From the NCBI RefSeq assembly GCF_003473485.1, contig NC_053045.1, forward strand, positions 57,764,494 through 57,828,493: 64,000 bases of DNA. Direction: 5' to 3'. Positions 1 through 64,000 of this stretch are shown piece after piece. Both the position numbers and the translations under genes were made by a program. Source of the DNA: Medicago truncatula. Taxonomy: Eukaryota > Streptophyta > Magnoliopsida > Fabales > Fabaceae. A model generated the notes under the pieces. It was not told the DNA's origin. It worked only from the letters and a program-made list of their open reading frames with translations, and searched no databases. The first letter of the stretch is position 1, and each line of letters opens with the position of its first letter.

Positions 1-660
1 TTTTCACTCAATTTAAAGTATTTATAATGTATTTACTAGCCCAAAAATCTCTTCTTTAGTCGCTTAATTCTTAGCCTCTAATTTTCACTCCACTTAATGT
101 TCTACAGTTTTCTCTTCTCTATTTCTTCTATCTTTCTCTTATACCAAACAATTCATCAAATTCATTCTATTTCTCACCTTTTTCTCTCGTCACAAACTCT
201 CTCTTACCTACTTCTCTTCTATACCAAACACACCCCTAATGAGATGAGATTTCAAGGCATATAAAACAATTACAAATTGGTCCCTATTTTCAAATTTTAA
301 ATAAGACCCAAAACTTTAAAATTATAAAATAAGTCAAAAATACTAACAATGAAATTTTTTATCACTCTATCCAAACAAAAGCGTTTAAAAATAAAAAAAT
401 TTCAATTGAATCATTTAAATTGTCTAAAATTCAAAATTTTCAATTATTCATTCAAACATACTCTAAAATCTCATAACAAGGTAAACACCCAACCAAAAGA
501 AATATATACTTGAAGATGGAATCAACATCATATTGTATATGTACATCTTCATTAATATTTCACAACTTCTTCTCATTTTTTTTTATACCGTCCATCTTTT
601 CTAGATATATGTATTCACATGTATGCTTTAAGTATTTGATACTTATTTCGTAAAATATAT
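1..660. other. AT-rich intergenic DNA
   Basis: No gene seen. The stretch is A/T-rich with pyrimidine-rich runs (about 90-235) and no long open frame on either strand. It ends at the target duplication of the next transposon. Confidence 0.6.
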
Positions 661-669
661 TTTGAAAAA

Positions 670-1686
670 GGGTTAATAGACCTTTACCCCCTGTAAATAG
701 GACACTTTTGGTTTTGTCCCCTATAATTTTGTTTTTTAGATTCCGTCCTGGTAAAATAAAGATTCTTCAGGATTTCCTCCGAGCCATTTGAGTCAGCAGA
801 ATCTCTGACGTGGCAGCTACGTGTTTTTTTTTTTTTGCCACGTGTGAAAAACATTTTACACGACATTAATAATTAAAAGAATATGAAAAAAAATTCAAAA
901 ATTATAAAAAACGAATTAATTAGTAGAAAAATAATTTGTTTTTAAAATTATAAAAAAAAATCTCAAATTTATTATATTTCAAAATTTTCGAAATCTTTTA
1001 AAATAATAACGAAAAAGATTCTAAAATATCCAAATATAAATTAAAATTAAAGAAACTTCGAAAAATATTATATTATCTAATTGTTTTATTTTGAAAATTA
1101 AGTTCCAGAATTGTTTTAAAATATTCCTAATTTCGAAAAAATTGATTTTTTTTTCATTTTTTAATTTCGAAAAAGATTTCATAAAAAATTATATTCAAAA
1201 TTTTGTAAAATCTGAATTCTGGAACAATAGTTCAAGATTTTATAAAAAAAAATTCAATAACAAAACTGATTTTTAAAAATTAAATTCCACATTTTTTAAA
1301 TATCTTCTTAATTTCGAAAAAGATATGAATTTTTTTCTATTTTTTAAAATTTCGGAAAAAAAAACCTAAATGTTTTTTAATTTTTGAAAAAAAAATCTGG
1401 TTTGAATTTTTTCAGATTTTTTTAAAAAGATTTTTCATTTTTTTTAATTTTATTTTTTAATTTTTTAAATATAAATGACGTGTAAAATATTTTTTACGTG
1501 TGGCAAGAAAAAAAAAAAAAAGAAGAAAAAGTCACCTAAGTGTCACATCAAAAATTCTGCTGAGTCAATGATCTTAGGGTGCAATCGTGAAAAATCTTCA
1601 TTTTACAAGGACGGAATCTAAATTTTTTTTTTACAGAGGACAAAATCAAAAGTATCATATATTACAGGGGTAAATACCTATTAACC
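670..1686. mobile_element. Mutator-type non-autonomous element (long-TIR MITE), 1017 bp
   Basis: The ends form an imperfect inverted repeat of roughly 200 bp. The left end begins GGGTTAATAG and the reverse of the right end begins GGTTAATAGG. Both then pass through a TTTACCCC-type stretch, a TAGATTCCGTCCT motif, a TGACTCAGCAGAAT-like motif and a GCCACGTG-like motif. A nine-base direct repeat, TTTGAAAAA, lies immediately outside at 661-669 and 1687-1695. Long terminal inverted repeats with a 9-bp target duplication are diagnostic of the Mutator superfamily. The AT-rich interior encodes no transposase, so the element must have been moved in trans. Confidence 0.85.
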
Positions 1687-1695
1687 TTTGAAAAA

Positions 1696-3740
1696 TAAAT
1701 AAATAATCAGGATATTCTAAGATAGATGTCTACTCGACACATGTAAGTCTACAATTAGATGTATATTTAATATAACATTTCTCTAATTTTAGACTTCATC
1801 CTTAAAAAAAAAAAAAATAGTATCTAGACTTCATATTAATAGATGAAAGCTGACATATCGTGAATCATCAAAAAATAATTAGGCAAACAAAATCTCTTTT
1901 CTCGAAGAATAAATAATGGAGAATTCTTATGTATTTTGATGTTCAGCTATGTATCGTACTTCAAAACAAACCTCATTCAAAATATAATTCTATTTTTAAA
2001 TAAAGTAATACGATAATATGACATGACTTTAAGAATTAAATGATAAATACATATTAAATCAAACTTTAGGATACCATTGTGTTCACTATAAATAATTTGC
2101 ATCGAAAGAGGGGCAAATAAAACAATAAATGCTTGGAATTAAAGCCTCCACCCATACTTACACTTGTACATATGTGTAATGCAAATCAACAATGTTATTT
2201 GCTCACCAACGGCCGAAATTAATTTAAAAGCATTATACCTTTCATATTTGGTCCCCACCCCCACTCTGCACTACATGCAATGCGAATTGATCCTCCTTTT
2301 CTACTTGTAATAAATAATTTATTGTACCAAAAGTAAATAGAAATTTATTCCATAACAACCATTCAAGTGCTAAGTTATATCCCTAAAAAAAAAAGTGCTA
2401 AGTTATATCTTCCTAAAAAAAATCCTAATTATATTTCTCCACTCCTCTACCATCTTCTCATATTTAATTCCCTAAAAAAAATCATCTCATATTTAATTTC
2501 CTCACTACTTTATGATTGAAGTTAAAATAAATTAATACTCCTTTCGTTTATGGCCAATTAAATCGTTTACGTGATACTGTTCGCAAGATGCTGTCATGCA
2601 GACATACTCTGCATACGTGGACAGACATCATATGTTTCGCGGTGTTTCTAGAAGAATATTTCTCCCCAGACCAAAAAAGTTACAATTTGGAGCACAAAGT
2701 ACAAATTTACACTATACTTTTTTTTAGGGGAAATTTACGCTATACTATTATTACTAGTATGCATGAACGAGTCAAATTGAAAAATGAATAAGGGTAGGAA
2801 TTAATTCATACTAGACTTTTTGCCCCGTGTGACGCACGGGTCTTGTCGACTATAATAGAGATCAATGAATAATATTTAACCCGTAAGATCATGGGTCGAT
2901 CAATAAACACAAATTAGATTATTAAAGATACAATATTACAATCAAATTTATTTTACTATGTCCTTCAATGACACTTGAATCTTATTAAATTTTACATTTT
3001 AGTTTTGAAAAATTAATCAATTAAAGATTGTTTATTTTATTTTATCACAATATATTATTGGGGCATTATCTTCTCATTTTTTTTTTAAAAAATTATAAAG
3101 AAAAAAGATAAAAAGAATACAATATTATATTGTTGTACGGGTCAATTTTATTTATTACTTTTATAGTTAAACATCAAAAATTGACTTGTAATAATTGTTT
3201 TAAAATTTTCACTTACATAAAAAACAAAGTCACTTCAATTAATAGAATTTTTAAATTACACGTACAACTCTAAAAAGAATAATTACACTTTGATATTTAT
3301 TAAAAGTAATAATATATTTTTTCAATTAAATACATATCATATCTGCATACTCCATCCGTCTTTAAATATAAGCAAAATTGACTTTTTAGGTTCATTCATT
3401 TAATGATGTATATGGTTCATAATATGGACCACATGCATATATCATAGAATTTAATAATATAAGAGATTTTATACAATGTATTAATTATTTTGAAGATGTG
3501 TGCTTGGTTGAAGAGTTGTGTATTTTTCAAGGGGTATAGCAATAGATGTAATTTAATGCAATTCATGGTTGCTAACAAAAAAAAAATTAATTTTAAATTG
3601 AAGAAGCGTTGGAAAGAAATATATAATTAGGGTTAGCACTTAGCAATTAATGCAAATCATTTGGAGGGAATTTTTTAGGTTTAGTTGTTGCAAACCTAAT
3701 AAGATTAAAGAGTAAGGGATGACCTAATGTGTAATTTCTT
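1696..3740. other. Intergenic DNA with small repeat relics
   Basis: No gene recognised. It holds two tiny A-tailed insertions with target duplications (2365-2408 and 2452-2498), a short hairpin CCCGTG/CACGGG at 2824-2840 of a kind common in plant dispersed repeats, and one isolated Stowaway-like end at about 3350. Open frames here are short and lack recognisable domains. Confidence 0.5.
3349..3440. repeat. Single Stowaway-like MITE end
   Basis: A TA followed by CTCCATCCGTCTTTAAATA resembles the conserved terminus of Stowaway (Tc1/mariner) MITEs. No matching opposite end was found nearby, so this is a truncated or decayed copy. Confidence 0.45.
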
Positions 3741-3749
3741 TTAGGGTTG

Positions 3750-3900
3750 TGTTAGCCGGTGCCCCGGTTAAGGTATCTAAAAAAAGGTAAGAATAAATTA
3801 AAAAAGACACTTTTTTACTTAGAAATTGATTACACAATTTTCGATGTAAAAGTTACTATATTTGCTTTCTTAACTAGTGCTCCGATGACACTGGTTAACA
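3750..3900. mobile_element. Small MITE, GTTAACCGGTGCC family, copy 1
   Basis: Inverted ends: the left reads TGTTAGCCGGTGCCC and the reversed right end reads TGTTAACCAGTGTC. The length is 151 bp with an AT-rich centre. A second copy of nearly the same length lies at 20909-21062. I could not define a clear target duplication, so the superfamily is left open. Confidence 0.55.
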
Positions 3901-3956
3901 TTTCCTTTATGTTAACACTATCAGTCAATTTTAACGTTTGATCATTATTTTTTTAA

Positions 3957-4256
3957 GGGTTAACAATGTTTTTCACCCTGTAATATATGTTATTTCTGGT
4001 TTTCGCCCCTATTAAATTTTCGGTTTGATTTGCTCCCTCGTAAAAAAATTATTTTCCGGAAAACACCCCTAATAGGCCATTTTCATAATTTTTTTCAAGA
4101 ATTTTTTTTTTCAAGAAATTTTGGTTTTTGAATGGCCTATTAAAGGTGTTTTCCAAAAAATAAAAATTTTACGAGGGTGCAAATCAAACCGAAAATTTTA
4201 TAAGGGCGAAAAATAGAAATGACATATATTACAGGGATGAAAAACACTATTAACCC
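3957..4256. mobile_element. Mutator-type MITE, 300 bp foldback
   Basis: An almost fully palindromic element. The left end starts GGGTTAACAATG and the reversed right end starts GGGTTAATAGTG. Both continue through a CCCTGTAATATATG-like motif and CGGTTTGATTTGC. A perfect nine-base duplication, TTTTTTTAA, flanks it at 3948-3956 and 4257-4265. The GGGTTAA ends and TSD length match the element at 670-1686, so the two are probably related. Confidence 0.85.
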
Positions 4257-4577
4257 TTTTTTTAATTTAAAAGTCATACAAACAATGACTTGTGATCAGT
4301 ATTAAGAACGTCCCCTTCCCCAAACACAGCCTTGTTGTCCCCAAAATGAATCTTAATTTATTTAGCCTAGAACTCTTCCTTGGTGGATCCCACATTAGCT
4401 GTATTCACATAAAAACATCACACTAGAGTATAATCTCCCATTCTTCCCCCATATATATATGTAACGATGATACGAGTATATAATGTAATAAAATAATTCC
4501 CGAATCGTTAAACAATATCTGATCCTTACTCCTCACACCTCCATCATTATATATATATATCACATTACACACCCTAT

Positions 4578-4586
4578 TATATATAT
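4578..4586 (+). promoter_or_regulatory. Possible TATA box of the FPF1-like gene
   Basis: A TATATATAT run about 120 bases before the start codon would give a leader of roughly 90 nt. Another TA run lies at 4548-4560, so the exact element is uncertain. This is a position-based inference only. Confidence 0.3.
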
Positions 4587-4702
4587 CCGAGCCATAGCTA
4601 GCTAGCTAGCAAGGTTACAAAAACACAAACACACGTACGTACACTTTTCTTCTTCATCATCATCTTAATAATAGTTTTGTGTAGAAATTGAAGAATAAAT
4701 AC

Positions 4703-5038
4703 ATGTCAGGGGTTTGGGTATTTAAGAACGGGGTGGTGAGGCTAGTAGAGAACCCTGGAGGTGAGGGAGGTGAGAGTAGTAGTGGAAGGAGTAGAAAGGT
4801 GCTTGTTTACACTCCAACAAATGAAGTTATCACTTCCTATTCTTTGCTAGAACGCAAGCTACAATCACTTGGTTGGGAACGTTATTACGATGACCCTGAT
4901 CATCTGCTTCAGTTCCATAAACGTTCCACCGTGTACCTCATTTCTCTTCCAAAGGACTTCAACAAGCTCAAGCCCATGCACATGTATGACATTGTCGTCA
5001 AGAACAAGAACTATTTCCATGTTAGGGACACGTCGTAG
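4703..5038 (+). CDS. FPF1: Flowering-promoting factor 1-like protein
   Basis: This intron-less gene encodes 111 residues, the size normal for the FPF1 family (about 110 aa). The start is the ATG of [14 protein letters not shown], the conserved family N-terminus; an in-frame TTG upstream was rejected. Conserved blocks follow in order: [45 protein letters not shown], and [17 protein letters not shown] at the C-terminus. There is no signal peptide or membrane segment. A low-complexity insert of Gly/Glu/Ser sits around residues 20-32. FPF1 proteins are small plant-specific proteins linked to flowering time, gibberellin response and root or stem growth; the biochemical activity is not settled. No gene neighbours it closely on either side. 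Family assignment is firm; the exact paralogue is not. Confidence 0.93.
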
Positions 5039-5327
5039 ATTTTGGTGTGATATATGTATAGGTAATAATAGTAATAATAAGATAGGGTTTGATTGGTGAG
5101 GATTTTGTGTCTTTAATCTGTGTGCTTTGCTGCTGTAATTTTTTTTAGTCACTCTAAGAAAAATTTGGTGTATATATTTGTGTGCAAATATTCATATCGT
5201 ACGTTTCTAATTTTAATCACTACCGTTTTTAAATGCAATATAGTTATTTCTTTATGTGAATAACTATAATTATTTTACATGATAAGAGCAATAATTAAAG
5301 TAAATGATAAACTTAAACAAATAATAT
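5039..5327. other. FPF1 3' region
   Basis: AT-rich downstream sequence likely to contain the FPF1 3' UTR. Nothing else is recognised before the SINE target duplication at 5316-5327. Confidence 0.4.
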
Positions 5328-5477
5328 TAGTTGTTTTTTTTGTCAAATAACTTAGTGGCTAGAGCTTACACAATTAATTGTGGAGAAGTGAAGTGTCCGG
5401 GGTTCGAACCCTGCTTGCTCCTGCATATAATATGCAATTTTAATCACACAATTATCAGTTTTTTTTTTTGTTGAAAG
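5328..5477 (-). mobile_element. tRNA-related SINE, reverse orientation
   Basis: The insert begins with a T-run (the reversed A-tail) followed by GTCAAATAACTTAGTGGCTA. It carries a B-box-like GGTTCGAACCCTG at about 5401-5413 and continues through GCATATAATATGC. A 12-bp direct repeat, AACAAATAATAT, lies at 5316-5327 and 5478-5489. The same family appears in the opposite direction at 6458-6588. A-tail, tRNA-type promoter box and TSD together indicate a SINE. The tRNA-like head with the A box is less clear in this copy. Confidence 0.7.
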
Positions 5478-5489
5478 AACAAATAATAT

Positions 5490-6443
5490 CAATCGTTCTT
5501 TAAAAAAAATGAATTTCAATTAGGATTTATTTTTAAAAGTAATTGTAATAATTTAGTTTGGCCTTAAAAAAGTAAAAAAAAATCTTGATTTTTGGTAATA
5601 AAAATATAGGTGAATGTGTTTTCTTGTTACTAATAAAGGTAGTTGTATGAATCATTATCATGTCACTTATCAATTAAATGAGTCAGTACACAAAATTAAA
5701 AATATGTCACACAATTCATGCTCAAACAATTTATTTTTTAATGTTTGCTCAAAATTAAAGAACGTTTCCGCATGTCGTACTCGTAGCACAGTAACATTAT
5801 TAGATTTAGAAGACCTTAGGGAGCATCCGTTTTTTTTTTAAAGACTTTGGGAGTATTAGTTGAAATGTATATTATTAGGAACTAAACACATATTATATAT
5901 ATATATATATTGAATCAACAAAAGCAAAACTACGACCTTTGGGAGATTTAGGGAGTATTAGTTGAAATAATTAAGTTTTGTTAAATCTACAAACACATAA
6001 TAATCATTCCATGCAGTTTTTTTGAACTTTGAAAGATTTCAGATTATATGATATGAAACAGACGGTTGTATTATATAATCTGAGAAAGAAAAAAAAAATA
6101 GAGCGTGTGAAAAGAACATATGATGAAAAAAGAAATAGTCCAAAATTAAATAAAAATTTTGTAGGGTGCAGCTTGGTAAAAGTACCATAAACCCGTTTCA
6201 TCTTAAATGTGCTATGAAACTCCTTCTCATGTGCTCACTCTTTTCACCTCTCACAAGTATTTGAAATTTGCTCTTAAGACATTTAACAAGCGTCGAACAA
6301 TAATTAACTACCGTTTAAAATATTTTTTACATCGGTTAAACTAACTTAACAATGAATTAATCCATTTAAAAAGTGTTGATAGTTAATTACCGTTTGGTTG
6401 ATGCTTTGTGAGTAATTACCCAATTATTTTCTAAACATGCATT
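5490..6443. other. AT-rich intergenic DNA
   Basis: No gene recognised. It contains a short (AT)n microsatellite near 5893-5910 and a repeated phrase, GGGAGTATTAGTTGAAAT, at about 5849 and 5952. Open frames are short and without domains. Confidence 0.5.
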
Positions 6444-6457
6444 AAAAAAAATCACAA

Positions 6458-6588
6458 CTGTCCCCATGAGTTTAGCTCATTTGGTAAGGGATAATGCACA
6501 ATATATGCAAGGACTGAGATTCAAACCCCATACATCTCACTTATTCATTTTTAAAGTGAATTTCTCTAATCACCAAGCTACTTGACTA
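6458..6588 (+). mobile_element. tRNA-related SINE, forward orientation
   Basis: The head reads TTTAGCTCATTTGGTAAGGG, resembling a tRNA A box. About 45 bases later a decayed B box GATTCAAACCCC follows. The tail ends CTACTTGACTAAAA and an A-run. The flanks share AAAAAAAATCACAA (6444-6457 and about 6589-6602), although the A-run makes the edge imprecise. It is the same family as the copy at 5328-5477. Confidence 0.65.
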
Positions 6589-6602
6589 AAAAAAAATCAC
6601 AA

Positions 6603-7318
6603 TTTTTTTCTTCGTGTAAATGTAAATTTTTGGATAAAACACACATTTTTTTCTTCCTATCCAAAATATATATCTAAAATCATTTACGGTATATTTCTAG
6701 CTTCAAATGTAACATGAAACTTAACATTGACATTTGAACCTCTACTTACGTGACATTTTCTTCTTTCTCAAACGGCGAAATCTATTCACATCTTTTTCTT
6801 TGAATAAGCTATCGAAATTATCATTTTTGTTTGAATTTGGTTCGTCAATCATACAAACATAATTACTATTCTCTAAATTTTGAATCCATTAAAATAGTCT
6901 ATCAGCCATCATTCTATTTCAATTTTTAAAGAAAATTGTTAGATTAACTATATATAGTTTAATACCACTTATTATTGTTGCAAAAAGGACCGATTGTGAT
7001 CGAAGCTCAAACTCTAGCTTCTCCATGTGAGTTTTGGGATGATTGTGATCGGGGGAGTGGGATATGTGAAGAAGGGGACGTGAGAGTCTTCATCTCTTAA
7101 TGGCATATGGTTTACACTACCTTTGATATCCTCGGTGCTTTGATTATGTGGAATATTTTGTGCACTTGTTAAGAAGTTCATTTTTGAATATGTTATCCCA
7201 AACTTACTTACATGTGGTAGTAGATCCCATTAACTTCATTGAGTACATGTGTAAAAGGAGTAAAAGATCTTGCTTCAACATATTCTTCTAGAAACAAATG
7301 CGTTTGGCGACATTCATG
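6603..7318. other. Intergenic DNA before the LTR element
   Basis: No gene recognised. Sequence is moderately AT-rich, with no convincing coding frame or repeat ends. Confidence 0.45.
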
Positions 7319-7323
7319 TTAGG

Positions 7324-8532
7324 TGATAGATAATTGGCAAGTGTATCAATAACTATCGAAGTAGTAATAAATATCGTTCCACAAGGACTGTATTAATTTC
7401 AATTATAGCAGGTACGTTATTAATTTAGGATATGTAAAAGTCATATTGATTGCCCTAGGCAGATGATTTTTCGTATACAAAAAGCAAATAAAGATTGTTT
7501 GCAAAGATGATTGAGAAGAATGATTAAGCCGATGAATCCCCTACTGTTCTATATGAGTAATTACCTCCCTTATTTACTTATTACTATTCATTCTTTACGA
7601 CGAATTAACAAATTGGTTTTGATCAATCTCTTGAATCAAAACCCTTTCCTAAGTTATAACCTTTTAATCTCTTAAACCGATTGAATAACTGCGGAAGCGA
7701 TAAATAACGTTAATTCATATGTCATGATTCTCAATTTCCTATCTCTAGGTTCCTATGTTGAATCAAACAGAATTACTAATTCAGGATTAAAAGCTAGGGT
7801 TAAGAGTCATTCAATTCCTAATATCAATTCATATAATTCAAGAAGCTAGGGTTAATAGTTATACGAGCAATTATATGAAAAGCAATGAACACAAATAATT
7901 CTGAATAAAGACTGAATAATATTATTAAATAAGAGAGTATCAACTACTAATTCATATATTACAACGGTTCATCATGGCTCAATCATACTGAGAGTTTAGC
8001 TACTCATGGTTTTACGATTAATAACATAATTGACAGTGAACATACATAATCAGGACCAACTATGAGTTGGTATGAGATTCAGGGCTTGTCCTTCGGTCTT
8101 CTGATGTCCTCTATGCTCAAAATCGTACTTCCCAAGCGAACCCTAATCCGTGGCCGCATCTAGCCTTATATAGAAAGATTTTACGAGTTCCAGAAAGCCC
8201 ATCATCGTGCCACGATACGATCCAATCGTGGCACGATAGCATCATTAATCCTACGTGGCAGCAGACAAAACCTAGCATCGTGGCACGTTGCGATTTGCTT
8301 CGTGCCACGAAATATCCAGTGCTGAACCTTTGTCCCACGTTCACTTATCGTGCCACGAACCAGCTTCATCGTGGCACGATTCTATATTCTTAGGAATTTT
8401 CCATCTTTTTCTCAGTTTCGTCTTTTGAGCTCCTGTTCCTGTTTTGATCTGATTTCACCATGATTTACAAATAGTTGACTCTCTTAATGTCCTAAAAATA
8501 TCATAAAAATAACGTAATGACGACTGTCATCA
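7324..8532 (-). repeat. Left LTR (3' LTR of the minus-strand element)
   Basis: It is 1209 bp and nearly identical to 10617-11825. A stretch near 8204-8380 contains repeated palindromic ATCGTGSCACGAT motifs. Short open frames inside it are LTR sequence, not genes. Confidence 0.9.
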
Positions 8533-9839
8533 CAACCCCAAACTTGAACTATTCCTTGTCCTCAAGGAATTTACTTGCATCATTGAATATCGACAGTAAA
8601 ATAACAATTACCTGATTCAAGCGATAGTACCCAAAAGTTCAACTCCCTACTAACTAAAGATGAGCTAGTTTGACTTATTCGCAACCACCAATTCACAACT
8701 CCACGCAACAATATGAAAGGGTTCACACACAGTCGACATACAATCTACATATTACCATACGCTTGAAGAGTTTCTATACGTCAATCAAAATCAATGTCAA
8801 TGCACACTTTGAGGTCTTTAAGGGTAACAACGGGGCTTAGGTGAAGGTGGATAATATTTGGATAAGTAGGCTACACAAAATTTGAGTTAGGCACTCCTAC
8901 ATAAGTTAAAACACAAATTGAACCAATTATTCATTCACCTTTTGGAACACAATTCTTGCAAAGGTACTAGAGATCATTCTTAACAATTTGGGACAATCGA
9001 GTTTTAGATACTCGGATTTTCAATGTTATGTCCCTTTTTCATTCAATTTTTTTTTTTTGTTTAATACACCATTTTTGTGTATTGTTTATGATAATGCTCT
9101 TTCTTTATCTCTAGTACCCCACCCCAAACTTAATTGGTTGCAAATTCCAATAGCAACCCCAAACTTATTATTTAGCAACATTCTATAATGCCTAACTCAG
9201 AAAAACAATTTGGGATAAATCCTAAAAAGTCTCTAAGCTTGTAATGTAGTTTGTCACCGAACAAAAAGATCTAGACCTACCGGCTCAATTTGGCTAAAAA
9301 GAAGATAAAATTTCAATTAAAATCAGGGTAGGCTTCAAAAGGCTCACAGGACCAAGCACTTTTGCCTCAGTGTGTATATAACAAAGATCAATCGACAGTA
9401 AAGAAACAATGCAAGTTTTAGAAATGTAAATGCATGGAACACTCTTTATAAGTAAAATTGGAAAAATAAAGTTTGGCTATGAACCTGACAGTTATGATAT
9501 CTGGGAGTTGTGACTACCTATCTTTCATTGCCGTGCACTTCGCCTTTGAATCACAAGTCACTCCTCCTTTTGAACTTTTGGAATACCACTTGAACACATA
9601 TTTGTTACTAAACTGGAAAAAGTCAATAACACAAGAAAATTCATCGATAATAAACAAGTGCAAGTTCAATTACATCACAGAGGGATACAACTGAGTTAAA
9701 CCAAAATGAAAATGAAAGACAAATTGTTTGACTCAACAATAGAAATAAAATACTAAAAATAACGACATAATAAAAAGGATGGGTTGCCTCCCACCAAGCG
9801 CTTTCTTTTACGTCATTGAGCTTGACGCTTCAACCACTG

Positions 9840-10430
9840 TTAAGGTGGCAAAAATGATAGAAGGAATATATCACCCTTCTTCTTCCTCCTGTTTGGTAGG
9901 AATTCCATGAACTTGTAACAAAGAAGTAGATGCTCCCATGCTCCCATTGTTAAACTTTTGGAATTGGAGCTCTCCCACAATATAGAAGAATATGTATCCA
10001 TTTGCACACGAGTGATTTTCTTAACCCCATTTGATTCAGACTTCGGGAAAATATCCACACTCCTCACTTTGGGATTTTCTTCCACAACAACCTCGTGACA
10101 CTCAGTCTCCATCTGAACCAACTTCATCTGAGACTCATGTGCTTTCTCAACAAGATTACCACATTGAACATCAAACTTCTCAAATAAAACTTGATTTGAC
10201 ACCAAGAAATCATCTAAAATATTTTGAAGTTGAGTATTGTAATCGATGTTGATCACCTCTTTCTTCTCTTCACAATTACTACCTGGTTCATCCCCCTCAT
10301 AACGACCACATCCCTCATTTAATCTTGAGATTTTATTGTCCAAATATCCTATCTTCAAAGATAGCATATATTTTTCATACTTCATCATACCAATCTCTTT
10401 TGTGTCATGGAGGTATAACCTGTCTATCAT
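9840..10430 (-). other. Uncharacterised open frame inside the LTR element
   Basis: A 196-codon minus-strand frame, sense with respect to the element and lying just after its primer-binding site. The protein is acidic and helical in character with no recognised gag, zinc knuckle or pol motif. Downstream, at about 9780-9840, is a phrase (GGGTTGCCTCCCACCAAGCG on the plus strand) that I recall as recurrent near the 3' end of plant Ty3-type elements. Treated as part of a fossil element, not a host gene. Confidence 0.4.
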
Positions 10431-10592
10431 AGCTGCAACACTTGAATAAACTTTTTAGTAGCACAGTACAATGATGAGAAGAAAAAGAAGAGCATAAATC
10501 ATTTTTTTAATTTTTTTTTATATATAAACAAAAATATAAATGACAGAAATCCTAAACAAAAACAAAATTGCCAAATTGAAATAAATCAACAG

Positions 10593-10610
10593 TCCCCGGC
10601 AGCGGCGCCA
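10593..10610 (-). other. Primer-binding site, tRNA-Asp type
   Basis: The plus strand reads TCCCCGGCAGCGGCGCCA, the CCA-ending 3' end of plant tRNA-Asp except for one base. It lies six bases from the right LTR. Confidence 0.8.
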
Positions 10611-10616
10611 AAAACT

Positions 10617-11825
10617 TGATAGATAATTGGCAAGTGTACCAATAACTATCGAAGTAGTAATAAATATCGTTCCACAAGGACTGTATTAATTCCAATTATA
10701 GCAGGTACGTTATTAATTTAGGATATGTAAAAGTCATATTGATTGCCCTAGGCAGATGATTTTTCGTATACAAAAAGCAAATAAAGATTGTTTGCAAAGA
10801 TGATTGAGAAGAATGATTAAGCCGATGAATCCCCTACTGTTCTATATGAGTAATTACCTCCCTTATTTACTTATTACTATTCATTCTTTACGACGAATTA
10901 ACAAATTGGTTTTGATCAATCTCTTGAATCAAAACCCTTTCCTAAGTTATAACCTTTTAATCTCTTAAACTGATTGAATAATTGCGGAAGCGATAAATAA
11001 CGTTAATTCATATGTCATGATTCTCAATTTCCTATCTCTAGGTTCCTATGTTGAATCAAACAGAATTACTAATTCAGGATTAAAAGCTAGGGTTAAGAGT
11101 CATTCAATTCCTAATATCAATTCATATAATTCAAGAAGCTAGGGTTAATAGTCATCCGAGCAATTATATGAAAAGCAATGAACACAAATAATTCTGAATA
11201 AAGACTGAATAATATTATTAAATAAGAGAGTATCAACTACTAATTCATATATTACAACGGTTCATCATGGCTCAATCATACTGAGAGTTTAGCTACTCAT
11301 GGTTTTACGATTAATAACATAATTGACAGTGAACATACATAATCAGGACCAACTATGAGTTGGTATGAGATTCAGGGCTTGTCCTTCGGTCTTCTGATGT
11401 CCTCTATGCTCAAAATCGTACTTCCCAAGCGAACCTTAATCCGTGGCCGCATCTAGCCTTATATAGAAAGATTTTACGAGTTCCAGAAAGCCCATCATCG
11501 TGCCACGATACGATCCAATCGTGGCACGATAGCATCATTAATCCTACGTGGCAGCAGACAAAACCCAGCATCGTGGCACGTTGCGATTTGCTTCGTGCCA
11601 CGAAATTTCCAGTGCTGAACCTTTGTCCCACGTTCACTTATCGTGCCACGAACCAGCTTCATCGTGGCACGATTCTATATTCTTAGGAATTTTCCATCTT
11701 TTTCTCAGTTTCGTTTTTTGAGCTCCTGTTCCTGTTTTGATCTGATTTCACCATGATTTACAAATAGTTGACTCTCTTAATGTCCTAAAAATATCATAAA
11801 AATAACGTAATGACGACTGTCATCA
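10617..11825 (-). repeat. Right LTR (5' LTR of the minus-strand element)
   Basis: It is 1209 bp, matches the left repeat almost base for base, and is followed directly by the duplicated target TTAGG. Confidence 0.9.
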
Positions 11826-11830
11826 TTAGG

Positions 11831-13490
11831 TAGGGATGTTCGTGGTGGTTCGACTACGAGGCGAAAAGTTATCCGAACCGTAAGACAAAAATAATATGCG
11901 GTTTGATTTGATTTGGTTGACTTTTAAAATAAAATTCGAACCAAACCAATGCGGTCTGAGTTGGATTGATTAGTGTTTTTTTTTTAGACAATACAATTTT
12001 TTTTTTCCAACATTAAAATCAAGTTAAAGAGTTAAAACACAACATATTTTCAACAATATTTTTAATTTTATCCTACATTCACTTTCATTTTCATCAAACA
12101 ACATAGACGAAATTAAAACGTGGTCAAACAATAATTATATTATGTAAAAAAATGTAAAAGACTAAGATTTTATCATTATCTAAAAGTTCAAGTAACACAT
12201 AAATACATTTTTGAAGTGAAAAGCAAAAAAGAAACTTAACAAGAGATAAATACGTGTCATTTTATAAAAATTTCCATGGAGTTTCTATGAGTATTAGTCT
12301 AGGTGACATAAATTTAATTGGTATTTTTCTTATGTCGTGGTTTGGTTTGGTTGGTAAAATAAAAACCGCAAACCAAACTAAACCACGTGGTTGAGTAAAA
12401 AAAGTGATCCTGATACATTTAAAATAAATGCGATTTTTTGCTGTTTAAATTGGTTCGATTTGCAATTTTTTTATTGGATTAGTTCGATTTTGAACACTCT
12501 AACACTAATTTAGGAGGTAGGAGTGATGAGTCTTTAGTTCCCTTATGTGACAAAAAAAAAATAAAAATCTTTTGGAACGTGAACAAATGTTTAGTTAAGG
12601 TATCACTTTCCTTTTCTTCTTATGCTCATTTCGTGGCTTATATTTATATCTTGGTTGATTTATTACTAATTTACTAAAAAAAGTAGTGACCTTTTTTTGT
12701 TACAAATAAAAAAAAAACTAGTGACTTACTAAAAAAACAAGTGGGATTTGATCCGTGAAAAAAAAATGAAAGGGTTGTGTAGATATTCTCATAAGCTTTT
12801 AATTTTTTTTTTAAACAAAGGTTTTACTAGAGTACTCTTACAACATTAGAAATCAAAAGTAAGATTTAACAAAAAAAAATTATTATTAAAAAGTTAATTT
12901 TACCATTTTTCATATAATATTTTTATTTTTGTTCTTTTAATCAATGTTGCAACGACACTCTTTGATATTTTCGTTTAAACAATTGAGAGAATTCAAATCC
13001 AAACAATTGCATTTTAAATTAGAATCAATCTCCAAAACAACGCTGTTTTAGAAGATAATTATGTATTTTATAAATTGAATCATCGACAATCCAAATCTTT
13101 GCAGCTGTATCTGCTGCTTCATTCTCGGTCAATGGATCAAATGAACGTAAAGATATAACAAAAAATAAAATTAAGCAAATTAACCCCCTTCAGTTCGATT
13201 CGATTCGGTTAATATGATTAATCGAACCATGCCCACCCCTAATTCTCGGTCAATGGATGAAATCAACGTAAAGATATAACAAAAAATAAAATTAAGTAAA
13301 TTAACCCCTTCAGTTCATACATCCAGTCGATTTGATCCATTGGCTAAGAATTAGAAGCAGAGACAGCTACATAGGTTTGAGCTGCCGAGGATTCCCTGCA
13401 CCGACAATCCTGTACGGTCATAAATCAACCCCCTTCAATTAATGGAACTGGTAAGTAATCACATTTGTCGCTCTTCTTTTCATTACATCA
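11831..13490. repeat. Degenerate repeat region rich in GGTTCGG/CCGAACC words
   Basis: No gene seen. Alternating GGTTTGGTT, CGAACC and GGTTCGATT words at 11845-12480 resemble a decayed inverted-repeat element whose outer ends could be GGGATGTTCGTGG near 11836 and the reversed CGAACCATGCCCACCCCT ending near 13240. A direct duplication of roughly 75 bp with a 121-bp period lies at 13121-13198 and 13242-13315. Element type is uncertain. Confidence 0.4.
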
Positions 13491-13609
13491 TTGTTAGTTA
13501 GATTAATTTTACACATTCACCTTAATTCAGTTTCAGAACAAGAAATAAAAAAAGAAACAAAGCTTGAAACACCATTTTCTTATGCTATCATTCATCACAT
13601 CCTATTCCG

Positions 13610-14977
13610 ATGGCACCATCAAAACCACACATCTCCATCTACATCTCCATCATCACTATCTTCCTCCTCCTCTTGAATCCAACCAAATCCGAAGAAAATA
13701 AAAACCTTAAATCAACAACAACAGAAAATGAGTGCGAACAACGTTGGATCCACATAAGAAAATTACCACCAAAATTCAACCTAGATCTACTCTCAAATTG
13801 TTCAGAATACACATTCCTAGACGATTTATGTCCTTACTTAGCAAACCATGGTTTGGGTCAAAAAACCCATAACCGTTCCCATAGTTGGTACCGAACCGAC
13901 CCATCCATGCTTGAACTCATTTTCCATCGTCGTATGTTAGAATATCCATGCTTAACGGAAGATCCTAAAACCGCTAACGCCGTTTATCTTCCTTACTACG
14001 CTGCCTTTGATTCTCTCCGTTATCTTTACGGTCCTGAATATAATTCCAGTGAACAACACGGTGTTCATCTTTTTCATTTTCTGACCAAAGAAAATCACCC
14101 TGAAATATGGAACCGTCATTCGGGTCATGATCATTTTCTTGTTATGGCCCGACCCGCTTGGGATTTCGCTCAGCCGTTGGATAATGATCCTCATCTTTGG
14201 GGAACTTCGTTTCTTGAATTACCACATTTTTTTAATGTAACTGCGTTAACTTTGGAATCTCGTGCTTGGCCTTGGCAAGAACACGCTGTTCCTTATCCAA
14301 CGTCGTTTCATCCACCGAATCTCGCTTTGTTGGATTCTTGGATTCAGCGTGTTCGTCGATCAAAGAGATCTTCTCTTGCTCTTTTTGCAGGTGGTGGTGG
14401 TTTTTCTGCTACGCCCAACATCCGAAGGAGTATAAGAATGGAATGTGATAATGATAACAATAGCAGTAATGTGAATGGGAATTCATTTGGTTATGAAAAG
14501 CTTTGTGAAACTGTTGATTGTTCTAATGGTGTTTGTGAGCATGATCCAATTAGGTTTATGAAACCAATGTTAGGTGCAAATTTCTGTTTACAACCACCAG
14601 GGGATACTCCTACGCGTAAATCGACTTTTGATGCGATTCTTGCAGGTTGTATACCTGTGTTTTTCGAGGATTTGTCTGCGAAATCACAGTATTCGTGGCA
14701 TTTACCGGAGAATGAATTTGAGGGGTTTTCTGTTACTATACCTAAGGAGGATGTTGTTTTCAAGGGGTTGAAGATTTTTGATGTGTTGCAGAGAATACCT
14801 AGAGCTAGGGTTAGGAGAATGAGGGAGAAAGTTTTGGAGTTGATTCCTAGAGTTGTTTATAGAAAGCATAATAGTTCTCCTGGTTTGAGAAATAAGAAGG
14901 ATGCATTTGATTTAACAATTGATGGTACTTTGAATAAGATTCGATCAAGGCTTCAGGAACTTGATTTGGTTTTGTAA
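13610..14977 (+). CDS. GT47 family xyloglucan galactosyltransferase-like protein
   Basis: This single-exon gene encodes 455 residues. A short N-terminal cytoplasmic stretch and a hydrophobic signal anchor (about residues 8-23) indicate a type II Golgi protein. The exostosin domain follows. Recognisable blocks are CEQRWIHIRKLPPKFN near residue 43, MLELIFHRRMLEYPCLTEDP with the later AVYLPYYAAFD, HFLVMARPAWDF, and the signature NFCLQPPGDTPTRKSTFDAI then GCIPVFF at about 324-350. These are typical of the MUR3/XLT2/GT17 branch, which adds galactose (or related sugars in some members) to xyloglucan xylosyl side chains using UDP-sugars. An Asn/Ser-rich insert lies at about 282-292. The preceding region is repeat-rich. 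Family is firm; donor sugar and acceptor position are inferred. Confidence 0.9.
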   Translation: MAPSKPHISIYISIITIFLLLLNPTKSEENKNLKSTTTENECEQRWIHIRKLPPKFNLDLLSNCSEYTFLDDLCPYLANHGLGQKTHNRSHSWYRTDPSMLELIFHRRMLEYPCLTEDPKTANAVYLPYYAAFDSLRYLYGPEYNSSEQHGVHLFHFLTKENHPEIWNRHSGHDHFLVMARPAWDFAQPLDNDPHLWGTSFLELPHFFNVTALTLESRAWPWQEHAVPYPTSFHPPNLALLDSWIQRVRRSKRSSLALFAGGGGFSATPNIRRSIRMECDNDNNSSNVNGNSFGYEKLCETVDCSNGVCEHDPIRFMKPMLGANFCLQPPGDTPTRKSTFDAILAGCIPVFFEDLSAKSQYSWHLPENEFEGFSVTIPKEDVVFKGLKIFDVLQRIPRARVRRMREKVLELIPRVVYRKHNSSPGLRNKKDAFDLTIDGTLNKIRSRLQELDLVL

Positions 14978-16800
14978 TTACATTATTTCCTTTTCTTCTT
15001 TTATTAGCCAAATAGCCAATATTAATTAAGTTTTGTTTTTGGCGATCTTGATATTAAAGTTAAGTTTCCCTTCTGCCACTTTTAGTCTGCAGTCTTTAAA
15101 TTATAGTTATAAACATTTATGTGTTGGTTACTCAATTTATTATATTCTAGATTTACTCCAACATCTCGTGTTTTTTCATACAAAAATGCTAGCTAGAATG
15201 CAACAGATCACCAAATTGTGACCAACATTTGGTTTTGCATGTGGAGTTCATAACAGGTTAACGTTATGCTGCTGATAGTATGTTGTAATTCATGTCTAGA
15301 TATGTGGTATTACATGGATTAGAATGTTCCACAAACCAATCATACATTTTGATTCTATCTTTCTGCTTGATACATGGCATCATAATTATCAGGGTATCGT
15401 GGTTCTTTTAATTCTGAACAGAAAATTCATCCTAGCAGAAAGTTGAAACGAAGATAGGGCATCTACTTGTTGTTTCATGTCATTTATCTTTTGCTGTATT
15501 TTAGAAGTTGAAGGTTATGTTATGGACACAAATTCAGCTTTGGGAGTATGGATTAGCTCTAGCTATTTCTCTATTGGATCCTCTAAGGTCTACCGTCTCC
15601 GTTTATTTACACTAAAAAATTTGTAATCATACAACTTGGAAATTATCAAAATACCCCCAACAATAGTTAACTACATACACTTTAGGGTATTGAAGGTCAT
15701 TTTCGAGTGTGTGATAGTCTTTAAAATCTAAAAAGCAATCTTCAAACTTCTTTCTCCCTCTCCTATCTCCACCAAATTAATGGATCCTAATCCCCATCCT
15801 CAAGTATCTTAATATCCAATTGCTGATGATATGTATTATTCATATCTAAGTCTCTAAACTATTTATTACATGCGAAGTGAAACTGTAGCATTCCATCACA
15901 TAAATTCTCTTTAATAAGAGATAAAAGGTGTTTTACAAGTGATAGAAAATTTGAGTCTATAAGTTCGAATTTGAGCGGTGTGTATGAGGTGTTTTATTTT
16001 ATTTTTCTTTTGCTACATAGTTTGGACTTGACAATTAATCTGTGGAACTCAATTCATGAACTAAACTTGAGCAATAAATTGAAGTTGAACTTAAACTAGA
16101 CATATCTCGACTCACTTAGTTTAGGAGTTGATCAATTATATATATGAGAGATTCAAGATCTATTGGCACTTGTCAAACTTAACATTCTTACACCTTTAAT
16201 AACTCTTTTTAAAAGGCGAATGAAATCAATTTAACATTGAATTGAAAGTTTACGATACATATGTAGCCTATAAATATTCGTAGAATTTGAAAACTATAAG
16301 ATATTCCATCATGTCATCTTATTTTAACGAATAATAAGCTATTTAAAACATATATAAATACTGTTTTAAGTATGTAATATTAAAATTAAAAGTTAAAAAT
16401 TTCCTTCGTATGTTGATTCTATTTTGCTGAGAATCATGTAACATATACATATAATTAATAATTATTTAAGGGAAATAATTAAAGCATAATGACACTTATC
16501 TTTGTTTGAAAGCATAGAAATTTGTTCATAGATTGATTTATGTAAAATTAAACATGTAGGTTTAGAAGAAAAAAAATCAATGAATGAATAGATGTAACAA
16601 TTTAATAAAACTCCCTTTGCTAACTATTGTTATTAAAAAATGTCATAAATGACATGGTTTAATAGTGTGGTGTTTTCTATGGACTCAAAATGGTAGTAGA
16701 TGCTTTTAATTCTTCTTCACACAACAATAATGGGGTAGGTGCTATTCTTTTTAAACTAAAAACATCGGCAAAAAGTAACTCTAAAGACTAATCTTTTCGT
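14978..16800. other. 3' region and intergenic DNA
   Basis: The first few hundred bases probably include the GT47 3' UTR. Beyond that is AT-rich DNA with no supported gene or defined repeat. Confidence 0.45.
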
Positions 16801-16819
16801 ATATAAGTGGGTGAGGCTT

Positions 16820-16961
16820 AGATTACCCACTCTTGTTTAAAGGGTATTTATCCTTTTAAGATATCAACCAATTAAAATGTAATATACAAATGTAACATTA
16901 AATGTCAAATAAATGAGTCAATTTTCCTATAAAAAAATCAATTTTAATAAGATAACTTTTA
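16820..16961. repeat. Outer left arm of nested inverted repeat
   Basis: Starting AGATTACCCACTCTTGTTTA, it matches the reverse complement of 20345-20470 over about 140 bases at roughly 80% by eye, including the shared phrase ATTAAATGTCAAATAAATGA. It encloses the larger foldback at 17063-19951. Confidence 0.7.
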
Positions 16962-17062
16962 ATTTTTATTTAATTATATTTAGGTAGACAATCTTAATTA
17001 ATTTACACTATATGGCTTTTAACAATTAAAATTTCACATCAAATTCAACTCATCATGGCTAT

Positions 17063-19951
17063 GTTTGGTAACACGAATAAGTTAGCTTATAGCCTGTTGG
17101 ATTAGCTTATAAGCTTGTTTTGATATAATAATGTGTTTGGTAAAAAGCTTTTTTCACTAGCTTATAGCGTTTTTTGAGAAGCTATTTCAAGTAGCTTTTG
17201 AACTTATAGCTGGTATTTTTTTTATATTTTCTTCGAATTTAAACCTTATTAATTTAATTTAATTTTTTTTTTTAATAAAACAACATGTTCATGGCTTAAA
17301 AAATAACGGCCAAGTTCATAGCTTATTTTTTAATAAAACAACTGCCACGTTTTCTCCTTTGAAAAAAAAAAACTGTCATGCTTTGTTTTATTTTTTAATG
17401 AACGCTTTATATATATTTCTTAAAAGAAATGCTTTATATTTAACTATAACTAGCCTACGGTACGTTGTAAAATTTTATATATTCTTGCTTGCATTTTTTT
17501 CCACCTTCCTCTTATTTTTGGAATTCATAAAAGTGGAGATTTTTTGGGATTCATAAAAGTTGAGATCAATGAGCTTTTTCCCTCTTTTGTACAAAAAAAA
17601 TCAGAGATCAAAATTGTCACTAAAATTTTATTGGAGACTAAGATCAAAAGTTTGTATATTTATCGGGATCCAAAACATAGTTAACCATAAATTAAAATAT
17701 TAAAAAATAAATACATTAGAAAAAATGTCTATATATATATATATAAACATATCCTCTTATGTCGTTTTATACTTATCAGCCACTTCAACCGCTAATTTTA
17801 CCAAATACTTCATTTTTAATAAATCATCTTTTCAGTTATAAGCTATCGGTTATAAGACATCATCAGCTATAAGCTTGTTTTTTCAGATTTCAGCTAGTTT
17901 ATAGCTTATTTTTACCAAACACACCCCACATACAGTCATAAATTTTGTTCAATTCCAAAACCTAGAACACACATAACGTGCAATTTCTTCTTCATTATTC
18001 TTCCCATCTTGGTTGTTCAATTCTCCTGTTCAAGAATTGTTGTCGTTTCTAATTATCGTGAAAATCGTTGTCGTCCTTTTGATTCCAGACATTGTGAGAA
18101 TTGGTGTTGTTTCCATAATCACATCAGGTATCGTGACTTGATTTTTCTTCTTGATTTGATTTTTCATTTTCCTTTCTTTCTCACTACTATCGTGACTTGA
18201 TTGCAATCGTTTCACACTTATAATGCGACATTGGTAACTTTCAACTTTGGCATGAATTCCAATGATGCTTCAATTTTTATTTGGGTTTTAAGTTTGATTG
18301 AGTTGTTTGAGATTATATAAAATTATATTTTATCACACATATTTTGCGTTTGATTAAGATAAATGGATCTTTAATGCGTTGATTATTAATTTTATTTTTG
18401 GTACAATATTGATTATTAAATTTACTTTTGGAATTTGTTTTATTCAAATCATTATATTGTGTTGTTATGTTGTTTTTGTTCCCGATGTATTTTGTGTTGC
18501 CGAAATGAACATCTGTTGAGATTGTAAATACGGTGTGAGGTCGGTTAAAGCTATGGAAGAGAAAACAAAGTGAAATAAATAAATAATGCTAATACAAACA
18601 TGAATTTCATAAGGTGAGCGTTAATTCGTGGATATAGCTTTTGGAAACAATGCCGATCTCACGATGTCTGAAATCAAACGGATGACAACGATTTTCACGA
18701 TAATTGGAAACGGCGACAATTCTGGAACGAGAGAATTGAACAATCAAGATGGGAAGAAGAATGAAGAAGAAATTGCACGTTATGCGTGTTCTAGGTTTTG
18801 GAATTGAACAAAATTTATGAACATATGTGGGGTGTGTTTGGTAAAAATAAGTTATAAGCTAGCTGAAAACTGAAAATCTAGCTTATAGCTGATATCTTAT
18901 AACTGATAGCTTATAGATGAAAAGATGGTTTATTAAAATTGAAGTGTTTGGTAAAATTAGCTGTTGAAATGGCTGATAAGTATAAAATGACATAAAAGAC
19001 ATGTTTATGGAAGGTTGCACTAGTAGTAGAGTTTGCAACCCACTTATGATGGAGAAAACAACAAATTTGAGAACCTATTACGGCGGCGACGGTGATGGCC
19101 TCGGATCTCTCCTTTCTTTGTTCTTTCTATAAAATTTGTGGCATGAGGTTATCGGTGAGAGAGAACGACAAAACAGAGAAGAGGAAAGGAAAAGGGAAGG
19201 TTGAAGTACATGACCCTTTTTAAAGTGCAATTAAATCTGAAGCGTTGATTTAGATTAAATGGTCCAAATTAATTCCTCTCACCCTCTCATTATAACTACT
19301 CCTCTCACTTGATATGCCTTATATATATAGACATTTTTTCTAATGTATTTATTTTATAATATTTTAATTTATGGATAACTAGGTTTTGGATCCCTATAAA
19401 TATTCAAACTTTTGGTTTTAGTCTCCAATAAAATTTCACAGACAATTATGATCTCTGCTTTTATTTTTTGTACGAAAGAGGGCAAAAGCTCATTGATCTC
19501 TACTTTTATGAATTCCAAAAATAAGAGGAAGATGGAAAAAAATAGAAGCAAGAATATATAAAGTTTTACAATGTATCATAGGCTAGTTATAGTTAAATAT
19601 AAAACATTTCTTTTAAGTAATATATATGAAGCGTTCATTAAAAAATAAAATAAAGGATGACATTTTTGTTTTTCAAAGGAGAAAACGTGACAGTTGTTTT
19701 ATTAAAAAATAAGCTATGAACTTGACCGTTATTTTTTAAGCCATGAACATGTTGTTTTATTAAAAAATAATTAAATTAAATTAATAGAGTTAAAATTGGA
19801 AGAAAATAAATAAAACTGCTGGCTATAAGCTCAAAAGCTACTTGAAATAGCTTCTCAAAAAACGCTATAAGCAAGTGAAAAAAGCATTTTACGAAACAAG
19901 CTTATAAGCTAGTCCAACAAGCTATAAGCTAGCTTATTCGTGTTACCAAAC
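17063..19951. mobile_element. Large foldback element, about 2.9 kb
   Basis: The two halves are long inverted copies. Left 17063 onward begins GTTTGGTAACACGAATAAG and the reversed right end begins identically. The pairing runs inward past GGGGTGTGTTTGGTAAAAAT (reversed at about 17905-17926; direct at 18829-18848) to about 18110 and 18648, leaving a loop of about 530 bp. Each arm is itself bounded by GTTTGGTAA-type ends, suggesting two MITE-like units joined head to head. The right arm carries an extra block at about 19013-19325 absent from the left. No transposase frame is present and I could not find a convincing target duplication. Confidence 0.75.
19013..19325. repeat. Extra block inside right foldback arm
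   Basis: Alignment of the two arms is interrupted here: the sequence between ACATGTTTATG and ATATATAGACATTTTTTC has no counterpart in the left arm except a short TA run. It is somewhat richer in G+C (CGGCGGCGACGG near 19082). Its origin is not recognised. Confidence 0.55.
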
Positions 19952-20344
19952 GCATCTTATTATTTTTTTAATGAAATTTAGCAGAAATGTGTAGAATATT
20001 TTAAAAATCTTTCATACAAAAATTAGAATTTTTTAACAAAACATAAATTTAATATGAATTTTTAACCATCAAAAATATAAAAATTCATATTAAATCCATG
20101 TTTAGTTAAAAAATTCTAATTTTTTTTGGGAGAGATTCTTATAATATTATGAATTTTTCTGCAAAATTTTACTCAAAAATATGAATTATACATATGAGTT
20201 TACTTTAAAGAAGAGACCAAAAGTGAAGATGAAATTTTTTTTAGGAACTAAAAGTTGAATGAAAATTTTATAGGGACTAAAACGAAAAGTTGATATATTT
20301 ATAGGGACCAAAAACATATTTTAACCTTAAAAATTAAAAATATT

Positions 20345-20470
20345 AAAAGTTACCTTATGATTTTTTTTAGAAAAAATTGACTCATTTATTTGACATTTAA
20401 TGTTGCTAATGTATTTACATTTTTATTGATTGATATCATGAAAATACCCCCTAAACAAGAGGGGTAATCT
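20345..20470. repeat. Outer right arm of nested inverted repeat
   Basis: Reverse-complement partner of 16820-16961. Between it and the inner foldback lie about 390 bases with no counterpart on the left, including a TAGGGACCAAAA-type phrase common in plant repeats. Confidence 0.65.
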
Positions 20471-20628
20471 AAAAAAACCAAGTGAGATTCATTTAAAGGG
20501 TTGAATTCCTTTAATATTTTTTCTATACGGATCGATTATAGTTGAAACTTTAATCCAAGTGATTAGGGGTAAAAGTATCTACCACTCATGTCACTATGTA
20601 TTGTTGAGTTAGAAGCTACTATTAGTGG

Positions 20629-20821
20629 AGAAACTCTTGGTTAAATACAACACTAAATATTACATGTTAGGCACACACCTATGAAATTAAAAAAAATTAG
20701 AAAAAAAGGAATAAAGTGATATTGATTGATGTGACTATTTTATTTATCTTTAATTTTTTTTTTATTAATGTGTGTGCCTAAATTTTGTGCCTAAATATTT
20801 GTGTCTATGTAAGACTATCTT
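20629..20821. mobile_element. Mutator-like MITE, 193 bp
   Basis: Flanked by the nine-base direct repeat CTATTAGTG at 20620-20628 and 20822-20830. The ends are loosely inverted (GAGAAACTCTTGG against AAGATAGTCTTACA), followed by inverted GTTAGGCACACAC and GTGTGTGCCTAAA. The 9-bp TSD favours Mutator; the ends are diverged. Confidence 0.6.
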
Positions 20822-20908
20822 CTATTAGTGTTAAATGCAGAACTCTTTTGTCTTCTATTTGTAACATCTTATTTTTTAAGAGAGAGATAGACTAATATAA
20901 TAAGGTCT

Positions 20909-21062
20909 TGTTAACCGGTGCCTTTAAGGAATCCAAAAATAAAAAAATTATGTTGGAAATATAAACGGTTACTTTTGACTAACTAATTATTACATAACTT
21001 TTTAATAAAATATTATCTCTTTTAATTGCTTAACCAATACCTTGGAAACACTAGTTAACATT
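20909..21062. mobile_element. Small MITE, GTTAACCGGTGCC family, copy 2
   Basis: It begins TGTTAACCGGTGCC and ends GGAAACACTAGTTAACA; it is 154 bp, the same design as 3750-3900. A third possible relative lies at about 21246-21375 with GTGCAATATTGCAC and GTGCAAATTTGCAC. Confidence 0.55.
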
Positions 21063-21880
21063 CAATATAATAATTCATTGTCATGTAAATATAGTCATTT
21101 CCAATGCCACTTCTCATATTTATTTTGACAATCCAATATGTATTGATACTTGTTTTTTTTAATGAAATGATGAATTATTTTATTACCGTAAAAAAACTAA
21201 ATATTTTAAATGTTACCCTAAATATAAAACAGGAAATATAAAAAGGTTTGTCTAACCTGTGCAATATTGCACATATTAAGGTAACTAAAAGAAGTAACTT
21301 TTCATTAAAAACAAACAATTATTGAATAAATGTTACATGTTTAATATAAAAAACTTGTGCAAATTTGCACATGATAGAAAATCCATATAAAAATATATAT
21401 ATGAGAAGTTAGACATTTAATTTGGAATTAATGTTGATGACTGATTGCTTGTGAGTGACGTCTAGGTCGGGGTAGTTCTTGAGGTCATTAATAACCCATT
21501 AAGATACTGCTAATTCATTAACAAGTCGCTCAAGTGAGTCATAACTCATGACCTAAGTTCTTTCACCATTTAATGAATATTGTTCATGATCAAGTTTGCC
21601 TTGTCAGTAGGTTGAGCAAGCTTCATTTTACAATAACTGTTTTATGGCTTTGCTTTGTCACATTTCCGGTCGTACGTTAGCCTTTGCTCTGGAATTTTTT
21701 GATGGTTAGTTAATTTTTGTTAGGGGAAATGCCTAGTTTATTTTGTTGACCAGAACAACTACCATCGTATGATTTGTCAAAAAAAAAAAAACTACCATCG
21801 TATGATCTTTATGATGATACACATCGAAAAGGTCCAATTCTTGTCGAGGCATTATATAAAAGTAGAGCTCTCCATCATCA
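21063..21880. other. Intergenic DNA
   Basis: No gene recognised. It includes a possible diverged MITE at about 21246-21375 and one tiny A-tailed insertion with duplicated target at 21757-21806. Confidence 0.45.
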
Positions 21881-21882
21881 TA

Positions 21883-22163
21883 CTCCATCCGTCCCAAATT
21901 GTATGACGTTTTGGACATTTCACACATATTAATAAATGTAATTAATATTGTGTGGAAAAAAGATGTTATGAATTGTTTTACAGAACTGTTCTTAATAAAT
22001 AATATGAGAAAGATAAATGAAAGAATTGAAAGAAGAGATAAGAATAAATAGTTAAGGTTATAATAGGAAAAATAACATTAATGTTGCATTGGTATTGTAA
22101 AGCGACAAATAATTTGAGACAATTTTTTTTCCTAAAGTGACATATAATTTGGGACGGATGGAG
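21883..22163. mobile_element. Stowaway MITE (Tc1/mariner), 281 bp
   Basis: Inverted termini: CTCCATCCGTCCCAAATT on the left; the right end reads AATTTGGGACGGATGGAG. It is flanked on both sides by TA (21881-21882 and 22164-22165). Size, terminus and TA target site are diagnostic of Stowaway. There is no transposase; short open frames across it are incidental. Confidence 0.9.
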
Positions 22164-22165
22164 TA

Positions 22166-23940
22166 TTAATTTAAGAACAAATCCTCCCTTAAATTGTATA
22201 CACCAGAAACCTTGAAAGAATAGATTATATGATAAATTATATGAAATCTTTTGTTTCACCATTAGTTGCGTGTTTAGGGTTTTCTTGTCCACGTCTCGTT
22301 GTAGAGGCTGTCCACCATGGACCACTACAATTAGTCATGGCCACAACTTTTCTTACGGTTACAAGTGAAACTGCATCACATTGTAAATTTTCACGAATCT
22401 TTGTGATGTAAAGCACTGTTCTAATAATTAAGAATATAATAGAATAAAATTTCTAAAACAATATTTCGTCTTAAAAGAAATTGTAAAACAATATTTAAAT
22501 TTGAATAATTTTTTTTAGTAAAATAGAAATGTAAATTATCACATGACAATGGCAACGTGGAAATTTTTTGTATAGCATACTTTAAACAACGTTCAAGGGG
22601 CTATGTTGATCTTAGTCATCTTCTAGTATAGCTGAAACAATTTTCGGTTGGATAAGATTTTTTACACCCTAGATTTTATTGCAGTCACTCCCTTTCATAA
22701 ATAAATCAATATACCTAAGTAGATTAGTCTTTTTATTTACTGGACAGTAAATAATCCGAAGTGGGTAAAATGATGTGATTTTTATTCAAAATTGGAAATA
22801 TTTAAGACACTCTTTTTGTTCTGCTGAACGGCGATGTGGCTTAGGCATATGTTTTTTCCCTCAGCTTTGGCGCTTTTACTTTGTCTTATGCTATTTTTTG
22901 GTTCGATTTTGAGCTCCTCCTAGAGAAAAGGATAAAAGGGTGTGTTCATAATTTCTTATCAAATTAAAGCATGGCTAGCTAGTACTAATTTGAAATGTTA
23001 TGCTCAAAATAAACCAGCAACAACCGTCCAATCCTCCATCACCACAAAGAGTCGTCACATTTCCATAAAAAATTACATTACTATATGAATAACATTTTTT
23101 TAGTAGATAGACGAAATGACAAAACTATTATAAACTCACACATATAATAAGAGACGAAATGACATCCGGCCTAACAATTTCGACATTTTACCAGTGAATT
23201 AAGACTTATGGATAAATAACATTTTATTTATTCGCAAACTATATGAAACTTAATCACTCACAATTAAAATTTAACATATTAAAAACAAAAATGTTAACAA
23301 ATGTCATTATGACACTTTAAGAAGCTCAAACTAAATTTTATATCTTAGAGTTTGTCTATTAAACATATTGAAATATTAAAAAATAATTTTTTTACATAAA
23401 ATTTAGCATTTTTTTTTTTTAATTCTTAACAAGTGATTTTAGCGCAGTTGTTAGCATAAACTTTAACTTATTAAATAATAAATAAGAAATGTAGCCAAGA
23501 AAAGGAGGAACTCGGGTGGAAATTCAGGAGGATAAGTGAACAAATACAATATTCCCTTAAAAAAAAATACAATATGTCAAAGCCCATAAAATTTGGTTAC
23601 ATTTGTTTGTTCAAGCAAAGTACTTTTTGCGTGCTTTCTCAAGGTCAAGTGGGAAAACACAACTAGTAATAGTATCCCCGTGTAACATGCATAAAGCCCA
23701 TAATAATAATGAAATTTTGAAATGAAGAACCAAAAAGTTACTGTTACCAATGTGTCTCAGTTAATTTAATAATTACATTGATGCAGTAAATAATGTTTCC
23801 AAGAAGTGTAATGCTAGTACTTAATTTGCTTCTAACACAGAAACAAAAGCTTAGAACATCAACAAAGGACAAAAAAAAAAAAAAAAAGAAGCTGGGAGAT
23901 ATATATAAAGAAATGCATGTTATCATAGTATCACATAATA
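22166..23940. other. Intergenic DNA
   Basis: AT-rich sequence with no supported gene. One tiny A-tailed insertion with duplicated target lies at 23542-23575. Confidence 0.45.
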
Positions 23941-23949
23941 AGTGAGCTA

Positions 23950-24150
23950 CAACACTCCTTAAATTAGGCATGTTCCGATGTCGTATCGTGTTCGATACCA
24001 ACACGACACGACACCAACATATAATTATACTGAATTATCTGATTTTCTTAAATTATTAGTAGTATAAACGTGTCAATGTAATTCAAAAAAAAAACCGTAT
24101 CGGTGTCTATGTCGTGTTCGATATTCATGTCCGTACAGTAGTTTATAGTA
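23950..24150. repeat. GTGTCGGTGTCC-family repeat, upstream of HIPP
   Basis: Contains CACTCCTTAAATTAGGC, then ACACGACACGACACC and later GTATCGGTGTCTATGTCGTG. It shares layout and words with 30500-30668 and more weakly with 24857-25010. Its position 300-500 bases before the HIPP start puts it in that gene's promoter region. Confidence 0.55.
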
Positions 24151-24462
24151 ACTGAGTGAGTAATGAGTTGAACTGTATAAAAGCTTTAGGAAAAGGAAAA
24201 TAAAATAGGCATTACCCGTTTTACACAATTATAAAAAGTAAAAATAAAAAAGTGAAATGAGAGAGTAGAATGAATGAGTGATATTGAAGTGGCAGAGAAA
24301 AGCAACAGAAGGAGCAGTGTGTTCTTGGGTCATTGTCACATTATACTACTTTGGTACCCATCTTGGCTTGTTTCCTTTGTTTTCTTGGCATTTTCCTCTT
24401 CTCACTTTCATTTTGATTTCAAGTTTCCAATTCCCTCTCACTCTCCCAACCACTTCTCTCTA

Positions 24463-25876
24463 ATGGATGCTACCTCACAACCTTTGAAGTATCAGGTAAC
24501 ATGTTACTTCAACCCAACAATCACACCCTATTGTCAAAATCTTTCTTTGTTTTTTATTTTGTAAGCTAAACTTGGTTTTGTTTCACAGACATGGTTCTTG
24601 AAGGTTTCTATCCACTGTGAAGGTTGTAGGAGGAAAGTAAAGAAAGTTCTTCAGAGCATTGATGGTACTGAGCTTATAAATCAAACTAACTTAAGTTTTC
24701 AACTATTCAGTTCTTTTTCATTTCATGCATGGAAAGATTACAAGTCTTAAATCTTCTTACTTTGCTAAACCCAAAATCACTGTCATTTCCATTTACCCTT
24801 TTCTTACCACTAAAACACTGTATGGTTTGGTGGCTGGTGCTCTAATAAGTACAATGTAGCACTCGACACCTTAGATTGAAGACGTGTATGGTGTCCAACA
24901 CGTGTTAGTGTCTCACATCCGACACAACACATACATGTGATTAAATTGAAATACTACTTATTTTTTAAATGCGGTCAGTGACAGTGTTTGTGTTGTGTCT
25001 TGTATTCGTGTTTCTGTATTTGATTCTTATTAATTAACCATTTTTGTGTTGTTACGGTGACAAAATTTTGGGGTGTTTCATAACATTTGCAATGCAGGAG
25101 TTTTTACAACAACAATCGATCCACAACAGAATAAAGTAACAGTCACCGGAAATGTTGCTCTCGAGACTCTGATAAGGAAACTTGCCAAAGCTGGAAAACA
25201 CGCCGAGGTTTTGCCGGAGAATCTTCCAGGGAAAGTAAAGGACTCCAACAAAGCTAAAAACAACAATAAGAGTGAACAAAAAAACCAAGAAACTCAGCAA
25301 AAGAAAGACCATTGTTCTGCAAATACTGAATCCAACCTCAACTCTGCCAAAGACAAGGGAATTGAAAATGCTGAGAAGTGTAACGGTAAAAGCAAGAGTA
25401 CTAACACAAAAACCAGTGCTGGCTCACCGGAGAAATCTCCGGCTGGTGGTAAGGGGCAGGAAACAAAGAACAAGAGTGGTCAAAGTGGCGGAGGAGATTC
25501 TGGTAAGAAGAAGATGAAGAAAACTCAGAGTGGAACTGGAAGCAATGGGTTGAGTTCAGCATCTACCGGTGCACCTGCACACACTGGAGCAGAATTCCAG
25601 TGTCCAGGTCAGGTTGTGGGGCAAGTGAATCTCAGCCCTACACGTCAGCAATCGTACATGTTGTATCCAGAAACATGTTATCCTCCTTTGGTACAATATG
25701 CAACTTACAACAGATTATGTCCCATGGGAACAATGGGTTGTCCTTCTTACTATGTTCCACCATTACCCTACATGTGTGCAGGCCTTGATCGTGACCCTTA
25801 TCAGTTTCAATCTACACCTTTGATTCCCTTTGAGTTCTTCAGTGATGAAAATGCAAATGGGTGTTCTATTATGTGA
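24463..25876 (+). CDS. Heavy metal-associated isoprenylated plant protein (HIPP)
   Basis: Three exons (24463-24495, 24589-24664, 25098-25876) encode 295 residues; all introns are GT-AG and the frame closes exactly. The start MDATSQPLKYQ was chosen because it reads straight into the metal-binding fold. Residues about 12-75 form one HMA domain, KVSIHCEGCRRKVKKVL, with the metal-binding CxxC at Cys21 and Cys24. A Lys/Asn/Gly/Ser-rich linker (about 80-190) follows, then a Tyr/Pro-rich tail and the C-terminal CSIM, a CaaX farnesylation box. This domain order defines HIPPs, which bind metals such as Cu, Zn or Cd and associate with membranes or nuclei through the lipid. An in-frame upstream ATG at 24274 has no conserved sequence and was rejected. 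A repeat lies in intron 2. Confidence 0.93.
24857..25010. repeat. GTGTCGGTGTCC-like repeat in HIPP intron 2
   Basis: Words such as CACTCGACACCTTAGATT, GGTGTCCAACACGTG and GACACAACACATAC resemble the copies at 23950-24150 and 30500-30668. It is more diverged, with indistinct edges. Confidence 0.45.
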
Positions 25877-26342
25877 TGTTGCATTTTTTTTTTCTGATTT
25901 TGTTTGTTCTGTTATAGGATAGTTTTGTTATGGTAATTTTGTAATTGACACAAGTTTAGCTTATAGTATGTGGTTTATGTCCTTAGTTTAGTCGGGGCTA
26001 ATTTTACATTTAGAAGATCTTAGTCTTAACACTGGAAATGCTCTGCTCATAGCTTTAGCTTATTTTGATTTTGGACTAAACTGTAAATGATGTTCTAATA
26101 GCCTCTGGTGTTGCATAATCATGTGTTATGATTTTAGTGTGTGTTTCAAACCTTGTGTTTTGGTGGTGTATTATATGTTTATAGTGTTTTAGAAGAAAGA
26201 ATGGCTGGAACCAAAAAATCTGATACGAGTTGGACCTCGAGAGGTGGTCGGGATGTCTGGACTACAACAAGAGTTCTCCAAAAGGTGTGATGTAACTGTA
26301 AGTACTCAAATCTCAAGTTAGTGGTTGATTGAGTTGGGACCG
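25877..26342. other. HIPP 3' region
   Basis: Likely HIPP 3' UTR followed by intergenic DNA; nothing else is recognised. Confidence 0.4.
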
Positions 26343-26376
26343 AGAATGGATTCTCACAGATGTAATTTACACATAA

Positions 26377-26460
26377 GAGAGTAAAGTGTCATCTCTCACC
26401 ATTCAAATTCACTTTGTCTAAATTTTGAATTTGAATGGTGAGAGATGACACTTTACTCTC
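26377..26460. repeat. Perfect 35-bp inverted repeat (hairpin, MITE-like)
   Basis: Bases 26377-26411 and 26426-26460 are exact reverse complements, separated by 14 bases. Weaker pairing continues outward (GGATTCTCACAG near 26348 with CTTGAGAGGATCC near 26475), giving a stem of about 150 bp in all. It could be a MITE or a source of small RNAs. Confidence 0.75.
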
Positions 26461-26499
26461 ATCTGTAAATAACACTTGAGAGGATCCATTCCCGTAGAA

Positions 26500-28316
26500 T
26501 GAATGCCTAAATAAGTATGGGGAGAGAGATTCCTATATGTATTCATAGTGTTTAGATGATTGAGCTGGGATTTCGTTGGCACCCATAACAAAGTGTGGGG
26601 AACTCACTGCATGAGATGGATGACCGATTCATCGCCACATTGATCATATGGTTGCATGTAGAGCTTATGAATTACTCTAGAGTGACGCCAATCTTTCGCG
26701 CGGAGGTCCATATTTTGAATGGACGTTGGCCTCATGTGAAACAAAGTTTTAGAGGAATTGTGATTGAAAACATATTTCAAATTGTGCAGTGTAGTAACAT
26801 GCAAGAATATTTGCTCCAAGTTTCTGTTCAGAAAAGCCATCTCTGCTGGGAAATGATGAATTTTCGAGCCACCCCTTAAGAATATATATATTTGAATTCA
26901 AACAATAATAGTAGTATAATTTAGAAATTTATAAATATTTTCTAAAGAAAATAAAAAAAAAAAAGCTGATGAATCAAAATTTACGTAATGTAACTGCTCT
27001 TATCCCTCTTTTATTTGGGTGTCAGGGTTTAATAATTTATTCCAAGAGAGTTTGCTGCATTTACTACTACTCTATGATCACTACTGCTTGTACTTCTTAT
27101 GTAGCTTTTGACTGAGCCGTGATCAGTGCCGTGTTTGATTGCTGTTTCTCAGGAATACCTCGTTTGTAAGAATTAAATAATCTTTTTTTTTATAATCACA
27201 TTATAAAATTGAGATTAAAATAATCAGATTATTTAGTACTTTACACAGTAAAACAGATATTTCTTCAGAATTAAAGTTGGATACAACACTTGCACTGCAC
27301 TATATATTATGAATTGCTATTACTACAAAATTTGGTAGCCATTGTTTAGTATATATATATATATACGGTATTTTGTTTATCCTGATTCTTTTTTGTTGTT
27401 GACTGAGTCTAATCCTGATTCCTGAACTCAACTAGATTGCTTTGAATAAAGCAAAGCAGCTAGCCCTTGCATCAATGTTTCTAGTTGCTGCTGTGCTGGT
27501 ACTTGATATACATACAAAATCATAATTTTATAATGAAAGGGTAAGGGTGAGGTGAGGCCACAATTAATGTCCGCTACATTTTTCATGTTTTTAAGCCACC
27601 CATGTGAGAGATTCAGCTTGTGGACCTAAACTATTGTGAGCATCAATGAAATAAAGTGGAAAAAAAAAGTATTAAAGGAAGAAGCATGTGTTAAGTGTAG
27701 TCTATTATCAGAAGCTTGAAGCCCGAGAAGATAAAAAGGTGTTGCTAGGTGAAACATACATACAAACAAACAGTATTGCATTGAAGTGAAGTGGGGAAAA
27801 GAAAAAAACAGGGCACAATAGGACAATGTCTTTGAAATGATATTGAAGAATCTTTTTTTAAAGTGAGAAACAAAATAGAAGCATTTGCTCAAAATTATGT
27901 TAGTTGCAGTTGTTTGTCCATTTTTTGTTGGTGTGTTTTATTGAACCAATGTCATAAGGTCACTATGAAATTAAAAAATGACTCACACAAATATGAATAT
28001 ATATTTTACATATAAAGAACCCAATGCTTCTTGTAAAATGGTATATATACACTTTCAATACTACAAATTTATCCTATCAAATGATACTTTCCAAAGGGCA
28101 TCCATTGAAAAGTTACTTACATACAAATTACCTTGGTCAGTCTTAGATGGATTTGATTTTGTGCAGCAAGTGTGTGTCAGTGTCACGCAATTTTCAATCT
28201 CAGATTAACGGTCGATATTGTTTTAAACTGATTATATTATTGGTTCAGATTAATGGCTGAGATCGAATATTGCGTGTAACTGCGTCTTTTTTTACTGCAG
28301 AAGGTCCTGGTCCGTC
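26500..28316. other. Intergenic DNA between HIPP and PP2C
   Basis: A 94-codon frame at 26595-26879 has no recognised domain and no start context I trust; it may be a relic. The remainder is AT-rich with a short (TA)n near 27350. The last 100 or so bases probably hold the PP2C 3' UTR. Confidence 0.4.
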
Positions 28317-30231
28317 TTACATGCAAGTTGAAGCTTTTGAAGTGCGCTGATTCATCCCAAGCATGATCACTATTATAGTAACATCATCGTGGTACTTTCT
28401 TCTCCTCCCAGCCGGAACATTCATCAATTCTTCCATGCTGAAACCTGTAAGAGCTTTACTCATCAATACATACACTTAACAATCTACATTCATGCATATA
28501 AAATTAAATTTAGCATAAGATATACAAAAATTGACCTGCAGAGTCGGCTGCTCTAGCTACAAGCTGCTCTATGAGAAACCTTGCAGGATCACCAAAAGAA
28601 TTGTTCAAAATATAAGACTCTACAAGCTTCACCGCTTCTTCATTGCTGAAGAAGTCAAATAAACCATCACTCCCTACTATAACAAATTGATCAGAATTTG
28701 AGATTTTATGGACATTCAGTGATGGTTGAGTGGAAATATATGGTGGGCTCGTAAGATCGCGAACTCTCAGGATTCCCATCAAAGCATCATTCAGATTTTT
28801 CTGCGAGGAAATAACAAAAAACAAAATCAAATCTATGTTTGGTAGGACAAAGATTCAGAATAACCTTCTGACGTAAACACTTGCACAAGTGTTTGAAAGA
28901 GTTTATGAAAATACCTTATGACATAATCAATAAGCTGTTCATAACAGCGAATGAAAATCATGTGAAAATCGTATAACCGCATCTCCCCTTTGATTAAAGT
29001 AAGAACATAGACATAGACGTTTATATAATATGTACTATTGTACTTATTCAACAAACAATTAATTAAACAGTTTATCCAAATACACTAAAAAAAACTATAA
29101 AAAGTGAAAGAGAATACAAACCTTTTTCAAGTAGCCAACTCCGAATGCACGAGTAACCTTCAACTTACCTTTCACTTTTCCTGCTATGATGACCTTATGA
29201 TCATCAGGATGTTCAGCCAGGAGTCTAGCTCTTTCAGCTTCATTTTCAACAGTGTGACTATCTGTAAGCTGTATCGCATTGAGTTTCTCACTCTGGTTCA
29301 TATTGTCACCGTTACTGCACGTCGCCAATACCGCTCTGCTGTCACCGAGATTAAGTGTATACAAATCATTACCGTGAAGAAGCAAAATTAAAACACAAGA
29401 TCCAATCGAAACTAAATCCAAACGTTCCCCCATTTCCTGTTCAACCATGTACAAGAAATCATTCTCAGCCTGACTGAGAGCACTTTCTAGACTATCAAGT
29501 ACTCTGCGCGAAAAAGACCCGCGTGATGTTCTTGACAGTGAATGATCCTCTTGACAATTAAGACTATCACTCAGCTTATAACGAAGGAATTCACCCAAAT
29601 CAGCGTGGTCGGAAGCAGTGATAGAAACAGGCTCTAATTCCAAAATTAACCTATCTAGGTAAGATATGATGGTGTCATAAAGTGTACCAGCCAGAAAGTC
29701 AGCTGCATCTCTCCCATTAAATCCATCATAAATTGCACAAAAGAGCCAACCATTTTCTTCAGAACAAACTGCTTGAACTCTATCTTCACCAGCAGCTCCT
29801 CCTGCTACTTGGACTTCCTTGGCAATAAGAAAACCGTCACTACTGGATCGGTCACTTGCGGATTTCAATGAGTCGTACTCAAGAATATCACTTGGAGTGG
29901 AAGGGCTGCAACTTAGGTATGAGAGACTACTTGGGAGAGAAGATGATAGTCTATCAAACCGCGGAAGACTTGGCGAAGAAGGTATTCTACGAAACGAATT
30001 AGGAGAGTCCCAACTTGGAAGAATTTCTCCTCCTAACTTACCATTGCAAATGTTTGTGTTGGCTAGTGTAGCATTTGCACTTAAGGCCGCACCTGACAAA
30101 CAAGAGAAACTACTTGTTCGGCGAACTTCAGGAAGGGTTTTGTAGCCGTCTGTGATCTCATTAGGAATACCTCTATCACTATTGCATTTATAGCCAAAAC
30201 TTATTTTAATTTCTCCTTCAGGACTAAGCAT
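28317..30231 (-). CDS. Protein phosphatase 2C, PP2C40 type
   Basis: Three coding exons on the minus strand (30231-29122, 28800-28536, 28444-28317) encode 500 residues with GT-AG introns. The long Ser/Pro-rich N-terminus includes SFSCLSGAALSANATLANTN. The catalytic domain starts near residue 145 with GGAAGEDRVQAVCSEENGW and YDGFNGRDAADFL, then LVSIGSCV, NLGDSRAVLA, KLKVTRAFGVGYLKK, GSDGLFDFFSNEEAV and YHDDVTIIVIM. It ends in QRTSKAST. From memory this matches Arabidopsis PP2C40 (At3g16560), close to the POLTERGEIST-like clade. It is a Mg/Mn-dependent Ser/Thr phosphatase; the metal-binding Asp residues (Asp150, Asp169, later DG and HDD) are present. The usual DGHGG is DGFNG, as in POL-type enzymes. 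A 5'-UTR intron is likely. Confidence 0.93.
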
Positions 30232-30240
30232 GTTTCTCTC

Positions 30241-30767
30241 CTGTATTCAGAAATTCATTCTCAACACTATCAACATCACTATAGTCTATACATTTCAATA
30301 ACAAGAAAAATACAACAAACTATAAAATGTAACCACCCATATCAAAATAATTTCATTACACTAGAAAGCCACCTTATCATCATATGGAAAACATGATGAA
30401 AGATTTCCCATATTTTGTAAGGGTCTCAAATTATACATGAATTAACAAGACAAATCAAACAATGATAGTCCAAACTTCAAAACATGGGGATATCACCAAT
30501 GAAGCACGAACACTCCTTGGATTAGGTGCGCTAAGTTGTCGGGCACGTGTCGGTGTCCGACACCAACACCTATGATTACACTAAATTATATCATTTTCTC
30601 AAATTATTTTTCGGTGTCGGCGTGGTTGTGTCCATATCGTGTCCGGTGTCCGTGTCAGTGCTTCATAGGATATCACAAATTAAACATAAGTTTCCAAAAA
30701 TACAAAGAAACTAAAATTTCAAACAAAAATGCATTACGGAAAGCAAAGAAAAAGAGTAAACACTTAC
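30241..30767 (-). other. Probable 5'-UTR intron of the PP2C gene
   Basis: On the minus strand a donor G|GTAAGTG is found at 30767 and an acceptor ATACAG ends at 30241, nine bases before the ATG. It contains the MITE at 30500-30668. Prediction is from splice consensus only. Confidence 0.6.
30500..30668. mobile_element. MITE of the GTGTCGGTGTCC family in PP2C leader intron
   Basis: The termini are inverted (TGAAGCAC at left, GTGCTTCA at right). The flanks share GATATCACCAA / GATATCACAAA (30489-30499 and 30669-30679), an 11-base duplication with one mismatch. The interior has mirrored GTGTCGGTGTCC words. The TSD size suggests a Mutator-like origin. Confidence 0.6.
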
Positions 30768-30899
30768 CAAATAGATGTGATGATGAAAAAGTGAAGGCCA
30801 AGAAAGGGAAAAGAATTGCAGAATTCAGAATGTGGCTAGAGATACATAAGGAGAGAAGAGTGGTTTTGAGTTTATATAGAGAGAGATAGAGGAAAGAAC

Positions 30900-32836
30900 A
30901 GGAAGAGTGGGAGTGTGACTTGGCAAATCACAAAGGTGCATAGAGGAAAAATGTTTTGGTCGCGTTATGTGAACCAACAAGTGGAGAATCTGTGTCAACA
31001 TCGAACATACAAGAGGGGTTAGAGACTTGAAATTAGATCATGTAATTATGGTAAGATGGTTCTTTCTTTTGTCCTTTTCGTTATTGACCCAAAAAAATCT
31101 AATAGTTTTCTTTGAGTTCTATTTCTACACGTTAGTTACCCTCTTTTTTAACAATCAACATCCACAAAATCTTTTCCTCTTTTCTTCCTTTGTGTTGTAT
31201 GCATGTATGTTCTCTCTTGTTATCTATCCTTTTCTATTTTCCATTTTTTGCTAACCATATGTCAAATTGTCACCTAATGTTTATTCTCTTTTTTCTTTTT
31301 CATTTCTTATATTGAAAACACAAAATTATAACTTCCTAATTGGAAATAAGTTTTATTATTTATTTGAACATCAAAATACAAAAACACTACCCTATGTGCT
31401 ATGGTATGTATTTATCATTAGATCAATGTCATTTGGATACACATACTTTGAATGTGCATGTGTTTGATCCAAAATCATGATCAAATATATCTATTTTTTA
31501 TTTAGATTAAAAATAATCAACTTTTGTGTCAAAAATCCCTAAAAAAAGTGTCAAAAAATCATTTATCTTATTTGTCTCTTATTTTTTATTTTTTTTTACA
31601 ACTTACACGTTTCAACAAATACACATAAAAATTAAATATCAAATCATATTTGACCTCAAATTTTCTTATGTCAACCTATCTTTTGTCTTAGAAATTGCTT
31701 GATGTCACCAATTCCAAAAGGTTCCATGGCAAAGCGTCACGAAATAACATAATGCATTGACCCGTGATTTTGTAATATATATGGGCAACTCTTTTTGTGA
31801 CACAACGTTGTTTTTCTTAACTTTGTAAACTTTTTTTACACATAATTTTACAATTAAAAAATCAGATTTGTCTTTTCCACTTTCTAGTCTAGTGTCTTAA
31901 GTTCTTGTTCTTAATGATGAAAATAACATGAAATTGGGTGAAAAATTATGTTACTTTTGTTATGGAATAGGATAGGATGCCCATTATGTTGAATTATTGC
32001 CTAACATATGTTATGTATAGATGCTGCCCGTAAATTGAATGGTTCAACTTTAGGTTCCCCTAGTTTATTGAGTTACTTTTGTACCCTATTTGTCTAGTTA
32101 AGAGTTTTTAACTCAAAAATAATATAAACAACACCAACCAAATACGAATATGTAGATTTATATGAACCATTTTGTTGCCTAAGTTTCGCCTCATTTTTTG
32201 TTAAACACCAAAGCAAAAAAGGTTTAGAGGACAAGGTTCCAAACTCATCACTACCATCCATTCAATATGAAGACAAAGAGTTCAAAACATTCTGAGGAGG
32301 GGTACACAAATATCAAAATCATTGTGATGATGACGTGTGTGAAGTCTTGAGGGGAGAGAACAAAGGCAATTATATGCTGAATTTGAAATGCTTTTTAGAC
32401 GCAGTAGGTTATAAACAAAGTCAATATGCGTGAGTTTGAAGCAAAAGGAAAGGGTGGTTATTGAGTTTGATTCCAAATCCAAAGTAGAAAGCATGATTTG
32501 GAATGAGTATTATAATATTATGTGACGGCAAGAGAAGAGAGTAGCATGTAAAGAATATCTCTATATATGCTGTATATGTGTGTGTCACTCTTATCACACA
32601 CAAACTATCATATAATTGTTCTCAAATTCATCATCCATACAAACCTTACAAAGTTTGGCTATGAAAAAGATATAACATCCACTGTTTTGTGGTGGTATGA
32701 AAACCATAAATTGATATAAAAAGCTAGTTGTTCTTAAGTGACTACTGATACTATTCAAATTTAGCTTGTTATCCAAGAGCAGACATCGCCATGGATCTGA
32801 AACAACAGTTCCTTGACAGCAGACTCGTCCATTTAA
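30900..32836. other. Intergenic DNA between PP2C promoter and AlaX 3' end
   Basis: AT-rich with pyrimidine runs. Frames at 31027-31467 are low-complexity Phe/Leu translations and not credible genes. Nothing else recognised. Confidence 0.45.
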
Positions 32837-35800
32837 CTAAGATTCAACATTGTAAAATACTTTTGTCATTCCCTTCTTTGACCGAATTTGAGAAACCTGA
32901 TCAAGTACACAAGTAACTATTATACAAAACTTTTACATAAATCAGCAACCAAAAAGATTAGACAAAAAAACACATTTTTTATTGATAAGATTACACAAAA
33001 AAACTACATTTTTTATAGACTCGTACTATAAGTCTCTTAACTACCAAGGTTTAACTTTAATAAAATCAATTTCAGTACATGCAAGATATAAAACATAATA
33101 AATGATACTTGACTACTAACTACTGCATACTAATTTACCACACACCTTAATTTTTGTGATGTCTGAAACATCTAAAACATGGGTACCGCCGCAGGGACAG
33201 CCAGGATTATCCCCAATCTGAACAATGCGAGGTGTGCTTTCCTGCGTGAGTTAATGCATTAATATCAGACATACTGAACAGCAAAAACTGATACCAGAGA
33301 TTGACGAAATTAAATTTGTTTTACGTAGTTATATAAACCAATCATCAGAAAAACCAAAACGTGTTTCCAACTTAAAACCATAATTTATATCTCTAACACA
33401 CCAACTCAAGCAAGAGCCCTTTGGGCTTGAAGTGTGGACAATACACATGTCCACCAGTAATTCAACCTTCTTTATTAGACAAAAGGGGGTGACAAAGATC
33501 CAACTCTTGAACACTTGGTTATAGAAACCGGCACTGCTTTATGAAAAGATTGTCCGAAAAGCTTAAGGTGTTAGGTGAAGAAACATTTTTAGTTTGTATA
33601 TGTAACTTCTGATATATGTGTGTGAATGTAGTGTACATAAGTATAAGATAGGAATAATCTCTCTCAGCTAATTTCAAAGGATTCCTCCAGCTCTACAATA
33701 GCAGATAACCACAACAAGCAATGACTGTAGCTTTGGTAATGGTAGAAATCTGACATCCTAAAAATGCTTACCACTACTTGTTTCATAGTTTATGATCAAG
33801 AGTCACAAAGAAATACCTTGGTAAGATGAAGCCTAAAGCCATGTAAGGCATCGGATTGAAAAAATCATGGGAGAAGGCCTTATATGTGCAAATTATGTTA
33901 AATGGAGGTGAGACCATAAAATTAGTGGGAACAGATTACAAGAAGAGACAATAACATGGAGGTAAGACCATAAAATCATGGGAAAAGGCCTTATATGTAC
34001 AATTTTTGTCAGGCATCAAAGTAATAGAGGTGAGGCAATAAAATTTGCAGGAAAAATAATGGGAGGAGCCTCATGTGAGTCATTTTTATCTGGCACATTT
34101 AGGTATGAGACTTCTTTGAGTGGAATCTTAAAGCAAGAGCTGGTTCTTTTTTTTTTTTTAAAAAAAACGTAGATGAGAAAAGAAAACATAATATGACTTC
34201 TTTGAAACATGAAATCCGGTGAATGAGACTCATTGTGTTGGTTCTGCCCGAGTAAATAAAATGCATGCACGTGGTGGAACCAATCAGACAGAGATACTAC
34301 CAAGTACTAGTTGACACAAACATACAAACAAAAAAAAAAAAACAGGAAAGCATAAAGGGAAAATTATCTGTTTCCTTCATTAATACTGTTATTTCGCCTG
34401 TATTGATTTGATTACAACAGCTGGTATGACAATTTCTATCTTCATCAAAAAATTGCAATTCAGGATAAATAAGGGAAACAAAATTCAGCAGAGAATCGAG
34501 AAGAAATCTTGTAAGATAACAAACTCACAGGCACCAGCACCACAGTTATGTCAAAACCAGCAACTAGTTCGTACATAGAACACAGAAATTATTTGTAGCA
34601 AAGCATATATCTTTTATAGACTGACCTTAGGAACATAATCAGGAAGAATACCACCACAAAGCTTAGCAGCTTCATCATACAGTAATATATCAGCAGAAAC
34701 CTAAATAACAAGGTGAAGATTTTTAGAACAAAAGTACCAAATATAAAAGGCAAGTTATAAGCACTTTAACTTACTTTTCCTCCCATGGAAATTAAAGCAT
34801 TAGCCTCTATCTCTAACTCCTTTTGCTTATTCTGCATTTCATTTTGTGGAACTACACCTTTATATTCAACCCAAGGCCTGGAAAGCGATGCAATAGCAAA
34901 TGCAAAGAAAAGTTTGTAACTTACTAACACAATTTTGAACAGAAGTCTCGTGGGAGTAAAACAACACGAGACTAGTCAAGGTTATGGTTTCATCATATAA
35001 GACAAAAGCAGTGAGATAGAAAGACGAATTCGGTAATCTTTGCAAGTCTTAGAGGGACTAATTTGGTGAGAATTTTTTTGAAGCGCTAACGAGACGACAT
35101 GCTAATGTTGATTTCCAATAACTAAACTCAATAGGGTGATTAGCATTTAGCAATGATTTGATAGATGCAACATTGACTTTGAGCATGGTTAATGAATTAG
35201 GAAATTTCTTATAGTATGAGTTCATAAGTGGTACATTCAGTAAACACAAAAAGGGATGAAGAGCTTATAAATAAATGATATACCCATCAGAAAAGTGGTA
35301 AGCTTTTCCAGGCTCTAAATGACCCAATCCAATTTTTGGCAGACAAATATCTAGCAAATGCCCTGCTGAGTGCAACCTGCACAAATAACAAGAGATGAAT
35401 GAGATTAGTGGCAGAATCATAAATTTTCGGATAAGCAGTGCAGTAATCATATATTCAAACGAGAGTTTTGAAAAAACTACATAATGAACATACATAAAAT
35501 ATGTCGGGGAGTCTGAAAACGGTGTAATTAACATAAAGTACATTGCGGGAGTCTGAAAGCTACAACAGACTAATGATCAGGACCATCAAAAAACCGGGAC
35601 ATCACATCTTCACCCAAAATTTTAAGAGATTGATTGAGTATGTGAGTCACCGTTATATATATCGGTCATATAGCTTAAATATAGTGGATGTTAGGACGAA
35701 TCACTCACATTTTTCGTATACTTACTGAGAAGCTTAAGTTTAACTAGTAAAACAGAGAACAACTATAGTGCTTTGTGGCAGAAGAAAACAAATTTTAATA

Positions 35801-36443
35801 ATCACCTATCCTAACAAAAAAAAAATAATAATTGAAGACATTTTATCAGTCGCAAAATTCTGTACCTGGAATTTAATTTTCTCCTGTCTTCATCAACAGA
35901 TAGTGAGACCTCCTTCCCTTTCTCTAGTGTGCCCTCAAACTCCCCTCCCATACCCTCAAAAACACCATAGTGTAAAACCTACACACACACAAAAAAAAAA
36001 AACAAAAAAAAAAAAAAAAAAAAAAACTCCAATGAATGAACAAAATAGCATAGTTAACAAAACCCAAAGACAGAATTTAACAACAAAAAAACATAATTTA
36101 AGAAGAAGAAGAAGAAGAAGAAAACATACAATTCCATCTTTTGATCGAACATCATGGACAACAAACTTGATATTGGAATCATGAATGATTAAGAATCCAG
36201 TGTCTGCCGGCTGACCACCACCTTGTGGATAGAAAATAGTCCGATCCAAAATCAAAACATGCCTCCCATCATCTCCCTATCCAACAATTCTCTCATAGTT
36301 AGAAATCCAAAATAAAAATATAATAATTAAATAAAAATAAAAGTTAAAACTACTTTGAAGTGAGAGACAAGTGTGGCAGTAGAATGAAGGTTCCACATGT
36401 CATCATAGTAATCCAGCTTTGTGGGACTCTTGTCCATCTCCAT
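32837..36443 (-). CDS. AlaX-type alanyl-tRNA editing domain protein
   Basis: Eight exons on the minus strand (36443-36354, 36276-36130, 35978-35866, 35376-35284, 34877-34775, 34700-34626, 33241-33146, 32896-32837) total 777 bases and 258 residues, all GT-AG. The start [20 protein letters not shown] has a second in-frame Met two codons later. The protein is a stand-alone AlaX-like editing domain. It has [17 protein letters not shown] near residue 41, the zinc motif HSAGH (His119, His123), and CPCGGTHV with Cys224 and His228 completing the 2His-Cys-His site. Such proteins hydrolyse mischarged Ser- or Gly-tRNA(Ala) in trans. There is no ATP-binding synthetase core. An obvious organelle transit peptide is absent, so cytosolic action is likely. 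Intron 6 is long (1384 bp). The start lies 467 bp from the divergent F-box gene. Confidence 0.92.
33865..34090. repeat. Degenerate tandem repeat in AlaX intron 6
   Basis: The phrase ATCATGGGAGAAGGCCTTAT, followed by GGAGGTGAGACCATAAAAT, recurs with changes at about 33865, 33953-33976 and 34026-34056. Two to three units of roughly 80-110 bp are present. Function unknown. Confidence 0.55.
36109..36122. repeat. (GAA)n microsatellite in AlaX intron 2
   Basis: AGAAGAAGAAGAAG-type run on the plus strand, CTT-rich on the sense strand upstream of the exon-3 acceptor, together with a long A-run at about 36000-36026. Confidence 0.7.
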
Positions 36444-36820
36444 TCTCCACCACCACCCTACTCAATTCCAGAAGCGGCGAGACTCTGTGTGGGTGTAACA
36501 AACCAATACAAAACCAAAACGTAAAATCATCATCTTAACACGTGGGATGCCAACATAACACATGACTTACTTTTATGTTACGTAATATTTGTTCCTTTTG
36601 ACTTGGTCCAACCGCCATTACAAACTAAACTACTTCCTCCTCAGACGTTATATTTTTTATTAGTATATATATTACTTTTTATTATTAAATATTTTTTTTA
36701 AGGGCAATAAAGTCATTAAATTAAATAGCATATAAATCTTTATTGATTTCTTTTTAATAATAATCTCAATTTCTGTTTAAGAAATCTCCAACTTAATTTT
36801 TCACTCACTCCTATCAATCT

Positions 36821-36828
36821 TATAAATA
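36821..36828 (+). promoter_or_regulatory. TATA box of the F-box gene
   Basis: TATAAATA lies 83 bases before the predicted first codon edge, a spacing compatible with a leader of about 55 nt. It sits in the shared 467-bp divergent promoter with AlaX. Confidence 0.5.
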
Positions 36829-36910
36829 AGATTTCAGAATTTTGCTATATATTGATACCAAACCACTGTTATTCAATCACACTTAACTCTTTCTTTGTTC
36901 TCTCTTTTCA

Positions 36911-37681
36911 ATGGCTTCCTTAAGAGTGAAGAAAGAAATCAATAAACCTAAAAGCCGCAAAAACCAAACACCCATAAGCATCGTAAAAACTCTTCCAAAC
37001 GATTTGTTGGTTAATATCGTGGGGAAGGTCGCATCACGTTCCATGGCTGATCTTTGCAAAATCAAATTAAGCTGCAAAGAGTTTCTTAATGCTTCAGAAG
37101 ACGGTTACGTTTATCAACATGCAGCTATGGATAAGTTTGCTTTGGTTCCACTTCCATGGTTCACCGATGAAAAAGAAACCTCGTTCTTGAGTCGTTGCAA
37201 AGAAAGTGGTAACTTGGAGATTACTTATCGTGAAGGAATGGTGCAATATTTCAGTACTTTGATGGTGGATTTAGGTTTGAAGAATTTGAAGAAGGCTGCG
37301 CTAGAGGGTCATCATGAAGCCAAATATGTTTATTCTATGCTTTTGATGGCTAATTGTGATGATGAAGAAGGAAGAAAACTTGGGTTTGATCTCTTTGGTG
37401 AGTTGAAGAATTCCACAGGCATTACTATTGTGGGTTGTAGAAAGAGGGTGAAGTCTTTTATTCAAAGCATGTGGGTGAAGAATGTTGTGGTGGCTCAAAA
37501 TCAAGGACTCTCTTTGTGTTCTTCTAGCACATGCCACAACCCTAAGACAGAGAAGGTGGTGGTGAAGAAACACTCAACATGGTTTATGGATGAAAGTGAT
37601 AATGATGATGATGTTGGTGTTTGCAAATATTGCGACGGAAACTATGAATTGAGTTTATTTTCTAAGATGTTTCGGGTATAA
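36911..37681 (+). CDS. F-box protein, At2g35280/At1g67623-like
   Basis: A single exon encodes 256 residues. After a basic N-terminus, residues about 22-65 form the F-box: ISIVKTLPNDLLVNIVGKVA, then DLCKIKLSCKEFLNASED. Next comes a Sel1-like helical segment (LKNLKKAALEGHHEAKYVYS, about 124-145). The C-terminal part has CHNPKTEKV, then an acidic DESDNDDD run and a CKYCDGNYELSLFSKMF ending. That layout matches a plant family of small F-box proteins known mainly from uncharacterised members such as At2g35280 and At1g67623. The role inferred is substrate recognition in an SCF ubiquitin ligase through SKP1 binding; the target is unknown. The start is the first ATG downstream of a good TATA box. The gene is divergent from AlaX. 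The family expands quickly in legumes, so orthology is not claimed. Confidence 0.87.
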   Translation: MASLRVKKEINKPKSRKNQTPISIVKTLPNDLLVNIVGKVASRSMADLCKIKLSCKEFLNASEDGYVYQHAAMDKFALVPLPWFTDEKETSFLSRCKESGNLEITYREGMVQYFSTLMVDLGLKNLKKAALEGHHEAKYVYSMLLMANCDDEEGRKLGFDLFGELKNSTGITIVGCRKRVKSFIQSMWVKNVVVAQNQGLSLCSSSTCHNPKTEKVVVKKHSTWFMDESDNDDDVGVCKYCDGNYELSLFSKMFRV

Positions 37682-38090
37682 CTATGTAAACTGGAAAGTA
37701 CAAGCACTAGTACGTTAGCATGAGAATAGGAAAAAGCCTATAAAAAAAGGCTTAGTTGAAGTCTAGTTCTTATTCTAGTTTAAAGTTATTTTTTATTTCT
37801 CTATTTTAGATTTGAGGTTACTATTGTAGAAACAAAAATTGAAGTTGGTTCAACGTGTTTTTATGAGAGAGAATATTTGTCAAAAGATTAAGATGATTAT
37901 GAAACAAAAATAATTCTTTTATACAATTGTATCGAAAAAACTTAACTTTTTTCTGAAAAGGAACAAATTTAATTATTTTTGTTATGATAAATAAATACAA
38001 AATAGATTTTTATTTTCTATAAAATCTCTAATGGACATAATTTTGATGTGTTCTTGTCCTTTCATGAATCTTGATTCACCTGATTTTCAT
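37682..38090. other. F-box 3' region
   Basis: Probable 3' UTR and AT-rich DNA with nothing else recognised. Confidence 0.4.
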
Positions 38091-38099
38091 AAGTGTTCC

Positions 38100-38440
38100 T
38101 AATAACTCAAGTTAATGGAATTTTGGTGTCTCACGTTCAACTTTGTTCTCCTATCCTTGACATGATCTGTTGACAAAGTCTCTTTATTCGCAGATCCATT
38201 GTTTGTCGTGTTCAATCCCTTATTCTTTAGTGTAGTATTGTCGTTGAGAGCACCAAATTGTGGGTATGCGTCATTATCTAGTGTCTTTGACTCACTTTTG
38301 AGCCTCCACCGTGTTCTTGGTTAGTGCCTTGACAAAATAATCATCTCCCTCGCTGGATGTTTCAGTATTGCCTAAACTTCACTCAATTGAGAGGCTTCTC
38401 GTCTAATTGTTGGAATCGCCAACTTGTCAAATTCAGCTAA
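38100..38440 (-). pseudogene. Unassigned coding-like relic
   Basis: The base composition rises in G+C here and the minus strand gives protein-like stretches in more than one frame, for example EFDKLAIPTIRREASQLSE and SSEGDDYFVKALTKNTVEA. A further open part of about 60 codons is Asn/Thr/Lys-rich. No start or complete frame exists. I do not recognise the parent; it may be a host-gene fragment carried here by a transposon. Confidence 0.35.
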
Positions 38441-38970
38441 CAGCTCTCATTTTTAGATGTAAACAAAGTTATAAAAGATTGGAATGAACAAAATGATTTT
38501 TTAAGGATAATTTGTTATCATATTTTTTTTTTCACTTATAAGATTTGCTTTGATCCATATTTGATTCAGGATTTTTCCTATATTTTTCCGTTGGCTTGCA
38601 CGGAAATCATATTTGATTCAAGATTTTTCTTATATAAAAGTTTAGCGATGTTCAATTTAAGAGGGAAATTTCATTTTGGTACTTGGCAAAATGTATAGGG
38701 GTTAAATTAGTTTTCAACGAATAAAGACTATTTCTAATCAAAATAGGTTTAGTTATTACTTTTGATTCAAGTTAATTTGTCTTCCTCTATATTAATTCTT
38801 TATGCTCTATAAATTGTAGAAACGCAAAATATGAATGGAACTAACTTGTCATTTAAAAAATACAAATTTACTTGCATGTAAAGTGGAAGCATGATGATGA
38901 TGCATGTGAAAGTGAAGTTTGGTTTGGCAAATTGATAAAAACCGGTGCATGAGACTGCTAATTTCTTTTA

Positions 38971-39347
38971 GGCTTTGTTTGTGAGTTTGGCAGGAAGGGA
39001 AAGGGAAGATTTTGAGGGATGGAAAATATGAGGGAAAATGGAGAAATGTGTCAAAATTTAAAAGAGTAGTTTTTTAAAGAATGATAAATTAATGCATATG
39101 ATTACTATATTTTTAATTTTAAAAATAATATAACAACATAGATTAAATTTAAAAAATTCATGTAAACCCCCCAAAACCCTCCTCCAATACAATTTTTTAG
39201 TTCCCTTAAATGAGGAGGGTTTAATATTATGAAGAAAAGTTAACCTCCAAAGCCGTACCCTCCCATTTTTCTCTATTTCTTCCACTTGCTCATTCCTTTT
39301 TTCTCAAACCTTCCCCTCACTTCCTCTCCAAACTCGCAAACAAAGCG
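38971..39347. mobile_element. Tourist-like MITE (PIF/Harbinger), 377 bp
   Basis: The ends are inverted: GGCTTTGTTTGTGAGTTTGG on the left against CGCTTTGTTTGCGAGTTTGG on the reversed right. They extend through GGAAGGGAAAGGGAAG-type purine-rich sequence. A TTA target duplication lies at 38968-38970 and 39348-39350. The three-base TTA TSD is typical of PIF/Harbinger. Confidence 0.8.
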
Positions 39348-39350
39348 TTA

Positions 39351-41990
39351 AAATCTCAAGTAAATCAGTAGTTTATTGTTAAAACAAAGTAAAATTGGTA
39401 GTCAATTTTAAAACAACAAAACTTCCCTAATTATAGTAAATTAGTTTTTTAAGTTGTTTTCATACCAAGTCATTGCAGTTATTTAATTATAACAAGCTAG
39501 TCTTTAGGTATATTTTCGTATCACTTATGTTCTTTAAATTATTAAATAGAAACAATTAAAATCGAATAATTTATATTTTTAAGATCGACAATCGCTCAAA
39601 TTGTTACAATTAAATAACTTAAAAGATCTAATTGGTGCATAAAAACATAAAGACCAATTTATTACAATTAATTAACTTAAGACCTAAGTATTATGAAAAA
39701 ACATAAAGGAACAATTTGTTATAATTAAATAAATTAAATGACTTCGAGTGTAATTTAACCTTATGAAATAGTAATTTAAATTGTAAAAATTACTGAAATA
39801 TTGAAGTTAGATCTGTCCAAGAAAAGCTCACTAAAATTAGATAATTAATGTTGATTTTTTTTTTCCAAACTTTTAGTGTTAAATATTTGCTGTGCATATT
39901 TGTTTGGGTAGTTTCATAATCCTATGGATTTCTTGTAATTAGTTGGGGTGTATCATGTGTGCACACATGACACAACCTGCTGTGAAGTTTGAACATATTT
40001 GTAGTCAATCAATTAAAAAAACAATCTTTTTGCCTCATCATTTTTCTTCAATAATTACAGCAACTGGGTTAAGATGAGAAAATCAATGTTGGCGTGAAAC
40101 ATTCTTTTTTACCCCATCTTGTGCCTTTAAAAATCAAGGCGGGGAATCGGAAGAAATAGTGAAAGCACAGTCAAAAAGTTTTAAAAAAACAAATGTTGGA
40201 GAATTTACAAACAAATGTTCATAGGACAAAAATATCTCCAAAAACAGCAGTGCTAGTCAACCTTCAAGACAAATTAGCATCGCGGCTAACATTGCTTGAC
40301 TTCAGTTTATATATATAAAACATTCTAACATTCGCGTGCGATAGAACAGAGTCAAGGAGGGGTTGCAGTGCAATGGTGGGCACAGCAGAATTGAAGGAGG
40401 GAGATGAGAGTGTGGAGAGAAGAGTGTCATTAGTGGCGGAGCTGGTAATAATTTTGAGGGTGTGCCGATTTTCTTAACAGGTGTAAATTTATATATTTTT
40501 TAGAAAACATGTAAATTTTCAAATACGTACATGAGTATTTCGATTTTTTTCGAAAACGTTTTACAGTGAAAAAAAAATCGGAAACACATACCTTGAAATA
40601 TTTGGTGGGGGTGAACTCATATTGAATTAGGAAATGTTAAAAATGAGGGTGAAAAATTTGTTTGTAAAAGTTTAAATATCAAAAGGAGGTAAAATTGAAA
40701 TTTTAAAAAATTTGTAGGGATGAAAGTACATGTGTCGGGTATAAGGTAAAATTTTCAGTGATCGGTTGGAGGCAGCAATTGTACAACAAAAATATGGTGA
40801 CTAGTCAAATAAATGGATGCCTTAACGAGAAAAATGAATAATATTTTGGATTCCTTAAAAAAAATCGGATTGGACGAACACCCTGTATTTCAATTGATCA
40901 AGTCATCCAAGTCTCTAACTGATACATAGGTCATCACATAGACTCGTTCTAAATACACCAAATCGGAATTGCCTAAGGAGATTTGGACCATGTATTTTGG
41001 ATCATATGTTATTTTGCTTCGATATGATCACATGTGTCCAATGAGACAGCTATCCTAACTAGGATCTTGAGGGGTCCTGAAACCTTAGTTTTCCTATTAT
41101 AAAGATTAACTCATGACATTTATCGTTTTTTATGTATACATTTTTTATCATAAAAATCTCATATATTGGATGCATTTTACTTAATCGTCAAAGTGCTTAC
41201 AAATACATTAATATTTTTATTTTGGAGGAGCAAGAAAGTCCATGGTTCTCGGTTCATCAACACCCTCTCTAACCGAAGATCTCTAGCCCAACCGGATTAA
41301 ATACCTATATTTGCTTTTCACCAAACCAACTTAACGTACAAAATTTGAAATGACTAAGTATCAATTATAAAAATAAATAAAAAAATGAAAAAAGTTACAA
41401 ATACGAGAAGAATAAAATAAAGTTCAACTATTGGAGTTGGAGCGCACTTTCATTTCATTGTTGCACTTGCACTTGCACACATTATAATTATAGAGCTTAT
41501 ATTTGATTCTCTGTTTTATTAATGGAATAATAATAAAGAAAAAGAAAAACATCTGCAATTGTTTCAACTCTATAGTCTAGCTTCTATGTATTTCCTTACA
41601 ACAACTGCATTTCATTTTCAATTATGCAAATGAAAAATATTCCCTGTTAACAGCTGTTCCAGCTTCATTAAGCCTTATAAATAAATCCACCTCATTCACA
41701 GCCATAGCTGGACCACAAGGGGCTTAATTGCAAATTCATTATTTTCTTTAATGAAAAAAATATTTATTGTTGAGTTGGGAGAGGTGTAGATGAAGGATTT
41801 AAAATGGTTAAATAAAGTTAGAAATATGATTAATGTGTGCGTGTGTGTGAAGCAATTACTCCGAGTCACGTTAAAGTCAAGTGGCACCATTCGTAAATAA
41901 GAGTGATATCCAATGGCATTTTCACATAAACCATAGCTTATAACATGAGAACGTGCCAACTCAACGGAACTCTCAACTCAAGTAAACAAA
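39351..41990. other. Intergenic DNA before RALF
   Basis: No complete gene. A short coding-like start (MVGTAELKEGDESVERRV) at 40373-40444 runs into a GGCGGAGCTGG...GGGTGTGCC phrase resembling a dispersed plant repeat and is not supported as a gene. A TATAAATA at about 41676 could serve RALF but would imply a long leader. The rest is AT-rich. Confidence 0.4.
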
Positions 41991-41997
41991 CACAAAC

Positions 41998-42378
41998 ATG
42001 AGAACGAGAAACAACCTCTGTGTTTTCTTTCTTCTCTTTTCAATCTTAGCCCTCCACGTGGCACTTTCATCATCCTCCACCCTTGATTTCACCGACAACC
42101 AGCTCAGCTCCTTCTTCCTCCCGTCGGATTCCGGCTGCCGTGGATCCATCGCAGAGTGTAGTCTTCTCGCCGGAGATGAAGATGATAGTGAGTTTATGAT
42201 GGATTCTGAGAGCAACAGGCGCATTTTAGCAGCAAGAAGGTATATTAGCTATGGTGCGCTGAGGAGGAACACTGTCCCTTGCTCAAGACGTGGTGCTTCT
42301 TATTATAATTGTCGGCCTGGTGCTCAGGCTAATCCTTACCGCCGTGGATGCAGTGCCATCACTCGATGCAGGCGTTGA
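41998..42378 (+). CDS. RALF: RALF prepropeptide (RALF1/RALF33 type)
   Basis: The intron-less gene encodes 126 residues. A hydrophobic signal peptide covers about residues 7-24. The propeptide has two cysteines (Cys47, Cys54) and an acidic segment. The subtilase S1P site RRIL lies at 74-77, giving a mature peptide beginning near ARRYISYGAL. The mature part has the receptor-binding YISY motif (82-85), the RRNTVPCSRRGASYYNC block and four cysteines (95, 105, 118, 124) for two disulfides, ending in RCRR. Such peptides are secreted, bind FERONIA-type CrRLK1L receptors and LLG co-receptors, and cause apoplastic alkalinisation and growth arrest. Length and every hallmark are normal. An AATAAAATG-type polyadenylation context lies near 42550. 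The closest Arabidopsis relatives I recall are RALF1, 22, 23 and 33. Confidence 0.95.
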   Translation: MRTRNNLCVFFLLFSILALHVALSSSSTLDFTDNQLSSFFLPSDSGCRGSIAECSLLAGDEDDSEFMMDSESNRRILAARRYISYGALRRNTVPCSRRGASYYNCRPGAQANPYRRGCSAITRCRR

Positions 42379-45300
42379 AATTCTTGTTATTCTCATTTTC
42401 TCTAATTTATTTTTTTATTTGTATTTTTTTATATATATATTTTTGTAATTGATGATCTTGATGATGATTATAGATCTTGTTATTATGTACTACGAGTAAT
42501 GGTATGCTACTACATATACAAGTAGAGAGAATTTGAAGTAGTAGAGTTCAATAAAATGAAATGAAATCTGATTGCGGTTTGTATTTGCAATTTAATTTTA
42601 GGTACACGTTATTATTTGGTTGAGAATTGAGATTTGAGAAGATTATTACTATATATGTCATCAATATTTTGTGTTATTCTTGTTTGTTTGATTTAAGTAG
42701 TTTCTGTTTGTATGAAGTTGTAGCCTTGTATGGGGGGAGTGTTTGGTGGTTTGGAAAGGCAATGTGAGATGAAATTATGGATGCTTTTTGGGATGATAAT
42801 GGGAATGGACAATGAGACCTAAAATTCGGCCACTTTTTGGGTTTTGGCTTTTTGAACATGTGGCTTGAGAGAGAAGGAGAGTGGCATCTCTTTGGGTTGG
42901 TGCCTTGCCTTGTGTATCTCCTTGCTCCCTTTTCTCTTTTCCATTGTTGAAATTGAGGTAAATCGTCCTACTTTCCTAAGTCCCACACCGCATTAACTTC
43001 CTAAGTACCAAAAAAAATTTAAACATTTTGTAAAATTGATTATAGTTAAAGGGTTACCCTCATAAGTGCTTTTAGAGTATTTGTTAAAGAAACGATGTTT
43101 AAATTTTATGTTGAAAAAATTATTTTTTATTATTTTAAAAGGTTGAATATACAATTTCTAGGATAAAGTTTCTACTTTAAAATTTTTAACGAGTGTCTTA
43201 GGACATCTGTTAACATTTCTCATAGCTAAAAATAAATTAAGTTTAAGGAAATGCTTACTCCTTTGAACCAAATAAATTTATCCTTCACTTCTATTTGTTG
43301 CTCTTTATCTCGTGTTCTACCTTTTGCACAAGTTAGCATACCCTAAATTTAAAATAATTTTGCATGTTTATTATCCGGTGCACCAATGATTCTAATGTCC
43401 TTAGGCACGTCAGTGTGATTTTTGCAAACATTAGTTTAAAATCAAAATCAACTCAAATATTTAATAGTATCAATCAGCAACTTGAACTCAGAATAATTTT
43501 TTATGAAATAGAACTAAAAATCGAAGAGAGTAATTTCTTTAAAGGGAAGAACAATCGGAGAGAGTAATAACAATAACAATTTGCTTATATGTTTCAGGAA
43601 GAAAAAGAAAACATTTGCTTATGAAAAACACTCAACTTAATTTTAAGAATAGATTCATACAATTTTAAGACGGCAAAGGTCTTGTTTTTCTCCCGGCCGC
43701 CATGCCGCTAATAGCGTACCTATCTATTTTCAATGGCTTCTCTTTTTTTTTTGGTCTAGTAATTTTCAATGGCTTCTCTAATCTCTAGTTCTCTACTACT
43801 ACTTTGACTTGCCACATATAAAGTATTAGTATTATTTCTTTTGGAATACAATATTAGTATTACTGTAGTATATGTAACAATTTATGTTTTAAAAGGATGT
43901 TATAAAAAGTTCATTTTTCTATCTATTTAGCAATCATTTACGGTATATATTATACTACTTGATGTTTATTTATATCATTAAAGGATTTAATTTGTATGCA
44001 TAGATGATGTACATTTTTCTACACATATAAACAATCAAACTATACCATACCACTTAAATGTTTGTGAAAATATTTATAAACTAGATAAAAGTGTGATTTA
44101 ATTGAATGCATGTATAAAAATTAATCTTATGATTAAAACTGTTACTACATTTGTTCCTAAATCATGGGCTCTGCTTTTCCTTTCCGAAGAGGAATGGTAT
44201 TCTAATTATAATGGATTGAAGACACAGGCTCACATGCATTATTATTATTATGGTCCGCGTGAATTGAAATCAGTGAACGCGCTCGTATGATTATACTAGG
44301 CATCTTACCTTTGTCTGTGACAACTAAAATACACCTCACAAATCTTTGTCTCATTATCTTCTGTCCAAATCTGAACCAACCAACTTCAAAATAAATCCCT
44401 AACCCGAACGGCAATGACACTTCTATATCTACATTTCTTTTGACCGGTTCTATAAATATAGTTACATATCACACACACGCAGTTTAGTTTTATTATTACA
44501 TTTAAGGGCCAGCATATCATATCTGAACGTGATTTTGTACCATATTTCTCAAGGAACTCTTTGCTACGCTGTCGGATATCATCACACAATTGATGCCATG
44601 TTTCGAACCCGTATTGAGTAGATAAAAATCTTCAATTACGATACATATTTAAGTCATAAAAATCTCATACCTAATAAAACATGTCATTCTTAAGCAGTTT
44701 AGTAGACACATAAAGTACAAACTTGGAACAAAAAATAAATAACAAATGACAAGCAGAGAAGCACAACCATATAATCACCAACAAAGACAATAAATCTAAA
44801 AAAAAATTGAGACCGGGTAATGATGTAGTCAAAATACAATGTTGCCATAGTAGCAAGATATAGATGCGGTGGTTGAGGTGGAGCCGTGGAGGGCGATCCA
44901 TTGGAGAATGACTTGTAATGATCATGCTTCGTAGGAAAAAAAAAACTATAGGCCAGCGGTGCACAAGGAGAACTTGTCAGGCGTTTCGCACCACCGGATA
45001 ATCGCAAGGGAATCAATTGCATTGGGCACCAAGTGAGATAGGCAGAATTAGCGCTGATGCAGGGGAAAGCCATAACAACATATCGAAGCTGGACGACTTA
45101 GGTTGAAGAAAAGAGACACACAACACAAATTAGGACAAACTTGAAAAAGGATGTTACAAGGAGAGGTATGCACAGAGCGGAACTCGTAGTTAGAAAAAAA
45201 TAGAGGTAAAACGTGAAAACGAGACAAAAGAGAGATTGTACATCGTACTAATTCTAGCATGGAACCTTAAAACAATGCAAGGAGAAGCATAACAAAATAG

Positions 45301-45550
45301 TACAATATTTGATAATCGTTTAAGCCTTGCATTTTTTAATATATTTTCCTTGTGACTAAAGTTTTTCACCTGCATCAACAAAGATTTGTTCAATTGTTAG
45401 GGATATGATCATTGCCATAATTACGTGGATTTAAATTTTGATGTCGGGGTAAGAACTTCGCTAGTGGGATAATAAGTAGGGCGACTACTAGCTGCAAAAA
45501 CATCCACAATAGATCCATTATTTTTTAGAGTATCTTGTTCTTTGATTGTG
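42379..45550. other. Intergenic DNA after RALF
   Basis: The first 200 bases are RALF 3' UTR. No gene is supported farther on. A tiny A-tailed insertion with an 18-bp target duplication lies at 43726-43779. Minus-strand frames around 44200-45390 overlap each other, lack domains and are not credible. Confidence 0.4.
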
Positions 45551-45640
45551 TATCACCATCAAAGACAACAACTTTGACATTCTCATTCTCAAAATTCTAC
45601 GTTCTTCGTTTTTTTTTTTGAGAGAAACGTTCTTCGTTTT

Positions 45641-48600
45641 ATACCATAGACAAATTCAACCATTTAATTTCTTAGCTTGAATCTCGTTCAATCCACAAAC
45701 ACGGGCAATTTCATCTACAATTGAGATCGCTTGACAGATCTCATCCCCTTGAGAGTTTGTGTAAAAGCTGATAATTCAACTAAATATAGTTTTTTTTTTT
45801 TTTTTTTTAGGAAAACTTAATAGAGTTGTTACTTGTTAGTTTATGATTTCGTTTCAAATCAATTAGCAATAGCATATTTCTCTCCACGAAGAAGACAAAT
45901 GGACTAAAGGTTGGATGGTAAATAAAATTGACATGGATATGAAATGCTTGTATAAGAAATTTTTGAGACAATATCAATCTTGATATCAGGTGCCTATCAA
46001 ACTATGTTAATTAGTATCATCAAGCCCTACAACTCAATTGTTCTGCAATGAAGTAGATTTGGAATAATTTTCCCCAAACAGTGTGAGGCAATTTGATATC
46101 ATTTCCTCAAATCTATTTGTTTCATGAATAGAAAGGTTTTTCCATTGAATTGACTTGTATAATGGAGCAGAATCTATGGTCCCCTATCCAACTATCAACT
46201 GGGACCGAAACATTATCACTTGACATTTGCAGATGCTATTAACTTCTTTTTGGAAGCTTCTACCGATCAAAGTGAGACTATTACACCTCTGAAATCAATT
46301 TGAGGCTATAGTACTATTTTGGATTTTTTTTTCCACCAACTTTGGATCTAAAAGTGAGCCAAGATAATAATCTGGTTTTATTTTCTCCAACTTAACGGTG
46401 GCTTCAAAAGCACAAATGACTCAGGAATATTTGGTTGCTTTTCATCCTCCATAAGATAATGGATTAACTAATCCTATAGTTTCATTTTGGATAAGGAAAA
46501 TCATATGCTGAGAAACTAGAATGCTCATAATTCCTTGACGACAGATCATGAACACAAATCAGATTTGTGCTAGGTCCAAAAAAATTAAATATTTGTGATT
46601 ACCTTGACAGAAATGTATAAATTTCTCACAAGGGTTCATGAACAATGTAAGAAGGTGCACCTGATTGCAAACCCAAACATTGGGGTGTGATGGGACTTTT
46701 GGTCCCTTACAACTATAAAAACACTCAGAATGGTCAGTTTTGGTCCTTTACAACTATAAAAACACTAATACTGGTCAACACAAAAAATGACTGGTCCCTT
46801 TACAACTATAAAAACACTCAGGCTGGTCATCACAAAAAATGCAAGTGCAAGAGCTATTTTAGTTTGATCAATGTCACTTATAATGGGTCATCAACAATAT
46901 GCAAAAACATATTGTTTTTGCCGAATTTGAAAGTTAGTTGAGGTATTTGTGAATAGTTCTGAACTATAATTTTCTTTTTTTCAAACGATTGTGGAGAGTA
47001 ACGAACTTTGTTCCTCAATTATGAGTTCATTGACTACTTCAAAGAGTCTAAAGTACAATATTTAAGTGTTTTTTTAACTATTGGGCTAAGAAAGACATAA
47101 AAATCAAGGTAGAGCAAAACTTTTAAGGAATAAGTTGCTTAAAAGGCTTGTTTGATTGATTGTGTATGTGGAAAAAAAATTGTACAAGTACAATATTTAT
47201 AGGAAAACGCTAATCATACTAGTCAAAACAATGCGGTCTACAAAATTCAGTTTTACTCAATTAATTAGGTGGATAACGCATGAATTACCTCGTTGTTAGG
47301 GGTATGTGGCGCCTCACGTTTGACTTGACCTTCTCTCTTTCGTGTTGTTTCTTGTTTCCTTTATCCACATGTGCACTGACTCCTTAGAAGGTGTTTATGT
47401 GCCCACAATTATTTTGTTTAATTGTGGTACAAACATCAAACACAGGTAAACTGACAAATTGTCAAGTTCCACTAAGATTTGAATGATTCTAATATCCTCA
47501 CGACCTTTGAGGTCTTCGATAGAGTTGAGAAAGATTTGATTAACTCGTATTCAATTGAATCTACATTCTCCTAACTTTCAATCGATTGAGTGGAACTCGT
47601 TTGTTTCTAAATTTGTTTGTCTGTCGATCTCGGCTAACAAGTTATTTATTTTTCGGCGTGTTCTGCTGTGTTGCATTACCACTTAACTTTGAGTTGTGAG
47701 GTGAAGTGACATTAACAATAATTATTGCGCGTGGACAATAGCATCATTGCATCGTAAAAGAAAAGAAATAGTAGTTGAAAACCTTGTCTCGACTTGCAAA
47801 TACGAAAAACTCATTAACTTATGTCCATTTGATTACTTCAATGATAATCTTGACCCTTTTAATTATATTGATTAAGAGCCTAATCATTAAGTGGTCTCTT
47901 TCTATAAATCAACTCAAACAAATGTTGCATTTGGACTTGCTATATATCTTATTCCTTTGAATTGTCTGTCCTTTTTGCTAAGAACTCACTTCTTGATCTT
48001 CTTTGACCTTTTTTTAGTACTTTCTTGAGCACTTCTTTCATAACCTGACTTTTGAGAATGACTTCTTTGAAATCCATAACCAAGATGAAGTGAATTGTCT
48101 TTAGAACCCTTTACCATATCCAAGAGACCAAGACCATGTTACTCTTCACCCTTGCATTGTGAATGTTGAGTAATACATAAGTGAGAAGATGCATAAATCT
48201 AATGTCTAAAAGTGCTGATTAAATATGTTGTTGCTCTTGATTCAATGTGAAGATCTTGAGGCCTCCTCTCATGACCCAACAATGACATGAAAGTTGAAGG
48301 TTACTAAAGGGACCAACTCCTTGTGTGTAAACACATATTTCTAATGTGCTACTCTTTTTTAACTTATTCTAATGTGAAGATCTTGATTCAATGTGCTTAA
48401 AATGATACATAACAAAAATAAGATATTTTGACATTTTAAACTCTAATAAATATTTCATTCGATATAGAATATTTTAATTTAGATGTAATTTTTACTATTT
48501 TACCATTTTAAATGTCTTTTTTTTTATAAGGAACGACATGTTATCAGATAATTTGTTGATGCGGTTTTATAAAATAAAAATAATATACCATTCATTTTAA

Positions 48601-49270
48601 AATGAGGAAAGCTTAAGAATTTTACGCACAAACTAAGAAATATAGTGAATCATTCTTATTTTTGTTTGATCCTTCTTATTTTAACTTTTTTTTAAGGACT
48701 TATTTTAACTTATTCTACTCTTTTTAACATACTTTCTAATTATTTAAATACTAATAAGGATTTTTTTTTTGAATAAATAAATACTAATAAGGATGATTAG
48801 CTCTACTAATTAATAAGGATGATTAGCTTTACCAATTTAAGTTAATGATTTAAGAGTTGACAGTCCAAGTATCAAGTAATATAAAAATTAACATCCTAAC
48901 ATTTGTTATTTAAAGAAAAACTTCCTTAAAATTTTTTAAAAGAAGTTTATTATTTTTATTTTATTTCAATGAAACTACTCGAAGACGATTTTTCTTTTTG
49001 TGTTAATCTTTGATTTAAAAAAAAAAAAAAAAATAGTTTTGTTGAAATCAAAAGATAAATAAAATTTGGTCCCTAACTGTTCCAACAATAGTGGAAATCA
49101 AACAGTTTTTTTTTTTTTTAAGGAAGAAATCAAACAGTGTTGTAAGTTGTAACCAGTATTTAACTTGTTTTTCTCCAATTTAATCACCTACATACACGTA
49201 AAACGTGAAAATAATAAAACAAAATAAAATAAAAAAACGCGTAGGAAAGAAATTTAGACAGAGAGAAAAG
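45641..49270. other. Intergenic DNA, decayed sequence of unknown origin
   Basis: Parts of 45900-46600 and 47300-48300 are less AT-biased and look like old decayed coding or transposon DNA, but I could not assign a family on either strand. Two tiny A-tailed insertions lie at 48746-48794 and 49094-49138. No intact gene. Confidence 0.35.
46691..46842. repeat. Three-unit tandem repeat
   Basis: GGTCCYTTACAACTATAAAA, followed by ACACTMA and a TGGTCA block, occurs three times, starting near 46702, 46744 and 46794. Unit length is about 42-50 bp. Units two and three also share CACAAAAAATG. A short open frame crosses it without a recognised product. Confidence 0.75.
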
Positions 49271-49467
49271 AGTGGAGAAGATTCTGAGTTCATTCCATAA
49301 TTCACTTCATCACTTCTTACATTACACTGTCTCTGATCTTATTTTGTGGATCTTTCTTTCTTTCTTCTCCACCGACAAAACACAAAACACCCTTAAATCC
49401 CTTTTTATTTACGATCATACCATCACCCTCTTCATCTTCGATTCTCTGCGTCGCACCTCACACAACA

Positions 49468-50832
49468 ATGCTGGAGCGGTGTCTCGGATCTCGCCGTCTC
49501 CGTCAGATGCAGCGCGCATTCCGCCGCGGCACTCTCACCTTCCTCTGTCTCTTCCTCACCGTCATCGTCCTCCGTGGCACAATTGGCGCCGGCAAATTCG
49601 GAACTCCAGAACAAGACCTCAACGAGATCCGTCAACAACTCTACTCACGTGGCCGGCGCGTTGAGCCTCACCGTGTTCTTGAAGAAGTTCAATCCTCCGA
49701 AAACAACAACGATAACAACAACTACGCCACTTTCGATATCACGAAAATCCTCAAAGATGAAGAAGCTGGTGATGATGAAAAACGCGATCCAAACACGCCT
49801 TATACACTTGGTCCAAAAATCTCCGATTGGGATGAACAACGTTCATCGTGGCTGAGTAACAACCCTGATTATCCTAATTTTATAAATCCTAATAAGCCAC
49901 GTGTTCTTTTAGTTACCGGTTCTTCACCTAAACCGTGTGAAAATCCTGTTGGTGATCATTATTTGTTGAAATCGATTAAGAATAAGATTGATTATTGTAG
50001 GCTTCATGGGATTGAGATTTTTTATAACATGGCTTTACTTGATGCTGAAATGGCTGGTTTTTGGGCTAAACTTCCTTTGATCAGGAAGCTATTGTTGTCA
50101 CATCCTGAAGTTGAGTTTTTGTGGTGGATGGATAGTGATGCTATGTTTACTGATATGGCTTTTGAGGTTCCGTGGGAGCGTTATAAGGATCATAATTTTG
50201 TGATGCATGGTTGGAATGAGATGATTTATGATGAGAAGAATTGGATTGGTTTGAATACTGGAAGTTTTTTGTTGAGGAATTGTCAGTGGTCACTTGATAT
50301 TCTTGATGCTTGGGCACCAATGGGACCTAAAGGGAAGATTAGAGATGAAGCTGGGAAGATTCTTACTAGGGAGTTAAAGAATCGACCGGTTTTCGAAGCA
50401 GATGATCAATCTGCTATGGTTTATTTGTTGGCAACTGGGAGGGAACAATGGGGTGGGAAAGTTTATCTTGAGAATCATTATTATTTGCATGGTTATTGGG
50501 GGATTTTGGTTGATAGATATGAAGAGATGATTGAGAATTATCATCCTGGTTTTGGTGATCATAGATGGCCCCTTGTTACTCATTTTGTGGGGTGTAAACC
50601 TTGTGGGAAATTTGGTGATTACCCTGTTGAGAGGTGTTTGAAACAAATGGATCGTGCTTATAATTTTGGTGATAATCAGATATTGCAGATGTATGGTTTT
50701 ACTCATAAGTCACTTGCTAGTAGAAGGGTGAAAAGAGTTAGAAATGAGAGTAGTAATCCTCTTGATGTTAAAGATGAACTTGGATTGCTTCATCCTGCTT
50801 TCAAAGCTATCAAGTTGCCAACTTCTTCTTGA
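49468..50832 (+). CDS. GT34 xyloglucan 6-xylosyltransferase (XXT1/XXT2 type)
   Basis: A single exon encodes 454 residues, close to Arabidopsis XXT1/XXT2 (about 460). The N-terminus MLERCLGSRRLRQMQRAFRR precedes one transmembrane anchor (about 22-40), so it is a type II Golgi protein. A variable Asn/Asp-rich stem follows. The catalytic part starts near 130 with PYTLGPKISDWDEQR and PRVLLVTGSSPKPCENPVGD. The metal- and UDP-binding DSD motif is Asp222-Ser-Asp224 inside FLWWMDSDAMFTDM. HGWNEMIY, GLNTGSFLLRNCQWS, FEADDQSAMVYLL and HFVGCKPCGKFGDYP are further GT34 signatures. The enzyme transfers xylose from UDP-xylose onto the glucan backbone of xyloglucan. The start is the first in-frame ATG and matches the family. 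The sugar linkage is inferred from family members. Confidence 0.95.
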   Translation: MLERCLGSRRLRQMQRAFRRGTLTFLCLFLTVIVLRGTIGAGKFGTPEQDLNEIRQQLYSRGRRVEPHRVLEEVQSSENNNDNNNYATFDITKILKDEEAGDDEKRDPNTPYTLGPKISDWDEQRSSWLSNNPDYPNFINPNKPRVLLVTGSSPKPCENPVGDHYLLKSIKNKIDYCRLHGIEIFYNMALLDAEMAGFWAKLPLIRKLLLSHPEVEFLWWMDSDAMFTDMAFEVPWERYKDHNFVMHGWNEMIYDEKNWIGLNTGSFLLRNCQWSLDILDAWAPMGPKGKIRDEAGKILTRELKNRPVFEADDQSAMVYLLATGREQWGGKVYLENHYYLHGYWGILVDRYEEMIENYHPGFGDHRWPLVTHFVGCKPCGKFGDYPVERCLKQMDRAYNFGDNQILQMYGFTHKSLASRRVKRVRNESSNPLDVKDELGLLHPAFKAIKLPTSS

Positions 50833-51449
50833 TTGTTTTGTTTTTTACAACAGGTTATGATTAGCTTTCACAAGATTCAGCTATTGTTTCCCTTTTCCAT
50901 GATTGCATCCCCACTATACTATGATCTCTTTGCAATCATGTATGTAATTGTTGCTATTCATCTCTTTATTTAATGATCAAATCTGTAATCTTCTATTTAT
51001 TTTGCTTCATCTAATCGTTGTATTAGTATTGGGTTATATTGAATTTTGAAGAGAACAAATAGTCAAATACCCTTCATTTCATATGTACATTTCTTGATTT
51101 CAGTTTAGGGTAATGCTATTATTGGTTATATCACTTTAACTTGTGCAAGTTCATTATAATGGCAACTTTGATAGAGCATTTCTTGTCATGAAGATGGAAG
51201 AATTGGCCATGGTTCTAAAATCATTGCGTTATTGCGATCTATAGATAGATTGGTGGGTTTAGACAAATCTTGTGAAGTAGGTTTTGGATCGGAATATGTT
51301 TCTATCACTTTTTCTTTACGTGGCCAGAAAAAGACTCACTCATTTCTTAATCAATCACTTGCATTCTCTTATATGAGTTATGAACACATCTACTGATGTT
51401 TTTGGTGGAAATCTATCTAATGAATGTAAATATGCAATGCGAACTAAAT
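50833..51449. other. XXT 3' region
   Basis: Probable 3' UTR and short intergenic DNA with no other feature. Confidence 0.4.
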
Positions 51450-51468
51450 AATAGCTGAACGTTGCTCC

Positions 51469-51888
51469 TAATCTCTCCCTCTCCAACAAGCCCTCTTCAT
51501 CTTTTTCTCTTTATTTCAATCCAAATAAGTGATTTTCACATGGATCTAGGTTTTTTTTTTTCTTTGTAATTTCATCATCTAAGTGTGGTGATTTGTTATT
51601 CGTCGTCTTGTGTTGTGTTGTTTGATTTCACGTCTTCGTGCGGACATTTGATTCATATTGAAAGATAGATTGTTCAATCAAATATTTGGGCGTCAACGTT
51701 GCAGATCCGGATGCAATGATATTTCGGTCACTTTAATTTCATCATATATTTTTGTAGGCATTATGTCGTTATATGTTATTAACTTGAATGTTGTGAGTTT
51801 GATTTATCCTTTACGTTTTTAGCGGTGTTGAATGATGTAACCTCTCGATTTAAATGAATGAATATTATTTTATTTTTGTCAAAAAATA
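51469..51888 (+). mobile_element. 5'-truncated LINE 3' tail, 420 bp
   Basis: A 19-bp perfect direct repeat, AATAGCTGAACGTTGCTCC, lies at 51450-51468 and 51889-51907. Between them, the right end reads GAATGAATATTATTTTATTT then TTGTCAAAAAAT, an A-rich terminus like L1-type 3' UTRs in legumes. Long variable TSD plus an A-rich end indicate target-primed retroposition. No reverse transcriptase part remains. Confidence 0.75.
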
Positions 51889-52296
51889 AATAGCTGAACG
51901 TTGCTCCAAATATCTAATAGCTGAAAATTGAAGGGAAAATAAGAAAGTTGCTTCTGATTGAAAATTTTATTATTTAGACATGGTTATAAAAAATGATTTT
52001 TTTTTTTTTTTTAGTTAAGATATAAGTGTGTATTTATGTATTTACTTTTTTTTTTTTTTTTCTGAAGGAGTGTATTTGCTTTATTTTAAATGCAACCTTT
52101 TCATAATTTATTTATATAAAATTTATTACATGTATTGGCTTAAAATTAGTTTGTGGTTACATGTTCGGTCCCTTGTCATCAAAGAAGTGTTGTTTGAAAT
52201 TCTATTTGTTACAGCTAGATCCCTACGTGTCTTTATGGCATATGACAGGGAGATGAACCTGTTCAGACAGATGATGCTAGAAACATACACATATAA

Positions 52297-53198
52297 GAGT
52301 AAATAGGCAAAAACTCCCCTAAATTGTAGCTTTTGTCAAAAACTCCCCTGATTTTTAGAAAACTTCAAAAACCCCTCTGAAATTGTCAAACGCTAGTTAA
52401 TTATCCCCTCCGTTTGTTTTGGCTGTTAAATGACTTTTTTTTTTTTTGGCTTTCTTCATCTTCTTCCTTCCACTTTTTTCATCATCTTCATGAATATTTA
52501 TAAAAAATCCAGAAAAAAATTAAGAAACAACAACCATTAACAACATCATTATCATCTCATTACTAGCTTCTCTTGTTTGTTGATCATTGTTGTTATCCAA
52601 AAGGGTCGTAGCTAAAGATATAGAGACAATTGATGATGATGATCATTGTTGTTGATAATCTCATCGCTGCTCCAAAAAGGAAACCCATTTGAATGAGGGT
52701 TAAAAAGTGATTGATTCTAAAGATTAAGACATGCTATTCAGTGATGATGGAACAGTAACATCATGAGAATGAGAAGAATCGTTGTTGTTGATGTTGTTGT
52801 TCATGCTATTCATCATAAACGTTGTTCTTTTTCCAACAATTTCATGATCTTTTATGTTATTCATTATGTTGTTGATGAATTCAAGAAGGTAACAAACAAG
52901 AGAGAGAGAATCATTAGAAAGTGTGTGATGTTGATGATGATGTTGTTGTTAATGGTTGTTGTTTCTTAAAATTTTTATGGATTTTTTTATGAATATTGTT
53001 GAAGATGATGAAAAAAGTGGAAGGAAGAAGATGAAGAAAGCAAAAAGAAATTAAAAAATAATTATTTAATAGCCAAAATAAATGGAGGGGGTAATTGACT
53101 AACGATTGATAATTTCAGGGGATTTTTGAAGTTTCTTAAAAATTAGGGAATTTTTTGACGAAAGTTACAATTTCAAGAGGATTTTTGCCTATTCACTC
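52297..53198. mobile_element. Mutator-type foldback MITE, 902 bp
   Basis: The ends are inverted (GAGTAAATAGGCAAAAACTC; reversed right GAGTGAATAGGCAAAAATCC). Pairing continues for more than 200 bases and resumes inside with AAGAAACAACAACCATTAAC opposite its reversed partner near 52950. A ten-base duplication, ACACATATAA, flanks it at 52287-52296 and 53199-53208. The frame at 52763-52969 is within the palindrome and is not a gene. Confidence 0.85.
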
Positions 53199-53208
53199 AC
53201 ACATATAA

Positions 53209-54090
53209 TGTTAGATAAATTATTTCTACAACCAATTTTGTACTTGCAATTTTGGGACATCTCTATCGCTATATTCTTATTTTTTAAAGTCAAAATAAAG
53301 AAGAGGATTTTTTAAAAGTTGTATTAAAATGGTTGTATAAATATAATTTTTTTGTAATCTTTAACTATAGAAGTTGAAACTGAAACTTTACGCCATATAT
53401 AAAAGATTTATATGATATTGAACCGAGTAAAGTTGGACTTGGACATTTTAAGTAAATCAAGACTGAAGTTATGTTTGAAAAAGATATACTAGTTGGAATG
53501 GAAGATCTTAATAAAGGTTTGTAAATAGAAACAGAACTTAGTACGTTGACAACAGAAATATTATACAAGGAGGCAAGCCTAGTGGATGGTGCACCAAATC
53601 ACATGGCATTATTTCCCTTGAGAACATATATAAAATGTAAAATTTTCCGATAAGGATCATTTTATGACACTTATTAAAGAATAAAAAAGAAATAAAAGAT
53701 AAATTGTGTTTGAAAATAACATTTTTTTAAATTTTCGAAATGTAAAATACATGAACTTCAAAATAATTCTTTTATACAGGATTCCTTTTATGTTCATCAA
53801 GGATATAATGTGACATAGAGCAATGCTAGCAACACTATTTTTTAACATCATTTATAATACTCACTTTTTTTATTGGTTTAAATCGATGTGGCTCTACACT
53901 TTGAAAATTGAATTCAAATAAAGTGGTGAGATATACATTGATTTCATCCGATAAAAAAGTGAATGCTAAAGAAAGTGTTGAATAACAAGTGTTGCTAACA
54001 TTCCTCTTTAACGTAAAATAAACTCTTGTAGTTGTTGCCTTTTACCTAGAGAAATCCTTATCAAATTTGTCCTTCAATTTATATGTTCAT
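53209..54090. other. Intergenic DNA
   Basis: AT-rich; no gene, defined repeat or RNA recognised. Confidence 0.4.
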
Positions 54091-54095
54091 ATATA

Positions 54096-54440
54096 ATGAG
54101 CATCTTCCTCCTTCCTCGTACTATGATAAATAAGATTGAAAAAAAGCTTAATTCTTATCGGTGTGGACATAACATTGAAAAAAATAGAGGTATGCATTGA
54201 TTCTTGGGAGCGATTTACTCTACACAAAGACTTTGGTGGTATTGGTTTTAAAAACCATAAAGCCTTCAATTTAGCAATGTTTGGTAAACAAGCCTCGAAA
54301 TTAATCTCAAGTCTAAACTCTTTGATTACTAGACTGCTCAAAGTTAGATATTTCCCTACTAATGACTACTTTACATAAAGCATTGGTCACAACCTGATGA
54401 CAGGAAATCTTATATGGTTTTTAGTCCCCTTTTAAAGTCA
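54096..54440 (+). mobile_element. LINE reverse-transcriptase fragment
   Basis: The translation gives MSIFLLPRTMINKIEKKLNS in one frame, then (after a shift near 54200) DFGGIGFKNHKAFNLAMFGK and LITRLLKVRYFP in another. These match the region after the reverse-transcriptase core of plant L1-type elements (the usual wording is GGLGF...AFN.ALL.KQ...L..R.LKARYFP). Ends and target duplication are not visible. It is an old, frameshifted and truncated copy. Confidence 0.75.
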
Positions 54441-55640
54441 TTTTAGAGTTCAAGTAGCAAGTTTATTTGTATTTTAGTAGAGTTTTGTAAAGGATTCAAC
54501 AAAAATGTACAAAAGAGAAAGAAAAAAAAAAGGAAAAAGGAAAATGACATTGAAATCACCCAAATTAGATAATTTATGTCTGTGTTATGCTTTTGACAAG
54601 TTTTACTATTTTAATTATTATAGGACTCGAAGACACTTATGGATAGCATTTGCGAAAAGAAAAATATTGTCTTATATTTTGGTGTCATTATCAATGATTA
54701 CTGACACGTATTAGCTACATATCTTGTGAACTCCAATGAGTCCATGTTAGTTTCATTATGAAACAAACCTATAAAATTGGTTATAGTCTTGTTATGGTGG
54801 CTTCATCATAAGCTAGTTTCCATTTTTTTTAATCAAAGTTACAACATGTATTCAATGGTTAGGACTAAATATGTTGTTTAACTAAACTTTAAAAAATAAG
54901 TAAAAACTGTAGGGTTCAAAATGTTCTCATAAACTTTAAGCAATTCGAGTGGCCTCTCCTCTCATATTATCGGTCCACATTAGTATCTTAAGCAACATGA
55001 CTCAGACGCGAACCTTATTAACCGAGTCATGTTTCTCACACTCCCATGGTCTGTTATCTTCATTCTAGCTAAATTATCATGCGCAATAGGGCAAATGAAT
55101 TATCTTTCAAGCTCTATCTATATTCTATAAATAAAACGCACGTGATCAGTCATGTCACCATCGTCATACAAGGTCCCTCATATAGCTCTAGCAAAGAACA
55201 AATATTTACGCTATTATGTATGTAATGATGTTGTACTAATTGGTGTGATGTCAACGAACGTAATGCACGGACAACTCACTTACACTTACACTCGGAACTG
55301 AACTAGTAAATCTAAGCACTACTAGTAGCGTGGTATAGTCCTACACTACGTACTAGAAAAAATTAAATAAAAACAAAAACTTAGTGAAACATAACTATCT
55401 CCCGCTTTCAAAGGCTCTGTCTTCTTTTCTCTCTCCCTTGGCGGCTCTCAATTTTTCCAAACCCTAGTTCCATCCATTTAAACTACTTCAAACACTTCAC
55501 TTTTTAATACTACAACTACATCGATCATGATTCATCTATGAAATTAACTGTATTTTTTCAATAAACATAGAAAGAAAAATAAAATAAAAAACAATTAAGC
55601 TTGAAAGCAACACTAATTTGGTCGTGTGAGTTAGTGGTGA
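54441..55640. other. Intergenic DNA and PRMT promoter region
   Basis: No gene recognised. The last 250 bases, with CT-rich runs near 55425-55460, are the likely promoter and leader of the PRMT gene. Confidence 0.4.
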
Positions 55641-55643
55641 AAT

Positions 55644-58600
55644 ATGGAGGATTCATCGGAGCAAAATTGGAACAACAGAGAGTTCTCTCTTTTATCGATT
55701 TCCGACCTCTCTTCCGATGCCTCTTCTGTTTCACCCGGAATTGCTAGCTTCAAACCCGACCGTCTCCAAATTCAACCAGAATCTCAACAGATTCCTCTCA
55801 ATTTCGATCTCCAAACTGCCCAGGTTTGTTTTTATAGTTTTCCAATCAAAATTCAATTTTTTTTTTTTTTGTCACCTATGATATAAAAATGTGGTTAATT
55901 TTACTTTTTAATGTTTCTGTTCACATTGAAAGAGAGGATTATTTGCATAGGTATATCTTATAGACTATTAATTTGTGGTTTAACTTCACAGATATTCAAA
56001 TTGGGTGCTGTTAAATCGGTTTGCATTATGGAAGGCTCGGATGTTGCGAAAACGGTATGGACCAGAATCTTAATAACTTTTTTTAGTTATTTAAGGTTGG
56101 AAAATTAATAACGATCTAATGATGTGTTTATATTGGGAGAACCAGAATCTTTATGGTTTAAGGGGTTTGTTGTTTGATGTTTTTTCAGCTAATAAATGTT
56201 TTTTGTCGTATACTCCCGTGAGGTTTTCATATTACAATCGGGTATCGGTAGTATTGTCGTTGAGTAATTTTTCGCTCTGCCGTTTAACAGCGCTACTTTT
56301 GAACCAGGCATCGTATTCTACAGGAGTCACCATCGAGTTTAAAAACGAGGAGGAGTGTGAAGCTTTCCATTCTGCAGTCCAACAATGGATAAAGGAAAAC
56401 AATGTTCAAGGTGCCGCTTTGTAAATGTGTAAACTTTATTGTTGAGTAGCTTCTGATGTGCAGCGTTTTTCCTTAGTATATTGTCATTGCTTAAAAAAAC
56501 ATTATTCTTTGACATGTTTGTAATGATTGTAACATGTTTGTTGTTTGGTTCATTGATTAAAAATTGGTTTGTCTGTTGTAAGTTGGGTAATTTTATTAAA
56601 TACTAGCGAGAAACCTTAGTTCCTGATACGCTGTTAGATGTCTATGCTTGAAAAATGAACCTGTGAAATTTTACTGTTCTGGGATTTTTTCCTTCCTTAA
56701 TTGCAGTATTTCTCATGTTACATTAGACCTCTTTGCTGGGTAGCGTTGATTTTGTGTCTTATATCCTTGACTTTTTCTTCATGTGGCTGGCACTTGAATT
56801 GTTGTATTGACAGCTCAGTCTCCTGCTAAATATTTTTGTTGGTTGTAAATTTTCATTTTTAAGATGGATCACGAGCATAAATACTCTTATGTGTTATTTA
56901 TATTTGTAATTATACATTTCAGTGTTCATTTTGCTGTTTTAAGAAGTTCCTTTTTACTGCATGGACGATCCCTTTCACTATTTATCAGTGAAATACGATA
57001 TAAGTTAGCTATATAATGAATTGAAATTTTTAATCCAGCAGGAAACTTACCAAATGGAACTTTAACAACTTCCAAAAGCAAGTTTGATGAAAAGATAGAG
57101 CCATCTTCTGCAAAAATGTATTTCCATTATTATGGACAACTTCTTCATCAGCAAAATATGTTGCAGGACTATGTGCGAACAGGTTATACCTTGTTGGATT
57201 CTAGCGGTCCTCATTTTTTTTTAAAAATTCTACATATTTTATTGTTACCTGATAAATTCATTCATGATATTGTTTAGGAACTTATTATGCTGCGGTTATT
57301 GAGAACCGTGCTGATTTTACTGGCCGTGTAGTAGTTGATGTGGGTGCTGGTAGCGGTATTTTGTCATTATTTGCTGCTCAGGTAGCTCAACACCTTAATT
57401 GGGCATAAATCTAGTTGTAGCATTTGATAGTGTCATTGACTCTAACTAAATGAATTTTTTTGTTGTTTCAGGCCGGCGCAAAACATGTGTATGCCGTGGA
57501 AGCATCTGAAATGGCAGAATATGCACGCAAACTTATAGCTGGGAACCCAAAACTGGCTCAGCGAATTACAGTGAGATCTGTTTCCTAGTTTTATTGCTAT
57601 AATAATAATTTTGAGTAGCTATCTTATTATTCAAGGAACTATTTTAATATTAATTATTTTATTTAGGTGATTAAAGGTAGAGTTGAGGATGTTGAGTTGC
57701 CAGAGAAAGCAGATATTCTGATCTCGGAACCCATGGGTAAGCTCATATTCTGCCTCCTTTGGTAAATCTGGATAAAGGTGCTGATATTCAGTTTATAATA
57801 CATAGATATAATTTTACATACATATCTATGATGTCTTGTCACATAGTTTATTTGCTGCTTTCAGTGTAGGACTTTTAAGAGAAACTATTGAAAAATATAT
57901 TGAGATTAATGAGCTGGATAGGGATATGATATATGATGGAATATTATGGCGTCGTTTGAACCATGTAGCCGACCCCACTTAGTGGGATAAGACTTGGTTG
58001 TTGCTGTAGTCTAGAACTGCAGGTTAAGTTGCTGCATATAGTTTCAAAATGATAGTGTTTTTTAAGTTGGAAAATCCCTTTGTTGTCATGCAGGCACTTT
58101 GTTAGTTAACGAGAGAATGCTGGAGTCTTATGTCATTGCCAGAGATAGGTTTCTCACTCCTACTGGGAAAATGTTTCCTGGGGTGGGAAGGTAAATTTAA
58201 CTCCTTTCTATGTGTCTTGGAGCTTCTTGCATGTGGGTGTGGCAATACTAACATGATTATGACAATTCTATCAAGGGATGGTTATTGTGAAATAGCCATC
58301 TACCTTTTCAAAATGACATACTTCCATTTAAATTTAATCTTTTTTTCTCCCAATAGTTTTGATAATTCAGTTATTTTTATGAATGTTACCATCTATTGCA
58401 ATTTCAGTGGTCTTTCACAATAATATCCAAAACCTATTTTGTTTAATTACTTTAGCCAAGTATGATTTTTTTCAAGGACTAGATCCTTGTTCTAAATAAT
58501 ATGTTGTTTCACTATGGTATAGGATTTTGTTTGGATAAGCTTAAAAAAGACATTACTATGATGTAGCCTTTAATTTTTTTTTTTTTCCGTTCGAAATATA

Positions 58601-61600
58601 TTTTTGTTGCTCCTCATAGTAATGTCTTTTTTAAGCCTGGTTGCTTAAAAAAGACATCACTAAAATTGCATTTTTCAATTTTTTGGTGGTTACATCTTTT
58701 TTTCTTCTGAAAAACATTTCATTGTCGTCATGTTTTTAAACCCTTTTTAATTTAGAAGTGTTTTTTTCTTTAAAAAAAGTAGAAACAACCAGGCCCCTGA
58801 AATTATACTGTTTTCCTCTGCAGTGTTTGTAATCATCTAATTATTAATTGTCTTCTCCTAACCTTGAATTTATTGCTGGTGTAGGATTCACATGGCACCT
58901 TTCACGGATGAATATTTGTTTATTGAAATTGCGAATAAGGTGTGTAATGTGTTTATATTTGTCTGTATGTGTGTGTTTATTCAGTGAAGAATATTTGTTT
59001 GTTGAAAATGCTAACGAGGTGCATAATTGTATGCCTATGCATGTAGAGACTCCACTTTCACATTTCTTTCATTATATAATACTACTGCTCGTACATCATT
59101 AAAAAGATTGTTTTGCCGCCTGGAGTTGGCGGCAGTTTAAAAAAAGAAGGGCTTATATTTATCAAAGATTTGTCAGGATTGCAAAGAAGCCAGCCTAAAG
59201 CCTCCGTCTCTTACTCAGATTTAATTCAACTGTCTATTCAAATGGATTTCAATAATATTATGAAACTAAACTGTAATTTCTTCCCCTGAATATTATTAAC
59301 AAAGTACCAAAACATTTGCTTTCTTAAACGATGTCACAGTTCATGTTTTAGAATTGCACCATGGATAGCATTCCCATACTGATTTATTAATCTTGCTGCT
59401 TTTCTCATTATTTGTTTCTCTGTGATACTCATTTTTCTTTCTATTTTAAACCAATTGCTATTGTTCAGGCCCTGTTCTGGCAGCAGCAAAACTATTACGG
59501 TGTTGATTTGACACCCTTACACGGGACTGCATTTCAAGGATATTTTTCTCAGGTATTAGACTAGCTTGTTTTTCAGAAATTTATTAAAGGTTACTTGTGG
59601 TTTTCTATGGGAGTAGACATCGTTTGGAAATTGTTGGAGATTATTGTTTGTGTCCAGATTTCTCATTGAACTGAGATTATTTTTAATTTATTTTATTGTT
59701 CATGTATCAAATTTAAAATTATCACCCATTTTTATTTTCTTATAATGCCTGTGGCCATTGTATGTAAGTCACTAAGACTTTAGTTATTTGTTCAGATGAT
59801 AAGTGTTCATATGTAATTACCAACAACTATTTATTAACAATTGTCATTCAAAAATAAACATAATGGTGTTGACTTAGAAATTCACTCTTGAGGTTCAACA
59901 TGGTAATTAGAAATTGATAATGTTTTATGTTGCAGCCAAATTGATCTATAGTTACTAAAATTTTGTAACTAACATGTTTTTTTTCCATTTTTTTACTCAT
60001 AAAGCCTGTGGTGGATGCTTTTGATCCAAGATTGCTAATAGCTCCCCCAATGTTCCATGTACTAGACTTCGGTAAAATGAAGGTAAGAACCAGCTTATCT
60101 TTTTTCCTAAGAGTGTTTTATCCGTGTATTTTACATAGGTCTTTTGGCAGTTGACAATAAAGTTTTCGCAAAATGACAATAATAAGTTCCATCATTAGAT
60201 TTATTTTAATACAATCAACTTCTGTATTGTAACTTTTTTTATGGCTCTGACTTCTGATGATCATTGTATTGTTTTTTGGACTGGATGATGATCATTATTG
60301 AGTTGTTCTTTGGAAGAAGAAAAGCCATCTTTTATTTCTGGCTAGATATCGTTACTTTGTACAAATGGTCTATTGTTGGTTGTGGACTTGATTGCATTGA
60401 TTCCTTATGCTATTCTTTCAATGCTTGAAGTGAAGTTGCCAATGAATTTTGACCAGATCACTCTTTGTTCTGTAGGAAGAAGAATTGTATGAAATTGACA
60501 TTCCTCTGAAATTCATTGCCTCTGTGGGCACAAGAGTACATGGGTTAGCATGTTGGTTTGATGTACTATTCAATGGAAGGTAAACATTTCTCTTTATTAG
60601 TAATAAAAACAAGTTTTTATTCAACTAGGTCTTGTTATTGTTGCTTTCTGTTGATCTGTTTCAATTATTACAAAATTACAGTACTGTGCAAAGGTGGCTT
60701 ACCACTGCTCCTGGTTCACCCACAACTCATTGGTACCAGTTACGCTGTGTTCTCTCTCAGCCAATTTATGTCATGGCAGGGCAGGAAATTACCGGCAGGC
60801 TTCATTTGATTGCCCACAATGCACAGAGTTATACAATATATTTAACATTGTCTGGTTGGTATTTGTATCATTTTTTTTCTTTTATTGCTATATTAGCATG
60901 AGTTGCATCATGTTGTTAATGAGAAAAAAATTAAATTTGCATTAGCTAAAATGTGGGGTCCTGGTGCTGAGCAAGGAGGGATTCTTCAAACATCTTCTTG
61001 TAAGCTTGATCTGAAAGAACCCTACTATAGAATGTCTCAACCACAAGCTTATCCATTAGCCCAAGATCAGCAACCTCAACCACTTGTACAAACACAGGTA
61101 TTGAATTTATTGTTGTGTCTTTCTTTTTCATGCTCACTGTAAATTGAAATTCAAAGTAGAACTTGAAACCAAGGGAAAATCTGGAAGATGAAATTCAGGG
61201 GGGAAGAGGGAGGAAGTGATGTAGGTATTCTTAACAAACATATTTTTTGGTTTTTGACTTGTGTATCCCTTCTGGCTTTGCCATGAGATTTACTTCACCA
61301 CACATTGTTGTGATTGGTTGGTTACAAGGTCCCTTCCGGTATTATTGATGATGGATTATAGTGGCGAGCCAAAAATCCACCATACACATGGTGGATGGAT
61401 GGTGTAATAGCAAATGATCTCTGACTAAGTGATCAAAATTGGGAATAGTTGTTACTCCTTTTTAAAAAGTGTTAATGATTAACTATAATTCACATATATA
61501 TTTAAGACAATAGTTTTTTTCATTATTGGACAATGGACATTTGATTGTTAGAATATATGAAAAACTAGACAAAGTCTTGGCCGCTTTCATCTCTAGTCTG

Positions 61601-61824
61601 TTGGATAAACTGAATCGAGTTTCATAGCAAATCAATCCACTTTACGAAGTACAGGGGTTTAATTGTTTTCAGGCTTTTAGTTTTTACTGCATCAATGTTG
61701 TCAGTGACCCTTACTTTTACAGGATATACATATACAATCTCAGGAATTGGATGAACCAGAAATAATGCAACAACTTTCGCCTAATTCATGTGCTCAGATT
61801 GATTCGCTGATGCAGAAGATTTAA
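55644..61824 (+). CDS. PRMT4: Protein arginine methyltransferase 4 (CARM1-like)
   Basis: Fifteen GT-AG exons total 1605 bases and 534 residues: 55644-55823, 55992-56054, 56308-56410, 57042-57182, 57278-57381, 57472-57570, 57667-57736, 58094-58190, 58885-58939, 59469-59552, 60005-60082, 60476-60579, 60682-60854, 60946-61097, 61723-61824. An N-terminal PH-like region precedes the core. The core has motif [22 protein letters not shown]-binding VDVGAGSG (182-189), the double-E loop [17 protein letters not shown] (Glu251, Glu260), and the THW loop PTTHWYQ (about 406-412). A Gln-rich tail ends SLMQKI. This is a type I enzyme making asymmetric dimethylarginine on histone H3 and other proteins. The plant PRMT4a/4b pair acts in flowering time and stress. 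Exon 4 has a NAGNAG acceptor, and a partial duplicate of exon 9 lies in the next intron. Confidence 0.94.
58539..58661. repeat. Hairpin plus third copy in PRMT intron 8
   Basis: Bases 58539-58561 and 58614-58636 are perfect inverted partners (23 bp). A third, slightly changed copy in the first orientation starts at 58643 (GCTTAAAAAAGACATCACT). This resembles a small MITE with a partial duplication. Confidence 0.65.
58986..59029 (+). pseudogene. Decayed duplicate of PRMT exon 9 end
   Basis: Bases 58986-59029 resemble 58908-58950 (exon 9 end plus donor) at about 36 of 43 positions by eye. It would read [12 protein letters not shown] against [12 protein letters not shown]. It lies 46 bases beyond exon 9 and has no acceptor of its own, so it is probably silent. 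Confidence 0.6.
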
Positions 61825-63360
61825 CCGAATAACTCCCAACACAATCTTCTGTTTGTAACTTGAATTTGCCATGCCAGAGCAAGTTGGGAGACCTTGTCTT
61901 TATTTGGACATCTCCTAGCCTGTAAATTCATCAACATTATGTACTAGTGATGGTTGGTTATGCTGCAGATCCTGTACTCATTTGCTTAATTTTATTTAAC
62001 CAAAATGTATCGAATCCTTATGCCTGGCAAGAGTAGGAGTTTAATGTATTGCTTGATCTGGAATTTACCTTTGTATGATTAGGTGGTAAACTTATACCGC
62101 TCACCGCAGCAGAAATGCAAACAACCTGCAGGGTTACTAATGTATTATTAATTGATTGATTGATTTGGAGGTGGGTTTCAAATGAAAATTTGTTAAGGGA
62201 ACTTCTGGTTGGAAAGTTTGTGTTCTTGGTAGGGGTGTGAAAAACACTGGTGCACACAAACCGTTTTGCGTAACCTATTTAATAAGGCCAAATTATTTTG
62301 CTAAAAAACTGACCCGATTTGTTTCATTATACAAAAAATCATTTTGGTTGCTCTGATAGTGTTGATTTGAAACCTTGAAGTGTCTTCATTTAGTACTACG
62401 CACATAAAAACCCAACCGCACCTGGCTCAGAACAAGAGATCGCAAGAGAAAAACAGAGTGAGCGAGCCAGAAAATGAGAGAACGAGATAAACACTGTTTT
62501 AAGTTCATTTAGTACTACGGTTTTAAGTTCATTTAGTACTACGTCAACTCAACGCATGTTGTCTTGTCTAATGTATTTTTATACTAAAATGCATGGGGTT
62601 GGTGGAAGCTACGGTATTTAAAAGATACAATGACCTCAACTTAATAAGGTCCTCAACATACCAAGGACTCCATTGCTAGAAGAATATTTTTTACTTAATT
62701 ATGGGCAGACAATTATACAGGACATTTTATTTCTACTAATTAACGGATCCCACTTAAAATAGGAAAAATATAGATAAAAGTTGGTCTCATTGTCTCAAAC
62801 TCATGCGATTCCTGCTCTTTTCAATTTTTTTTTTCTTTCTAATATACATATTAGTGGACATATTTAAGAACTTTTTTATTTATTTTACTAGCATTGGAGC
62901 TATTTCCTTAATACTTATAATAAAAAATTATAAATAAAAATGACATGCACGTGAAATCCATTTAGGTACAATTTTTAATTTACAACCATTGTGGATGTTC
63001 TAACATTGTTGATGGTTTTCTTAAAAAAAAACAAATACATTGTTGGTGGAGCAGAACGGCTCTTTTATAGACAACGGAGGAAAATTTAGCACTACTATTT
63101 TGTTTTTGAAATCAACAACAAAGCTACCTACATTTTATCAATTTTTTTTTTCTTTTTTTTCGCAGTGATGACAATCAGGCAGTGAATATCGAGGACTTCA
63201 CCAGCAGTTTATTTTTTTGGATTAAATAAGTAGTTTAAAGCCATAGAGTAGTTTGAATTTGCAAAATGGATAATATTGATTCCACAGCTTTGTTCGTCAC
63301 ACTAACTAACTAGAGGTAAGATGAAAAAGAATGAAGCACAATGATACATCTCTATATTAG
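61825..63360. other. PRMT 3' region and intergenic DNA
   Basis: The PRMT 3' UTR occupies the first few hundred bases. A short phrase, TTCATTTAGTACTACG, occurs three times at about 62388, 62507 and 62529, the last two in a 23-24 bp tandem duplication. No gene is supported. Confidence 0.4.
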
Positions 63361-63960
63361 AGATATTGAACCATCAAGTAGAATCTTCCATGGATACATG
63401 CCATACCTAGTTATTCCGAGAGGATAGTTACCTTGGCCTAAATTGATAGCTAGAGTTTTCATCTTTGCTTCACTCCAAATCAAAGGTGCAGCCTTAGAGT
63501 CAATGCCTAGCATTCTCCTTTAACCAGTAGCTGAATCTTGAAATAAATAGGAACAGTGAAACTCCTCCTTCAGACTCTCCACAGGACTATTGTTCTTGAT
63601 GTGCCAGAATTTTCCATATTCATTAAAAACCTTAGCCAAGTGAATATCCAAGTTAACTCCAATTGGCAGAGAATTTTAGATGATGAGCAGGAGACTGCAA
63701 CAAACAAGAACATAGATGGCACATAGGCTCAGAATGGTCCTGCAACAAAAACTGCTTCCAGTGGTCAAAGAGAGTACAAGGTATTGAAACAGAAGACACT
63801 TGAGATAGGATCTTCAGAGAGAAACACAAAGCTAATAACTGGCTTCTCCACCTAAGTCCGTTGGGAAGCACACTGTCCCCAGATATATTTTTTCCACATA
63901 ATGGATGGTTCTCAACAAGAGACACTGGACACATGAAACTTGGGCTCAATTGACATTGAT
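63361..63960 (-). pseudogene. Coding-like relic of unknown family at window edge
   Basis: The G+C content rises and the minus strand gives protein-like stretches in more than one frame, for example LGIDSKAAPLIWSEAKMKTL with GQGNYPLGITRYGMYPWKIL, and a 98-codon open part at 63949-63653. No domain was recognised. It may be the start or end of a gene cut by the window, or a decayed LINE-like or host fragment. Confidence 0.3.
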
Positions 63961-64000
63961 CACCAACTGCTTTGATGATTGATTGTTGAACAGGATAGGA

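Follow-up and report, generated by a model that had tools for sequence, protein, structure and literature searches.

Short A-tailed inserts in the window

We analyzed a 64,000-nt stretch of the Medicago truncatula genome (assembly GCF_003473485.1, contig NC_053045.1, positions 57,764,494-57,828,493, forward strand), hereafter the window, whose G+C content is 25-36%. The original prediction placed nine short A-tailed inserts between duplicated targets here; all nine direct-repeat and A-run structures are present where it put them, and seven stand as micro-inserts; of the other two, one proved to be a tandem duplication and one can be read in two ways. On the plus strand, the micro-inserts are CCCT-A8 between imperfect target copies (2452-2498, found by a direct-repeat scan), TTGTC-An with a 17-bp target duplication (21757-21806), its head equal to the 3' end of a LINE family, LINE B, and TCCCTT-An with an 11-bp duplication (23542-23575), whose head resembles the 3' end of a second family, LINE A. 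On the minus strand, they are TACTAGACC-An with an 18-bp duplication (43726-43779), its head being the final 9 nt of a tRNA-type SINE, TTCTCTC-An with a 14-bp duplication (45599-45640), TTTATTC-An with a 17-bp duplication (48745-48794), and TTCCTT-An with a 13-bp duplication (49094-49138), its head equal to the LINE A 3' end. The sites at 21757, 43726, 45599, 48745 and 49094 were found by both scans described below. A further minus-strand micro-insert, TCCTT-An with a 13-bp duplication and a head as in LINE A (48675-48711), was absent from the original prediction.

Two longer elements were read directly from the letters. A 5'-truncated LINE B tail on the plus strand (51469-51888) ends in TTTTTGTC-A6 and is flanked by copies of AATAGCTGAACGTTGCTCC, and a tRNA-type SINE (5328-5477), with a minus-strand 3' end of ...TAGCCACTAAGTTATTTGAC-A8 close to copies of AACAAATAATAT, resembles SINE copies at other loci.

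The ambiguous plus-strand site, 2365-2408, can be read as (C)CCT-An between 17-bp copies or as a 28-bp tandem duplication, the latter being a fair alternative because CTTCCTAAAAAAAA follows the second copy. We rejected 17523-17566 as a micro-insert: it forms one half of a tandem duplication with a 26-bp unit (17515-17566), in which the supposed insert TTTTTGGG repeats the upstream flank TTTTTGGA with a period of 26, and an inverted paralogue at 19320-19762 (87%) lacks exactly those 26 bp.

Polarity, parent families and target duplications

For both scans, we defined the expected side as an A-run at the right end of the insert or a T-run at the left end, and the mirror as the opposite design. 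The window holds 39 exact direct repeats of at least 11 bp with 4-30 nt spacers, 23 of them after removal of low-complexity copies, versus 0-3 in each of 20 dinucleotide shuffles filtered in the same way; many of the repeats in the window have no A-run. Spacers with a run of at least 5 numbered eight on the expected side, including 48675, versus one mirror (at 1128), and the 20 shuffles pooled gave a single expected-side site. When 200 kb of the same genome was added (121 repeats), the expected side led by 15 to 4, and by 10 to 0 for runs of at least 7.

A second scan started from A-runs of at least 7 and required an exact target core, over 264 kb of the same genome (164 kb from a single C4 region and 100 kb as ten C1 stretches). 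The expected side exceeded the mirror by 15 to 1 among inserts up to 40 nt and by 8 to 2 among those of 41-500 nt, and the two were level above 500 nt (1 versus 1). Together with the 15 to 4 above, this agrees with the earlier claim that the A-run abuts a target copy in one orientation. Of the 14 inserts whose heads do not exceed 9 nt, the C1 part holds 3. This stricter scan did not recover 2452 and 23542, and its 15 short inserts include 31541 (TCCCT-A7, repeat GTGTCAAAAA), which is weak when inspected.

Several heads could be assigned to families, a connection missing from the original prediction, as were the bimodal lengths reported below. CTAGACC-An is the 3' end of full-length tRNA-type SINE copies. 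TTCCTT-An is terminal in 5 of 12 LINE A copies, with close variants in the other 7, and one LINE A copy has an RVT_3 domain just upstream, the only such domain seen. TTTTTGTC-An is terminal in 8 of 12 copies of LINE B (1806 first-look candidates, at least 41 matches), and TTGTC-An matches the LINE B tail at 51469-51888; at some TTGTC places the letters are CTTGTC or CCTTGTC, which differ from LINE B. Across the whole genome, the three head-plus-A patterns outnumbered their reversed forms by 86 to 2 (CTAGACC-A10), 1491 to 76 and 2886 to 263, and the TCCTT 5-mer precedes 10 of 353 A-runs of at least 8, versus 1 in the mirror. The tRNA-type SINE was rejected as the TTCCTT parent, as TAGCCACT-N{2,25}-CCTTA7 matched only 3 places. 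No parent was found for the heads TTCTCTC, TTTATTC, CTAGT, TATTTCCC and CCCT, for the last of which a possible telomere-like reading of CCCT-An was weighed on the letters alone. Rfam searches with L080, L035 and L042 gave no match at E up to 1.

We read three samples of genomic places carrying these patterns and found micro-inserts with target duplications at 17 of 40, 17 of 39 and 10 of 20 (44 of 99 in total), versus 2 of 778, 2 of 765 and 2 of 385 (6 of 1928) when right flanks were swapped as a null; the TTCCTT sample counts 39 of its 40 places, L068 being left out. Among 57 micro-inserts, the mean target duplication is 15.6 bp and heads are 3-10 nt, with none of 0-2 nt, the pattern samples being blind to heads shorter than the search patterns. 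At the nick site of these 57, from which 31541 and the second-scan insert L006 were left out, at least two A occur among the first bases of the duplication in 82% (null 28%). T stands at position -1 in 61% (null 47%), and position -2 is A in 60% and T in 28% (null 32% and 37%), unlike the plain L1 TT/AAAA, although the delimiting of the copies may account for some of the A excess.

Searches within the genome returned no trustworthy empty site for any of the A-tailed micro-inserts covered, the sole empty paralogue being that of 17523, outside the class. Flank matches of 48675-49138, 43726 and 23542 did not span the sites, those around 21757 covered the right side only, and 2365-2498 matched itself alone. 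Empty-form queries for 39 places against the sequence collected for the analysis gave spanning matches for L088 and L093 only; the former was rejected for having no genuine target duplication, and the latter, a 52-base match at 75% identity (E 0.001), was distrusted. The flanks of one TTCCTT place, L055, belong to a repeat family (at least 59 matches, 40 of 66 candidates scored), and alignments suggest that many of its copies may also carry the insert.

Insert lengths and the proposed early stop

SINE insert lengths are bimodal. Of the 86 CTAGACC-A10 places, 82 were classified: 33 are micro-inserts with target duplications, 35 are long SINEs, 3 are 14-33 nt and 11 were classed as unresolved. 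Automatic assignment had given 39 SINE bodies, 32 micro-inserts, 10 unresolved and 1 other; 18 rows were then read, moving L105, L152 and L094 to unresolved, L161 to micro-insert, and L182, L100 and L162 to short body (14-33 nt).

Since the inserts match the last letters of mobile elements, they look like copying halted almost at its start. We propose, with a probability of roughly 0.65, that they arise by L1-type target-primed reverse transcription of LINE and SINE RNAs, halted once about 5-9 nt past the poly(A) have been copied. A nicked target would prime synthesis on the poly(A) of a polyadenylated LINE or SINE RNA; the enzyme would cross the poly(A), copy about 5-9 nt of the element and halt; and the short cDNA would be joined to the upstream target end, fill-in leaving an ordinary 11-21 bp target duplication. 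Our analysis shows the polarity, the target duplications, the identity of heads with the 3' ends of three families, the narrow head length and the bimodal SINE lengths, whereas the enzyme is presumably a plant L1-clade reverse transcriptase, the template would be a longer RNA, and the stopping point would be set by the template. Early-stopped priming had been put forward for all nine original sites; it is well supported by the polarity, the pattern enrichment, the target duplications and heads that equal the 3' ends of one SINE and two LINE families, and the tandem duplication at 17523 and the ambiguous 2365 detract from it.

As a weak hypothesis, the block might be a 5-bp stem-loop in the template, lying 7-11 nt from the poly(A). 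A stem of equal length occurred in 220, 282 and 383 of 2000 shuffles, covariation in the LINE A stem was no higher than in shuffles (alignment omitting L119), the stem appeared in the minimum-energy folds of 2 out of 6 individual 3' ends, and family-B heads, at 5-9 nt, fall short of the stem at 11 nt. It is possible, though we hold it only tentatively, that the early stop is a main outcome of LINE and SINE mobilization here and no rare accident, with the template 3' end halting the reverse transcriptase at a set place, and that nearly invisible insertions of 15-40 bp number on the order of ten thousand, a rough extrapolation.

The same priming reaction could instead have run to the end of a very short template, a remnant of RNA decay or processing made up of a few 3' nucleotides and the poly(A). 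We regard this as unlikely, although it accounts for the fixed head length and for the gap between micro and full lengths with no need of a roadblock, and no observation counts directly against it; fragments of this kind would have to exist for all three families. Some LINE tails are intermediate in length (51469-51888 and L080) and LINEs are usually 5'-truncated, so that the micro-inserts could be the short tail of ordinary random truncation, but this is improbable given that SINE lengths split into 33 micro and 35 long with only 3 of 14-33 nt among the 82 places, and that 14 of the 15 short inserts from the unselected second scan have heads of 3-9 nt, with one of 30 nt (L006).

Break repair in plants yields short tandem duplications with or without filler, and in rice, patch-mediated repair of staggered breaks with filler produces partly tandem duplications. 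Such repair suits 17523, with its 26-bp tandem duplication and empty paralogue, and perhaps 2365, and the window contains other tandem duplications. As it predicts neither the A-run polarity nor the family-specific heads that we observed, we rejected it as an explanation of the class, for which it is very improbable, and kept it for 17523. Chance or homopolymer slippage, which the low G+C and the many repeats with no A-run might favor, is highly implausible given one qualifying site in 20 shuffled windows versus eight and the mirror controls (15 to 4 and 15 to 1).

Significance and relation to known systems

If the early stop of target-primed synthesis is general, the plant LINE machinery nicks and primes far more often than the number of long copies indicates. 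The scars would then frequently give rise to short structural variants and homopolymers, and each could be traced to its parent through its head (CTAGACC, TTCCTT or TTGTC). A fixed stopping place, if true, would allow a direct test on natural sequence of a long-standing question, the cause of the frequent early end of LINE reverse transcription, and if the early stop is a main outcome, the scars record nicks and priming events that are overlooked when long copies are annotated. Within our limited literature search, the class appears overlooked, as originally described.

Target-primed reverse transcription underlies the 5'-truncated L1 and Alu insertions of one study, which was confined to those of 50 bp to 10 kb (PMC2912911). 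The micro-inserts resemble these in having an A-tail at one target copy, target duplications of ~15 bp and 5' truncation, but differ in that the element part stays below 10 nt and has a fixed length instead of a range of lengths. A ~120 bp poly(T) insertion in human NF1 was interpreted by its authors as a possible Alu, L1 or processed pseudogene that had been severely truncated; as far as that account was seen, it is a single, pathogenic case for which no element letters are given, whereas the inserts here are many and carry 3-10 element letters and short A-runs (PMC3219598). Work on plant L1/SINE pairs describes a stem-loop close to the 3' end in one monocot L1 lineage, includes Medicago MT_SINE-1 to -3 and treats RNA recognition (PMC3747384). 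Our families likewise comprise SINEs of tRNA type and LINEs of the L1 clade, with (A)n tails, the likeness to MT_SINE being by description, and early stops are the subject here. At 17523, the likeness is to the tandem duplications of plant break repair, for which the A-run polarity and element-specific heads seen elsewhere would be unexpected.

Polarity of A-runs between direct repeats

In the window, located at C4:57764494-57828493, we scanned for exact direct repeats of at least 11 bp separated by spacers of 4-30 nt, dropping low-complexity copies. The scan gave 23 repeats in the window (39 before the low-complexity filter) compared to 0-3 in each of 20 dinucleotide shuffles. Where window spacers carried a run of at least 5, it lay on the expected side (A at the right end or T at the left) in 8 cases and in the mirror arrangement in 1; the 20 shuffles summed gave 1 on the expected side. 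Across the window plus 200 kb of the same genome (the unselected sample, 264 kb and non-random), 15 runs were on the expected side and 4 were mirrored, among 121 repeats. A second scan, starting from A-runs of at least 7, recovered 15 inserts of up to 40 nt versus 1 in the mirrored sequence that served as control, 8 versus 2 for inserts of 41-500 nt, and 1 versus 1 for longer ones. Because the mirror control preserves composition, this polarity is not due to AT-richness. The longest A-run among the second-scan inserts listed occurred in CCCCT-A37, flanked by AACTCCTAAACTA copies on the minus strand of a further locus (L004; A-run at 8233, reverse-complement coordinate).

All nine A-run/direct-repeat structures of the original prediction are present, and their reading as short inserts between duplicated targets fails for one and is doubtful for another. 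The supposed insert at 17523-17566 copies its upstream flank with a period of 26 bp, in a tandem-repeat reading of the window, and exactly 26 bp are absent from its inverted paralogue at 19320-19762; the site is thus part of a tandem duplication, and a micro-insert is ruled out. The two inverted copies themselves (17273-17811 and 19320-19762) are 87% identical across roughly 470 bp, and an extra matching stretch lies at 18942-19008. At 2365-2408, CTTCCT-A8 comes after the second copy, so the sequence may represent a 28-bp tandem duplication. Both scans found a good micro-insert at 48675, absent from the nine. Also in the window, tandem repeats of 41 and 52 bp overlap one another and both contain TTACAACTATAAAAACACT (46697-46841), a 24-bp unit is perfectly duplicated in tandem (62496-62543), and a 26-bp tandem duplication (48785-48837) overlaps the right-hand target copy of the micro-insert spanning 48745-48794.

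Element families matching the heads

Genome-wide searches (429.9 Mb, 42 contigs) were made with the short element-derived heads. CTAGACC-A10 occurred 86 times versus 2 for the reversed pattern; those read were mainly tRNA-type SINEs ending ...TAGCCACTAGGCTACTAGACC-An or bare CTAGACC-An flanked by target copies. Length classes were assigned automatically to 82 of the 86 (80 retrieved loci, the window site and one further locus, L011) and then corrected by eye. Long copies (about 89-131 nt) accounted for 35 and intermediate lengths (14-33 nt) for 3; another 33 were micro-inserts with heads of 4-10 nt, the pattern being mostly blind to heads below 7 nt, and 11 were left unclassed.

TTCCTT-A10 occurred 1491 times versus 76 reversed. 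No shared body was seen among 39 places read, except in two pairs of repeat copies (L055/L089 and L061/L088). The first pair and related places form a repeat family in which many copies apparently carry an old TTCCTT-An insert, which would therefore have spread along with its host repeat. At one TTCCTT place (L080), a 104-nt body flanked by perfect 19-bp copies led to a family, LINE A, with 248 first-look candidates and 41 matches listed. Its 3' ends read TTCCTT-An in 5 of 12 copies and variants such as TTCTTT in 7, and in one copy (L126) an RVT_3 domain lies directly upstream of the 3' end.

For TTGTC-A10, 2886 occurrences were found versus 263 reversed. The window LINE tail at 51469-51888 led to a second family, LINE B, with 1806 first-look candidates; 12 copy ends read TTTTTGTC-An (8), TTTTTGTCG (1) or TTTTTGT-An (3). 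One of 20 TTGTC places (L130) read as a longer LINE B copy. Some micro-inserts at these places read CTTGTC or CCTTGTC, for which LINE B does not account.

With one rule applied to all three samples and right flanks exchanged between loci as the null, micro-inserts were found at 17/40 CTAGACC places (2/778 with swapped flanks), 17/39 TTCCTT places (2/765) and 10/20 TTGTC places (2/385). The pooled set (n = 57) had heads of 3-10 nt, none of 0-2 nt, and a mean target duplication of 15.6 bp; 13 came from the unselected scan (heads 3-9 nt), from which we omitted one weak insert (31541) and another, L006, whose head is 30 nt long.

Probable reverse-transcription mechanism and target choice

Target-primed reverse transcription accounts for an A-run abutting one copy of the target, for the duplicated target itself, for heads specific to element families and for the polarity. 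Searches of flanks and empty forms within this one genome found no empty sites for A-tailed micro-inserts. Narrow head lengths beside widely varying A-runs point to a stop of the reverse transcriptase set by the template, without proving it, since A-runs may have changed later. Less probably, the template was a short polyadenylated RNA fragment. We hypothesize that a 3' stem might block the enzyme. Perfect 5-bp stems lie 7 nt (SINE), 8 nt (LINE A) and 11 nt (LINE B) from the poly(A), with stems of equal length in 220, 282 and 383 of 2000 shuffles, respectively. In LINE A, the stem is paired in 95% of alignment cells, with no covariation above shuffles. Among minimum-energy folds of 6 single 3' ends, 2 (L116 and L042) contain the stem.

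In the literature searched, which included PMC3747384, PMC5135761, PMC3219598 and PMC2912911 and left most subscription journals outside coverage, we found no account of abundant inserts that carry fewer than 10 nt of element, which does not establish novelty. Among the 57 micro-inserts, the plain TT/AAAA target of L1 was not reproduced, since A rather than T prevails at -2; target copies open with A-rich sequence, and T at -1 is commoner than in the null.
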